Shown here piece by piece: positions 1-64,000 of a stretch of DNA of 64,000 nt (positions are counted from its first letter, which is position 1; each line of letters starts with the position of its first letter). The stretch comes from Antedon mediterranea. Taxonomy: Eukaryota > Echinodermata > Crinoidea > Comatulida > Antedonidae. The position numbers and the translations under genes are program-made. Under the pieces are notes generated by a model. The model did not search any database and had not been told where the DNA came from. It saw nothing but the letters and a program-made list of their open reading frames with translations. The DNA lies in contig NC_092676.1 of assembly GCF_964355755.1 (NCBI RefSeq), positions 28,378,288-28,442,287 on the forward strand, given 5' to 3'.

Positions 1-60
1 ATTTATTAGTTATTTTGGTGGTTGAATTGTTAAAATAAATATACGTAATATACAATACAA
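1..60 (+). other. Duplicated flank of an array unit
   Basis: The words ggtggttgaattgttaaaat and the following aaatatacgt recur at about 12720-12752, downstream of the EEP-like gene at 11275. A weaker match (taggtggttg) occurs near 23365, downstream of the EEP-like gene at 21678. The window therefore probably opens just 3' of another EEP-like gene that lies off the left edge. The link to an upstream gene is inference. Confidence 0.4.
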
Positions 61-519
61 TGTCTGTTTGTCTGTTTAGGTATTTATTATTGAATAAGTA
101 ATGCGAGCGTCTTTCCTTGAGGTTCAAAACTGGTCCGGTACTTGTTATATAAGGTACCTGTTTTCTAAATCCCTAATACATATTTGATTAAAATACTTGT
201 TTATTTATATAACATAGGCCTATGCCATAATTGTTATGGGTTTAGTATAGTTATACAGTTTTGATTACGATACCTCAAGTATTTTATTTTATGGTAAGTG
301 TTTGCCCTGTTATTCCTAATATGGCATGACATTCCTGTTGGTCACTGCAAAAAAAAGTGAACGCGCACACAGGGTATACACTTAAAAAACCTTGATTCCC
401 CGCACTTTGTTATTACCCTTGTAACTAAAAAGAAAATATGCCAAATATCGGTCCGCAAGATGCAAATAATAAGTGAGGATAAGAATGATATCTGAACAAC
501 AATCTGATATCATATTCTT

Positions 520-935
520 TCAAGCAATTAAAGTTCGAGGAATACTCCAACGGTTTACTGACAGCTACATCCACCACTGAGTACTGATCAAGAAAGGAAG
601 GTTTCGTATGGAACAAAGAGGAAAAAATATCAGAAACCGTGTTTGATGATGTTTTACCTTGGTCGTCAATGTACCGTAAAACTGGATGATGTTATCGTTA
701 CTACTGCATGGCACGGCAAGTATAAAATAACAGATGTAGACAAAAAAGATGTTTAAGCAAACTTAAGGACTACGCCTTTCTCTTAGTCAAGGAGTACAAC
801 TTACCAGTTATCATTGGTGGAGATTTTAACATAGAAGCAGACAAAAACATCCATGGACGTAAACATAATGTTGATTATTTTTATGTTTTCGTCCGGCAAA
901 ATATTTATATAATCGGTGAAGTGTCCGCGATCAAA
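520..935 (+). pseudogene. EEP-like (DNase I-fold) protein, broken copy
   Basis: Translated pieces match the gene at 21678-22451. A segment near 560-600 resembles its 'AVLIKK' strand. Positions 650-750 read CTVKLDD then AWHGKYKI, matching CTVKLDD and AWHGKHKI. Positions 795-835 read LPVIIGGDFNIEA, with the GDFN metal-binding motif intact. The end reads VDYFYVF, matching the paralogue's YDYFYFV. A stop and a frame change fall around 750-790, and the stretch between the GDFN strand and the YDYFY strand is mostly deleted. It cannot make a whole protein. No N-terminal part is recognisable in front of it. It belongs to the same family as 11275, 21678 and 3975. Confidence 0.8.
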
Positions 936-1474
936 CTATCATCATATCATACTATCAATGAAAGGTGAGAATATTTAAACATATTAAAAACAGTTTAACA
1001 AACATTTTCTATCCACTCTACAAATTGTTTCATATAAAGATATTGTGGAACCACGTCAGGTCAAGTTCAATATTGAATATCGAAACGTGGCAGGCTGAAG
1101 GCGCTTGACCTTTGACAAGATCGCCTACATTTCTAGTTTTTAACCTTACAATACTTGTATTGTATATTCAGGTACAGCCGCTCCATAATCTCTTTGCTTT
1201 TCTTCCCTATATCTTTTAACATAAAATTGTTTTTACTAACAAACATTACTGTTTATACGCCTAGTGTAGTATGTTTTACATCTTTAACATATTTTCATAA
1301 ACATCTTCATATCGTACAACTACTCGTAACAAATTTTCTCAACTTTCTATCATCTAAAAGTCGTAGTTAGTCATGTCTCGGGTCACATTCTATGGTCACC
1401 GTACAGGTAGGCTACTACATTAGTACTTCTATGAATGGATGACTAGCCGGTGACAATAACGCTAGTTGGTCATA

Positions 1475-1741
1475 TATTAATATTTATACATAATACATAG
1501 GATCGCAATTAAATAAAGTTAACAAGGTTTGTTAACCTTAATGTTGAATTGTATTTTGAATTCATGAAGATCATTAATATGGTGGTCACTGTAATCGTCA
1601 ATATCAGTTTCCGTTTCGTATGGAAACACCGATAATAAAATAACGGTGTTTAAAATAATAAGGAAATAATAACATGAAAACAATATATAATAAATATAGG
1701 CTTACCCAAAAAGGAAAGACAGAATCAACATACAATTCGAA
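1475..1741 (+). promoter_or_regulatory. Conserved upstream module of the Ig-receptor family
   Basis: About 265 bp ending at the ATG at 1742 are nearly identical to 13190-13451 and clearly similar to 16598-16880. Shared words include gtcaatatcagtttccgttt and aataaggaaataataacatg. Conservation across functional and dead copies shows that the promoter region was duplicated with the gene. Core promoter and 5' UTR boundaries cannot be fixed by eye. Confidence 0.55.
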
Positions 1742-2095
1742 ATGGAAGGACGTTTTGTAACACTGTTATTTGCTGTTTTAAGATTTCTTATTGTTAATTC
1801 AGTTGAAGATGACCTAGAATTTAGTGCAAAGACAGGCACTATAGTTCTGAGTGAAGGATCAAGAGGCCAACTAGAATGCTCAGTATCAGACATGACAAAA
1901 TATACAATCTCATGGTATAGAGAAACAAGAAATGGTGACAGAACAATCATTTACAGAGATGGAATGTTGATACTGAACAACTTGAGAAGAGAACAAGCAT
2001 ACAGCAACCATATATATTGCATGATGTTCAAATAAGACAAGCACGTGGACGATATCTTGGTTATTTTCTTAATCGTAATAATTACACATGATTTA
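1742..2095 (+). pseudogene. Two-Ig-domain receptor, broken copy 1
   Basis: An intact start gives a signal peptide (MEGRFVTLLFAVL...) and the first half of the first Ig domain, with the LECSV cysteine and the SWYRE tryptophan strand. Compared with the full copy at 16881, it lacks one codon after REQ and carries two extra bases near 2010. These shift the frame and give a stop at 2033-2035. Homology goes on in another frame to the 'NNYT' strand near 2090 and then ends, so the second cysteine, the second Ig domain, the membrane helix and the tail are gone. The copy at 13452 carries the same lesion. Confidence 0.85.
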
Positions 2096-2389
2096 ACAGT
2101 TGACACTGTGCTTCATCAGCTCTATTACTTTTATTGATACATTTAAGGACTATATAGAATATAATATCGAATTGAATTCTTATTATATGCTGACTATAAT
2201 TGAATTTTTTTTACCGACATTTGAATTTTCGCTTAAAAGATAAATTAGTAGGCCTAATTAAAATTTATTTTTATATAACCCATTTCTGCAATTCATTTTT
2301 TATAAACCGATGCTTATAGCATTTATTGCGATAGCAAAAGTGCATCTTAATATAATTATTGTACAGTATTAAATATTGTTTATTTCAGA

Positions 2390-3080
2390 GCCCCAATTTG
2401 ACATGCACTTAAGCCTACTTTTCCTGCAGACAGATATGCCTACTAACCCGAATGCTCGACCAAGTTATACACGCCAAAATAGACATAAGCTATTTCTTAA
2501 TAGGAAATTGGAATGTAGTGTTAGTTTATTAGAAAGATCGTCAATTTCGTATGAGTACGAGTGTAAGTTTTGTATAAGTTTAAAGTGTTAATTCATTTTA
2601 ATACGGTAGGTAGGTCTATACATTTTTAAGAAAGGGAATTTGCTAGCCAGTGATAATATTTATGTCAAACCTGTAGATACTGCACTGAGATAATTAAGTA
2701 ATGATAACAAGCTGATATTATTCTCGACCCAGAATTCTAAACGCATTGCTCCTGTCTTTTCTATCGTGAAAATAGAATAACATTACTAAACACGCGATAT
2801 CTAAAAATATATGTTCTTTTATCATATAGAATAATTGATGATTTTTAGTTTGTAAATTTCATGCTGGTACTGTCCTCGTTGGAATTTTATTTCACAACTG
2901 GCATATTTTATTTGTAAACAGTTCGTTTCTGTACACAATTTAAAGTTCCATGCTTCATCTGGCCAATTATGTTATTATATTTCCTATTATCAATTTGTTC
3001 TCATTCAAGGCAACAGGGAAATAAAAGAAACTTAGTGTCTCTGAACTCTGCAAAATCATGTTTGTATTTTTATATACACC
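2390..3080 (+). repeat. 3' module shared by broken Ig units, with exon-like segment
   Basis: This block recurs at 14098-14765, at 19748-20320 and as a weak remnant at 24820-25015. It begins with a good splice acceptor (tgtttatttcag) followed by an open stretch translating EPQFDMHL, then FLQTDMPTN and ARPSYTRQNRHK, conserved in all three main copies. I do not recognise the peptide. It may be a lost or alternative 3' exon of the Ig family, because the full-length copies do not contain it. Confidence 0.5.
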
Positions 3081-3249
3081 GACATTTTAGTTTTGTTATA
3101 AAATAATAAATGCAAGTTAGATATTCTTTTTTCGTTTTTAATTAAACAAACACACGAATACTTCATTTAAAAAAAATGCCATTCAATGTATGATAATCCA
3201 TGTTATCCATTTATTTTATTAGTTCGAATTAGAAATACATCATGTTTTA

Positions 3250-3590
3250 TTTATTTTTTTTATATTTTTTTATATTTTATTTTATGTCTTTAGGCAATGT
3301 GGCCAAGGATTACCAATAGTGAATTAATCACTGTCCTATCAGATATGTGGTAATCCCCCTGATACAGGGGCTATTGTGTGAACCAGTTCACCGGGGTAAC
3401 CCCCTACTCTTTTTCGAATAATGAACTGGGTTCTTTAAAGTACACACAGGTTATAACTGTGTACACTGGACCTACGGTTTATAGTCCTTATCCGAGAAGA
3501 CTTGTTCCACCACCAGAACTAGGAGCGAGTCGGCCTCGAACCCTTGCCGATGTTGTTGTTGGCTCTTTAATACGGTTCTATATAATCATG
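3250..3590 (-). mobile_element. tRNA-derived SINE, family A
   Basis: Read on the minus strand it has a tRNA-like head with an RNA polymerase III B-box word (gggttcgaggcc). The body contains ttctcggataaggactataa, accgtaggtccagtgtacac and agtagggggttaccccggtg. The same body occurs on the plus strand at 62463-62765. The tail on the + strand side is T-rich (about 3245-3290), as expected for a reverse-transcribed A-rich end. It has no coding potential. Confidence 0.75.
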
Positions 3591-3710
3591 GAAGTTAAAT
3601 TATTTCTCCATGGTATAATCTATTCTCTTATTTGTTGATCAGATATGCTCATACATTTTACTAGATCAGAACTTATAATGATTTTATTTATAGGCGCAGG
3701 CTCAGTCTTA

Positions 3711-3809
3711 TTAATTTAACCAATGACAAGCGACGGTTGTTTTCGAGCCGTGAAAAGAATCAACACGTAACACTAATACACGAATCATCACTTGTCATTG
3801 GTCAAATTA
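3711..3809. repeat. Short inverted repeat
   Basis: The arms taatttaaccaatgacaag (about 3711-3729) and cttgtcattggtcaaatta (about 3791-3809) are near-perfect reverse complements around a loop of roughly 60 bp. It could be a small MITE remnant or a hairpin. Nothing else marks it. Confidence 0.5.
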
Positions 3810-3974
3810 CTAAGTTCCGTAATATCTATACGGTTTGCTTATTGATCCTGCATAAGTATTCATTATTATTCATACAACAAGTAAAATATGAATAGGTATT
3901 CGTATTCACTTCAACTAACGAGAGCAAGAAATCGATAAAGCAAAAGCAATTAGTCTACCTGGCTACATCACAAA

Positions 3975-4100
3975 ATGGCACCTCATAATCCTGTTACTGC
4001 TACTTATTATATGTCTGGTGAGGAAAAATACAAGCTTACAACTTACAATAACAACAAACCCCATAAATCTATTGGTAATAACATTTTGATAATTTTTTAA
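3975..4100 (+). pseudogene. EEP-like protein, N-terminal remnant
   Basis: The reading frame starts MAPHNPVTATYY and continues EKYKLTTYN before a stop at 4098-4100. It aligns with PHNPVTAEFKF and YTITTYN at the N-terminus of the gene at 21678, and the Asn of the first EEP motif is kept. Only about 41 codons survive, and the sequence runs straight into the tandem array that follows. It also supports the choice of MAKP as the true start of the 21678 gene. Confidence 0.75.
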
Positions 4101-5790
4101 TATATAGCAATTAAACAGTTTATATACTACTTATTGGTTCCTAGAAATGCAAAATATGTTGACTAAATTCAAAGTTATTAGCAAAAATGTTACCCCTTAC
4201 CCCATAATTTTTAATAATTACAAATTACTATTACGGTCACAATTCCTAATATTATTACACAGGTTTATTTGTTTTTAATCTTTAACTTCAATTTCTTGTC
4301 CATTGTCTTTATAGGTTTAAAAGAAAAGTTAGATTTGGTGTATTTTTGCGTTAAATATTGAAACTTTATTAATGTTACATTTGGACGAAATTGCATTTCT
4401 TTAAATGTTCAATGACCATTTGACCTACAATGATGTCAATATATGTTACGTTTTATTTTTTCACAATGAATATAACAATTAGGCAACCTACGCAGTACAT
4501 ATTAATACCAAAAATATGCAAATGTGATAACTAAATCCAAAGTTATTAGGAAAAATGTAACCCCTTACCCTATAATTGTTAATAATACATTACTATTAAC
4601 AGACAGAATGTCCTCATAAATTCACAGAATATTTGTTTGTTAAATTCAATTTTCTTATTTATTGTGTCTATAGGTTTAAGAAAACATTAGTTTGCATAAG
4701 ATATCTTGTATTTTTGTGTTTAAAATTGAAATGTATAAGCTAATTTAGAAGAAATTGCATTTTTTATTAAAGGTCATTGACCTTTGACCTTTAAAAGACA
4801 TCAATAGATGTTCGATTCATTTTTTAAAAGCATATTACAATAAAGAAATCCATACACTACATACTGATAACAAGAAAATGTAAATCTGTTCCCGAAATCT
4901 TAAGTTATTTGCAAAAACGTTACCCCCTACCCATTATTGTTAAAGATTACTAATGACGAAAAAATGTCTTAATAATGTGTTTAAAATTGAAATTTATAAG
5001 CTAATTTATAAGAAATTGCATTTTTTTATTAAAGGTCAGTGACCTTTTGACCTCTAAAGATGTCAATAAATGCGGGATTCAATTTTAAAAAGTATATTAC
5101 AATTAGGAAATCTATACACTACATACTGATAGCAAGAAAATGCAAATCTGTTAACTAAATTGTAAGTTATTTGCAAAAATGTTACCCCCTACCCCATAAT
5201 TGTAACTGATTACAAATTACTAAAAACAACAAATTTCTTCATAATACACAGCATATTCATATTTTGTTAATCTTTAACTTCAATTTTCTTGTTTATTGGG
5301 TCTATATGTTCATGAAAACATCAGTTTGCATAACATCTATTGTATTTTTTTTGTTAAAAACTGAAAGTTATAAGTTAATATTAGACAAAAAATCATTTTT
5401 TACTAAAGTTCATTTATTTTTTATTTTTTTATTTTATTTATTTATTTTTTTTATTTTATATATTTAGGCAAATTGCCAAGGATAACCATAAGCAAATTCA
5501 ATCACTATCCTTCTTAAAGGTGGCAATCCGTTCACGAGACAAACATATACACACAATGCTCTACATAAACAAAGTCTTTATTACAAGTCTTTGGGAGTGG
5601 AGTTGTAAATTCAATGACCTTCTGACCTCTAATGGCGTCAATAATTGTTGGATTTACTTAGAAAAATATATTACACTTAAGCAGTCTATACACTACATAT
5701 TGATACCAAGAAAATGCAAATCTGTTCATTAAATCCCGAGTTATTAGCAAAAGTGTTACCCCCTACCCCAAAATTTTGTGATGCATATTT
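4100..5790. repeat. Diverged tandem array, unit about 365 bp
   Basis: The phrase gttaccccctaccccataat, or a close variant, recurs near 4190, 4560, 4920, 5182 and 5757. Other phrases recur in register (ggtcattgacctttgacc, actacatactgata, agaaaatgcaaatctgtt). Spacing is about 365 bp, shorter in one unit and longer in the unit that contains a SINE at 5460-5625. No coding capacity. Confidence 0.7.
5460..5625 (-). mobile_element. SINE family B, 5'-truncated copy
   Basis: The stretch agacaaacatatacacacaa, then ctctacataaacaaag and aagtctttgggagtggag, matches the fuller copy at about 33560-33855. This copy stops where the tRNA-like head should begin (ttgtaaatt). It interrupts one unit of the surrounding 365-bp tandem array. 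Confidence 0.65.
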
Positions 5791-5987
5791 TCCGTAGGCG
5801 GTGTTATATAATCCTAAAAAATGACTATTAAGCTGTACAATTGGCATTGCTATCATGGATTTCTGAAAAGTATACATATTAAGCTTTCCAAAAATGTATT
5901 GTAGCATTTGCCACCAATTTGATACTGCTTTCGCAAAAAAACTGGACCTGGCCCATGGACTATATGTTGTATACACCACCTTTAACC

Positions 5988-7099
5988 GGGGTGTCACGAA
6001 AGCTCAGACCACGAAAGCTCAGACCCCCTAAGACCTAAGATCACGAAAGCTAAGACCCAACACCTAAGATTACAAATATTTATCTTTCGCACCTGCCTTG
6101 TATTTTAACTCCCAACATTTATTCTGAATACCACACCTTAGAATTGGCACTTTCATGAAAAAGAATCACATAAAAAGTAACAAATACATTTTTAAATTGA
6201 TGATTTTACAGACGTTTTTCTCGCACACAAAATGACTAGCCTACATCAGTACAGTAGGCCTACCCCATGGGCCATGTTCAAATTTCAATGTTTTTGTTTC
6301 TATGGAACGTCAAAAGAGCAAAAATTATATAGAGGGCTGAAAACTCTGTGGAGTCCATCTACAGTGTGGATGGAACAATGTAAAATTAAAATTGTAATGA
6401 TAATAGTATAATCATGCAAGTACGAAGAAATAAATACTGGCAAATAAATTTTAATTTAAAAATCATGATAAGTTTTTTTGTTTCGTTTTCTTTCTGTTTT
6501 TATACTTGTACTATTATTGTTGCTCTTTTGGCGCTCCATAGAAACAAAAACATTGAGCATGGGGAGCTCGAGGAGTTACATTGTCATTAGGCCTACAGCA
6601 GTATACAGTACAAAGAAACACATCTGTAAAATCATCAATTTAAAGGATTTATTTATTTGTTATTATGTGTTTCTCCTTCTGAAAGTACTTATAAGTCCTA
6701 ATTTTAAAGTGTGGTGTTCAGGATAAAGTTAGTCAACAAATTTGGAGTCAAAATACAAGAAAGGCAGGTGCGTAAGAAAAACATCCTCTGAAGCAACACA
6801 ATGGAGTAAATATATACCAACAAACAACCCGTCAAGTTTGTTTGTTGTAAAGAAAAAATATACATTTACTCAACGGGCGAAAATAATGTGAGTTTATCTA
6901 TGTTTTGCGGTAGTATTAAATTATATTTATGGTAATAAATGAAACCTACTGTGTTTAAAATTATGTATGGATAAACAAGTATTGTTTTTAAGCTGTAGTA
7001 TATCTTAGTATTTGTAATCTTAGGTGTTGGGTCTTAGCTTTCGTGATCTTAGGTCTTAGGGGGTCTGAGCTTTCGTGGTCTGAGGTTTCGTGACACCCC
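5988..7099. mobile_element. hAT-like non-autonomous foldback element with 8-bp target duplication
   Basis: The ends are inverted copies: GGGGTGTCACGAAAGCTCAG at 5988 and its reverse complement near 7099, with one base different in the outer part. CTTTAACC occurs on both sides (5980-5987 and 7100-7107), an 8-bp target duplication as made by hAT-type transposases. The inverted repeat extends far inward: 6060-6330 pairs with about 6510-6775, and the terminal 95 bp pair with 7005-7099, with extra sequence at 6780-7005. The terminal region repeats the phrase cacgaaagctcagacc. No transposase is encoded. Superfamily assignment rests on duplication length only. Confidence 0.8.
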
Positions 7100-7159
7100 C
7101 TTTAACCGAGGCGATACCTGAGCTGATTTTTCGAGACGGCAGCTATCGTATTTGGCCTG

Positions 7160-7225
7160 TAAACAGGCCCGTAGCCAGGGGGGGTTTTATGGTTCGGGCG
7201 AACCCCCCCCCCCCCCCCCCCCCCT
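7160..7225. mobile_element. Single end of a DNA transposon plus poly-C tract
   Basis: The words caggcccgtagccagggggg and ggttcgggcgaaccccccc look like one terminus of a DNA transposon. A run of more than 20 C follows at 7201-7224. The other end is not visible, because sequence of the Ty3 element begins directly afterwards. Confidence 0.4.
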
Positions 7226-9418
7226 TTACAGCGAACCTATAACGTTCCATAGCGAACCATAGCCTATAACTCTCAAAGTTCTATTCTGACTTTGGTACAG
7301 CACAGCCCCAAGTCTATCCTGAGAGGCATCTGTATGAAATTCAAAGGGTTTCTCAAAATCAGGAATCATACGAGGAACAAACAAAGACAAGCTAAACAGA
7401 AAAAACAACAAGGACAAGGGACTCATCAATAAACCCATCTATAATTTGTTGATATTCTGGGCACCAAGTTATTGGAGTGGATGATGGAAATTGTCCCTTG
7501 TCCTTGTTGTTTTTTCTGTTTAGCTTGTCTTTTTTTGTTCCTCGTATGATTTTTCTTTAAACTTCCAGCTTGTGTTAGTAACACGAATAGGGGTTTCGCC
7601 CTCTTTGAGTAATCTCTTAGGTAGCGTCTATAGTATCCAGTGAACCCTAAGAGTTTCCTTACTTCGCCTACCGTCTGTGGAACTTTTGTTTTGAGTGTAT
7701 TGAGCGCCTCGGTATCCTTAGGATCCGATCCCTTCCTGGCTAATAATTTGACCTAAATATTTGACTTCCGATTGAAATAGATGACATTTAGTTGGTTTTA
7801 GTTTCATTCCCTTTTCTTGAACCCGTCGAAGCACTTCCTTTAGATTGCTCATATGGTTCTCAAAGGTTTTTCCGTAAACAATAATGTCGTCTAGATACAC
7901 TTCACAAATTCTATGATTTAGACCATCTAAAGCGTCCTCCATACACCTCTGATTCAGCTGGGGCATTTTTCAATCCAAAAGGTACTCGCACCCATTCATG
8001 TAAACCCCAGGGAGTGACAAAAGCAGTGAGTGGACGACTATCTGGGTGCATATATCCCTGGTGGTATGCCTTGCCTTGGTCCAATGTACTAAACCACATA
8101 TTTCCCCCAAGACTGTCGAGCACATCTTGTATTTGGGGGATGGGTTGACAATCTGGTATGGTCTTCCGATTTAGGTCTCTATAGTCGATGCATAGCCGTA
8201 GTCCTCCATCTTTTTTTTCGCACACAAACTACTGGTGAAGCATATGGTGATTCGGATTTTACTATCCAGCCTTGGTCGATCAGTTCTCGAAGATATTCTT
8301 TTACTTCTTGAAAGAGAGGTCTGGGTATAGATTGATAGGTTTTCTGTACTGGTATGTTGTCGGTTAGGTTAATTTTCATTTCAAGACTCGGTATTGAACC
8401 CATATCTCAGTCATGTTGACTGAAACTGTTAGACTCATCTTGCAACATCTTTTCAACCAATGTTCGTTGGTTATTATTTAAATGGTTGAAGTTAATTTTA
8501 GATATCCAATCAGTACTTCCTGGGTTCATCTCTACACTAGTAGCAGCTGTCTGCACATTTCTCATGGGATTATCCTCATTGACTGTATTACTTTTAGTGT
8601 CCAATCTGCCATGATATACTGCTGTCACTAGTTGTAATTTTCATAAATGAGTCTTCTTTGGGATAATCAGTGTTCTGTCAGTCCTGTTGGTGACTTGGAT
8701 ACTAATATGTGAACAGAATCCTTGTTTTAAGTCTACAATGGTTTCAGCTAATTCCAGTCCGTCAGGTAAAGAATGTTCTCGATGTGGTTCAAATAAAACC
8801 ATCATTTTCTTTTGTATCTTTCCTGTATTTGCTCTCACTTTAATGATGTTAGTTTGCTTGGCTGGAATTTTATGTAAAGTGTGTCCAGAATTTATTTCAC
8901 AAAAGTCTGTAGGGTCTGACGTTCGGATTTTGGATATTAATCTTTCTGCTGTAATGTGATGACATTTTGGGAAAGATGTACTTATGGCCTGCTTTAATTC
9001 TGGTCCCTCAGTATGCTGGATAATCTCTCTGATGACATTATACCCAATGATTGGATGTAGCAAATTATCTTCGGTTACCAAGACAGGTACTAAAGTGGAA
9101 AATGTTGATTGCTTTTCTGTTGGTAATAATTCAAACTTAAGTGCTAACCATCCTAGGTACGGAATTTCTGTTCCATTAGCTGATAACAGTTTAAGATCTG
9201 ACTCCAACAGTTCTTAAATCCCGTAGTGGCAAATTAGGAAACTGGGTTAACCACCATTTCTGTGACACTATAGAAACCTGTGACCCTGTGTCAAATAAAG
9301 CTTCTACCACACCGCCGTTTATTTTGCATTTGATGATACACTTATTACCGATAAGCTTGACAATTTGTTGATGTTGTCTTGGTGTAAGATGGCTGACCTG
9401 ACGATTATTACATTCCAA
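7226..9418 (-). pseudogene. Ty3/gypsy pol: protease, reverse transcriptase and RNase H start, broken
   Basis: In minus-strand order there is an aspartic protease core (LFDTGSQVSIVS, about 9270-9305), a linker region (9207-8641), then reverse transcriptase. The RT pieces are SPYASPVVCVRKK near 8210-8250, the DYRDLN region near 8175, the GLKNAP stretch near 7970 and the catalytic YLDDIIVYG near 7880-7905. An RNase H start (FHTDAS...LGAVLYQ) is at about 7300-7345. The pieces are in several frames with stops and a joint at 8400-8407. No integrase is present, and the element ends at about 7226. The active-site DD of RT is intact, but the frame breaks make it non-functional. Confidence 0.85.
7368..7550. 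repeat. Inverted duplication inside the Ty3 remnant
   Basis: The sequence at about 7368-7425 (gaggaacaaacaaagacaag, then ctaaacagaaaaaacaacaa) recurs as its reverse complement at 7492-7550, around a spacer of roughly 66 bp. It sits where the RT-RNase H connection should be, so part of pol has been replaced by a local inversion-duplication. Confidence 0.75.
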
Positions 9419-9425
9419 GAGCTTG

Positions 9426-10703
9426 TTACTGGTATTTTGTTTGGGGGACCTGTCTGTGTTTATGGTCTCTCCCCGTCCCGCTGGATTGACCTTGGTCCGT
9501 TTCCCTGGCTCCTACAGCTCCTGGAAAAATGGTTGGATCCACCGCACTTAAAACAATGTCTACACTCCGCCCCTTCTTATTCTGTTTGCATACATCACAA
9601 CCCCTTTCTCTAGTCTTTCTTTCAGTTCTCTGCTGCACCATTGAAAGGGATGCAGTCTCAGTGTTCTGCCGTACCACTTGTTGAAGTGCCGACACATTAG
9701 CCTGTAGTGTTTTCATTCCTTTTATCAACAGTTGTATCTCATCCTGCTGTCCATCTGCTGCAACAGAAGCAGCACTGATGCACGTTTTACTTTTCTGAGA
9801 CCGTCTTTCTTCTAGATTCTCCACAATGGCTAATCTTTCTAGAAGATCTTCATCGGTAATTTTCGGTGTAAGATACGGATTCATTTCACTTCTCAATCTC
9901 TCTGGCAAGCCAGTCTTCAATGTTTGGATGAAGGTATTTTGTACTAAATCCGCATCATATTTTAGGGTTGATTGATCTTCCTGGGATGCAAAAGTGACCC
10001 GTTGACGAAGGCTCATCGCACGCATAACAAAATCCTGTGTTGCTTCAGATTTTCGAAGCGATGCTGCTGCTAGTTCTTGATACAGGTCCATCGCATCTCG
10101 TTCCTTATAATGAGCCCTTAGAATTCTTCGCAACTGTGGCAATTTTACATCAATTCTCCCTTCCAGGTAACTTCGTAGCGGCAACTCTGGACTTATTGCT
10201 TTGGTCACAGCAACCAAAATCTCTCTGGAGGTATACCCTTTTTGGACTGCATCTTCAATTTGCATGGCGAGACTGTTAAAGGTCAGCTTCCCTGCCTGTC
10301 CGGGTGCCCCAATCTGTCCACTTAGCTTCAGATCACGTCTGCCACATGGGAAAGCACCCAAGCCCTTGTTCTCTGGCGCTGGTCTCTCACCCCCTGCAGA
10401 CGTCACCTCATTTACTGCCACTTCGATCTCCTCTCCTGGTGCCTCGAATCCACCAATTATTAGTTCATGCATGCCCGTCAACAGTGCTAGTCCTTTATCC
10501 TCCATTGTGTCTACCTCATCGCCATCTAAAAATTTATTGATTGCCTTTAAAACAATGCGTTTCGTTTTGTCATCCATTCCTTCTAGCTTAAGATACCGTG
10601 CCACTTCTTTTACTTGTTCTACAGTCAGAAGGGAAAGTGTACTACGTACCTCTCTCTCTAGAGTTTCTAATTCCATGTTCTTCGCTTTTCTTTTCTCATT
10701 CAC
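9426..10703 (-). CDS. Ty3/gypsy gag-like polyprotein
   Basis: A 425-codon frame opens with ATG at 10703 (MNEKRKAKNMELE). The N-terminal half is charged and helical. Residues from about 150 to 300 look like a retrotransposon capsid region (AMSLRQRV, FIQTLKTGLPERLR, DLLERLA). Near the C-terminus a CDVCKQ stretch would start a zinc-knuckle region. The canonical knuckle CFKCGGSNHFSRSC is encoded in the neighbouring frame at about 9505-9555, so the open frame misses it. The gag product of this copy would therefore lack a proper nucleic-acid-binding knuckle. It is followed downstream (-) by the protease. It is probably a dead copy, though gag itself is long and open. Confidence 0.75.
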   Translation of the reverse strand: MNEKRKAKNMELETLEREVRSTLSLLTVEQVKEVARYLKLEGMDDKTKRIVLKAINKFLDGDEVDTMEDKGLALLTGMHELIIGGFEAPGEEIEVAVNEVTSAGGERPAPENKGLGAFPCGRRDLKLSGQIGAPGQAGKLTFNSLAMQIEDAVQKGYTSREILVAVTKAISPELPLRSYLEGRIDVKLPQLRRILRAHYKERDAMDLYQELAAASLRKSEATQDFVMRAMSLRQRVTFASQEDQSTLKYDADLVQNTFIQTLKTGLPERLRSEMNPYLTPKITDEDLLERLAIVENLEERRSQKSKTCISAASVAADGQQDEIQLLIKGMKTLQANVSALQQVVRQNTETASLSMVQQRTERKTRERGCDVCKQNKKGRSVDIVLSAVDPTIFPGAVGARETDQGQSSGTGRDHKHRQVPQTKYQ

Positions 10704-10715
10704 TTCCTAGAGATG

Positions 10716-11138
10716 TCCTGGCAGGATCGCCAGATTTTACACAGGTTTCCAGGGCATCTCAACAATAGTTCAACGATATTTTTCCAAAGCGAATTTAGTA
10801 TCCCCGTACACCGTATGAATCAACAAAAAACAACGGATTAACACATCTGTTCTCTTTAATTGTAAACGATCTTATATTCCTTTAATCATCTACTGGATAA
10901 TCATCAGTTCCTTGTTAATGGTTAACCACGGTTTAATTCTAAATAATTGTTCTTTTTAATTTAACTTTAAAACATCTTACGAAAACAACAAAACCAAACA
11001 GCAATCCCTTAACAAAAACAGGCCAGCAACCCAATAACACATGTCTCCCTGAACTCTCCCAATTGACCTCTCTCAATTTTTGTTATAGAGGGCCTGATTT
11101 TCTAACTCTAGAGGGCCTGGTTTTCTTGCCATGTAACA
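10716..11138 (-). repeat. Candidate 5' LTR and primer-binding site of the Ty3 element
   Basis: On the minus strand, sequence upstream of gag begins TGTTACATGGCAAGAAAACC at 11138 and runs to a stretch TGGCGATCCTGCCAGGA (10716-10732). The latter resembles the TGGCG-type primer-binding site of many gypsy elements. A second LTR at the other side is missing, so the LTR limits cannot be proved. The repeated phrase agagggcctg (about 11088 and 11110) lies near its start. Confidence 0.5.
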
Positions 11139-11274
11139 ACATAACATAATCGATCCGATATAAATAGAAAAAAACTTAGTATGTATCATTTATTAGACCA
11201 AACTAAAAACATACACACGTACGTACGTTCAACTGACAGGAACAAACTGTAACTGTAAACGAGAATCATTCACA

Positions 11275-12005
11275 ATGTCACAAGCAACTGCTGTTAATTC
11301 TAATTTGAACTTGAATGGAGATAGATTCACATTTACAACGTGTACATTCTCTGGACAAATGAATAATAGATGGATAAGAGACGGTGGATTTGATATTGTA
11401 TTCTGTCGAGAAGTTACTCAAGCTAAATTGGAAAACTTGGAAGAGGACTACGAGAGTATTCTTGGTTCTAACGTTCCAGGACACATCACAGCAGTATTGG
11501 TGAAGAGGAATAGGTTTGATCAACAAATAGAAAGATTACCAACTGATCATGCTCTTGCAGAAGCAAATTGGCGTTTTTGTCCAGTCAAGCTGAATAACAT
11601 GATCGTTGTAGCATGGGACGGCCGATCGAGAAATCAAGGTAGGCATACTGCAGATGAAAAAAAAGAAATCTGTCTTAACCAACTTCGTCGATACGCATTA
11701 TCGTTGGTAGACAATTTGGATAAACCAGTTATCATCGGTGGAGCCTTTCAGTTAGACGCAGAAGTTCGCTGTGAAATTGAAGACGATCTATCAGAAAACT
11801 ACATTTATAAGTGCAGTACAGATGTCAATAAACCAAACAATACTGATTACTATTATGGTATGGCTAAACAACAGGAGGGCTTGATTTTTGAACTTTCAGG
11901 TAAAAAAACGCTAATTATGATTTATAGTTGTATTAATTTATTAGAATTTAAATGTGTGAGTTATCAGTAAGATTTTTTTTTTTATTTTCAACAGAGCAAG
12001 CTTAA
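11275..12005 (+). CDS. EEP-fold (DNase I-like) protein, probable pseudoenzyme
   Basis: The start is the ATG at 11275 (MSQATAVNSN). The protein aligns along its length with the gene at 21678: YDF/GHITAVLVK, CPVKLNNMIVVAWDG, LRRYALSLVDNLDKPVIIGG. EEP proteins (DNase I, APE1, sphingomyelinase and phosphatase families) use Asn, Glu, Asp-x-Asn and Asp-His to bind metal and cut phosphodiesters. Here the TTYN motif is TTCTF, QE is RE (residues 45-46), the H in AWHG is D, and GGDYN is GGAFQ (155-159). Only the Glu remains, so catalysis is unlikely. The coding end is uncertain: unspliced it stops at 11968-11970, but CAG|gtaaaa at 11899 and an acceptor before 11995 would join to a stop at 12005 (about 211 residues). 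There is no signal peptide. TATAAATAG lies about 110 bp upstream. The function is unknown. Confidence 0.7.
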
Positions 12006-13189
12006 TCAAAGGGTTGTTCAGACCGTGTTGCAAATGTAAATGTCACCTCTTCAAAGATAAAACTTATTTCTTCATGATATGACACACCTTACACCAGAGA
12101 AATCAATCGTTAGTTTGAAATAACATTCTAATATGTTCAATGAATTTACCAGATGAATATTTTCACTCTATTGGACTAGATGCAACACGTATTTTCTGTA
12201 GATTCAATCTATGCTCGACAGTGCGTTGATTATGTCTGTTTAATCCGTGAGTTAGAATAGATTTTTAACATAAACATTAGTAGTGATAATTAGTACTATA
12301 TACTTAATTGATTAATGCCATCTGTTGGCCTAATTTGAATATTATTTTATTGAAGAATGCATGAATAATATAGGAAGCTCATTTTTGATGAGTTAAATCT
12401 TTTAAGAGAACCAAATAGCATGGAGGAATTGGTTCCTTCAGGTACTGTAGTCTAGTTACAATCAAAGATTTAATTGCGCCCTCTTCGAAAGGTTGATTTT
12501 TCATCATAAATTTGTCAGTGGTTGCGTTTTAAAATTTTTAAATATTCTGTGGGTAAAGGTTTCCTATTTGTCAGGATATCTGTTTTCTTGTATATTTTAG
12601 CATTATTTTTGGCAGTTTAGAATTTATCTATTCAAATTTATATAAGCCGTAATGGTCTATATTATTAGCTAATTTTGCATCCAACACAGTTTGGTCCTTA
12701 TATATATACCTGTAGTATTTAGGTGGTTGAATTGTTAAAATAAATATACGTGCAGTCACAAATTTTTTGTCAAATTGATTATTTATTTAATTTAAATTTA
12801 ATTAAAAATATAACAACATTGGTGTGTGCCAATTACGTACACACACTAAGATATATATATTTAATTGTTCCTGGTTTTTAAAAATAAAATATGTACACCA
12901 TTCAAGAAGGGTACAGGTGCAAAAATAATCAGACTATCACAACATGATTCTCTTACACAACATTACTGTAGTGTATCACTGGAATATAGTGCATGTTTAG
13001 TATACCTGGAAATAGGAATAACTACTGATAAAGTACTGTATATTAATACCAAGATACAGACAAGTCCAGAATGTTCAGGTGACAAACTACTCTACACTCA
13101 TCTGCATAATGCCTTCTATAACTCTTTTATGCAAGGTTTTAAATGACCGCACATCAGTACTTTTTCAGAGATATATAGGACAGTACAAA
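12006..13189. other. Intergenic, duplicated array flank
   Basis: No gene is visible. It contains the ggtggttgaattgttaaaat flank at 12720 that also opens the window. At 13105-13165 it contains a stretch (aatgccttctataactcttt, then tgcaaggttttaaatgaccg) that recurs near 16498, weakly near 25240 and at 34277 ahead of Ig-family upstream sequence. Confidence 0.5.
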
Positions 13190-13451
13190 ATATTAATATT
13201 TATACATAATACATAGGATCGCAATTAAATAAAGTTAACAAGGTTTGTTAACCTTAATGTTGAATTGTATTTTGAATTCATGAAGATCATTAATATGGTG
13301 GTCCCTGTAATCGTCAATATCAGTTTCCGTTTCGTATGGAAATAATAAAATAACGGTGTTTAAAATAATAAGGAAATAATAACATGAAAACAATATATAA
13401 TAAATATAGGCTTAACCAAAAAGGAAAGACAGAATCAACATACAATTCGAA
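13190..13451 (+). promoter_or_regulatory. Conserved upstream module of the Ig-receptor family
   Basis: This is nearly identical to 1475-1741, apart from an 8-bp deletion after gtatgg near 13340. It ends at the ATG of the broken Ig copy at 13452. Confidence 0.55.
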
Positions 13452-13805
13452 ATGGAAGGACGTTTTGTAACACTGTTATTTGCTGTTTTAAGATTTCTTA
13501 TTGTTAATTCAGTTGAAGATGACCTAGAATTTAGTGCAAAGACAGGCACTATAGTTCTGAGTGAAGGATCAAGAGGCCAACTAGAATGCTCAGTATCAGA
13601 CATGACAAAATATACAATCTCATGGTATAGAGAAACAAGAAATGGTGACAGAACAATCATTTACAGAGATGGAATGTTGATACTGAACAACTGGAGAAGA
13701 GAACAAGCATACAGCAACCATATATATTACATGATGTTCAAATAAGACAAGCACGTGGACGATATCTTGGTTATTTTCTTAATCGTAATAATTACACACG
13801 ATTTA
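13452..13805 (+). pseudogene. Two-Ig-domain receptor, broken copy 2
   Basis: It differs from copy 1 (1742) at only a few bases and shares its missing codon after REQ and its frameshift near 13720, with the stop at 13743-13745. Protein differences within the open part are NNWRREQ for NNLRREQ and IYYMM for IYCMM. It encodes the signal peptide and half an Ig domain only. Because the lesion is shared, copy 1 and copy 2 were separated by a duplication that happened after the gene died. Confidence 0.85.
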
Positions 13806-14097
13806 ACAGTTGACACTGTGCTTCATCAGCTCTATTACTTTTATTGATACATTTAAGGACTATATAGAATATAATATCGAATTGAATTCTTATTATATGC
13901 TAACTATAATTGAATTTTTTTTACCGACATTTGAATTTTCGCTTAAAAGATAAAATAGTAGGCCTAATTAAAATTTATTTTTATATAACCCATTTCTGCA
14001 ATTCATTTTTTATAAACCGATGCTTATAGCATTTATTGCGATAGCAAAAGTGCATCCTAATATCATTATTGTACAGTATTAAATATTGTTTATTTCA

Positions 14098-14765
14098 GAG
14101 CCCCAATTTGACATGCACTTAAGCCTACTTTTCCTGCAGACAGATATGCCTACTAACCCGAATGCTCGACCAAGTTATACACGCCAAAATAGACATAGAG
14201 TAAGCTATTTCTTAATAGGAAATTGGAATGTAGTGTTAGTTTATTAGAAAGATCGTCAATTTCGTATGAGTATGATTGTAAGTTTCGTATAAGTTTAAAG
14301 TGTTAATTCATTTTAATACGGTAGGTAGGTCTATACATTTTGAAGAAAGGGAATTTGCTACCCAGTGATAATATTTATCCCTGTAGATACTGCGCTGAGA
14401 TAATTAAGTAATGATAACAAGCTGATATTATTCTCGACCCAGAATTCTAAACGCATTGTTCATGTCTTTTCTATCGTGAAATTAGAATAACATGCGAATA
14501 ACACGCAATATCTAAAAATATAATATGATCTTTTATCATATAGAATAATTGATGATTTTTAGTTCGTAAATGTCATGATGGTAGTGTCCTTGTTGGAATG
14601 TTATTTCACAACTGGAATATTTTATTTGTAAACAGTTCGTTTCTGTAGACAATTATATAAAGTTCCATGCTTCATCTGACCTATTGTGTTATTATCAATT
14701 CGTATTCCTACAGGCAAATAAAAAAAAATATAGTGTCTCTGAAATCTGCAAAATCATGTTTATAA
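14098..14765 (+). repeat. 3' module shared by broken Ig units
   Basis: This is the counterpart of 2390-3080, with the same acceptor and the EPQFDMHL segment. A 4-bp insertion in the peptide region (catagagtaagc) changes the frame after RQNRH. The following 14765-15230 block recurs diverged at about 20426-20660. Confidence 0.5.
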
Positions 14766-15782
14766 ATTCGAGTAATACCTGTGTTTCTGGCACCATTGAT
14801 GTTCTTAAGACATCAGTAACAAACAGATATGACTTCCTCATCTGTGAATAGGAAAATATTTGTATTTTCGTGATTAGAAGAATTGAAATTATTACTTTAC
14901 AGATTTATGCCATAGGAACTAATTTTATACCGATATTCTTATACTTTGATGTCAAAATTAAATATTCACAATTAATTTCGATACAGATAGAAATAGAACC
15001 ATAAACAACAAATACGACAAAAATACATCCAAAAAACTGCACGTGAAAAGAAATAAAAAGCATAATTGCACTTGATAAAAACAAAATACATATAACGAAA
15101 CAAAAACTTGGCCTATTTAGTGTCGGGCCTTTAAATGTCTTTTTTATAATATTTTGTGTTGGTAATAGGAGGTTCAAACATTGATCAGGTTATTTTTTGT
15201 ATTATAAACAATTACTAAGAGCTAGGTAAATACAATTGTTATAGTATACCAATCATTAAACAAAATAAATATATTTGATTTGTTTTATGAATATATTTCT
15301 AGTGAAACTTTGCATATCAACGAAAATTACCTCTCTCAATCTCTCATTGCTGGTTGCTAGAGCCCCATACTAATATTAAACGACGAACCTGGAAAATCAA
15401 TTACGTAAGTAAAGTCGCTTTTTATCGGTCAGATTACTTGGATTTTTTTTTTTATCACGAATCGAATTCATTTATTTTTCTTATTTTCTAACCAAAAAAA
15501 AGTATAAAATAGGCCAAATATCGTTGTTTGTTGTATTCAATTCAATAAGGAATATATACGGTAACATTTATATTTTTATTACCGTTACCGCTCGTCTGTG
15601 TAAATTGGCCTTTATAGTATCTTCGCTCGTCATACTAACTATAATGTACACCCTACGCGCCCTCTATAGTTTGAACATTTTCATAAAAATCTCACGGGGG
15701 CGGGAAAAAGATAAAAATAGGCCTATACTACCCATACAAATATACTACAGAATCAACACAGAATTAACATAACTAATTTCAA

Positions 15783-15890
15783 ATGGACAAACCTCTTGTA
15801 AAATTGTTATTTTTGTGTTTTGCTGCTTCGGATTAATGCAGTTGAAGGTGACCTGGGATTAAGTGCAAATAAAGGCTCTAGAATGCTCAA
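15783..15890 (+). pseudogene. Two-Ig-domain receptor, N-terminal remnant
   Basis: After an upstream stretch like that of other copies (acagaattaacataactaat, then ttcaaatgg), the sequence encodes MDKPLVKLLFL. After a frame break it encodes NAVEGDLGLSANKGS, matching NAVEKDLGFTANIGS of the gene at 25588. Homology ends at agaatgctc. It is the most diverged copy in the window. Confidence 0.7.
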
Positions 15891-16597
15891 TGCTTGGTTG
15901 CCTGTCGCGGTACGTATACGTATAAGAGTTATATGTACCGTCGTTTTACGTATCCAGTCCCTTGTATTATTTTATACAGTCTAGTTCAACAGTAATATTC
16001 TTTAAAAACATAATGAATGGTATTAGTAGTGTACACATTCCTCTCTATTATTATATTTTGACAAACTAAAGTCATGGTTCACGACATGCTTTGTGAGCAT
16101 GCAGGTAACGTAGGCAATACGCCTACGACGTTGAATTGTATCTACTGAAGTATTTTGTGATTACACCTCACGAAATTATGCAAGAATGACGTAAGCCACA
16201 TTATACATGTACAATAACTGGCTAACTCAGCATTTGAAATGATTATGTACCTCATTTAATATGTTTTTAGTAAAACTGCTTTAGCTTGATGTTATTGTTT
16301 TATAACAGTGTTTAATAATCAATCAATATGTTCAGAATAGTCAAAATTGTAATGTTTATGATAACAAATCCCCAGGATTGTCTTCATTATGATATTGGTA
16401 ATCTGTAAACATGATACTGTTAATTTATGAGGAGGTTTACACATTTGAAAAGTTATCCAATGTTCAGGTGACAAAGTCCCCATACCCCATCTGCATAATG
16501 CCTTCTATAGCTCTTTTATGCAAGATTTTGAATGACCGCTGCCGCACATCAAATATTTTTTTCAGAGATATAGGACATGTATACAACATATTAATTT

Positions 16598-16880
16598 ATA
16601 CGTGATATAATACATAGGAACGCAATTAAATAAAGTTAACAATTAGGTTTGTTTGATTCATTATCATTATTGATTTATTTCCTCTTAATGTTGAATTGTA
16701 TTTTGAATTCATGAGGATCATTAATATGGTGGTCACTGTAATCGTCAATATCAGTTTCCGTTTCGTATGGATACACCAATAATAAAATAACGGTGTTTAA
16801 AATAATAAGGAAATAATAACATGAAAACAATATTTAAAATATAGGCTTACCCAAAAGGGAAAACAGAATCAACATTCGAA
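16598..16880 (+). promoter_or_regulatory. Upstream module of the intact Ig gene at 16881
   Basis: Sequence from about 16598 matches the modules at 1475 and 13190, with a 30-bp insertion near 16650. Words such as gtcaatatcagtttccgttt and aacggtgtttaaaataataa are unchanged. The stretch just before it (16498-16560) also recurs at 13118 and 34277. Confidence 0.55.
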
Positions 16881-17915
16881 ATGGAAGGACGTTTTGTAAC
16901 ACTGTTATTTGCTGTTTTAAGACTTTGTATAGTTAATTCAGTTGAAGATGACCTAGGATTTAGTGCAAATACAGGTTCTATACCTCTTAGTGATGGTTCA
17001 GGAACAGGCAAACTGGAATGCTCAGTATCAAACATGGCCGAATATTCAATATCATGGTATAGAGAAACAAGAAATGGTGACAAAACAATCATTTACAGAG
17101 ATGGAATGTTGATACTGAACAACTTGGAAAGAGAACAAGAAGCATACAGCAACCATAGTACACATGATGTTCAAATAACACAAGTACTTGGACGAGATCT
17201 TGGTTATTTACTTAATGGTAATAATTACACTTGTGAAGTAAGTCTGAAGTCTACAGGTGATGTAGTACGAATATCATCTGGTGTTATTGTAATTGCTAAA
17301 TATACTCCATCATTGAATTACCCAATCTGTGAGTCAAGTGACTTTTCAACAGATTCAATTGGTTCAAATATTAAGATGTCTTGCTATTCTGAACCTGGTA
17401 ATCCAAGTTCTACTGGATCTGGTTCAAGTGTACAGCTACAGTGGTTAAAAAATAACAAAGCAATTCAAGATGTTGTGCAGAAAGATACAACTACTTTTAC
17501 TTACTTAAATTACACGTTTACACTAACAGTTGATGATTTAAATAGTACTTTCATGTGTAATAATGGTATTAACGGTTGTAAATTGACAAGTAGGCCTACT
17601 ATCTCAACAACGGATCCACAAACTCGGTCTACAGATTCTTCCGATTGTTTAGACTTGGCAATTATCATTACTGTCAGCATTGTGGATTTTGTATTCTCGG
17701 TAGTTTGCCTTTTTGTTGGTCTTTACTTTTACAAGAGGAGAAATATCAAGAAAGATGCAACGAATAGTGCTTCTAGACAACATCAAACACAGCAGCAGAG
17801 TTTGGATCCAATTGGGCATTATTATGACGACACACAAATTGAATCACAGGAACATCATTATGAAACCCATATTGAACCACCACAGTATGACTATGCTGAT
17901 TCTGGAGCTGTTTGA
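16881..17915 (+). CDS. Single-exon type I membrane protein with two Ig domains
   Basis: 344 residues. Signal peptide is about 1-20 (MEGRFVTLLFAVLRLCIVNS). The first Ig-like domain is about 25-138 with Cys47 (LECSV), Trp59 (SWYRE) and Cys118 (YTCEV). The second is about 140-238 with Cys168 (MSCYS), Trp188 (LQWLK) and Cys226 (FMCNN), plus an extra Cys150/Cys233 pair. A Ser/Thr stalk (239-256) leads to a membrane helix (257-284) and a stop-transfer KRR. The tail of about 58 residues has Tyr314, 315, 327, 336 and 338, none in a perfect ITIM. N-glycosylation sites occur at NYT and NST. It is probably a cell-surface recognition or adhesion molecule, but ligand and pathway are unknown. It is unusual in being intronless, since Ig domains are normally one per exon. 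It is close to 25588 and lies in an array with EEP-like genes. Confidence 0.85.
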   Translation: MEGRFVTLLFAVLRLCIVNSVEDDLGFSANTGSIPLSDGSGTGKLECSVSNMAEYSISWYRETRNGDKTIIYRDGMLILNNLEREQEAYSNHSTHDVQITQVLGRDLGYLLNGNNYTCEVSLKSTGDVVRISSGVIVIAKYTPSLNYPICESSDFSTDSIGSNIKMSCYSEPGNPSSTGSGSSVQLQWLKNNKAIQDVVQKDTTTFTYLNYTFTLTVDDLNSTFMCNNGINGCKLTSRPTISTTDPQTRSTDSSDCLDLAIIITVSIVDFVFSVVCLFVGLYFYKRRNIKKDATNSASRQHQTQQQSLDPIGHYYDDTQIESQEHHYETHIEPPQYDYADSGAV

Positions 17916-18998
17916 AACCTCTTGTTATGATGTCAACAAATCTAGCACATCCATCTTTCTGAATAAAATTAACTCATCTTTATTAATGTAAACTATTACT
18001 TTAGTCGACCCTTTATAAATTTGAATAAACCACAGCTAGTTAGAATATGATTATTAAACAGATACTGACTAAATATTTTTGTGGAAAAGGAACCGTTATA
18101 ATGAATCTACAACTAGTCGTAGGACAGAACATATTCGTTAAAATTAATAAATTAAAATTGTTAGGATATTTTTGCTATGATATATCCAAGTGTGTATGTA
18201 TACTGTACTCTTTACCAAGGGCAGCATGACTATCATGTGTATATAAACAACATAATAATAGGGCCGTTAACCTTTTATTATAAATACTCTTTAGCTGACC
18301 GAATTTATTTGTATCGCATTTCTGTTACTTATTGTTACTGTTACTGTTATTCTTTATGATAAATAAATAAACGAACTAAAATATGGAATGAATTGTTTGA
18401 GCAAAAAAGGCGAACTAATACGGAAGTTAACGGCAAAATAACAGAGAAATAACAATTCAACAAGGAAAGGAAACTATTCTACCCGGGTGACGCTTCTAAA
18501 ATTGCAGATATCCCCGTAACAGAGTATGAGTACCTGTACTGTAATACGTTGTATACTCCATCTATACTTTAATGTATCACTGCATACATACATGATTAAT
18601 TATAAGTAACTCATAAGTGAGTGGATAATGTGAAAAGATAAGCATATCCCGATTTATTAGCCTGTGAATCTACTAAAAGAACATATAAATATCGGTCCTT
18701 GTTTATAATTAATTCATGCGTTGTTTTAATGAATAATGAGTCCAGTGGCATCGCATTTTCCACCCTTTGTAACGCCTGACATTTTTGTATAGATGCTAAA
18801 CTTGTTTAAAAGCGCCCACTATGACTTGATGAAGTTTTAAAATGTCATAGCGTCCTCTGTTGTTTGGACATGCTTTGATATTTCATTTTTTTTTCAAGTT
18901 GGGAGGTTTTGTAGTTGAATAAAGAAAAAAAAAAGACGAAAAAAGCCTTAACAGAATAAACACACAGAATCAGCATAATAACATAATGATTACTTGAA
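17916..18998. other. 3' flank of the Ig gene and intergenic
   Basis: No further gene is seen. The stretch near 18317 (cgcatttctgttacttattg, then ataaacgaac) recurs at about 26983 and 27737. It therefore marks the 3' flank of full-length Ig units, and the copy at 27725-27800 is an orphan. The upstream region of the 18999 copy differs from the modules ahead of 1742, 13452 and 16881. Confidence 0.45.
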
Positions 18999-19292
18999 AT
19001 GGAAGGACGTTTAGTAACACTGTTATTTGCTGTTTTAAGACTTTTAGTTGTTAGTTCAATTGAAGATGACTTAGGATTTAGTGCAAACATTGGTTCTATA
19101 GCTCTTAATGAGGGTTCAACAGGCCAACTAAAATGCTCAGTATCAGACATGACCAAATATACAATCTCATGGTATAGAGAAACCAGAAATGGTGACAGAA
19201 CAATAATTTACAGAGATGGAATGTTGATACTGAACAACTTGGGATTTTTATTGATACATTTAGTGACTAATATAGATATTGATAGAAATTGA
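18999..19292 (+). pseudogene. Two-Ig-domain receptor, truncated copy
   Basis: ATG at 18999 gives MEGRLVTLLFAVLRLLVVSS and the first Ig half through GMLILNNLG. The homology then ends and the frame closes at 19290-19292 in unrelated sequence. The joint (aacttgg then gatttttattgatacattta) matches non-coding sequence downstream of copies 1 and 2 (near 2130), so an internal deletion removed the rest of the domain. The open part has no stop. It would make a secreted fragment of under 100 residues if expressed, but the Ig fold is incomplete. Confidence 0.8.
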
Positions 19293-19747
19293 TTTTTATT
19301 ATATTCTGTATTTTAATTGTATTTTTTTTACCGACATTTTATGAGTCTTGCTATAAAATAATAAACACAGTTATTGATGTTTTTAAAAATTTAGTAAAAC
19401 AAACAAAAGACTCACCTCATCTGTGAAGATTGCGAATTTAAGTACTTCAAACGTACTACTTTATAACCATTTATGCCATAATTTTATACCGACATGTTTA
19501 TAAACTAATTACGATGCTAGAAGTACATACTATGATTATTGTATCGTATAGACCTAAAATTTGAATTTTCGCTGAAAAGATAAAATAGTACTTCAAATTT
19601 ATTTTTATATAACCAATTTCTGCAATTTATTTTGAATTAATTTTAATGTATTACTGTCATAATTTTATAAACTGATGCTTATAACATTAATTACGATAGC
19701 AACTGTGCATATTAATATGATTATTGTATTAAATATTGTTTATTTCA

Positions 19748-20320
19748 GAGCCCCAATTTGACATGCATTTAGGCTTACTTTTCCTGCAGACAGATATGCC
19801 TACTAACTCGAATGCTCGACCAAGTTATACACGCCAAAATAGACATAAGCTATTTCTTCTATTATTAGTTTATTAGAAAGATCGTAAGTTTGGTATAATT
19901 TGAATAAAGGGATTTACTACCCAGTGATAATATTTATGTCAAACCTGTGGATACTGCGCTGATATTATTAGGTAATGATAATAAGCTGGTCGACCCAGAA
20001 TTCTAAACGCATTGCTCCTGTCTTTTCTATCGTGAAATTAGAATAACATTAATAAACACGCAATATCTAAAAATATATGTTCTTTTATCATATAGAATAA
20101 TTGATGATTTTTAGTTCATACATTTCATGCTGGTACTGTCCTCGTTGGAATTTTATTTCACAACTGGAATATTTTATTTGTAAACAGTTCGTTTCTGTAC
20201 ACAATTTAAAGTTTCATGCGTCATCTGACCAATTATGTTATTATATTTCCTATTATCAACTTGTTCTCATTCAAGACAACAGGGAAATAAAAGAAACTAG
20301 TGTCTCTGAAATCTGCAAAA
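19748..20320 (+). repeat. 3' module shared by broken Ig units
   Basis: This is the third copy of the block seen at 2390 and 14098, with the tgtttatttcag acceptor and an open EPQFDMHLGLLFLQTDM segment. It has several internal deletions. Confidence 0.5.
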
Positions 20321-21677
20321 TTATATTTGTAATTTTATATACACCGACATTTTAGTTTTGTTATTAAATAATAAATGCAATACATATAGATATTCTTGAG
20401 TTTTAGTAAACATATTTGTCATTCGAGTAATACCTGTGTTTCTAGCACTAGTAATAAACAGATAGATCTTCCTCATCTCTGAATAGGCAAATATTTATAT
20501 TTTCGTGATTAGAAGAATGTAAGCAATTGAAATATATATTACTTTACTTTATTTATACCATAGGAAATAATTGTATACCAATTATGCTTATAATTTGATG
20601 TCAGAATTGGATATTCACAATTAATTTTGATACATATAGAAATAGAACCATAAACAAAAAAAAAAGACAAAAATACATCCAACAAACTGCACATGAAAAG
20701 ATCTATCTATTATAACGGATACAATATTTTACGGGCTGTCTAGAATATTAGGACACCAAGTCTCCAATATATATAAAGTATTTTAGAAAGTCACGCGGTA
20801 CAAATATTCCTGTAGAGTATGGAGTTGAATGCTTTTTATAACAAATGTATACAAGACTTTGACTATCAAAACTATCTAAAGACTATCAAATTTATTATAA
20901 AAACCAATCCATTTGTTAAAGGTTTTTGTTAAAATAAAAACCCTTTATCGGCCTATTACCGCAATCCAAAAGTTCTTTCGTGATTTTATTTCTGCATCCA
21001 TTTTTTGTCATCGATTTTTATTCTAATAATAACATATAATATTTGATAATATAATAGCAATCTGGTTTTATATTTCTGGTAAAGGAATGAAGCATTTATT
21101 TTCCACTGCACTCAATAAAGAAAGATATGACTGAGAACCGATATCAATACAATGACGACGACGATGATACAAACTTTGCTTTAGACCTTCAATTCTCAAA
21201 AGAAATTTAATTTTTAATTTGGTTATAACATAGATAATGAGTGTGTATTTTGTATACGTCTGAAATTGTATTACTATGTGTTTCATCAATCTCTGGCTTT
21301 TAATTTTAATAAAAAATAACATTTGTGAAACAGGTAAAGAGTTTAACCGCCGGTATACTTCAATTAAAATAATTATTAATTAAAATATTACAATATCAAA
21401 TCAGACGTATATTGTGATGACTGTAGGCCTACTACCTTATAGGCATAATTCTTTCGTGTTTTGTCAACCCTGAAAATTCAACCAATAAAAACCAACGTCT
21501 CTTCCGAACACGACGTAATTACGGTACTGTTTTTGTCCAATACCATTTACTTATTTATCCTGCACCGTTGTTTATTGTTGATTTCTCTATCACAAAGTAG
21601 TACAAATAGAACTATTACAATGTAGACTTACTACTCAGTCTCTATTGAACGCAGACGTTTCATATACAATAGGAGTA
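20320..21677. other. Intergenic between Ig and EEP units
   Basis: 20426-20660 is a diverged copy of 14765-15005. From 20700 on I see no gene and no repeat that I can place. The EEP-like gene starts at 21678. Confidence 0.4.
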
Positions 21678-22451
21678 ATGGCAAAACCAAAACCAAAACC
21701 ACCACCACCACTACCACACAATCCTGTTACTGCTGAATTTAAATTTGGCACGAAAACATATACGATTACAACTTACAATAGTGGTTTAGATGGAGACGAC
21801 GAAACTCCTGAGATGAGGAAGAACAAAGTAGAAACAATTTTCAATTCGGATATTATAATGTGTCAAGAACTGACTCTAGGTACGATGAATACTTTCAGTG
21901 AGTATAATCAATACTTTGGTCATGTGCTAAACCAAACTGGATACACAGCAGTATTGATCAAGAAAGAACAGGACAGGCAGCGGATACCCCTACAGATACC
22001 GGTGAACGAATTGGATATCCGTCTACCAGACCACCACGGTCGTCATTGTACAGTGAAACTAGATGATTGTGTTGTTATTGCATGGCACGGCAAGCATAAG
22101 ATAAATCCAACTGGTACTCCAACAAAAGATAAAGAGGAACCACTTCCCAGAAAAAAAGAAAATGTTAAACAACTTCGACTTTACGCGTTTGATCTAGTTG
22201 ATAAATTTAATTTACCAGTTGTAATAGGTGGAGATTACAATTTGAAAGTAGAGGATGTGCAGTCGGTAATGAAGTCAGACTCAGAAAAACGCTACTTTGA
22301 GTTCATTAGGTTTGCAGATAATAACACACGTACACGTAATTATGATTACTTTTATTTTGTGCTCCCATGTTATGTCACTAAAGCAACCGCACGAATACCA
22401 CCAGGATCACTACCAACGGAAGGTGTCGCAAACATAAAAATACAAAATTAA
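21678..22451 (+). CDS. EEP-fold (DNase I-like) protein
   Basis: 257 residues from the ATG at 21678 (MAKPKPKPPPPLPHNPVT). This start is supported by the remnant MAPHNPVT at 3975. A proline- and lysine-rich N-terminus precedes an EEP fold: TTYNSG (Asn34), IIMCQEL (Glu64), HCTVKLDD and VVIAWHGKH (His137, near 123-140), VVIGGDYN (Asp186, Asn188), and RNYDYFYF (Asp223). These match the metal- and phosphate-binding motifs of DNase I/APE1-type phosphodiesterases. The usual closing Ser-Asp-His is not found: the protein ends with a basic, Pro-containing tail without His. At 257 residues it is about the minimum for the fold. There is no signal peptide or membrane helix, so it should be cytosolic or nuclear. 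It is unspliced. Substrate and activity are unknown. It stands between Ig-receptor units. Confidence 0.8.
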   Translation: MAKPKPKPPPPLPHNPVTAEFKFGTKTYTITTYNSGLDGDDETPEMRKNKVETIFNSDIIMCQELTLGTMNTFSEYNQYFGHVLNQTGYTAVLIKKEQDRQRIPLQIPVNELDIRLPDHHGRHCTVKLDDCVVIAWHGKHKINPTGTPTKDKEEPLPRKKENVKQLRLYAFDLVDKFNLPVVIGGDYNLKVEDVQSVMKSDSEKRYFEFIRFADNNTRTRNYDYFYFVLPCYVTKATARIPPGSLPTEGVANIKIQN

Positions 22452-23754
22452 CTTGTACAAAACTAAAGAAAAGGTATTTATACTTCTGTACTCATAAAAA
22501 ATACCTTTTAATAAATTAAAAAATGCTTTGGTTTATAAAACGAATCCGAACTATATTTCAACTTTAACGGTGATAATCATTACGGTAGTTATCGGAAGTG
22601 GTACCACTCGTTTTTTTTTTTATGGTGTATATATACTGTTGTTTATATATGTATTAATTAGAAATCCAGTGAACATCTTTGGCCGTAGGGATAAAATGAT
22701 AACTTATATTTTGTGGTCCCAGTGGGAATGGAATTCAAAAGTGGAAGGAGCAAGTGCACATCCAGACAGGTGGAACAAACACACAACTAAAATTCTAGGA
22801 TCCTTGTGGGTGTCAAAGAAATAGAAGAAGAATAGCTCTTATTTGAATTTTTAGAATTGTATCATCATCTTTAAAATACTGTACTACTTAACATAGGGCC
22901 TAATCATGTTGAATTTGATTCAACAGTTAAAAAAAAATACCTGCTTATACTAGAACATGTTTTTTGCGGCATTGTTTAAGTTTAATTTTCATATGTTTAG
23001 ATATTGTACTATAATTAAATGGACTTTAACGTCATAATTCTTAATTTAATTTTGAATAGTATTAAGCAAGTGTTTAGTATAGGCCTAATATAGGATTTTA
23101 TTCAAGATTATCACAAGCAATGTTTTCTATTTGTACTTTAGTATAAGCTTAAGTAAAATATTAACATTTTTTTAGTTTTGTATCTGTAAACTTTGACAGG
23201 TCATGATATCATGAGTAACATTGCAATGAAATAATTATAGTTTATTTTAAATTAGCCTACGTTTTCGATGGGCCTAGTATGATTATTATTAAATGTAACG
23301 GCTTACTATTGGAACTTAATAAATTAATAAGAATACAACAAATTTCAGTCGATATTGTTTTATTTAGGTGGTTGGTAATACTATTTAAATTTTAGCTACG
23401 TAAACTATAAATGTAGGCCTAGTAGTAAATAAAATGAATAGAATTTATTTGTGGATGTTCAGATGGTTCATTTTTTTTATTTGTACGATTACCGTTTCGT
23501 CCTGTTACAGAGCAAAGCTGCACTAACGAATCTGCACAAGCTCGATGCTGCACACCCGGAGTCTACTACAGATAGCCACCGACATTGATATTTTCAGTAC
23601 AGTATTTAAAGCCTGTTTTCCATCAATGAATATATTCGCGAACATTCCTGAGTTATAATTGGTTGCGCACTTTTCGATAAATATATACGCATGTGCATTA
23701 GTGAACACTTCCGATTCGAGCGAATAATGTGCATAAAAGAAGATTTCTACAGTA
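22452..23754. other. 3' flank of the EEP gene
   Basis: No gene is seen. Near 23362 the words taggtggttg resemble the EEP 3' flank at 12720 and at the window start, which points to a duplicated unit boundary. Confidence 0.35.
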
Positions 23755-24170
23755 TTTCAATAACATTTATTCAATAATGGTAAGACAAACAATACAAGAA
23801 TAATAAACAATAAGAAACAGTAATACAATACAAAAACAAGAAAAGCTAAATAAGAGAAAGGAATGCCATCATTGGGTTCATGATTAGAAATAAAAAACTT
23901 GTCTCACCATGACCCCGAGAGAGAGAAAAAAGGATATAAAATTGGCTACCTTAATTAATGCTATATAAAATTATTGATGGTACAGTGATAAATATTTATT
24001 TTTTAATTTACTTTTAAAAGCTGGTAAAGAAACAGAATGTTTAATTGAAACATCAAGGTTATTCCATAAATTAGGACCAGTAACAGAAACAAAAAATGTC
24101 TGCCGAAAGTCTGAAAGGAACTTAAGGATTTCTAAAATTATATGATTGTTCTTAGTAGTAAACAATTTTA
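23755..24170 (-). mobile_element. CR1/L2-like LINE, 3' fragment
   Basis: The minus strand encodes the last 50 or so residues of a LINE ORF2, including VTGPNLWNNLD and FKSKLKNKYLSLY. These match ISGPNLWNHIPP and FRKKLKNHYISKY of the LINE at 28140-33310. The untranslated end shares aaaacttgtctc with that element too. It is 5'-truncated, as usual for LINE insertions. Confidence 0.75.
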
Positions 24171-24819
24171 AAATTGGAACAACATAACAATATTAGTTAT
24201 CTAAAATGAATATGTACACAATAAAACGTTTCAACTAAATTGATACACACACATCATGCTGTAATGGTGCCATATATACTACACTTTGTCCTTTTTATTT
24301 AATTTAACACATGATAACACAACTTATCACAATAAAACAGAAACATTTTCATCAGACAATTAAATTTAAAAAAATAGAATAAACACAAGTCTCTAACACT
24401 ACTGTAAGCTATCCGCACTAATGTCTGAAATCTGCAACATCATGTTGGTTGTACATACACAGTAATTGCATTTGTTTGCGATATTTTATAAGTTTTGATA
24501 TAAAAAATGATATAGGCCTACATTGTTAAAGGTATCATTTTTTAATCGGAATTTATATATTTATTGATATTTCTATATTTGGATAAAACGGTGAATGCAT
24601 TATTTTATATTATGTATCTGTTTCTGGGAAGCCCATCTCAAGATTTTTTTTAATTCGCCTGTCTTAATTTGCTCATATTAACTGTTATCTTGTTTATTAC
24701 AAGAAATAAACACTACTTCGAATTGAATGAATTGTGAGGAAAATGAAATGGAATGAGATTCTCATGTATGCTTCAGAAACGTCCTAAATATTAATAGGCC
24801 TTTTCTACATTATTAAACT

Positions 24820-25015
24820 AATCTCCAGAATGAGGGACTCAATATTTCATTAGAAAGATCAGTTTCATATAAAAGTGTAGTGTAATTAATTCATATTGGT
24901 ATAGGTCTATTATTTTGAAGAAAGGTAATTTACTGCCAATTGATAATATGTCAAACTCGTGGATAATTAAAATAAGCTGATATTATTCTCGAGCCAGAAT
25001 TCTAATCTCGAGATC
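24820..25015 (+). repeat. Diverged remnant of the Ig 3' module
   Basis: The sequence cattagaaagatcag, then gaagaaaggtaatttac and gctgatattattctcg, aligns with 2525-2745 of the shared 3' module. The coding-like segment is lost. It shows one more decayed unit between the EEP gene and the Ig gene at 25588. Confidence 0.5.
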
Positions 25016-25239
25016 TCAACTTGGATCATCCAGACAATTATAAGAAGTTAATTTAGGCCTATAGGTATATTTATTTAATAAATACACATCTTCATTTCAT
25101 TTTATTTCTTACTAATTACTTAATAAGGAGCCTAAAGTTATTAAAGGTTCAAGTGAAAAAATACTGTAAATGACCACATCTTTTGCATAATTCCCAGCTA
25201 TTGGCTATACGGTATATTTTGTTGGCTCAGCCGGTATAT

Positions 25240-25470
25240 TGTGATCAAGGTTTTAATGACCACACGATTATCTTCCATCAAATACTTTTTCAGAGTAGGC
25301 CGGTAAAGATAAAAGTTATACTCATGTGCAAAAATAATGAAATAAAGATCTGGGCAACACAAATCTAAAGCAAAGTTTATATTCGATAATTCTCGTTATA
25401 TTATTATTATCATTTTCCCTTAGCGATTTATATTGTCTTTGGAATTTATTTTCCAAAAAATCGTTATGGT
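25240..25470 (+). promoter_or_regulatory. Upstream flank of the Ig gene at 25588
   Basis: The words aaggttttaatgacca, then atactttttcagag and aaagtttatattcgataatt, parallel those at 13130-13165 and 34277-34500. It is a diverged version of the family's upstream region. The 300 bp next to the ATG are otherwise unlike the module at 1475. Confidence 0.45.
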
Positions 25471-25587
25471 GGTTTACCGTTTTATAAACGTCATTACATG
25501 CTTCAGTACACGTTTAAACAACGGTTGTGTTGAATAAGGAAATTCATCACAAAATATAACAGAATCAACATAAAACATAAATTTGAA

Positions 25588-26628
25588 ATGGAGGGACGTT
25601 TTGTTACATTATTGGGCTTTGTTGGTGTTTTAATGTTTCTTGTGGTTAATGCAGTTGAAAAGGACTTGGGATTTACCGCAAACATTGGTTCTATAGGTCT
25701 TAGTGAGGGTGGAACAGGCCAATTAGAATGCTCAGTATCAAACATGACAAAATATACAATCTCATGGTATAGAGAAACAAGAAATGGTGACAGAACAATC
25801 ATTTACAGAGATGGAATGTTGATACTGAACAACTTGGGAAGAGAACAAGAAGCATACAGCAACCATAGTAGATATGATGTTCACCTAAGACAAGTACGTG
25901 GACGAGATCTTGGTTATTTACTTAATGGTAATAATTACACATGTGAAGTAAGTCTGAAGTCTACAGGTGAAGTAGTACGAATATCATCTGGTGTTATTGT
26001 ACTTGCTAAATATACTCCATCATTGTTTTACCCAATCTGTGAGTCAAGTGACTTTTCAACAGATTCAATTGGTTTAAATATTAAGATGTCTTGCTATTCT
26101 GAACCTGGTAATCCAAGTGCTACTGGACTTGGTGAAAGTGTGAAGCTACAGTGGTTAAAAAATAACAAAACAATTCAAGATGTTGTGCAGAAAGATACTA
26201 CTACTTTCACTTACTTAAATTACACGTTTACACTAACAGTTGATGATTTAAATAGTACTTTTATGTGTAATAATGGTGTTAACAGTTGTAAATTGACAAG
26301 CACACAGAAAAGCACGATTTCAACAAAACAAACTCAGCCTACAGATTCACCGTCTTCTGGTGGCTTAGATTTAGCAATTATCATTATTGTCAGCATTGGA
26401 AATGTTGTATTCTCGGTAGTTTGCCTGTTTGTTGGTTTTTACTTTTGCAAAAGGAGGAACATCAAGAAAGATGCAATGATAGCTTCTGGACAACAGCAAA
26501 TACAGCTGCAGAGTTTTGATCAAATTGGACGTTATGTCACGCATGAAATCGTATCGCAAACGCATCATTATGAAGACCATATTGAACCAGTGTACGACAA
26601 TGTTGATTATGGAGCTAACACTTCTTGA
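25588..26628 (+). CDS. Single-exon type I membrane protein with two Ig domains
   Basis: 346 residues, full-length paralogue of 16881. Signal peptide is about 1-21 (MEGRFVTLLGFVGVLMFLVV). Ig domain 1 has Cys48, Trp60 and Cys119. Ig domain 2 has Cys169, Trp189 and Cys227, with the extra Cys151/Cys234. The stalk is Ser/Thr/Gln-rich, the helix is about 260-287 and the stop-transfer is KRR. The tail carries Tyr316, 328, 335 and 341. Tyr335 lies in YDNV, which has the pY-x-N form bound by Grb2-type SH2 domains. Much of the first Ig domain, from TISWYRE to GMLILNN, is the same as in the broken copies, while signal peptide and tail differ. Surface receptor or adhesion role is inference from architecture. 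No intron is needed. Confidence 0.85.
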   Translation: MEGRFVTLLGFVGVLMFLVVNAVEKDLGFTANIGSIGLSEGGTGQLECSVSNMTKYTISWYRETRNGDRTIIYRDGMLILNNLGREQEAYSNHSRYDVHLRQVRGRDLGYLLNGNNYTCEVSLKSTGEVVRISSGVIVLAKYTPSLFYPICESSDFSTDSIGLNIKMSCYSEPGNPSATGLGESVKLQWLKNNKTIQDVVQKDTTTFTYLNYTFTLTVDDLNSTFMCNNGVNSCKLTSTQKSTISTKQTQPTDSPSSGGLDLAIIIIVSIGNVVFSVVCLFVGFYFCKRRNIKKDAMIASGQQQIQLQSFDQIGRYVTHEIVSQTHHYEDHIEPVYDNVDYGANTS

Positions 26629-27374
26629 TGTACTGATGATAACAACGTTATGACTTCATTAATATAAACATTTTGTAAATAAACATAAATGTATGACCAT
26701 GTTGATTAACACTTGTTGATGTAGTAACAACGAATGATAACAACTTCAATATAAACCGTGTGTAACAAAGACTAATACAAATAAATAAACATTATATCTT
26801 TGAAATAAATATTTAGTCATTTATACGCTAATTATACTACACAACAAGGTACGATAAATTGAATGTGTAAAAATTAGGCGTATTGACTGCTGCTGACTCT
26901 TTTGAAGCTACCTAAAGTTATCTATTTTCACATAAAGGAAGTATAATATAAAATGAATATTTGTGTATCGCATTGCTGTTACTTATACTGTTGTTTGTTG
27001 GTAAAATAATAAAACGAACAAGAAGTCAATGAATAGGTTGTTTATTTAGGTTGTTTACCATGGAAGAATGAATTAACTTCACCCTTCCGTGGTTTTACAT
27101 AAATATTAACAGCGAAATAACAATTCAAAGGGATATAATAGTTAAATTGGCATGTCATTCTAAACCTGCATACCTACTGTGAAAAGTGTAATACGTCATA
27201 CGAACGTTTCTTCACAATTGTACATTATTATTATATTTATATCCATTTTATCATATCATATCCAAAGGCAAATTACTGAAAAAATGACAATGCAATATCA
27301 ATTTTATATATATTTGTATTTTTATTGTTTTACTTTTATATGTTTGAAGTGCAAGTGCAGTATAGAGAATCAAT

Positions 27375-27455
27375 TCGATAGTGCTTAGCACTTGGCAATC
27401 CCCAGGGTGCTGCACCGTTGTCATGTATTATATGTTGTTGTTTGTGCCTGAAAAT
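27375..27455 (+). mobile_element. SINE family B, 3' fragment
   Basis: The reverse complement of 33555-33645 is recognisable: gatagtgcttagcacttggc, then gggtgctgcaccgttgtcat and tgcctgaaaattgaat. Head and body are missing. Confidence 0.6.
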
Positions 27456-27479
27456 TGAATATAATAAAAACAAAATAAA

Positions 27480-27675
27480 ATACTCTTATATAATTATGAT
27501 TGGTTATTTGATTGCCCAAATCTGAACTATGACGTAATTTTACATAAATACATTTGAGAATAGGATCCACAACCCCCCCCCCCCCCGATCACTAACAAAA
27601 CAAAATAAAATACTCTGATTAGTTATTTGATTGCCCAACTCTGAACTATGACGTAATTTTACATAAATACATATG
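27480..27675. repeat. Direct duplication around a poly-C tract
   Basis: The words ttatttgattgcccaa, then ctgaactatgacgtaatttt and acataaataca, occur twice (about 27500-27553 and 27622-27673). They are separated by a run of 16 C near 27572 and flanking DNA. Confidence 0.6.
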
Positions 27676-28648
27676 AAGTCATATAAATCATAGAAATCAT
27701 ATAAATACATATGATCACTAACGCCTTTGTATCGCATTGCTGTTACTTATTAGGCCAATATGTCTGTTAGTAAAATAAAACGAAATAGAAATCAATGGAT
27801 ACGTTGTTCATGTCCACTGAGCATTCGCGGATTGCTAGGTTTAGATAATATTTATGGCCATGGATCTATACATTTTATAGGTCCGTGGTTAGATCAATAT
27901 TTTTCTAAAAAAATTAAGTAAAATACCCAGCTATGTATTAAATATTTAATTTCACAAGATTCAGATTAACCCTCTGGTTAAGGTATGTATTTTTGGTAGA
28001 TATTCTTCATCATATTTTAAGACACGAGAGTTGGAATCAATTTAAACAAAACCAAATGTTTTATGATTATCTCATCTTGGTTTATTGATATCAAAATTAA
28101 ATATACAACGCAAGAATGTGGAGACGTACAGAACAACACTTAGATTCAGATTTAGATTCAGATAATATTTATTTAGATAATAATGAATGAATATATACAA
28201 AATAGAAAAAAGATATTAAAGTGAACATAGATAAAGCAGTAATTGGTAGTCATTATTATCATGGATCCCTTCTAGAAGTTAAAAACTTGTCTCGTAGGGA
28301 CCCATAACAAAACACATTACTAAAAAAATAAAAAATAACCTAGAATATATAATTATATAATTTAGGATAAAAAATTACAGTATAATAACATAACTAACAT
28401 CTTCTTTATAAAAATTATTTAAATTATATTTCAATAGTTTCATGATAAATATAAATGAAATAACTACCGATATTGGTAAATGAAAAAAAAATATGTATAC
28501 TTAATTATAATTCCAGTATATATATAGTATATACTATATATACATTATATATAGTATAGATTAAAGATTGCAATAATAAACAACAACTAATATTTTGTGT
28601 AAGACATAAATAGTATATGAGTATAAATAATGATAATAAGCATATTAA

Positions 28649-31600
28649 CTAAGCAGTATAATATTTAGATATATAATGATTCTTTAACTTTTTTCGGAAA
28701 GTAAATAATGATATTGACGTTTTGATATTTGGTGGGATATGATTCCACAAATTAGGACCTGATATAGTTATAAAAAATTTAGTTTTTGTAAGTCTAGCAA
28801 AAGGAATGTTTAAATGAGAAGTTCTTAAATTGTAATTGTGAAATTTGGTACGTTTACAGAGCATATCAATCATAGAAATAGGAAGTTGGTTTTTAAAATA
28901 ATTAAACATAAAACTGGCAACTTGAACATTGTGGATATCCGTTAATTTTAATATACCAAGACGTTTAAAAAGGGGTTCAGATGAGGTTCTATATGGTGAA
29001 AAAGTAATAATTCTAGCTGCACGTTTTTGTAATTTAGTTAATCTAGCAATATTAGAAGAGTAATCTGCAGCCCAAATAATGTTACAATACTGGAAATAAG
29101 GAAGTACAAGTGTGTTATAAAGAGAAATTAAAATATTTAGAGGGAAGAAGTGCTTAAGTCTGTTAATAATACTAATAGATCTTGATATTTTTTTCGAAAC
29201 GTAGTTTTGATGACTGGTCCATTTGAGGTTTTCATGAATATATACACCTAAAAAAAGTGTTTCAGTTTTGCGTTCAATTTGAATTCCGCCAAGAAGTATA
29301 TTTAGGTCATCAACTTTTAGTTTACGTTGAGAATTGTGAAAAATTAAATAATTTGTTTTAAGAGTATTAATAAGTAATTTGTTTGAAATAAACCAGTCAC
29401 AAAATTTTGTTAATTCATCATTGAATGTAGTAAATAATAAATCAATATTGGAATTAGAGTAAAATAAGGTGGTGTCGTCGGCGAAGGATATTACTTGCAA
29501 TTTGTTACTGACATTAGCCAGATCATTAACATAAATAAGGAAGAGCAATGGCCCAAGCACAGATCCCTGTGGCACTCCGCAAGTAATATCCATCGTCGAC
29601 GATGTACAAGATCCTAATGCAACATATTGTTTTCTATCTTTCAAATAACTATTAAACCAATTCAATGAAATACCTCTAATTCCATAGCACTCAAGTTTTT
29701 TAATTAAATTATCGTGATTAATAACATCGAAGGCCTTTGAAAGATCAATAAATAAACTTAATAAATTTTCTTTTGATTCAAATGAATTTGTAATATTATT
29801 AATAAGATCTAAAACGGCATGGGATGTAGAGTGATTTTTTTCGAAAACCATATTGGCGTTTATTAAGTATATCAAATTTTGTGAGATAATCAGAAAGTTT
29901 AGAATACATGAGTTTTTCAATAATTTTGGAAAACACTGAAAGTAGTGATATTGGCCGGTAATTAGATAATTGACTTCGTTCACCTTTCTTGAAAATGGGC
30001 ACAACTTTAGCTAGTTTTAAGTGTGTTGGAAAAGTGCCAGATAAAAAAAATGAATTTATACAATGTGTAAGTTGGTGGATGATTAAGGGAGATACAGATT
30101 TTAAGACACGAGCACTAATACCGTCAGATCCAGACCCTTTATTAGAATTTAGATTGTATATAGTTAGGTTAACATCATCAATTGAAACTGGGCTAATATA
30201 AAATGAGTTGGCAAACGCAGAATGAAGATAAGATAATGGATCAGTTATATTAGTTGGCATACTATTAATAAGATTAGGACCAATTGTAGAAAAATAGTTG
30301 TTAAACGATTCACATATCTCTTTTTGAGTTTTGTAAATATTATCACCGTCTTTGATTAGATTCGGGTGCTTGTTATTATTATTACCTTTATTTAAAACAG
30401 AATTTATTACAAGCCATGTGTTCTTCAGATTACCTTTATATCTATCAAACTGGGAAGTATAATAATTCTTTTTAGCAGTGCGACAAAGATTAGTGAAAAT
30501 ATTATTATATTTTGTATAGTTTAATTTGTCATTATTACTACGTGTGTGCATATATTTGTTATAAAGTTTATGTTTCCGAGAACTACATTTTAAGAGAGCA
30601 GATGACATCCATGGTTGTTTAAACGTTTTATTTGATTTTATACTACTTTTAACCAAGTGTCTGGAGTGGATATTTGTAAATTTTTCAATAAATATATCAA
30701 AACTCAATCTTGGGTCACAATCAAATATCATAGACCAGTCTTCACCTTCTAAATCAATCGATAAGGCATTTAGGTCGTTTATACGAAATGAATAGTTGGC
30801 GCTATTATCATCAAGGTTTTGATCATTAATTTCTTGATCAATGAACTGAAATATAGGAAGGTGGTCGGAGATATCATTAAGTAAAACACCAGCAACTATT
30901 TTATAGTTAGATTGTTTGGAATAAAAATGATCAATCAAGGTGGCCGAAGTTGAGGTAATCCTAGTTGGTTTTGAAATAGTTGGAAAAAAAGAATGGGAAA
31001 TTAAGGTATTTAGGTAGGTGTTTGTTAATTTATGGTTATGGAATTTTAATAAATCAATATTGAAGTCTCCCATGAGATGACAATTTTTGTTTTCATTGTT
31101 AATTTGGGTTAATAGATTATCGACGGATTTAGTAAAAGAATCTAGCCCTCCACAGGGGGCTCTGTAAATAATGCCTATAATATCATTTTTTGTCTTTGAA
31201 TTTTCAATCTCAACAAAAAGTGATTCGGAAAGGTCGTCTGGTAATTTTAAGTCATTTCGAATTGTAATGCTAATATCATTACGTATAAAAAATGCAACTC
31301 CTCCACCAATTTGATTATTGCTTCTATTGCTTGCAAAGAAGGAGTAGTTATTAATGAAAGGAATAGGGGAGTTTTCATTAAGCCATGTTTCACTGATACC
31401 GATTATGGAAAATTTGTTATTAATTGAATTCAAAAGGCATTCGAGATCATTAACTTTATGCGTAATACTTCTAATATTAAGATGCAGGAGAGATAGTTTA
31501 GTATTAAAGGATGTATTAAACTTAGAATTAAATTGTGAATAATCATAAAAGCTGCATTCATCTAGGGTAACTGACTGTGAATTGAGATTATTAATTAGTT

Positions 31601-31748
31601 GATCAAAAGATTCATCATATTTGTCATTTTCATTGTAATTAACTGGATTAAAGGTTATGTTAGAAATATCATTGTTGTTAGTAAGTTCAGAGTTCACATT
31701 AAAGTCATAAAAAGGAAGTAAGTGAAGATAATTAACATTCATTAACAA
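28649..31748 (-). pseudogene. LINE ORF2: endonuclease and reverse transcriptase, one frameshift
   Basis: The first frame (31748-29799) carries an APE-type endonuclease: LLHLNIRSI, IIGISETWL, GGGVAFFIR, LMGDFNIDL and NDISDHLP motifs, all catalytic positions present. It also holds the start of RT (SNYRPISLLS, KIIEKLMY, RQYGFRK). The second frame (30004-28649) has FIDLSKAFDVINHD, GVPQGSVLGPLLFLIYVNDL, the catalytic FADDTTLF and a C-terminal GPNLWN region. A run of seven T at 29835-29841, where six would keep the frame, is the only break I see. The copy may be young, or the run may be a sequencing error. Confidence 0.85.
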
Positions 31749-31939
31749 TAGCTGCGTATAGCGTTATCTAAAAAAGAAATACAGCAATAAGCATGCATGA
31801 GACTGTATACATTAATACATAATTAATGAGAAGCAAAATAAACAATTCTTGAAATAAAAATATATTATAGGTAATATTTCGGTTGACGGTAAGTAGAGTC
31901 AAAGTAAAGTTAAATTATTGCGACGACTAAAATTACTCA

Positions 31940-33310
31940 GTAGCTACGGGGGCATGTGCTTCCTTGAGGTTCGGGTAGTATTTGGCAAGATGATCCATGT
32001 CGATGAATGTGCGAACATAACCATTTGCATCTATGTAACGCAATTTGTCAAGGTGGAGCCAGTGGCCGTATTCACCAATCACACTTAAGTGAGATATTTC
32101 CCTTAAATCCTAAGAATTTCCCTTAAATCAAGAAAATATTAAGGGTTTCACTTAAGTGGTATTCACAAAGGGTTTAAGGTTAAGGGAAACCCTTAACTTG
32201 GTCTATTTTCCCCTTAACTTTTAAGGGACCTCAGAGGTCCCTTAAAAGTTCCCTTAACTATTCAGTACCTTGGTTGTGCTGACGATTCTGTATGTGCGAG
32301 TACTATGCATACTTGCAGATAGCCCCAGTCTAGGCTAGGTAGAGATGCTAGGCCCCCTATTGGTCTGCCCACTAACCAGCCTAGGATTCATGTTGGTTTG
32401 AGTAGCATTTATACCTTTTTTGCTGATCCTCACTATACAAATTAGTCTATGCCTATATATTCATTTATTTTTGTTTTGACTGCCATTATTTCGTGGAAGA
32501 TGGCTTCCCATTTCGTTGTAATAGAAATTAGCCCCATTCTCTAGTAGGCTAGGTAGAGATGCTAGGCCCCCTGTTGGTCTGCCCAGTAACTAGCCTGCAT
32601 ATGCCCCAATACAGACAGGTTTAGGCCTACACAGAATGTTGATTTGTTAGTATATAGGCTAGACCTATTTTTCTTGATCCTCATACAATTTAGTCTAGGT
32701 CTAATATTCATTTACTTGTTTTTGTATTGACTGCTATTTTCTTTTTATTGATCATCGTCCACACACTTTTCTCTTCATCCTCCCCATCCCCACAACCCCT
32801 TGCTCTTTTTTTAAATATGCAAATTAGTTTTAGAGATGAAAGTGATTGGACCATAGGGGAATTAAATCCTCTGTGATTGGACAATAGGACAACTCATGAA
32901 TATTTATGATTATTTTTACCCTTAAGTTTTACCCTTAAATTAAGTGTTTTCCTTAGGTAAGTGAATCCCTTAACTCATTTGTGAATACCCCTTAAGTGTT
33001 TCCCTTTGTTAAGGGAATTCTTAAATTTTAAGGGTAAGTATTTCCCTTAGCCTAAGTGAGATTGGTGAATACGGCCACAGGCCTTTACTTTGTTGGAATG
33101 CAGGTATTTCATCGATGAGTATAATGCCTTTCTTCTACTTATCACTCTGCTGGTAAAATCATTATTTACGTAGATGTTATTATCTTTAAATTTAGGTCTC
33201 ACTTTTGGAGCTGCCTTGCGTACTCTTTCTTTAGTGGAATATCTGAGAAAGTATGCAACAAGTGGTCTCGGTTTATCCCTGGTGGTATTACGTGGTCCAA
33301 CTCCAACAAC
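31940..33310 (-). pseudogene. LINE ORF1 C-terminal part, interrupted
   Basis: Minus-strand translation gives VVGVGPRNTTRDKPRPLVAY, RYSTKERVRKAAPK and FTSRVISRRKALYSSMKYLH up to about 33075. After the inserted element it resumes with WLHLDKLRYIDANGY, then DMDHLAKYYPN and a stop near 31938. The pattern (RPLVAYFLRY, then a basic helix) is typical of the RNA-binding domain of L2/CR1-type ORF1 proteins. The N-terminal part is missing. Confidence 0.7.
32067..33077. mobile_element. Terminal-inverted-repeat element of about 1 kb inserted in LINE ORF1
   Basis: Ends are gtggccgtattcaccaatca at 32067 and gattggtgaatacggccac near 33077. Inside each end the phrase cttaag/cccttaa is repeated many times (about 32085-32260 and 32925-33050), with strong local hairpins such as ctcagaggtcccttaaaag. 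A segment with gctaggtagagatgctaggc and ggtctgccca occurs twice (about 32320-32390 and 32545-32600). It encodes nothing. Removing it restores continuity of the LINE ORF1, so it came after the LINE. Confidence 0.8.
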
Positions 33311-33364
33311 TTTATAAAGCTGTAATAATAAACTGACTAGCATAACATAAATGATTATTTTATG

Positions 33365-34185
33365 CAGTCAAAACTGTAATGTATGGTCTCTGGGAAGCAC
33401 ACATAGATACAATAATATAAGGCAATTGACAGGCGAATTCGCCTATTATATAACACACATCCAAGGATTGGAACATATTAACTGCCATACGTTTGTCTAT
33501 GGCGCGCCAAACTGTCATTTATTATCTTATGTAATCTGTTTTGTTTTTTTGTTTTATTTGTTTTATTCAATTTTCAGGCACAACAATACATGACAATACA
33601 GCGGTGCAGCACCCTGAGGATTGCCATGAGTGCAAAGCACTATCGAGATAGCTCTCCATATACTGCACTAGAACATATAAGACAAACATATACACAAGAT
33701 GCTCTACATAAACAAAGACTTAATATTAAGTCTTTGGGAGTGGAGTTGTAAATTGTCATGAGAAAAAAACCCTGACATATGACAGGACTTGAACCCAGGA
33801 CCCTTAGATTGGTAGCCAAGCATCATAACCACCAAGCCACACCTCCACTCCACAATCAAAACTGTGGTCACTGGGATACACACATAGATACAATAATATA
33901 AGGCAATTGACAGGCAAATTAGCCTATTATACAACACACATCCAAGGGTAATATAGAAAGAACATAAACTGCCATACGTTTGTGTATGGCGCACCAAACT
34001 GGCATTTATTATCTTATGCAGTCAAAACTGTAATGTAGGTTCACTGGCATACACACATAGACCCAGTAATATGAGGCATAATTGGGGCCAATCAGCCTTT
34101 TACATAACCCACATCCAATAATTATGAAAGATTGTTAATACTTTAATAGAATGAACATAAACTGCCATAGACTTTTGTGTACATA
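33365..34185. repeat. Three tandem units of about 165 bp, one interrupted by a SINE
   Basis: Units at about 33365-33535, 33856-34018 and 34019-34185 share aaaactgt, acacacatagatacaataat, ataaggcaattgacaggc and actgccatacgtttgt. SINE B sits between unit 1 and unit 2. Confidence 0.7.
33550..33855 (-). mobile_element. tRNA-derived SINE, family B, full copy
   Basis: On the minus strand the head reads gtggcttggtggttatgatg (A-box region), then gggttcaagtcctgtc (B-box, GGTTCAAGTCC), like a tRNA. The body carries aagactt stretches and tgtatatgtttgtctt, and the 3' end carries gtgcctgaaaattgaat before an A-rich tail. It shares parts with 5460-5625 and 27375-27455. It is not a functional tRNA: the acceptor stem is not formed. 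Confidence 0.75.
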
Positions 34186-34276
34186 AACAGGATAAGTTAT
34201 GCAGGGTTTATGTAACAAAATACCACAAATAATCACCTAATTTGTGACAGTTCTCTGGTTGTGACCAAAATAAAAT

Positions 34277-34500
34277 TTGTGCAAGGTTTTAAATGACCGC
34301 AAAAGATCATCTATTTTATATACATCACATACATTATCAGATATATACAATATATTAATTTATACATATAATACATGTACGTATAGAAACACAATGAATT
34401 CTTGCAAACAAATCTTTACACAAAGTTTGTATTCGACGATTCATTTTCATTATCGTTTTTTTCCTTAAAGTTTTTATTATTGTCTTTAGAATTCTCATTT
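34277..34500 (+). repeat. Orphan copy of Ig-unit upstream flank
   Basis: gtgcaaggttttaaatgacc at 34277 matches 13130 and 16520, and atatattaatttatacatat follows as in those flanks. Then acaaagtttgtattcgacga, tatcgttttt and attgtctttagaatt match 25360-25450. No Ig coding sequence follows. The last third overlaps the final exon of the minus-strand SIKE-like gene. Confidence 0.6.
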
Positions 34501-36209
34501 TCTTCTTCTTCTTCTATTATCTTTGTGTGCTGAGTGTGCATGCGTCTACTTATTTCCAACATCTCTCGCAATCCTTGGTTTTCTATTAACAGACGCGCCA
34601 TCATTTCTTCCATGGCAACAGCCGCTTTTTGGTCCAGGTCGTTGTCGGGTGTTACGGGTGAGGTTAACATTCCGTGAGGTTTCTCTTCACATTGCTGAAA
34701 AATAACGGTAAAAAGTAGTAAAAATGTTTTGTGTCAAAAACGATTTTAAGTATGACGATTTTAAGTATGACGATTTGGTGCCAGTGATCAACAATCATAA
34801 ACTATTTGATCCAAAAACAAATATAATCATAACAAAAATGTCTTTTTCGAAAAATTCTGCAATTTCGCTTACAAATATAATCACTTTAAAAATGTGAAAG
34901 GGTCTGGGATGCTTTGCTCTAATGAAATTTACACCATTTCCAGGCACTTGGAGGTACAGTATGGTTGCTCTACAACTGTACCCTAGGATCTGCACAATTG
35001 ACTTGACCAAAGAACATTTCCTTACTGTATTAGAATAGCCACTGCGTGTTTGTTGTTAAAATTGTTATCTATAACTACGGTACTCATAAATAATAGTAAG
35101 AAAATGAATCCTTACCATATTAGCTATTACCAGCTTTAAAATTGTTATCTATAACTATGGCACTCATAAAATAAAAACCATATATACCATATTAGTTGAT
35201 AATGCTGCAACTTGTTCTGTTCTATTAGCCATCACCAGCTTGCTAACTTGTTCTCTGTAACTACTCATAATAAGCTCAAGTGCTGATTGGTGTTCGTCTA
35301 ATGCGAGTCGTAAATCTTTGTTCTCTCGTTGAAGTTCTCGTATCTGTCGGTTCTCCTGCTGTATTCCTAGGATTAGTGATGATCTGGGTCGGTGCCGCGC
35401 GACTTGGTTCATCTCCTCCACTTCCTCTTGATACTATTCAAAGCACATTTATTTTTTAAAATGTACTCAATTTAGAATACTTTAATTCTTAATAAGCTTA
35501 TTGTATGACTGCATTTTCATGGATGCCAGAAGGGAAGTGCGAGGTGGGTCGACCCTAAACAACATGGAGGCTCACGATGGAGAAGGAAAAAGATGGATTT
35601 TGCTGTAGATCTTGGAATGAAGTTAAAATTAAAGCTGGAAACAGAACTGACTTGAGAGACCATCTTGTAGGATAGGTAAGTAAGCTAGCTTATGTAATAT
35701 GAAGAATATGAATAATATGTACATATCATAACCAATACTAATCAAGGTAAGTAAATAATGTAAGGTTTCTGGACTAAAACATCAGTAGGAATAAGCTGCA
35801 CACCTGCTCTGGTGCGAAACCATCTTCATTCAAGTTCGCACGTACAGCATTAGCAAATTTTCGTGATTTAAACAAAATATAGCAACACGATTTTGTTTGC
35901 TATGCGCGGGAACAGGTACAAGTGTAAAAGACCCTTAAATTATTTTTCCTTTCGAGGGTGTATATTGTGAATGTACAGTTACCATAGACAGACATTAAGA
36001 ATGTTAAATTCATTGTTACAAATGTACAGTTACCATAGACAGACATTAAGAATGTTAAGCTCATTGTGACAAACCTGTTTCATGGCATCAATTTTTTTGT
36101 GTAATGTTGTTGTTTGCTCAATCAATGTGTCCGCTGCGTTGTCATGTTCTCTCAACCTCTCCACTAAACGCTTTGCATCATTCAACACTTGTTCTATTGT
36201 AAGACTCAT
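34416..36209 (-). CDS. FGFR1OP2/SIKE1-like: SIKE1/FGFR1OP2-family coiled-coil protein
   Basis: Three coding exons, all with phase-0 joints: 36075-36209 (MSLTIEQVLNDAKRLVERLR...), 35188-35433 (YQEEVEEMNQVARHRPRS, GIQQENRQIRELQREN, EHQSALELIMSSYREQV) and 34416-34694 (QCEEKPHGML, then a coiled coil LLIENQGLREMLEISRR). Total is about 219 residues, within the family range. SIKE1 and FGFR1OP2 are coiled-coil members of the STRIPAK phosphatase-kinase complex and bind striatins. SIKE1 also restrains IKK-epsilon/TBK1 signalling. Exon 2 is close to the vertebrate sequence. The region that in vertebrates holds an EMxxVMRKA helix is missing or much changed. The C-terminal 30 residues are Glu/Asn/Lys-rich and not family-like. 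That part is antisense to the Ig-flank copy at 34277-34500. Confidence 0.9.
35034..35165 (-). repeat. Decayed partial duplicates of SIKE-like exon 2 end
   Basis: Two stretches share aaaattgttatctataacta, then tactcataa or cactcataa, and resemble the end of exon 2 and its donor (35188-35275). The nearer one even keeps a catattag-cttac donor context. Both lack a usable frame. Confidence 0.45.
35971..36065. repeat. Tandem 50-bp duplication in intron 1 of the SIKE-like gene
   Basis: aatgtacagttaccatagac, then agacattaagaatgttaa, occurs twice back to back, ending about 10 bp before the exon 1 donor at 36074. Confidence 0.75.
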
Positions 36210-36891
36210 TGCCAACTATGTTGTACGCTTTACAGTACAGTTTTATTAATTTCTGAAAAGTTGAAAAAGTAACATACTTATTACAATGATATGGTTTACC
36301 AGATAAGTAAGGTCCTGACATATAATACTACTTCTTACCATAACTAGGCTATCTGTATTAGTAAGCTAGCAATTACTACTAGTACTACTATCTACTACTG
36401 TACCGACTGCAGTCAGTTCTAGGCCTACTTCTACTATCACAAACAGTAGCTACTGTATGCCTGCCCTATAGGTAGGCTCTAACTAGGCCTAGGCCTAGTG
36501 AAAATGTATTCAGTTCATTCAGATAAATAATTAATTGCAAAAAGTAGTATATTTATGTTCAAAAAGACAACATTTTATGCATTTCCAGTAAATAATATAC
36601 GAATAAATAAATAGTAAGGGTATCTAAATTCTCTAGGCCACTACTTTAAGTTCCTGGTTAAAATACATCAATCAACTGACCGGAACGGTTACGTTTCCGA
36701 GGCTAACAATTGAAAAATTAAACGTAAAATTGACAACAGTATGAGGCCTAGCATTTGCTTCGAATTCAGTATAAATAATCCAATGTTGTAATTAAAATGT
36801 CCAAATAATACATTCTTCATATTGTATATATATTGATTTCATGAGAATATTATCACATTATGCAAAAATGTGTAATTTATTGAAGAAAACT

Positions 36892-36965
36892 TACCAAAAA
36901 CAAGAACAATATGGACACACTTTTTATTCCGGCGTTCGGTGATGAATAATATGCAAATTTCGGTT
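36892..36965 (-). other. Possible 5' UTR exon of the SIKE-like gene
   Basis: On the minus strand a good donor (gtaagttttc) follows cttgtttttg at about 36893. An acceptor-like tacag near 36232 precedes the coding exon. This would give an untranslated first exon. There is no coding evidence, so it rests on splice signals alone. Confidence 0.25.
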
Positions 36966-38899
36966 GACCTCACTTCCGGGTCATCATTTCTAATCGATTA
37001 TTATTACAGTATAGTAGCGGCCTACTTTAATAACAAAAAGTATTTTCTAATGCAACATTTCACCAATATCCGCATGAACTGGCATCCCCCTAATACTTTA
37101 ATTCGTTCTATACATTTAAATTATATTTTGAAATATATTGAGTAGACAATAGTAGGGCCTATCTTGTAGATCTTAGTCTGATGCGTTGTCAGGATGTTTT
37201 CCATTCAAAGCTATTGATTAAGCATGGAGTAAAGAATATTCTTTAGTAAGGTCTCTTTAAGTAAGGCCTATATTATACTGAAACGGGAAAACATGTCTTA
37301 TGTTCTTATGTAGGCCTAAACGATGATAATGAATGCAATCTAGATTGATATGGTTGCCATGTTTTATGGGTTGGATTGAGTTTTTTTTTTACTTCACAAC
37401 AAGTAGATGAAAATATCAATACTAATCAATCATTAATTAATCAATCAATCGATATTAGGCCAATTGAGATAAACATAGTAATGATAACATACAATGATAT
37501 AAAGACACAATACCAAAGATCTATATCTAAATAGCTTATATTTTATCACGATAACAAATTACATAGTGCTCGCGAACCCTGCATGTCGTCTGTTGATAAC
37601 AGCTTTGGCGCGTAATAAAGTTTGTGCACATTTTGAGCTCTAATCGATGACAAAATCTAATCTTAGTTATTGTTACATCAAGAACAGATGTTACAGTATG
37701 CGCGCGGTCATCAGACCCGACCCGATTTAAAAATAATTCGCTTAATTTGAAAGACCCTCTCATCCTAAACAAACATCGAAGGATTTCGCATTCACAAAGC
37801 CACCTTGGAAATACGGTACACAGTATTTTAATTACGCTGTCTTTTGTACGGAAGCTTCTAAGTGCCATCCATTTGGCGACTTGTCAGGATAATTTATAAT
37901 GGTCATATATTGATTATAAATTACCTTGACAAGTCGCCAAGTGGATGGCGCTTAGAAGCTTCCGTGCTATACGTGTTTTAAAGGACGATTCCTATTGGTC
38001 AAAGATTCACTTATGCGCCGGGAACCATAGCAAGCTGGATGTTTTCATATTCGAGCGTTTGTGACATAGCGGGACTTAACACGCGAGAAGCAGTAGGCCT
38101 AAAGGAATGTAAACACTGACACTAACGGGCACTGGGTTTGTAGGCGTGGAATATGTGGGACCTCTAAATTAGAATCCAATTCAAACCGTGGAATTATTGT
38201 ATTATACTGATTTAAACGAACAATTGTCGAAGTTGTTATGGCTGTAACCGGGGGATGCAATAATTGTGTGAAGTATCTTCTATTCTTGTTCAATTTCGTT
38301 TTCTTGGTGAGTAGCCTACATTTACTCCTTCTGTTTCTCATATAGGTATTTACTGATATACAGTAAGCATTGTGTTTTGATGTGTTACAAAATGTTCTCA
38401 TAATATATTTCTGTTTAAATAACTTTATGGATTTACAATTATAATTAAATTAGAAGAATTATGGATGTGAAACAATATTTCCTGGAATCTTTGTACTTTC
38501 ATTATGTTGTTTATTAATCAATCGCGAGGTTGGGTAGGGGGGGGGGGGCGATATATATTTTAAAAATGTCGTCATTATAAATTAAGTTTTTATTGTAGAT
38601 AATAGAACCAACATATTTAAAAAAATAAAATTACACAACGTATAGATTGTTTGAGACTGACCTATGACCTTTCAAAGACCTAATGGTAATTAACCAGCAT
38701 ACATCACATGGTATCATTATGAAATTAATTGGTAATGTTTACATACGAATGTTTCAACAAAGTCGCAGTCATCACACTTTGTCGGTTAATTATTTCATAA
38801 TGAATACGCTTTTCTTAAATTGATATTTAGTATAGACACAATGCGTGAGATCGTTAGGAGATAATTAAAATGTAATGTAATTAGCATAAAGGTGCACCT
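36966..38899. other. No gene recognised
   Basis: Apart from the palindrome at 37851-37963 and a poly-G run at 38540-38548, I see no exon with homology or convincing codon structure. The open frame on the minus strand at 37536-37868 has no recognisable motif and runs into the palindrome. Confidence 0.4.
37851..37963. repeat. Near-perfect palindrome, arms about 51 bp
   Basis: Left arm ggaagcttctaagtgccatc..., right arm ...gatggcgcttagaagcttcc, with tggcgacttgtca facing tgacaagtcgcca, around a loop of about 11 bp. It can form a long hairpin. It is likely a palindromic MITE, though flanking duplications are not obvious. Confidence 0.75.
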
Positions 38900-38955
38900 A
38901 AGTGCTGGCATGGGCCACTCATCACCAAAGTGCTGGCATGGGCCACTCATCACCA
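38900..38955. repeat. Tandem duplication of 28 bp
   Basis: aagtgctggcatgggccact plus catcacca occurs twice in a row with no change. Confidence 0.85.
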
Positions 38956-38999
38956 AAGTAAGGAGGTTACCGTATCCAGCTTGGCAGAGAGTTGCATAT

Positions 39000-39880
39000 T
39001 CATCAGTATCCGATACATACTTTAGTAGTTAGTATATGAATATACAATACTTAAAGTTAGTAAGAATATACAATACTTAAAGTTAGTAGGAATATACGAT
39101 ACTTAAAGTTAGTATACAAATATACTATACTTAACTGAGTTAGTATACAAAATATACAATACTTAAAGTTAGTATACAAATATACAATACTTAAAGTTAG
39201 TATACAAAATATACAATACTTAAAGTTAGTATACAAATATACAATACTTAAAGTTAGTATACAAATATACTATACTTAACTGAGTTAGTATACAAAATAT
39301 ACTATACTTAAAGTTAGTATACAAATATACTATACTTAACTGAGTTAGTATACAAAATATACTATACTTAACTGAGTTAGTATACAAAATATACTATACT
39401 TAACTGAGTTAGTATACGAATATACAATACTTAAAGTTAGTATACAAATATACTATACTTAACTGAGTTAGTATACAAATATACAATACTTAAAGTTAGT
39501 ATACAAATATACTATACTTAACTGAGTTAGTATACAAAATATACTATACTTAACTGAGTTAGTATACAAAATATACTATACTTAACTGAGTTAGTATACA
39601 AAATATACTATACTTAACTGAGTTAGTATACAAAATATACAATACTTAAAGTTAGTGTACGAATAAGTTCTATACAAATATAATACTTAAAGTTAGTATA
39701 GGGCTATGGAAACTTTATACTTAAAGTCAATATACGATATGCCTACAAATACGTACACTTAAATCAAATTATACGAATAGGCTTACTTAAAGTTAGTCTT
39801 AATGCTACTACTAATGTTAGTATCCCATCATTATTTTTAGTAAACGACTTTACTTAAAGTCAGTATACAAATGCTAGTAC
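39000..39880. repeat. AT-rich minisatellite
   Basis: More than 20 units built on ttagtatacaaatatac followed by either aatacttaaag or tatacttaactgag. The two unit types, about 28 and 32 bp, are mixed in an irregular order. Units decay towards 39880. Confidence 0.85.
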
Positions 39881-40223
39881 AACCTAAAACGATACGATGG
39901 TGTTAGAATTAATTATCTGATTACACCATCAACATAGTTTTGAGGTAATTAAAATCATATCAACGTGACCTGATATTATACAATACTCAAATGAAATATG
40001 TCACATCTATACAACTGTGACTATTAGAAACTAAAATAATATTTCGAATTATAAACGACGTAATTGATACTGAAGACTAGTTAAATATCTATCAGCATAA
40101 TTGATAATACTGATCTGTAACTTGCACTATGCATGAAGGTAGCAGGTGCGGTACTGAAACGAATCTGAGAAATGTAACCGCCGGAATTAGTATCCGTATC
40201 ATCATCATGCTAAAGCCCTGTCT

Positions 40224-41775
40224 GGGTCATTCTTCAGTAAGTGTCTAAAATCGTGTCCCGATACTTTGGTGGGATAGAGACTGAAAATTCATCATTAAAA
40301 AATAAAAATTCTTGACTTAAATCATAATCAACATTATTGTAAATATAATTAATTACATAAAACAAAGATAATTACATTGATATTGTTAATTTTTATAAAA
40401 ATGTTTCAGGCAACCCCCTAAAATCCTATGTCCCGATCGTACATCTTCAATTTTATGATCGCCGTATATATTTGATAACAGGACTTTTGTTATCGAAAAT
40501 ATTGTAAAAAGTTAGTTAATCATGATTTCATGCGATTATTTTCTTCGAAATACATCTCTACATACATTAAATCTCAAACTTTAAAGTTTTTGTTTTGAAA
40601 AGGCTTGTCCCGCAGTTTTGTGTCATTTCCGTCACATAATTTAAATGTACCGTCTACAGTTTAATGAACGGCGGGGAAAAAAATTGACTGTGCGTTGTAA
40701 ACATACGAAGATATTGAAATTAAACTAGCCGCACATCATTTTCAATAAAAGAGGAAAAAAGCTAAAAAAACAAGGTTTTAGAAAAATTACAGCTGCGTAC
40801 CTTTATTGAATGTCATATCCGAACGGTATAGAACTCATTAAATAATTATAATTTCTGTTTTTTTTCAACTGGAAGTACAAGTTATTCACGGTATCTAGAA
40901 GTATGCAATCCGTCTCCGCTGTCAGACATGCCTACGATGTGATCCTAGGCTGTCCAATGCTAAATACATCATCTCCGTCACGGTCAGCTCCGTCACATTT
41001 CCCAATGTTTCGTTGTGACGGAGATGACGGCCCGTGACGGATATGACTTTTTGTTATTGCCAGGGCCTTTTTTTGTTGTACATTCTGTTTTGTATATCTT
41101 TATTATGTTATTACATTGTATATCTATGTGACTCTGGTCAATAAACATAATCAAATCATATCTTAAAGTCATATCCGTCACATGATTTTTTAGGTTCGTC
41201 ATATCCGTCACGGTTTCATCTCCGTCACATGGATATTTTATCCTTTTAAATCCTAAAATATTTAAGTAATGAACGCAATTATGTGGTATATTGAAATATA
41301 AACAATATTCTTCTACTATGTCAATGGATAGTAATATTAGTTCAACAGAATTTTGGTAAAACATCAGTGACAGTCATACTATTTTCTGAAAATTATTATT
41401 TTTTGGAATAGTAAATGGTTTTGAACGTATAACATCATACTTATAAATGTTAAAACAATCATTTTTTGATTAATAGAGACAAAAATAATATATAGTATCA
41501 AAGAATTAATAATGGAAATAATTTTATAATTCCTGAACCGTTATTTTTTCTATCTTTGTATATTCCATAAATGTGACGGAAATGACAGTAACATAGAACC
41601 ATGTATTTATAAATACGAATAAAATACGAAATATATAATAAAGATTGCGCCAAACATACGCTTGCCATGTAATACATGTTCATTTATCTGAATAAACTTT
41701 TAAAATTTAAAAAATGCAAATTTTAAAATCGATTTTTTATAAACCTGAAATTAGACACTTACTGAAGAATGACCC
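40224..41775. mobile_element. 1552-bp terminal-inverted-repeat element, 4-bp target duplication
   Basis: The outer 25 bp are perfect inverted repeats, starting GGGTCATTCTTCAGTAAGTG at 40224 and ending with its reverse complement at 41775. GTCT flanks both sides (40220-40223, 41776-41779). The target is a copy of the AAGCTCTGTCTACACTATC MITE: its left piece is taaagccct and its right piece is acactatcaaactttatg. Inside, the word TCCGTCAC or its complement GTGACGGA recurs about ten times between 40625 and 41585, often as catctccgtcac or gtgacggatatgac. A 123-codon frame (41364-40993, minus) encodes these words as VTDMT repeats and has no family match I know. No transposase is recognised. Confidence 0.85.
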
Positions 41776-41925
41776 GTCTACACTATCAAACTTTATGTTA
41801 TGAAACGTGATGTGGCCATATATGGATATGATGATGTCATATCACTAACGTATTTGGGCATATCACTACCATATTTGAGCACAACCAATTTGATAGTACA
41901 ATGTAGACGGTAATAAATGCAACCT
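41776..41925. mobile_element. AAGCTCTG-type MITE split by the 1552-bp element
   Basis: gtctacactatcaaacttta, gatgtggccatatatggata and tttgatagta then gtagacgg follow the same layout as the copies at 51718 and 63536. The left few bases of this copy lie at 40211-40223. Confidence 0.75.
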
Positions 41926-42035
41926 AGAACGTTCTTGCATGGGACGTTAACTATTATTTACTTTCGATTGCGCACAATATTAGACAAATAAAACTATTGT
42001 AAGGGTATGTCCGTATTTATGATTAATTCTGTGTT

Positions 42036-43810
42036 ATAGATTCAAGATTCAAGATTCAAGAAATTTTATTTGTCCATAAAAATGGAAATTCACTTTGCTT
42101 GGTAGATTAAAACAACAATATTGCAACAATTTAAAAACGTGCAGTATAATAACAGATTAAAAATACAAGATAAAAAGTTAAAAATACTGTTAACAAGGCC
42201 AACAGCCATTAAGTCGCGTGCTACAATGCATAGTGATACCGGACCGACAGACAGACCGACAGACAGACAGACAGAGAGACCGACCGACCGACATAGTGAA
42301 CTATACTGACCGAAATTACTGAACATGTTTAAAAATGTTGAAATGTTTAAAAACATTTATTTTTTTTAAATTTACACGTGCGTAGCCTGTCACTTTCGAC
42401 GTGCTCGTATAACGTAATTTCGAGTTGAAAAGTAAGTCAAGAAAACAGAAATCGGGCAAAAACAGTGCGCAATAACATTTAACGCACAGTGCGCGCGCAA
42501 ACATATGCGCACTCATGGCAATTTTGTAAACGCTTAAAATTGCCTGAAATGTACTCTCATTTCTTCGAAAATAAATTTTGAAAATGTTAAGCGCGCGTAC
42601 GCATGCGTTACATGCCCTACGCACGTAATTGTATTGCCATATGATGATTTATGCCCTGAAATTTATGAGTACCAAATTTTATTTAATTGTGATTCATGGT
42701 TGTGAAGATATGATTATAAACGTGATTTCGTTAAATCGTGCGTAGACCGCGTAATTTTTTATTGCGCACCGTGAAAACATAACCACATTGATTCCTGGCC
42801 ATAAGGAATATACTGTGGAAAATTGACCTAGCTAGATTAAACTGATATCAAGATAAGGTCTTAAAGCGATAAAACGCATAGTGATACCGGACCGACAGAC
42901 AGACAGACAGACAGACAGACCGACAGACAGACCGACAGACAGACAGACAGACAGACCGACCGACCGACATAGTGAACTATAGAGTCGCTTCCACGCGACT
43001 AAAAATGTAAAACTATTAAAAATTGCATTAACGTCTTACATTAGAATTAAAAATATGAATGCTTTTACAACGGATTTTCTAGTTCTACAAAGATTTGCTC
43101 TTGGAGGTCGTAGCCTAATGCCTGATCTATTTAAGTTATAACAGTAATGTAACGGATGAGTGGGGTCTTTCATAATATTGTTTACTTTTTTTTAGAATAC
43201 TCTTTTCATAGATAAATGAACAAGGCGTTAGATCAGCTTTAATAATACGTTGTGCAATTTTACGTGGTTTCTCAATATTTTTCCTATCATTTTCAGTAAA
43301 GTTACCATAAAAACATCCAATGCTAAAAGATAAAATATTTTGAATAATACTTTGATAAAATAGAATTAAAATACTGTTATCAACTCTAATTTGCTTGAGT
43401 TTTCTGAGAAAGTAGAGCCTTTGAGATGCCTTCTTGGAAATCATGAGAGAGTTTGACTCCCATTTTAATTTGTTGTCAATTATAGTGCCTAAGTATTGTA
43501 TTGGGTTACTCTTTCAACCTCGGTTTCTTTAATAGTTATTACATTATGTTCTGCTGCGGTTTTACGAAAATCTATTATCATCTCTTTGGTTTTAGTAATA
43601 TTAAGTATTAAGTTCATATCCTCACACCAATTAACAAATCTTCCAACTTCATTAACAAATTCATTTACATTATGCTTACTATCGCAAAGAAAACCACTAA
43701 TTACAGTATCGTCAGCGTATTTTACAATATTGCAATCTTTACTTAAAATATTAAAACTACTAGAATAAAAAGAGAACAAAATTGGAAAAATAACACATCC
43801 TTGAGAAGCT
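42036..43810 (-). mobile_element. Second non-LTR retrotransposon (LINE), 3' part, interrupted
   Basis: Minus-strand frames encode the end of a reverse transcriptase: SQGCVIFPILFSFYSS, the catalytic VKYADDTVISG, WCEDMNLILNITKTKEM and DFRKTA near 43810-43560, then KKASQRLYFLRKL in another frame (43444-43136). The 3' terminus at 42036-42060 is a repeat of attcaag, as seen in LINEs with microsatellite ends. It is a different family from the element at 28140. A MITE-like element at 42212-43000 splits the 3' UTR. Confidence 0.75.
42212..43000. mobile_element. MITE with AGTCGCGTG ends and GACA/GACC microsatellites
   Basis: Starts aagtcgcgtg and ends cacgcgact. Two internal blocks (42227-42305 and 42878-42981) read catagtgataccggaccgac, a (gaca/gacc)n tract, then gacatagtgaactata. 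The centre is rich in gcgc words. It has no coding capacity. It is nested in the LINE 3' UTR. Confidence 0.65.
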
Positions 43811-44086
43811 CCAACACTGATAGATTCTTTGTCTTATATCTATTATATAAATATTATACATCTATTATATATATAATGAGTAAATATCTATTATGGATGT
43901 GTCATCTGCCTTTCAGTCATCACTTCTCGCGCACCTGTTTATTTTTCTCTCTCGTTTTACCTGGTGTGCTGCTTGAAACAAAACTTTAGTGTTTATTCAT
44001 CTTTCCATTTTGTTAATTTCCATCGCCTAAGAAAACAAGCATTGGAAATTAAAGATTAGATTATACTCCGTAATTAAAGTGCTCCG

Positions 44087-47000
44087 ATGATACAGACGTA
44101 TGGAAGGCAATCGCCGCCAAAATCAAACCATTTACGAAAAATTGTCATGGAGAATAAAGTTATAGGATTTCTTTCTGTTTTATTTCAGTGTTTTGGTGTT
44201 GGAATCGTAGCTGTTGGACTATGGCTTCGATTTGACCACCAAAATGACATCTACGTGCAAGAGATACAAGACCATGACAGACGAGCTGTTGATTACTACT
44301 TTATTGGCACGTACGTCACCATGGCAACAGGATGCGTAATAATGGCGGTTGGTTTTCTTGGTTGCTGCGGAGCGATGCAAGAAAGCATATGTATGCTTGT
44401 TTTTGTAAGTTACTAATAATTTCATTGGTCACGTGCTTCCCAAATGTCAACATGATCTAAACCGTTAATTGAGTATCATTTTATTTAAACAATTTCAGTA
44501 TTTCATCGCTTTGTTGACCATATTTGGTTTAGAGATAGCTGGATGTACGTGGTGTTATGTCAATCGGGAAGAAATAGGAGTTATGTTCAGTGACGAATTG
44601 AGTAAAATAATCAAAGAAAAGTACAAAGAAAACGACATTGCTGCACAAAAAGGAGTTGACCTCTTACAGGAGAAGGTGAGTTAAGATGGCGTGGTGACGT
44701 TTGTACGACGTGCCGCGCCTAATGGTGATAACTCCACGCGAAAGACCAAGCATTTTTTTAACGCGCGCGTTAGACACTGTGCCTTTTTTGCCATCTCCAA
44801 TTCGTCATTTTCAATAATTGGACATCGTTTTCTAAATTCACAATATTCTTAGTAAGAATGAAAGCCATATAGTTTCAAAAATATAAACAATGTCAAAGCA
44901 ATTTCTTAGCCCGTGTATTCACAAGGAAACCCTGTGAACTTTGATACAGTAATTAACGTTGAAAGTGAACCCAGCGGGTAGTAGATGAGGCACCTGACGC
45001 CAACGATGGACTGAGGCTACAAGCAAATACCATGTTAGAGTCATTACCTACAATCTCGTCTAGGCCTACAAATACATCTTTACGAATTCATCGTTGAACT
45101 GTAAGAGAAATATAACACTATGACCATGATGCGTGCATACAATGATACTGTATAGTATCCGAACGATTGGTTTCACTTTCAGCGCGCGTATACATTTTTT
45201 GTACGCGTGATAGAGAATAATATAGGGCTAGAACTTTTTCTAATGTCACGAATGTTTTATCATTATTTATTTATTTATTTCTCTAAATGTTATTTATATA
45301 TTTGTTCTTGTTAGTTAAAGTGTTGTGGTATCGATAGCTACATGGATTGGTTTGATTCGGGTCAAATGATTCCTGATTCCTGCAGCTGCAACACAACCGA
45401 AGACAAATCAGGTTGTTCTGATAGAGGTTTTTATTTAAATGTAAGAAAATATGTGTTCTATTTGTATGTAAATCATAAGAACAGTGTATAAGTATAAGAA
45501 CAAAAACGAAAATACAACTTAGTTATTTTTGTTATTTATAGAGGCCATTATATACTATATACTACAATTTCGGTCGTACGCGCACCCTCTTACTACCGTA
45601 CTGTTTATACTTATGTTTTAGGGATGTGGTAAAGAGATTGAAGAGGACGTTCTTACAAACATTTTTATCTTAGCTGGTATCGGAGTAGGAATCAGTTTCA
45701 TTGAGGTATGGTAGTAGCATTCGATTCCTTTACGTAGATGTGCAGTGAAAGTATGAAACAAATTAAAAAAACGTTTTCACAAAAGTACAGTAAAATCGTA
45801 TCTGTATGTGTTTTATGTTTTGATGTTCAACATCCAAACCAAGATATCACCATAAAATAGAGTCGAGAATACGTACGACGTACACACTTTTAACTCACAT
45901 CATAGCAACGCGAAGAGAGGAGGAATATGTCGCGCGTCCGTCAGCCGTGTACCACCTACATGACGATATCCTTGGTTACGATTCCAGACGCAGTGTGGTC
46001 CAATAGAAAACGAAAATACTGCGCAGCTCCATGGTGACGAAACACGCGTACTACACAATACAAAAAGACATGACCATGGTGACAATGTTTATTTTACATT
46101 TCACTGCGAAACTAGTAACAGTGTACTGAATTGTAAGCGTGCTTTTATAGAACCTAAAATCATGTTTGCCTTGTTATTGATTGTTAACGAACTTTTTTCT
46201 ACGTTTTTGACGTACTCTGGTGCAAGTAGATACATGTAGGTATTAAAGTAGTAAATTAATAAATTGTCTTCTCCTTCACCTCATAATGGCTTGAAATAAA
46301 AAATGTGTCGAAATAATGTTGCTTTACTGTATGATAGTAGCTTATATTAATATTATTAAATGAATGGGACAAATGTTAACTTTGATACTTTGATTTGTAG
46401 AGAACGGAACAAGTTTCCGACTGCTTCTGTCACCTTATCGCTCTGTGGCTCAAATTGGCTTACCACACCAGTTTCAGAATGGTACTCGGAAAATGCAAGA
46501 AAATGCAGAGAACTTACGGATGAAATCGACTTGAATCGCAGCAAGGTTGAAAACCTTCAAAATAAAGCTGCCAAAGAGGAACGAGCTGCTGAACAAGATA
46601 AGAATGAAGTTGCTGACTTGGAGAAGGAACAAGAAACTCTGGTGAAAACCCACCAAGAACGAATCCAGATCTTTGAAAAACTGGAGGCAGATGTGGCGAT
46701 CGTAAGAAAGAAAGCTAACATGGGTGACGCAGAACTTAACAAACAGAAGGAGTTTGCTGCCAAGTTGAAGGCAAAGGGAATGAAGAAGATGAATGAAGTC
46801 GATCAGTTGAAGGTGGAGATTGCTACCTATGAAAAACAAATGCAGAAGAGACTTCAATTGAAGAAGGAGCACGTGGGAAGACTGATGGATGCTCTCCAAA
46901 CACACTGACTCCTAAAAAACTGATACAAACAAGACTATTTATTATCATTTTCTGATCGGATGCTGCAATATCTTACATATTATTAATGTAACCAATACTT

Positions 47001-47716
47001 ACAATTTTCATAATGCTAAAACAGTGACATAGTTTTTTTATAATAAAATATCAGCAGAATTCTACTTCTTTGTTTTAACATTGTATTATCTCTTGTGTAT
47101 TTTAAATAGTGTAGATCTTTTAATAGCTTAATGATGCATAACATTTAAAATTCAATTCTCCGCGTGACGAGGGGTTTTGACTGCAGGACGCAACACAGGG
47201 ACGTCACAACGCAAGCCAGTTGATCAATGATAAATAAAGCTCACAAACAGACCGAACAATATAATCCATCGCCTGTGATTGGTCAAAAATCACTTGCGTT
47301 GCGCTTATGTCCTTACGTTGCGTACTATGGGAATCAAGCTTAACAAAATGTACAATATTATAATGTGTAAGCCTACAATTATATTGACGTATGTACACGT
47401 GCGCTTTCTTTGTGTTGCTATATGTAATATTTAAGTAACGTGTTTTGTTGTTGTAATGTGTTGCTTATCTGACATTATATTACATTTTTATTTAAATGCT
47501 TACAAAAAACAACTAATTGTATTTATTTATTTACTCTAGATTTTGGGAATGCTGTTTTCTGTTGTGCTTTGCTGTGCAATATTTAAGTCATACGACCCAG
47601 AAGACGAGGAATACCGCTATATGGCTGCTATACGTCCATTCGCCCGACGAAAACCCGAACAGAAACAATCTACACCTCATGAAACCTCGTTTGGAATCGG
47701 TATTTTCCGGGATTGA
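44087..47716 (+). CDS. Tetraspanin
   Basis: Five coding exons, all joined in phase 0: 44087-44404, 44499-44675, 45315-45440, 45622-45705, 47540-47716. Product is 293 residues from the first ATG, or 273 if the ATG at 44147 (MENKVIGFLSV) is used, which gives the short cytoplasmic N-terminus usual for the family. Four membrane helices: VIGFLSVLFQ..VGLWL, YFIGTYVTMATG..GFLGCCGA (split across the joint into MLVF-YFIAL), the third IALLTIFGLEIAGC, and the last FILAGIGVGISFIE-ILGMLFSVVLCC. The large loop has the signature KCCG (LKCCGIDSYMDW), SCSC and a GCGKEI cysteine. Tetraspanins organise membrane microdomains with integrins and other partners. Subfamily is not decided. The last intron (45706-47539) holds an unrelated coiled-coil frame. 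Confidence 0.9.
46360..46908 (+). CDS. Intronic coiled-coil open frame, possible retrocopy or nested exon
   Basis: 182 codons within tetraspanin intron 4, same strand. From about residue 40 (WYSENARKCRELTDEIDLN) to the stop it is a continuous charged coiled coil with heptad-like spacing and a high Lys/Glu content (KMNEVDQLKVEI, KRLQLKKEHVGRLMD). The first 40 residues look less like protein. A splice-acceptor-like tttgtag lies at about 46393-46399, so the frame may be an exon of another transcript rather than start at 46360. Codon choice looks coding and there is no stop. An intronless coiled coil inside another gene suggests a processed copy. I do not recognise the parent. Confidence 0.5.
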   Translation: MNGTNVNFDTLICRERNKFPTASVTLSLCGSNWLTTPVSEWYSENARKCRELTDEIDLNRSKVENLQNKAAKEERAAEQDKNEVADLEKEQETLVKTHQERIQIFEKLEADVAIVRKKANMGDAELNKQKEFAAKLKAKGMKKMNEVDQLKVEIATYEKQMQKRLQLKKEHVGRLMDALQTH

Positions 47717-47895
47717 TCAACGGCTTACGTCATCATTGTGTATTGTGAATCCATTTTGATTGACATTTTGAAATCGAAGTTTTCCGGGAGTTGATCGACC
47801 TTTGGGACGGCAATATTCGATCGATTGTATTAACCTCGTTTCGAATCGAGGTTTTCCCGAAAATTTGAATCGATATTTCAGGAACTGATCGATGA
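47688..47895 (+). repeat. Decayed three-unit repeat covering the tetraspanin C-terminus
   Basis: cctcgtttggaatcggtatt then ttccgggattgatc at 47690, a variant at 47770 (aaatcgaagttttccgggag) and another at 47834 (cctcgtttcgaatcgaggtt). The first unit encodes the last residues SFGIGIFRD and the stop. Confidence 0.6.
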
Positions 47896-48083
47896 ATGAT
47901 ATTATAAACAACAACTCTGACCTCATTGATTGGTTGGTTGAAATCAGTAGGCATATTTGTTTGAATTTTCGTTGTTGTCCAAGGTGGTATCGGCTACATT
48001 ACCACGATATGCTATACACTGTCCATTTCTCTGAAATAATTTGGAAAAATATCATTGTGAGGAGGGGAGGGGTGGTTATTTTT

Positions 48084-48402
48084 ACTCGGGGTACCCGAGT
48101 CTAGGACTTACTCATTTTCTCCTCCTCCATCTGGACACTATTGAGTAAAAAGTGCGATTTTTAAAGTACTACTCCTCCCTTACTAGTTGTAGTATTGAGC
48201 TGGGATTTGGCATGAATATACTACAGGGACATGTCCTCAGATCTATAGAGCCGGATTTTTAAATTTCAAACCGGATGCAGCCATATGACGTCTCGAAGAT
48301 GGTACCATATAGCCGTATTTGGTAGCGCGGTTATTGATGTGTATGTGACGTTACATCCGGTCTTATGACGTCATTGCACCTTCTTTCGCTGTACCCCGAG
48401 TA
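48084..48402. mobile_element. Small inverted-repeat element (MITE candidate)
   Basis: tactcggggtac at 48084 pairs with gtaccccgagta at 48391. The inside has no coding frame and holds several tgacgt words. No clear target duplication is seen. Confidence 0.45.
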
Positions 48403-49469
48403 TTGCACATTCGTGCTTGTTTATATTACTTGTATACTAAAAGAGCATAAAAACAAACTGTGTTTTCTGTGTAGGGTGTTGACTTTAAAACTAAAATATT
48501 TCTGTTGCTGTTACATTGTAGTTGTAAAATAGAATTATATATTTTGTAATTCAAGGAAGTGAACACAAAAAATAAAGGAGTTGGTGTGTCTGTTGGTTGA
48601 CAAATAGTTTGATTTTGTTTCTTGTGAACTTTTCTGATTGATTTTAAATTATTAAAATACTTTTTTAATTGGCCTGTTTGTTTGCCGTCAGCCGCGGAGT
48701 TTTTTAAATCTCTGTCCACTTTTGTTATCACCAACATCAATTGATATTTTCAATTTAACATCGCACTAAAAACGTTTATGGTTTTTATTCAATAGAATGA
48801 TGATTGAGATATCATAATCCTAGTTGATTGAAATAGATTGTATGCCTACCTTTTGTTGTACAGTACAATGACATCCATTAAGCAGACTATTGGTGGCGCT
48901 ATATATCTCATTTCAAATTTTATTGGTGGCGAATTTGAAAGTCAGACGACAAATACTTATTGTAGATTTTCACCCAAAATCTTGGCATTTTGGTACATTG
49001 TCTTATGATATTTTATTAATGAACTTGTTAAGAAACTAACAAGATTAAGATTTAGGTAAGTTATTTTAATAATATTGTAATAATACGTCTTAGGCTAGCT
49101 AGGAGGAGGCCCTGTTTGAAAGAAATTTAATCACAGACAGATGGTGAAAGAAGGGAGGCTGTGCCGTGTGTGTGACGACAGGTGACATCGGTCGCGTTTG
49201 ACTCAGCTAGCCTACTAGGCCTATTGATGATTTAGGTCGCCTAACATTGCTAGGCCTAGCTAGCTAGTTAGTAAGGAAATCGAGATTATAATATTACAGT
49301 TCAATAAAAATACATAATGGACAGAAAAAAAACCACAATACAAATAGGCCTAAACCTTATTTTATTATAGGCTTAGCCTAGGCCTAGAGGCCTAGTTAGA
49401 GGCTACTGCATCATAATATAATATTAATATATTATGGTTTTTTTTTAATTCATTTTCTAAGAATATACA
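48403..49469. other. Intergenic, upstream region of the RhoGEF gene
   Basis: No coding exon is recognised. Many tagg/cctag words occur at 49090-49400. The RhoGEF start codon lies at 49470, and a 5' UTR exon may exist in this stretch but cannot be placed. Confidence 0.35.
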
Positions 49470-52400
49470 ATGTCACAGCATACACCATCATCAACGGCTG
49501 CATTTCAGAGGATGTCATTAAGAACGCCAAAGTCAACTGGAACAACCCCAAGATCGTCTGTAAGGACAACGAGATCTACTGGGAGGACACCAAGATCTAC
49601 TAGTAGAACGCCAAAATCTACTAAGAGAATGCCAAAATCATCTGGAAGAACCCCAAAATCATCAGGAAGAACCCCAAAATCATCTGGAAGAACGCCAAAA
49701 TCATCCAAACGAACGCCAAAATCATCCGGAGAAACACCAAACAGTACAAGAACAAGGAGAGGTAAGAAGTGTAATGTTAATAATAGAAGCACATGGGATG
49801 TGAATTTGATTGATATGATGAGAGAGTACTTAGAGTAATAATTTATCTTTTTGTCATTATTTCAAGCGACCATCATCCCAATTATATCTAATTTACTCAT
49901 GTTTCTAGCCTCTTAATTTGTTTTAATTGTTATCTGGACAATAGGTTTGAGGTCTGAGCGGCAAATGAGTCGAACTCCAGGATCAAATGTTATGCAGAGC
50001 TGCTTTGACTCCATACTCCAGACCGGACCTGCTTCAGCTCGCAAGAGAAGAATCAAGCGAGATAAAATTGTCAGTGAAATATTTGATTCGGAAAAGAAAT
50101 ATCAACAACAATTACGAATGGTTATACAGGTAATAGTACATAATGCTCCTTAAAGGCCAACTCAGACATTTTTAAAGTTTTCGCGACAACTTAAAAACTA
50201 TGGCCGATGCTATCTCAAGACAAATCGTCTTGTCAGGATTTAACTCGGAAAGCAACAACGAGCCAAGACGTTTCATTGGGACTTGTCGTACGACGCTGTC
50301 TGAGCTGGCATTTAGGCTTTCAGTAATGGTGTGGGTTCTTCCTCTTATTGATTTATTGATAATTACTTTATGACAAATGTTGGTTTTTAATTATCACTTA
50401 TATATAATTACTAAATACTAGTTTGTTTTTATTCATGTTTATAGAATTTTTACAACCCAATACGGAAGACAGGAATCCTACCAGAGGATGTGATTGACAT
50501 CATCTTCAGCAACATCACTGCCATCAAGGCAGTCAACCAAGAACTTCTTATTCATCTGGAGACTTTTAGTGTTGGCAAAGCTTTCCTCCTTCTGGTGCCG
50601 TACCTTAAACTGTATTCAACGTACGCCAACAGTTTTGACAGAGCGGCATCAACTCTTGAGGTATGTGTTTGTTTCATTGCATCACTATTCAAACTATTTT
50701 TCTTTTCAATTTAAAAATATTTTTCTTTCATTATTTCGTATTTATATGTTGTTGGATTATTTTGTAATATCACAAACTTGTGTTAAAACAATCAATGTTG
50801 ATTGAATGAGTTTGAATCAGTCTCGTAAATAAATCAAATTTATATAAACCAATTCAGGAGGACACAGCACTGCACATGCTTTATAATGTCTTACTGTTTT
50901 AAGTAGTCCTGACTGATAGAATATTTGGTTGGAAAACGAGACTACCAAGGGAAGCAAGCATACCACTAGACCATATTGATTAGCACATACACTGACGATA
51001 GTCTAGATTAACTACCATTCTGTACTCTTACTTTAGGATTGGAGTCGAAAGAGTGAAGAGTTTGCGGATTTCAAACGCATTCAAGAATCTAAACCTTCTT
51101 GTCGCAGTTTAAAACTGCATGCTTTGTTGATTACACCAGTACAGAGGATTCCCAGGTAAGTACAATATAAATATAAAGCCACATACCAAAATTCAATAAT
51201 ATTTTTGTAATTTTGTTACCTGGTGCTGTACTTTGTAATTTTTGTGTAAAATTAAAATTATTTTCAGATATAAACTTTTGCTTGAAGAACTTTTGGAAAA
51301 AACTAGTGAAAGTCATAAGGATTATGAACAGTTAAAAGGTGCGTTTACTAGGATTGTGTTTGGAGTTGACTCTTAAGCTCTGCCTACACTATCAAACTAG
51401 TTTGACAAAAAAAATTCTAGTGGTACTTTTTGTCACATAAAGTTTGATAGTGTAGACAGAGCTTAAGACATAATTGAAGTGCATTGCATCATGCAATAGT
51501 AATACGCAATATTTTTGCTTTAAATTGTATAGAGGCAACACAACAAGTGAATACCATTGCGCACAACATCAATGAACAACTAAAAGAACATGACAACTTT
51601 CAGAAGATGCTTAGCATTCAGAACTGTATGGTTGGAGAGACTGCACCAAAGATCTTAGCCCCTGGCAGACGCTTTATCAAAGAAGGAGCACTCAAAAAGG
51701 TATGCAAATAGTTTCATTAAGCTCTGTCTACACTATCAAACTTTATGTGACCAAAAAATGTGATGTCATATCACTACCACACTGTTGTTGTCAAACTGGT
51801 TTGATAGTGTAGACAGAGCTTTAGAAATAAACAATTATTATGCCAGGTAGATTTGTTAACCCCTGTCTACACTTAGTAATATGCCCAAATATGGTAGTGA
51901 TATGACATCATCATGTCCATATATGGGCACATCACATAAAGTTTGATAGTGTAGACAGAGTTTTAAATAGTTTTGTACATGTTTTCATAGGTTTCCAAGA
52001 AAGGGGCAAAGTACCATGACAGAATGTTCTTCCTGTTCTCTGACATGTTAGTGTATGCCAAACCAACATTCCTGGAAAACACTGACAACGCTACGACATT
52101 CACCTGTCGTTGCATCATCAACTTGTTAGATTGCTCGGTGGATTGCGTCTTGGGTGATCACAAGGTACCAGGAGCTGGCGCCCTCTTTAAAGTGAGTTAC
52201 TTGTTGCCTGCATCTCTGAAATATTTCCAAGCAACTTTGCAAAAAATTGAAAATTCCTATTCTTGTCTAAAAAAACTTGAAAGAACATTGTTTGTGTATT
52301 TCACTTAAAAATATTAATTGATTTTTTATGGTTTGTGTTTTTAGATATCTTTTGATAATGATTCTTTGCTATTATTCCATGAGGATCAGAATATTGCATT

Positions 52401-53997
52401 GTCTTGGGTAGAAACGATCAAAGATGCCATATCGCGTGTGAAACAAAATTCTGCTTCCTTGCGCAAGACAATTAGTAGCTCCGCTATTTCTCCGATGATT
52501 AAAAGAGGGCGTGTAAGGACTAGTCTTCGCTACCAGACAAAACGAAAGAGATCAGATAATGAAGTAAGTTTTTTTTTCTGAAAAGTATGATTTATATGAG
52601 ATAATTTCCCAAATTATCATAGAATCAAAACGGTACTGGCTTTGATAATGTTCTTCTTTTCTCAACGAGTTATAAAGAAATTCATATGGTGCCAACTATA
52701 GAATGTTCCCTAAAAGGCTGATCCAGCATTGTTTATAAGAGAGGGAGCATGTATTTTTAATTTTAGTTCAATATAAGGAGAGGGCATGTCTGTTCCCAAC
52801 TTTTTTAATAACTATTCTCACTTTTATTGTTTACATTTACAGAATAATGCACATATGCAAGATAGTCTGTACCCAATGAGGAAATACCTACAGAGTTTGA
52901 AGTTGAATCAACCACGGGATAGTCAACCGCAGGAAAATCAACCACAAAAAAATCAACCGCGGGAAACACCTTCAAAACGCCCACGACTTACCAGAAGTCA
53001 AGTTGAACAAAATCAGTCTGTAAGTTTTATTTATGGATAAGATTGATTATTGATTATTGATTATCCATGAACCACTTGTACCTAATGTATGTTTGTATTT
53101 TTTTAATACAGTTCTTTTTTATTAAACAACATTTTAGAAAGATATCAATGTAATCCACTGGAATTATATTATTATTTCAATATTCTAATAATTTCTATGA
53201 CTTTATCCAAATTCCCTCACTTGCACTGATGAAGAGCTAGTGTTGCCCGAAAGCTCTGCTAACTTTTCTGGCTGTTTACTTTATTGTTTTGATTTAGCTT
53301 TTCGCTTTTTATTTTTGTATCTCCATTGAGATCCAGCCACTGATACCCACAGCATTGTCATTTTGTATCTCCATTGAGATCCAGCCACTGATACCCACAG
53401 CATTGTCATTTTGTATCTCCATTGAGATCCAGCCACTGATACCCACAGCATTGTCATTTTGTATCTCCATTGAGATCCAGCCACTGATACCCACAGTTTT
53501 AATTTGCCTTTGGATTTATATTATTATTTCAACATATAAATGAACAAAAGACGTTGTGTTGTATTATTTAAATTGTATACAGTTTGTTTTAAGCTCTGTC
53601 AAACTTGTTTGATAGTGTAGACAGAGCTTTAGAAAAACAAAAATTATGTTTATTGTGTAATAGAAAGAAATTATAAAGATGATGTCAAATAAAATACTTC
53701 TTTTCTTTTATGCAGAAAATAACTGAATTCAAATTCAGTGAGGATGATACCGTTTTCCAAACACCAGAAAAAACGCTTGTTGATGAACAGCCCTTCTTCA
53801 CCCCAGCAACCAGCATAGTGAAACGAGGAGAACGTAGAACAAGAAGCGCATCGAGGAACCGATCATTACACGGTGTCAAGCATGGGCGAGTAACGTCCGC
53901 TAAGAAAAAGCGACAACAACAACGTGCGTCACGCCAGAAGGACATCCACGTTAAAAGTAATAACTCCAATCCTGAAGCACGTTGCACAATTTTATAA
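49470..53997 (+). CDS. ARHGEF39-like: ARHGEF39-like Rho guanine-nucleotide exchange factor
   Basis: Ten coding exons: 49470-49761, 49945-50129, 50445-50660, 51037-51155, 51268-51338, 51533-51699, 51991-52191, 52345-52563, 52843-53019, 53716-53997. All junctions keep frame and give about 642 residues. Residues 1-100 are TPKSSGR-type repeats, many of them T-P-K sites that suit proline-directed kinases. A DH domain follows (DKIVSEIFDSEKKYQQQL, LHALLITPVQRIPRYKLLLE, the conserved PVQRIPRY helix), then a PH domain (RFIKEGALKK, DRMFFLFSDMLVYAKP, ...ALSWVETIKDAIS). The PH part closely resembles ARHGEF39 (MFFLF-D-L--AKP). DH-PH proteins load GTP on Rho-family GTPases. The tail adds a basic KRPRLTR stretch, QPQ/NQP repeats and a terminal CTIL, a CaaX box of the geranylgeranyl type. 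Human ARHGEF39 is about 335 residues, so both extensions are additions. Confidence 0.88.
51373..51467. mobile_element. AAGCTCTG-type MITE, short copy in RhoGEF intron 5
   Basis: taagctctgcctacactatc at the left and gatagtgtagacagagctta at the right are inverted repeats around a core of about 50 bp. It takes up about half of a 194-bp intron. The splice sites lie outside it. Confidence 0.85.
51718..51966. mobile_element. Two AAGCTCTG-type MITE copies in RhoGEF intron 6
   Basis: First copy is 51718-51823, with both ends. The second is about 51860-51966: its left end is decayed (cccctgtctacactta) and its right end is tttgatagtgtagacagag. Together they make up most of the 291-bp intron. Confidence 0.85.
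53319..53496. repeat. 48-bp tandem repeat, about 3.7 units
   Basis: Unit atctccattgagatccagcc, then actgatacccacagcattgt and cattttgt, in RhoGEF intron 9. Because 48 is a multiple of three, all frames stay open and give spurious repeated peptides on both strands. Confidence 0.9.
53592..53632. mobile_element. AAGCTCTG-type MITE, terminal-repeat remnant
   Basis: aagctctgtcaaacttgttt joins tgatagtgtagacagagctt. Most of the internal part is lost, leaving little more than the two ends. Confidence 0.7.
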
Positions 53998-54934
53998 ATT
54001 GTTAATTTTGCACCAATTTTTACCACGTCTTTGATATTATTTTAATAATAGAGCTATCACAACTTTGATTTAATTGTAGGCATGAGCAAATATTTGTTAT
54101 TTTTTTAACAATACAATTGACAAAGTTTAAATAATGATACAGTAATTGTGTTTCATATTTAATAGGACAAATAACATATTGGTCAATAACATCAAATTTC
54201 TCTGCAATCAGTTCTTAAAATAATCACACATTTAGGGCGCACCAGAAACATTATTGTACTGTATATAAATAATTTGAATTTAAAATAGATTTCTATTTGT
54301 ATATAAACTCTTATGCACAAAAGAACAACTTTTTTTAACTGAATCAATGAATTTGTTTACAAAAGAAATTAAAATGAATTAAAATAAAAAAACATTGTAT
54401 AATTAATATAATAATCATGAAATGTCTATCCCCTCGTTGAATGAAAACGAAAAAAAAACTATATTTAAAACTAGATATATTGTATTAATGTGTAGTCTAC
54501 TGTAGTGTGTGCAATGTAGTCTGTTTAAACTTGTAATTTTTTTTACATTTATTTTATGTTTTTCACCCTTTTCTATGTGTTTTGTTACATGCAGTACTTT
54601 CATATATAAAATAAGTTCAGATCAAAAAATAATTAAATGTTTTGTTCTTTAAACAATGTATATGTGTTTAATAATTGTTTTTAATCACCTTTTGATTAGT
54701 TTATTTTGATACTGCACTGTTTTTTTTATTTGCATATAATGCATTTCTGAATTTCTTGTTCTTTTTATATAAAAATATATTTTATTTTTTTTACTAAAAT
54801 AACTAAATTCACTGTAAAATGCACTTTTATATACCAAATAAATCTTGTGATGAAAATAATAATTTGTAAATTTACATTATGTTTTAATGATTGTGTACGT
54901 TATATAAATATTATCATTCCTGCTTTTATTTTTT

Positions 54935-55015
54935 ATATAAAGCGCATTGAGAGCCTGCTTATATGCGCTATATAAGAACAGACTATTATTATTATTATAA
55001 TAAATCGTGTATGAA
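54935..55015 (+). mobile_element. SINE/LINE 3' tail with ATT microsatellite
   Basis: aagcgcattgagagcctgct, then tatgcgctatataagaac and tattattattattat. This tail type (gcgctatataa plus trinucleotide repeat) ends many non-LTR elements in animals. No body is recognisable. Confidence 0.5.
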
Positions 55016-55077
55016 AAATTGCTCTGATCTTTCTAAAAAGAGGTAGCGCGCCCCCAACGATTACAAACCTGTTCAAG

Positions 55078-57438
55078 ATGGCAGCGCCCATGATCGCATT
55101 AAATAATCTCTTGGCTTCGGGCCAATATTCCTCAATTTTAAGCGTTATTAAAGGTTTTCGAAATGGAGTTGTGTAAGTAAAAACTGTTTTTTAGATTTAC
55201 ATATAACATTTGTGATGTTTTTTTTTTAATTAAGTGCCTCAAAATTGCAATCTTTTAACTAGGCCTATCAGGTTGAGTCAGCAGACGGGGGAGAGTAGGG
55301 TCACAGTGCATTTCGGCCGCCAATCATTTCGGCCGCCGGTTATGGAACGATCAAATTCTTGAAACTCCAAAAAGGACAAAATATAGCATGATCATTTCGG
55401 CCGCCAGGTATGGCGCGCCAAATTGAAATAGCCAGAAATAACTGTACAGTACTACAGTGCAAAAAATAACTTTACCAAGTCTATGGAACGCCACAGAGAA
55501 CTATGATCATTTAAACCAGAGATCAGTTGTGCAATGGGCTAAATACATTTTTTTTGCCGTAGATTTAAAGTTATATTACGGTATTTTACCATCTGAATAT
55601 TTTGGTCAAAATAAATATTGATTAAATGTTTATTTATATTTTTATTTTACAGGTCCTGAAGATGCGCGTGCTTTGTAAAAATGTTTATTTATGAATATAA
55701 TAAATGTAAAACATACAAATAAGTGTGACTGGCACATAAAAAAAAACCTCCTTGGCAAAGTGCACGCCATAAATTATGGCATAAATATCGCTGCTGTTTT
55801 TCTGGAATTGAAGACCGCCGATTCGGCTTAATAATACAGTGTTTAGTAAAAATAACATTTTAAACACACATGGCGTGTCATACATATTCAAGAATAATTA
55901 CAATTCTGGCGGCCGAAATGAACAATACATATTTTGTCTTTTTTGGCGTTTCATGAATTTGGCAATTCCCTAACCGGCGGCCGAAATGACTGGCGGCCGA
56001 AATGATCAGACACCGAGAGTAGCAACAAATTAGGCTATTTATGCTTCTGGTGTAGGTCTAGTCTGCCTTTGCCGAGGGCTAGGAATTCTCGTATAAGTAG
56101 GCCATGATTCCCTATCAATGTAGAGTAGAATTAGTTATGAAACTAGATAATAGGCTTGTAAAGAATGCCTAGACTAGCCTAGTCTAGGCTAGACAATTAT
56201 TGCCTATTTAGTAAAGTATTATTTTATTATGATATAAATAATTAATATTAAATTAATATATTTAAATATGACTGGTTGGTAGTTAAGTATACCTACTGAA
56301 AGACTAAAGAAGTAACTAAAATGCTGATATTGTCTTTATTTTTCAGTTATGGTGCTAAGATACGATTTCCACATGCCTTGGTTATGACTTTTTTATTCAA
56401 GAGAGGCCCGTAAGTATATTGGAATAATAAATTAGAAGATGCAAATATTTATTACACAAAGGTGTATTAATGTGGTATTGATCCTGTTAAATTCTAAATA
56501 AAAATCGTTAATATAGTGCATTAAACTTTCTTTTTTTTACAGATTGCTAGACAAAATAAGAGGAATACTACGAGCGACCTACACCCACTCAAGAAATCTG
56601 TCATATTTTGTTTTCATATACAAAGCGTTAACAAGTGTGTTCCGTCGAATTGAAGAAAAAGAAAGAGAGAGTCATTCATTCATAGCAGCATGTATTGGTG
56701 GTTATTTGGTGTTTGGTGAAAATAATAATATTAATAGTCAGGTAAGACACTAAAGCTCTGTCTACACTATCCAAATTTATGCGACAACAAAATGTGATGT
56801 GCCCATATATGGACATGATGTCACTACCATATTTGGGCACATCACACTTTTGGATTTGCTTACTTACTCCTCCATTCCTCGACACAGTTTTGGTGGTCCA
56901 GGCGACAACCTACAACACATCAATGCATAGGTGGTCGTTGCAAATTGAAACCTTCCTAAAGCTCTGTCTTCACTATCAAACTAGTTTGACAAAAAAGGTG
57001 ATGTGGCCAAATATTAGTGGTGATATGCTCAAATATGGTAGTGATATGACATCATCATGTCAATATTGGCAAATCAATTTTGTGTCACATAAAGTTTGAT
57101 AGTGTAGACCGAGATCAAGATCCTTAACAATCTTTTAAAATGCAATATATTTATTAATAATTTCATAAATTCATTTTCAGATAAACATGTACCTGTTGTC
57201 AAGGATTATCTTTGGACTTTGTCGATTACTAGTAAAGAAGGAAGTAGTGAAGCCACCCCGTCGTGACCCCTTCCCCATGTTTGCTATGTTAGTATGGGGT
57301 ATTGTGTTATGGCTGTTTGAGTATCACCAGGAGGTCTTACAACCATCTCTACAGAATTCAATGACATATCTGTACCATGATTCTAACACCTGGCATAATA
57401 TATGGGACTTTATCATTTACAACAAACCTTCTAAATAA
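55078..57438 (+). CDS. PXMP4: Peroxisomal membrane protein 4 (PMP24)
   Basis: Four coding exons: 55078-55172, 56347-56409, 56543-56741, 57181-57438, giving 204 residues (the human protein has 212). Start ATG is followed by MAAPMIALNNLL. Strong matches to PXMP4 are VIKGFRNGVVYGAKIRFPHA, LVMTFLFKRG, ILRATYTHSRNL, GGYLVFGENNNINSQINMYL, VWGIVLWLFEYH, LQPSLQNSMTYLYHDSN and the end FIIYNKPSK. It belongs to the Tim17/Tim22/Tim23/PMP24 family and is an integral protein of the peroxisome membrane whose exact transport role is not settled. Intron 1 carries a 720-bp MITE and intron 3 carries AAGCTCTG-type MITEs. It converges with the PLEKHF gene. Confidence 0.95.
55299..56022. mobile_element. Inverted-repeat element built on the word ATTTCGGCCGCC
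   Basis: Left end: gcatttcggccgccaatcat then ttcggccgccggtta. Right end: the reverse complement (taaccggcggccgaaatgac, then tggcggccgaaatgatc). The word occurs three times at each side (near 55310, 55327, 55392 and near 55908, 55975, 55993). Inverted similarity continues inward through the aaaaggacaaaatat / atattttgtcttttt stretches. It is noncoding and lies in PXMP4 intron 1. Confidence 0.8.
56752..57115. mobile_element. AAGCTCTG-type MITEs in PXMP4 intron 3
   Basis: A left-end half (56752-56850, through gggcacatcacacttttgg) is followed by unrelated sequence. A full copy follows at 56959-57115, with aaagctctgtcttcactatc at the left and gatagtgtagaccgagatc at the right. Confidence 0.8.
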
Positions 57439-60105
57439 AAAACCATTAATTACACTGGAAGCGATAAGCTAAATATTCTGGAGGTGCAGGCTGGATAACG
57501 TTTTTAAACTGCTACTGTACAAAATCCCTACTGTGGGGGACTCCTTTGGGACCCAGCAGTGTCCTCTTAATTGGGGTTGATCATAGTCGTAAAATATATA
57601 TATTATTGCATCTTGTTTGTTTCAAGCAAAAGTGTCCCAAAGGAAGTGTTCTACTGTACAATTTGGAGATTATAAATTTTCGGACCAGTTGATAATAAAA
57701 AATTGGTAATAAAATAGATCATTTAGAAATATATTTAATATTGTAAATTAGCATATTTTTAATAATTTTGTATACACTGGTTCAATGTACTGTACTATTA
57801 TATATTCATGTAGTTGATAGTCAACACAATTTGTATTTTGATGTAAAAATATTCTTGATTAAATTTTTCTTGTCAATCTGATTACAATCTGTCAGTTCAT
57901 GCTAAAGCTCTGTCTACACTATCGAACTAGTTTCACAAAAATATGAAATCACATTTTTGTGATACGTAAAGTGTAGACAAGGGTTTACAAATGCATCTTA
58001 TTATGTCACATTTTATGCACACAGGGTGCAGCTCTTCCACCATACAAAACACCGGTGTTGAAGTCCTCGTGTGTGTAAACTTCAGAATTTTGCAAGGGAA
58101 TGTGATAAAAATACGTACCTCTAAAAACCACCACTAAAGAACTAGAATTAAAATCCTTTTGGTCAACTTTATTTTGAATGTTTATCTTTGCTTTCAATTG
58201 TATGCATGCAATTATGAGACAAAGAAAAGCTTATTTCAACAAATATAATATAATGTAATACAGTATACACAACCTTGAATACTAGTTCTATGTGTTTTAA
58301 CAAATGTAGTAATAACTATTATGATTTTACACAATTAGTTTTAACAATTAGTGATAATACCTCCAACCAATTTCCTCAATATTTTTAAATATAATTTTGC
58401 TACATTGAAGTTCTTTCTACTCTTGAATAGGGTTTGATTTCAGTCCTGGCAGGATGGTTCCTCTACCCTTTTATACCTTTCAGTATAACTAAGAGTTGGC
58501 AGGTGTACACTTTTCAAATAGTGGCATGTTCCTTTGGAGTATACATCCCATTCAATGAGAGGAAAGCATCCAGGGTACAGACATGTTTTGAACTCTGACC
58601 TCATCACACCTCTTGCTATATCATGACTAGTAGTTTAAAATATAGTATGTATGTATTACTCTTTCACTTGCTTAATGTATTATAGATTTGCATGCACTCC
58701 TATCTATTCATGCATAGTTGTGTTGAACCGCTCGACCAAAAACACCTTGCTATTTATAATATATAAAACATTTCATACTCTTATTCTAGCACTATTTAAA
58801 CTGAAAATGTGTCAACAAAATTGATTAAAAGTTATAAATTTAAAGCTAGGCATTGGTTACCCTTGCAATTTCAACAGAGTGTGCAACCCTGGGAAATCAG
58901 GTGTTACATAGTCACTACCAATTAGCAACAGTATTTGACTGTTAAACTCAACTTCAAATAAACACGTTTTAATTGCAAGAGTTGACAGCAGCCTAGTTTA
59001 AACTCATGAATTCAGTTTCTTTAATATATATAATTATCCCTTTCACATTTTAAACAATTTAACCCAAAATCAACCTAAATAAAATAATAAATTTAGTAAG
59101 CTAAAACAAATTGTGATTTAAAATTATTGACAACATCTTATAAGCCCCTAAAAACCATTTGTCCCAGGGTGACCGATTTTAAGAGCGGTTGTACTTGACT
59201 GTATAATATGCTAAAATTGGTTGGCTTAAAACTTCAGATTTCCTTGTTGCGGTAAACCACAATTTGTTTACTAATTCTTCCCCATGTAAACAAACATTTA
59301 ATGCAAAAATATATTCTAACAGGTTTCACCAATTATATCATACAAACATAAAATTGATCAAATACATTATGAAATAATATTTTAATTATAATAAATAACA
59401 TTTTTACTACTAAATATTGTATAATTATTATTCTAAACAATTATAGATATTGCCTTTAGGAATAATGTTTACAAAAAAAGAAATAGGACTAAATAATGAC
59501 GATCTAAACATCTATTAACAAAGAAATTAATTCAGAAAATATTTTAATAACCCAAACAGTTTGTACAGTAAATGAAACCACTCAGAAACTGAGTGAAGTA
59601 CTTGGCAAAGTATATATTCAGAGATAGAGGCCTCACTGCTTATATTTCAGCCCATGTTAAAAGAATACAGATTGTTCTTTTTCCTATTTGTAAAGAACCA
59701 ATTTTCTTTAAATAAGCATGTTCTGTATTAAAGTATATACCTATTTGCACGGGAATATTCAAGATGAAAACTTGAAAATTGTGAATGCTATTGTGCTAAC
59801 AAACAAACAAAGCAAGTACTATACTGTACCGTATTAAAGTGACTGTTGTGCAATTTTATGGTGTTAATTTTTATACAATGCACTAAAATAGTCAATTCTT
59901 TTTAGTCTGAGAAAAGTCTATAAAACAAAACCCAAATCAAAATAATTATAATATAATAATTGTAAAAATGTGTATGTTGAACCACATTATTTTTGTTATA
60001 CATTTTTATACAAAAGAGGTAATAGAACTTTGTTTTATCAGAGTTTGTACAAGCACCCTTGTATTCATTTTGCACCCACTTAAAAAATATAAATTGAAGT
60101 AAAAC

Positions 60106-60450
60106 TGGGGAATAGGCATAGGGAGTAGCTCTGGGAAGCGACCATAGGGAGTGACCCTGAGAAGTAGGGATAGGTATTTGCCCTAATAAGCGGGAATTTT
60201 GTATTTTCCCTGGGAAGTGACCATAGGGAATAGATCTGGTAAGTGACTATTGGGTGTAGACCTGGGAAGTGACTGTAGGTATTTGCCCTGGGAAGTGACT
60301 GTAGGTATTTGCCCTGGGAAGTGACTGTAAGTATTTGTCCTGGGAAGTGACTATAGGGAGTAGCCCTGAGAAGTGGGCACAGGTATTTGCCCTGGGAAGT
60401 GACCACAGGGAGTAGACCTGGGAAGTGACCGTAATGAGTAGCCCTGGGAA
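60106..60450. repeat. Minisatellite, unit about 30 bp
   Basis: Roughly twelve diverged units of the type ccctgggaagtgactgtagg then tatttg, or ccctgggaagtgaccatagg then gagtag. An open minus-strand frame across it is a by-product of the repeat. Confidence 0.85.
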
Positions 60451-61244
60451 AGCAGATAAGACTCATGCAAACCGTGCTTGCATACAAATGTATACAAATA
60501 TTTGAGTACAATTTTTGGATATGACAAACATTTTAACACTCCAAATGTCCTTAATGGTTAAACAATAATACATTTACTTATACTAAGTAAAATTATTTCC
60601 ACATTAAGTAGTACGCAGTAAATTCTACATATTTTTTGTTCCTTTGAATGAAATACTTAAAAAGAATACAAGATCAAATGTAAATAATTTTAAGGAAATA
60701 TATACGTTTTAAGTATGACTAAATATTTCATTTTGTCCGTTGAACTAACATTATCAAACCTTATTAAACATTCCATTAAAAGTAGGAGAAATTTGAATAT
60801 GCTTACAACAGGAAGACACTTGTTTTAAAGTTTGTGAACTTGCAATTTCTAGTACAAAATCTTAAATATAGTATATAATAAAAGTAAGGCAATGCAAGTA
60901 ACAACTGTTAACATCGTGGCTGAGATTACTATACTAATCCCAGATGGTGCATACTAAAATAGTGTTGTCATATGTTTGTGTCAAGCTTACCACACTTAAG
61001 CACAAAGCTTAATGCAAACACATGAACATTGCTTAAGTATGTGCCAATCCGTGTATGTGTTTCCTTTTAAAATGTATTTTCTTGAGATACATGGTTTTTA
61101 CATTTTTTAACAATCTTTAAACGTTCTTCTGTCATTGGCCTTCATTATTAGTGCCCTCGTAGAAAGTTGGCTAAAATTAAAAAAACAAATTATATTAATT
61201 ATTATATTATTACTCTATACCTACAAAGGAGCATTTTATTACAT

Positions 61245-61465
61245 CATAAACTGAAGAAAGCAGGGACAAACATTGATGATGATGTCATGATGACATAAAC
61301 TGAAGAAAGCAGGGACAAACATTGATGATGATGTCATGACATCATAAACTGAAGAAAGCAGGGACAAACATTGATGATGATGTCATGATGACATAAACTG
61401 AAGAAAGCAGGGACAAACATTGATGATGATGTCATGATGACATAAACTGAAGACCGCATGTGCAA
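61245..61465. repeat. 49-bp tandem repeat, about 4.5 units
   Basis: Unit cataaactgaagaaagcagg, then gacaaacattgatgatgatg and tcatgatga. The last unit is diverged (gaccgcatgtgcaaacattg). Confidence 0.9.
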
Positions 61466-61621
61466 ACATTGATTGCAGGTATTCATTCATCTCTTTATTT
61501 TAAAATATCATATTAAAATTAGGCTTGGTGGAAGGCCTAAAGTATGTTAGATTTAGGACAGGATGAAACTTTTTTTATGGTGGAGTCCCCGCCCAAAAGC
61601 CCCACCCACCACAATGTTATC

Positions 61622-63877
61622 CTATACCTGTTGAATTTCTGTTGAATTTTCCTGTTCATCTTCCATGTCATCGTCGTCATCTTCAGATGAGTCATGATCA
61701 AGAATGGGCTCACTTGCTGCTTTGCTACCTAAAAAACAGAGAGAATGTCGATGCATGTTGAGAGAACAGTTTTACAACATTGCTTGTTCAGATTGAGTTT
61801 AGCCTTTACATGAAATGTAAACTATGTAATTACTGACTCAGGGGTGCATCAATGAACAATGGTGTGTCAATGTCCATCACTTTACCACTTTCCCACTTTA
61901 ACCTACCTGTCTTATGGGCTAGTGAAATGTTACCACCTGTTCTAACCACCTGCACCATTTATATGCAATTTGTTAATGTTAGGTCAGTCTCATAAGAACT
62001 ACAGCTGTAGTAGCCCAGTCGTAACCAACATAAATCAAGGGAAAAATCAAAGGATGCTAAAGAAAGCCAAAGTAAATTGTTATGCTCAGTAAAGTTAAAT
62101 AGGTCAAAGGTTAAAGTAACATACCAGCTGGTGGATTAACAGCATCCATTTGTGAGGCCTTCCCTGTTGATAGTTGATCATAGCATGTGTCGCATACACG
62201 CAGGGGTCGAGATGATTGAGTCGGCAACAAAAACTTTTTAGTAGAACATGTACCACAAACTACACGTCCACATTTCCTACAATGGTGCTGCAATACACAA
62301 AGTTGTAATTATTATTAGGGCGATCACATTGAAGGATCTGCTGATCAAAAACCAATCTCACAGCCTTAAGCTCTGTCTACACTATCAAACTAGTTTGACA
62401 AAAAAAGTATGATGTGCCTAAATATTGTAGTGATATTGCCAAATATGGTAGTGATATGACATATGAGCGGTTAAGACAGTGGAACCGTAATTACGTAGCC
62501 ATAACATCGGCATGGGTTCGAGGCTCACTCACTCCATGGTTCTGGTGGTAGAACGAGTCTTCTCGGATAAGGACTATAAACCGTAGGTCCAGTGTACACA
62601 TCTAGCTCGTGTGCACTTTAAAGAACCTAGTACATCTTTCGAGACGAGTAGGGGGTTACCCCGGTGTGTTAGTACATCACAGCCACTGATCACCAACTGG
62701 GCCCTCTGGGAGACCAGTCTTTGACTGAAGAGGTTACCCAGTATAAATATATATTTCAATTTAATCAATTTCAATCATCTTGTCCATATATGGGCACATC
62801 ACATTGTCACGTCAAGTTTGTACAGTAGGTCAAAGGTTTTTAGGGAGATCGCATTGCTGATCAAAAACTAATCTCACCCAGCCTTATAGTCTGCTCAGAT
62901 AAAGATATATTTTGCAATGCAGCTGTATATAGCATTTTTAGCAGACTTACACATTTCAAAACATGTTACTAAACTGAGTAACACATGAGCTGTTTAGCTA
63001 TTAGATACCTAATAAGTAATAGCCATTTCAAGAAATCAACATTAATACCACAATTGATGGTACTGCAAAGGCAAATATGTAATATTCAATAAAAACACAC
63101 AATGTAGTTAATATAGTATAATAGTAATTTAGCTGCATTTAGGCAATGCTTTACTTACTCGTCGATTCAGTGTTGTAAACTTTGTCTTATCACAGTTCAT
63201 ACACGACGAAGCATCTTGATCAGGAACCCAAACAGGACATAAATCTGTAGCTGGCTTCTTCCCACCTTAAACAATAAATTAGTAATGCTATTTATACAAG
63301 TAACATAATCTTGTAAGGCAGACATAAACACCTCTATGTGATGTGTAATCATAGCTGAGTGGCTAAGTATGCATTGTTTAAGCCATATATACTAAATATA
63401 CACATTCCTATGTTTTGAGTCATGGTTTTTGACCTGATAATATATAGATATATATTTAGGTTTAAGTTAGGTAATAGTTATTATTGTATTACAAAAGCAT
63501 CAAGTTGTTTCTATTTATGAGCTGGTTAGATGGTCTAAAGCTCTGTCTACACTATCAAACTTTATGTGACAAAAACATGTGATGTGCCCATATATGGACA
63601 TGATGATGTCACATCACTACCATATTTAGGCACATCACGATTTTTAGTCAAACTAGTTTGATAGTGTAGATAGAGCTTAACAATAGGTTACATTGAGTGG
63701 AAACAAACTATGCTGACTGCCCCCACCAACCTGCTATATCAATCAACTTACTTTTAACTATAAGATCTGAAATACATTTATTGATGTGTGCCATCCATTC
63801 AGATTTTTCTGTGGCTGTTGCAGCGTACACTGAGAATGATTTATTAGTACTAATAATCTGCCAACCGTTCCTCTGAT
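61622..63877 (-). CDS. PLEKHF2-like: PLEKHF1/2 (phafin) PH-FYVE protein, 3' exons only
   Basis: Four minus-strand exons: 63752-63877, 63159-63265, 62125-62287, 61622-61728, all in frame. Exon order gives the end of the PH domain (DQRNGWQIISTNKSFSVYAA, TATEKSEWMAHINKCISDL), then the FYVE finger with its three signature motifs: WVPD with CMNC, RRHHCRKCGRVVCGTC, and LRVCDTCYD. An acidic tail (SSEDDDDDMEDEQ) ends at EIQQV. The vertebrate phafins end in an Asp/Ser run as well. FYVE domains bind PI3P on endosomes, and phafins act in endosome fusion and autophagy. The start and most of the PH domain lie beyond 64000. The end CAG|gtatag could also be a donor, so a further exon is not excluded. Confidence 0.92.
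62367..62817. mobile_element. AAGCTCTG-type MITE interrupted by SINE A
   Basis: Left part 62367-62465 (ttaagctctgtctacactat ... gtagtgatatgacat). The right part resumes near 62777 with catcttgtccatatatgggc then acatcacat. In the copy at 56959 the same two parts are contiguous. Confidence 0.8.
62463..62770 (+). mobile_element. tRNA-derived SINE, family A
   Basis: Head gagcggttaagacagtgga (A-box region) and gggttcgaggctc (B-box). The body shares tggttctggtggtagaacga, ttctcggataaggactataa and agtagggggttaccccggtg with the copy at 3250-3590. The tail is tttcaatttaatcaatttca. It lies in an intron of the PLEKHF gene, antisense to it. Confidence 0.8.
63536..63679. mobile_element. AAGCTCTG-type MITE, complete copy
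   Basis: Both ends are intact: taaagctctgtctacactat, then caaactttatgtgac, and tttgatagtgtag then atagagctta. The core gatgtgcccatatatggaca and its near-mirror ccatatttaggcacatcac make it palindromic at large scale. It sits in a PLEKHF intron. Confidence 0.85.
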
Positions 63878-64000
63878 CTGTAAACAAACATAAACAATCG
63901 TCCATCTTTTAATTTCTATTTGTTACAAATTAATTTGATTGGGATTTTACTGGCTTTCAGCACTTATGTATAATATGCATTTGGACAATTGCTTTTAAAG

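Follow-up and report, generated by a model that had tools for sequence, protein, structure and literature searches.

Two gene families, one encoding predicted immunoglobulin (Ig) receptors and the other proteins of the DNase I-like endonuclease/exonuclease/phosphatase (EEP) fold, have been copied side by side in a mixed array of approximately 131 kb in Antedon mediterranea, and this mixture was seen at one place in the genome only. The array spans C7:28,273,846-28,404,915; its left edge lies 104 kb left of the window, by which we mean the whole 64,000-nucleotide stretch analysed (NC_092676.1, positions 28,378,288 to 28,442,287), and the window contains the array's last fifth. A profile search of 180 kb identified 31 loci, 11 of the Ig and 20 of the EEP family; full-length open frames occur in 2 and 6 of these, respectively. 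Outside the window, intact EEP genes lie at C7:28,305,533, 28,326,979 and 28,349,930. The EEP loci were called with an iterated profile, the best match per locus in the 180 kb ranging from E 6e-11 to 8e-97. All 31 loci lie on the same strand over the 131 kb. The first-pass annotation of this DNA, which had described at least six Ig and four EEP copies alternating on the plus strand, many of them dead, was thus borne out and proved to have captured part of a larger array. A minus-strand profile match at C7:28,373,562 was dropped as a family member and excluded from all counts, because inspection by eye assigned it to the endonuclease of a LINE-like element.

Within the window, full-length open frames occur at two of six Ig loci and two of four EEP loci, which are interleaved and all on the plus strand. 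The series opens with an EEP fragment at 646-893 (profile matches at 646-741, 735-845 and, weakly, 846-893; tblastn match at 661-953), followed at 1712-2088 by a truncated Ig copy, supported by protein, profile and DNA matches, which carries a frameshift, retains the signal peptide and the first Ig domain, and is homologous to the full copies as far as the NNYT codons. A 0.5-kb non-coding module on the same strand (2625-3127; nhmmer E 3e-172) and a 28-codon piece from the 5′ part of an EEP gene (3981-4067; profile E 6e-11) come next. The EEP gene at 11275-11970 is an open frame of 231 amino acids (profile E 2e-64) with further active-site positions changed in the alignment (TTCT, CREV, WDG and GGAF). 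Another truncated Ig copy, at 13425-13798, again with protein, profile and DNA matches, sits in a 1.5-kb block 96% identical to 1474-2988 and is followed by a plus-strand module copy (14340-14766; nhmmer) and a short Ig fragment (15811-15891; profile E 1e-5; DNA match at 15796-15880). The full single-exon Ig gene at 16881-17915 encodes 344 amino acids in one open frame, with a predicted signal peptide, two Ig domains, a transmembrane helix and a tyrosine-containing tail; it matches Pfam Ig_2 at E 3e-4, under the curated cut-off, and its structure model contains two Ig domains. Downstream lie an Ig copy broken off within the first Ig domain (18993-19244; protein and profile matches) and, upstream of the next EEP gene, a plus-strand module copy at 19900-20387, detected by nhmmer, with genome matches only at C7:28.29-28.40 Mb. 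That EEP gene (21678-22451; 257 amino acids), supported by its open frame, profile match, model and alignment, keeps TTYN, CQE, WHG, GGDYN and YDYF and lacks the terminal catalytic Asp-His. The second full single-exon Ig gene (25588-26628; open frame, protein and Pfam matches) encodes 346 amino acids, 75% identical to the 16881 copy, and a partial plus-strand module copy lies 573 bp upstream of it at 24915-25009 (nhmmer E 8e-11). The main pieces of the window's Ig loci showed 74-79% protein identity to the two full copies, and out-of-frame pieces 53-59%; given these identities, the EEP profile scores and the near-identical mixed blocks, the loci do not reflect chance similarity. An earlier tblastn search had recovered most window loci without the 15811 and 3981 fragments, both of which the profile search recovered. 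An Rfam scan of the window returned no family at its gathering score.

The predicted products of the single-exon Ig genes are receptors that cross the membrane once and have two Ig domains and a tail containing tyrosines; the structure model shows two Ig domains and a transmembrane helix. Compared with solved structures, this model gave Fab-like matches at Z about 12 with an rmsd of 5.5-12.7, and the best 50 Foldseek matches listed were generic Fab matches. Membership of the Ig superfamily is further supported by Cys and Trp columns that are invariant in all 16 aligned rows, drawn from C7 (4 proteins) and from a cluster on C9 (12 of its 15 copies); 14 of the 16 match the Ig_3 profile at E up to 0.01. 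Between the two full copies in the window the ectodomain has diverged least: dS of the Ig domains was 0.135 and 0.07, and that of the transmembrane segment and tail 0.606, which indicates that the ectodomains have been homogenised. These proteins may serve as recognition or immune-type receptors that signal through their tail tyrosines.

The EEP assignment made in the first pass was upheld at the level of the family. Nine of 13 aligned domains matched PF03372 at E up to 1 (best 3.4e-9), a C. elegans TDP2 was matched by profile (E 0.0012), and the single EEP proteins of the window matched Pfam weakly (E 0.14 for one, no match for the other). The structure model aligned with TDP2 at Z 14.6 and an rmsd of 3.4 over 181 residues (model 25-233 on chain 120-336). 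The best 18 structural matches were all TDP2 by title (Z 14.2-14.6, 10-17% identity), nocturnin was tied with them within 1 (Z 14.1), and the best 50 listed were mostly EEP proteins (Z 11.7-14.6). TDP2 is the closest solved fold; the array proteins differ from it in lacking the terminal catalytic Asp-His and in carrying an N-terminal signature of their own, HNPVxAT. The N termini, MxPHNPV or similar, do not resemble the signal peptide of secreted DNase I family proteins.

The terminal Asp-His (SDH) dyad characteristic of active EEP enzymes and TDP2, whose loss the first-pass annotation had not noticed, is absent from the family's predicted proteins. No [ST]DH followed IDYF in any of the 13 aligned domains, among which 4 C3 rows were truncated in the alignment and retain 21-51 residues from IDYF onward, and the TDP2 alignment of the model ends at approximately residue 336, short of the D358 named in the title of entry 5inn. 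In one C3 member, KDH follows the Asp of IDFF by 7 residues, too near by canonical spacing. Four canonical-like full copies keep TTYN, QE, WHG, GGDxN and [IY]D[YF]F, and further active-site residues have been lost in two C7 copies and in 4 of 6 C3 domains. Judged from these alignments, the family is probably a pseudo-enzyme expansion, notable in itself, whose products may for the most part act in the cytosol or nucleus as binders without catalytic activity. No viral relatives of the Ig or EEP family were confirmed among 5 and 155 pattern matches.

The linkage and co-duplication proposed earlier are evident in the DNA itself, in which the two families are interleaved and mixed Ig/EEP blocks are 92-99% identical. 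Part of the array has been copied as tandem duplicates of a mixed unit of about 21 kb: in big-coordinates, the stretches 33.75-45.06 kb and 55.01-66.53 kb are 96.5-98.7% identical and share the order EEP, EEP, Ig, the Ig part at 91.8%. The truncated Ig copies have one frameshift and one breakpoint in common. In the EEP pair B5/B7 the coding sequences are 6.6% different, against 0.5% for the 1.2 kb upstream, with coding divergence clustered at codons 57-111 and from approximately 195 onward, none in codons 1-56 and few differences between; a search of 180 kb for a donor of these patches found nothing convincing except sister copies.

The upstream modules that the first pass had regarded as shared were indeed found in front of both families. 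All 18 genome matches of the 0.5-kb module lie in the array, and its 12 near-full copies precede six EEP genes, four 28-codon EEP fragments, one truncated Ig copy and one Ig fragment. Such placement 5′ of both families could reflect shared regulation; the module may also be duplication debris, since 7 of the 12 near-full copies directly follow a truncated Ig copy. A mobile element is unlikely given the confinement of all 18 matches to the array, as judged by a DNA search that skips very common words. A coding role was rejected, all three forward frames being full of stops in the 5 of 12 copies translated.

Intact members of both families, Ig and EEP alike, are under purifying selection (omega 0.43-0.58). 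Three full Ig genes gave an omega of 0.47, three canonical-like EEP genes one of 0.43 and six EEP genes one of 0.55; every one of these values is below 1 (p 3.1e-6 or less). Diversifying selection on the EEP genes was considered and rejected: omega of the B group (1.84, p 0.06) was not clearly above 1 and fell to 1.37 (p 0.37) once the tail was removed, and the two recent pairs, B5/B7 and A37/A87, gave a pooled pN/pS of 1.00, a value biased towards neutrality by the stop codon in A37. Together with the comparatively low divergence of the Ig ectodomain, this ratio gives no evidence of the fast-evolving recognition system envisaged in the first pass.

Nor was the association seen beyond the locus. 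EEP relatives were matched only on C7 and C3, the other cluster being C3:5.916-6.088 Mb, and other single-exon Ig receptor clusters lie at C9:2.91-2.96, C3:11.88-11.90, C3:18.88-18.91 and C7:30.40 Mb, with 15 of 52 genome matches at C9:2.910-2.960 Mb. The genome search, in which a match may have been missed, gave no Ig match at the C3 EEP cluster and no EEP match at any of these four Ig clusters. In part, this is the outcome that the first-pass annotation had said would refute its proposal, and with the mixture seen at one place only, a common job for the two families is conjectural.

The reading we favour, and consider probable, is that of a single birth-and-death array in which two unrelated neighbouring families hitch-hike on common duplications. 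Two single-exon families would have come side by side once, after which Ig and EEP copies would have been copied, truncated and homogenised jointly; unequal exchange copies whatever a unit contains and would keep the families together, rather than any joint function of the proteins. Several observations stand against hitch-hiking: the module is matched solely in the array and 5′ of both families, the interleaving has outlasted repeated duplication, and simple duplication followed by decay cannot account for the contrast between the coding and upstream sequences of B5/B7. An assembly artefact or a set of uncollapsed haplotypes is a very improbable source of the array: several blocks are 97-99% identical, which would suit such an error, but copy identity spans 74 to 99%, the 180 kb contain no N, the assembly consists of few, very long contigs, and the second mixed unit has an extra stretch (big-coordinates 72.3-79.1 kb, with long minus-strand frames) absent from the first. 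We also doubt that the EEP proteins work as TDP2-like phosphodiesterases or nucleases, for instance against foreign nucleic acid, using a general acid that has been relocated or substituted; the motifs kept in the four canonical-like copies and the fold matches to TDP2, nocturnin and DNase I would suit such enzymes, but the absence of [ST]DH throughout the alignment and the additional residues lost on C7 and C3 argue against them.

An unlikely alternative, though less so than active enzymes, is one working recognition module, in which surface Ig receptors would be paired with internal EEP pseudo-enzymes and linkage would let matched variants be inherited jointly, in the manner of allorecognition or immune haplotypes. 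Co-duplication, the array-restricted module in both 5′ flanks, the patchy divergence of B5/B7 and the elevated B-group omega all accord with it; the unlinked clusters elsewhere, the equivocal significance of that omega, the neutral ratio of the recent pairs, the homogenised ectodomains and the possible origin of the module as debris weigh against it. Slightly less credible is a receptor/pseudo-enzyme haplotype, in which the locus-specific module would co-regulate the Ig receptors with TDP2-like proteins that are catalytically dead, and both would be inherited as one unit for self/non-self or antiviral recognition, the EEP patches being its variable part.

Invertebrate recognition systems commonly build on tandem receptor arrays with fast turnover, and the arrays known to us each hold one family. 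In the C7 array, intronless Ig receptors and EEP proteins without the catalytic Asp-His have duplications and a non-coding module in common; if the two are co-expressed, this would be a new pairing, and if not, a clean example of two families made to co-evolve by linkage. Among the matches listed in a search of the open-licence literature on Ig-EEP pairing, intronless Ig arrays and EEP pseudo-enzymes, the phrase 'endonuclease exonuclease phosphatase' did not occur in the excerpts returned. By description, the GRC and PTC2 clusters of Biomphalaria resemble the array in that single-pass transmembrane genes of an invertebrate form clusters; we know of no Ig-EEP mixture in these polymorphic clusters. 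The SpTransformer (Sp185/333) genes of sea urchins are likewise described as forming a clustered immune family with segmental duplications and local instability, but constitute one family whereas the C7 array interleaves two. SpTransformer proteins also differ from those of the C7 array. In the Hydractinia allorecognition complex (Alr), single-pass Ig-superfamily receptors are clustered with many pseudogenes in one region (PMC11067881). The C7 array, likened by description, shares this clustering of receptors and pseudogenes, but its genes are single-exon and mixed with the EEP family. A highly polymorphic ectodomain controls fusion in Alr; in the one assembly of the C7 array, it is the ectodomain that has diverged least between paralogues.

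We searched for Ig and EEP members in the window (C7:28,378,288-28,442,287, where C7 is contig NC_092676.1), the 116 kb to its left and the genome (354 Mb in 18 contigs). Loci were counted by running an iterated profile against every open frame of at least 40 codons in the 180 kb of the window and its left flank, with pieces of a single copy merged; "big" coordinates are genome positions minus 28,262,287, and subtracting a further 116,000 gives window coordinates. The profile recovered 11 Ig and 20 EEP loci interleaved along the array, all 31 on the plus strand, spanning C7:28,273,846-28,404,915. The six Ig and four EEP loci of the first-pass annotation were confirmed in the window, but the array is larger than it noted, with about four fifths lying to the left. 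Two of the 11 Ig loci and six of the 20 EEP loci have an uninterrupted full-length open frame; among the EEP loci, four consist of a 28-codon 5′ fragment and another three are missing the N-terminal part. At the right edge lies a LINE-like element (window 28649-31763, minus strand) that carries endonuclease and reverse transcriptase frames of its own; by eye its endonuclease is EEP-like, and it falls outside the array's EEP family. Retroelement-like gag and protease-type frames, judged by eye, are inserted in the array between EEP and Ig copies (window 8641-10706, minus strand). Right of the array are an AT-rich minisatellite (window 39013-39665, about 22 units of ~30 bp) and, by eye, a tetraspanin-exon-like open frame (window 44078-44416, plus strand).

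In the self-comparison, a unit of about 21 kb holding both families appears in tandem copies. Big 33.75-45.06 kb matched 55.01-66.53 kb at 96.5-98.7% identity, and the adjoining 45.12-46.71 kb matched 66.50-68.13 kb at 91.8%, so that both copies carry EEP, EEP and then Ig, after which each has the 28-codon EEP fragment and one more EEP copy. Furthermore, a 3.4-kb block comprising a truncated Ig, a 0.5-kb non-coding module and an EEP 5′ fragment occurs twice, 90 kb apart, at 97.6% identity. Four truncated Ig copies have a single frameshift in common; in these and a fifth, homology stops at the same NNYT codons, and a further two copies share an earlier end point. Together, these units, blocks and common truncations make the previously claimed co-duplication of the two families directly visible. 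A satellite-like repeat (window 4099-5777, 262-bp period) adjoins a duplicated block, with related repeats in other copies of it, and an inverted repeat (window 5988-6078 and 7009-7099, 98.9% identical, about 0.9 kb between arms) perhaps represents the ends of a mobile element.

A genome search with the module gave 18 matches, all inside the array. A profile search gave 26 matches in the 180 kb, of which 12 are near-full; it gave no match in the examined C9, C7:30.40, C3 and C2 loci. The shared upstream module described earlier holds: the next member downstream of the near-full copies is EEP in ten (a gene in six, at 521-1291 bp; the 28-codon fragment in four) and Ig in two (a truncated copy at 411 bp and a fragment at 1030 bp). 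On the other side, a truncated Ig was the nearest member in 7 of 12. The intact Ig at window 25588 has a 95-bp partial module 573 bp upstream; for the intact Ig at window 16881, the profile search found none close to the start.

Beyond the array, the EEP family was matched in only one other place genome-wide, a cluster of six minus-strand loci at C3:5.916-6.088 Mb. Genome-wide adjacency of the families was not borne out, as Ig hits occurred at one of the two EEP clusters and EEP hits at one of at least five Ig clusters. With one mixed cluster among them, the Ig/EEP pairing looks like a single event; the original observation was right but understated, and its interpretation half right, being supported for co-duplication and not supported for pairing beyond one locus. 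The module could carry shared regulation, but it could just as well be debris that the duplications spread. We give most weight to linkage and co-duplication without shared function, and consider it unlikely that an Ig receptor and an EEP pseudo-enzyme work as a functional unit. Separately, four equal-scoring Exo_endo_phos frames at C9:17.27, 17.28, 17.79 and 17.80 Mb fall into two pairs with an offset of exactly 516,117 bases, which suggests either a large duplication or a stretch duplicated in the assembly.

The two full Ig copies in the window are each one open frame that runs from a signal peptide through two Ig domains and a TM helix to a tyrosine-containing tail (structure model: mean pLDDT 71.7, pTM 0.52). 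A third close copy lies at C7:30.40 Mb beside a diverged neighbour, and a tandem cluster at C9:2.910-2.960 Mb encodes proteins with, in most cases, Thr-rich stalks and longer tails. Further clusters were found at C3:11.88-11.90 and C3:18.88-18.91 Mb, and a C9 query matched the genome at least 52 times; counts of this kind set a minimum. Ig receptors with long frames and apparently without introns are therefore a common class here. Within C9:2,906,001-2,964,000, several tails of the tandem single-exon two-Ig receptors repeat tyrosine motifs (e.g. HVYNDV), and 13 of 15 matches have no internal stop, in contrast to most C7 copies.

Comparison of the two full window copies gave low dS in Ig1 (0.135) and Ig2 (0.07) but higher dS in the signal peptide (0.602) and in the TM and tail (0.606); against the C7:30.40 copy, these four regions gave 0.085, 0.265, 0.389 and 0.709 in the same order. 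Judged from these sequence comparisons, the low ectodomain dS suggests gene conversion and argues against ectodomain diversification, and it lends no support to the proposal of a fast-evolving recognition system. Omega was 0.47 for the three full copies (p 3e-7 against 1) and 0.53 for the C9 cluster (12 of 15 copies).

Single EEP members scored poorly against Pfam, but nine of the 13 aligned domains matched PF03372 with E no higher than 1, the best being 3.4e-9; the alignment includes six domains from five of the six C3 loci, the sixth being partial and left out. The 13-domain profile matched an exodeoxyribonuclease (5.7e-6) and, less strongly, C. elegans TDP2 (0.0012). The nearest fold to the predicted model (pLDDT 70, pTM 0.74) was TDP2 (Foldseek E 2e-7; Z 14.6, rmsd 3.4 over 181 residues), model residues 25-233 aligning to TDP2 120-336; D358, the residue in the 5inn entry title, lies past the end of this range. 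The EEP motifs are assigned a catalytic role. An [ST]DH after IDYF was absent from all 13 aligned domains. In the copies at window 11275 and C7:28,375,951, TTYN, WHG and GGDxN have become TTCT, WDG and GGAF[QR], and RE replaces QE, which preserves the Glu; in four of the six aligned C3 domains QE reads QQ and GGD reads GGN. From the missing [ST]DH and these further active-site changes, the family is probably non-catalytic. One protein at C3:5.99 Mb (positions 2198-3613 of the C3 stretch L021, minus strand) carries a tandem of two EEP-like domains; in the second, QQ and GGN stand where QE and GGD would be.

Omega was 0.43 for the canonical-like EEP trio, 0.55 for six EEP genes and 0.58 for the changed-site variants (window 11275 type) with one outgroup, all below 1 (p 0.0013 or less), and 1.84 for the recent B-group trio (p 0.06; 1.37 without the tail, p 0.37). 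The recent copies B5 and B7 differ at 6 of 1198 upstream, 52 of 788 coding and 11 of 761 downstream sites (Fisher p 1e-15 and 1e-7). Within the coding sequence, differences are concentrated in codons 57-111 and in the stretch starting at around codon 195; a few lie in between, and codons 1-56 have none. A second recent pair, A37 and A87, differs at 21 of 463 upstream and 82 of 730 coding sites, the first 32 codons being identical; pN/pS was 0.86 for this pair and 1.00 pooled with B5/B7. Local 5′ conversion with drift or import elsewhere fits this pattern as well as diversifying selection does.
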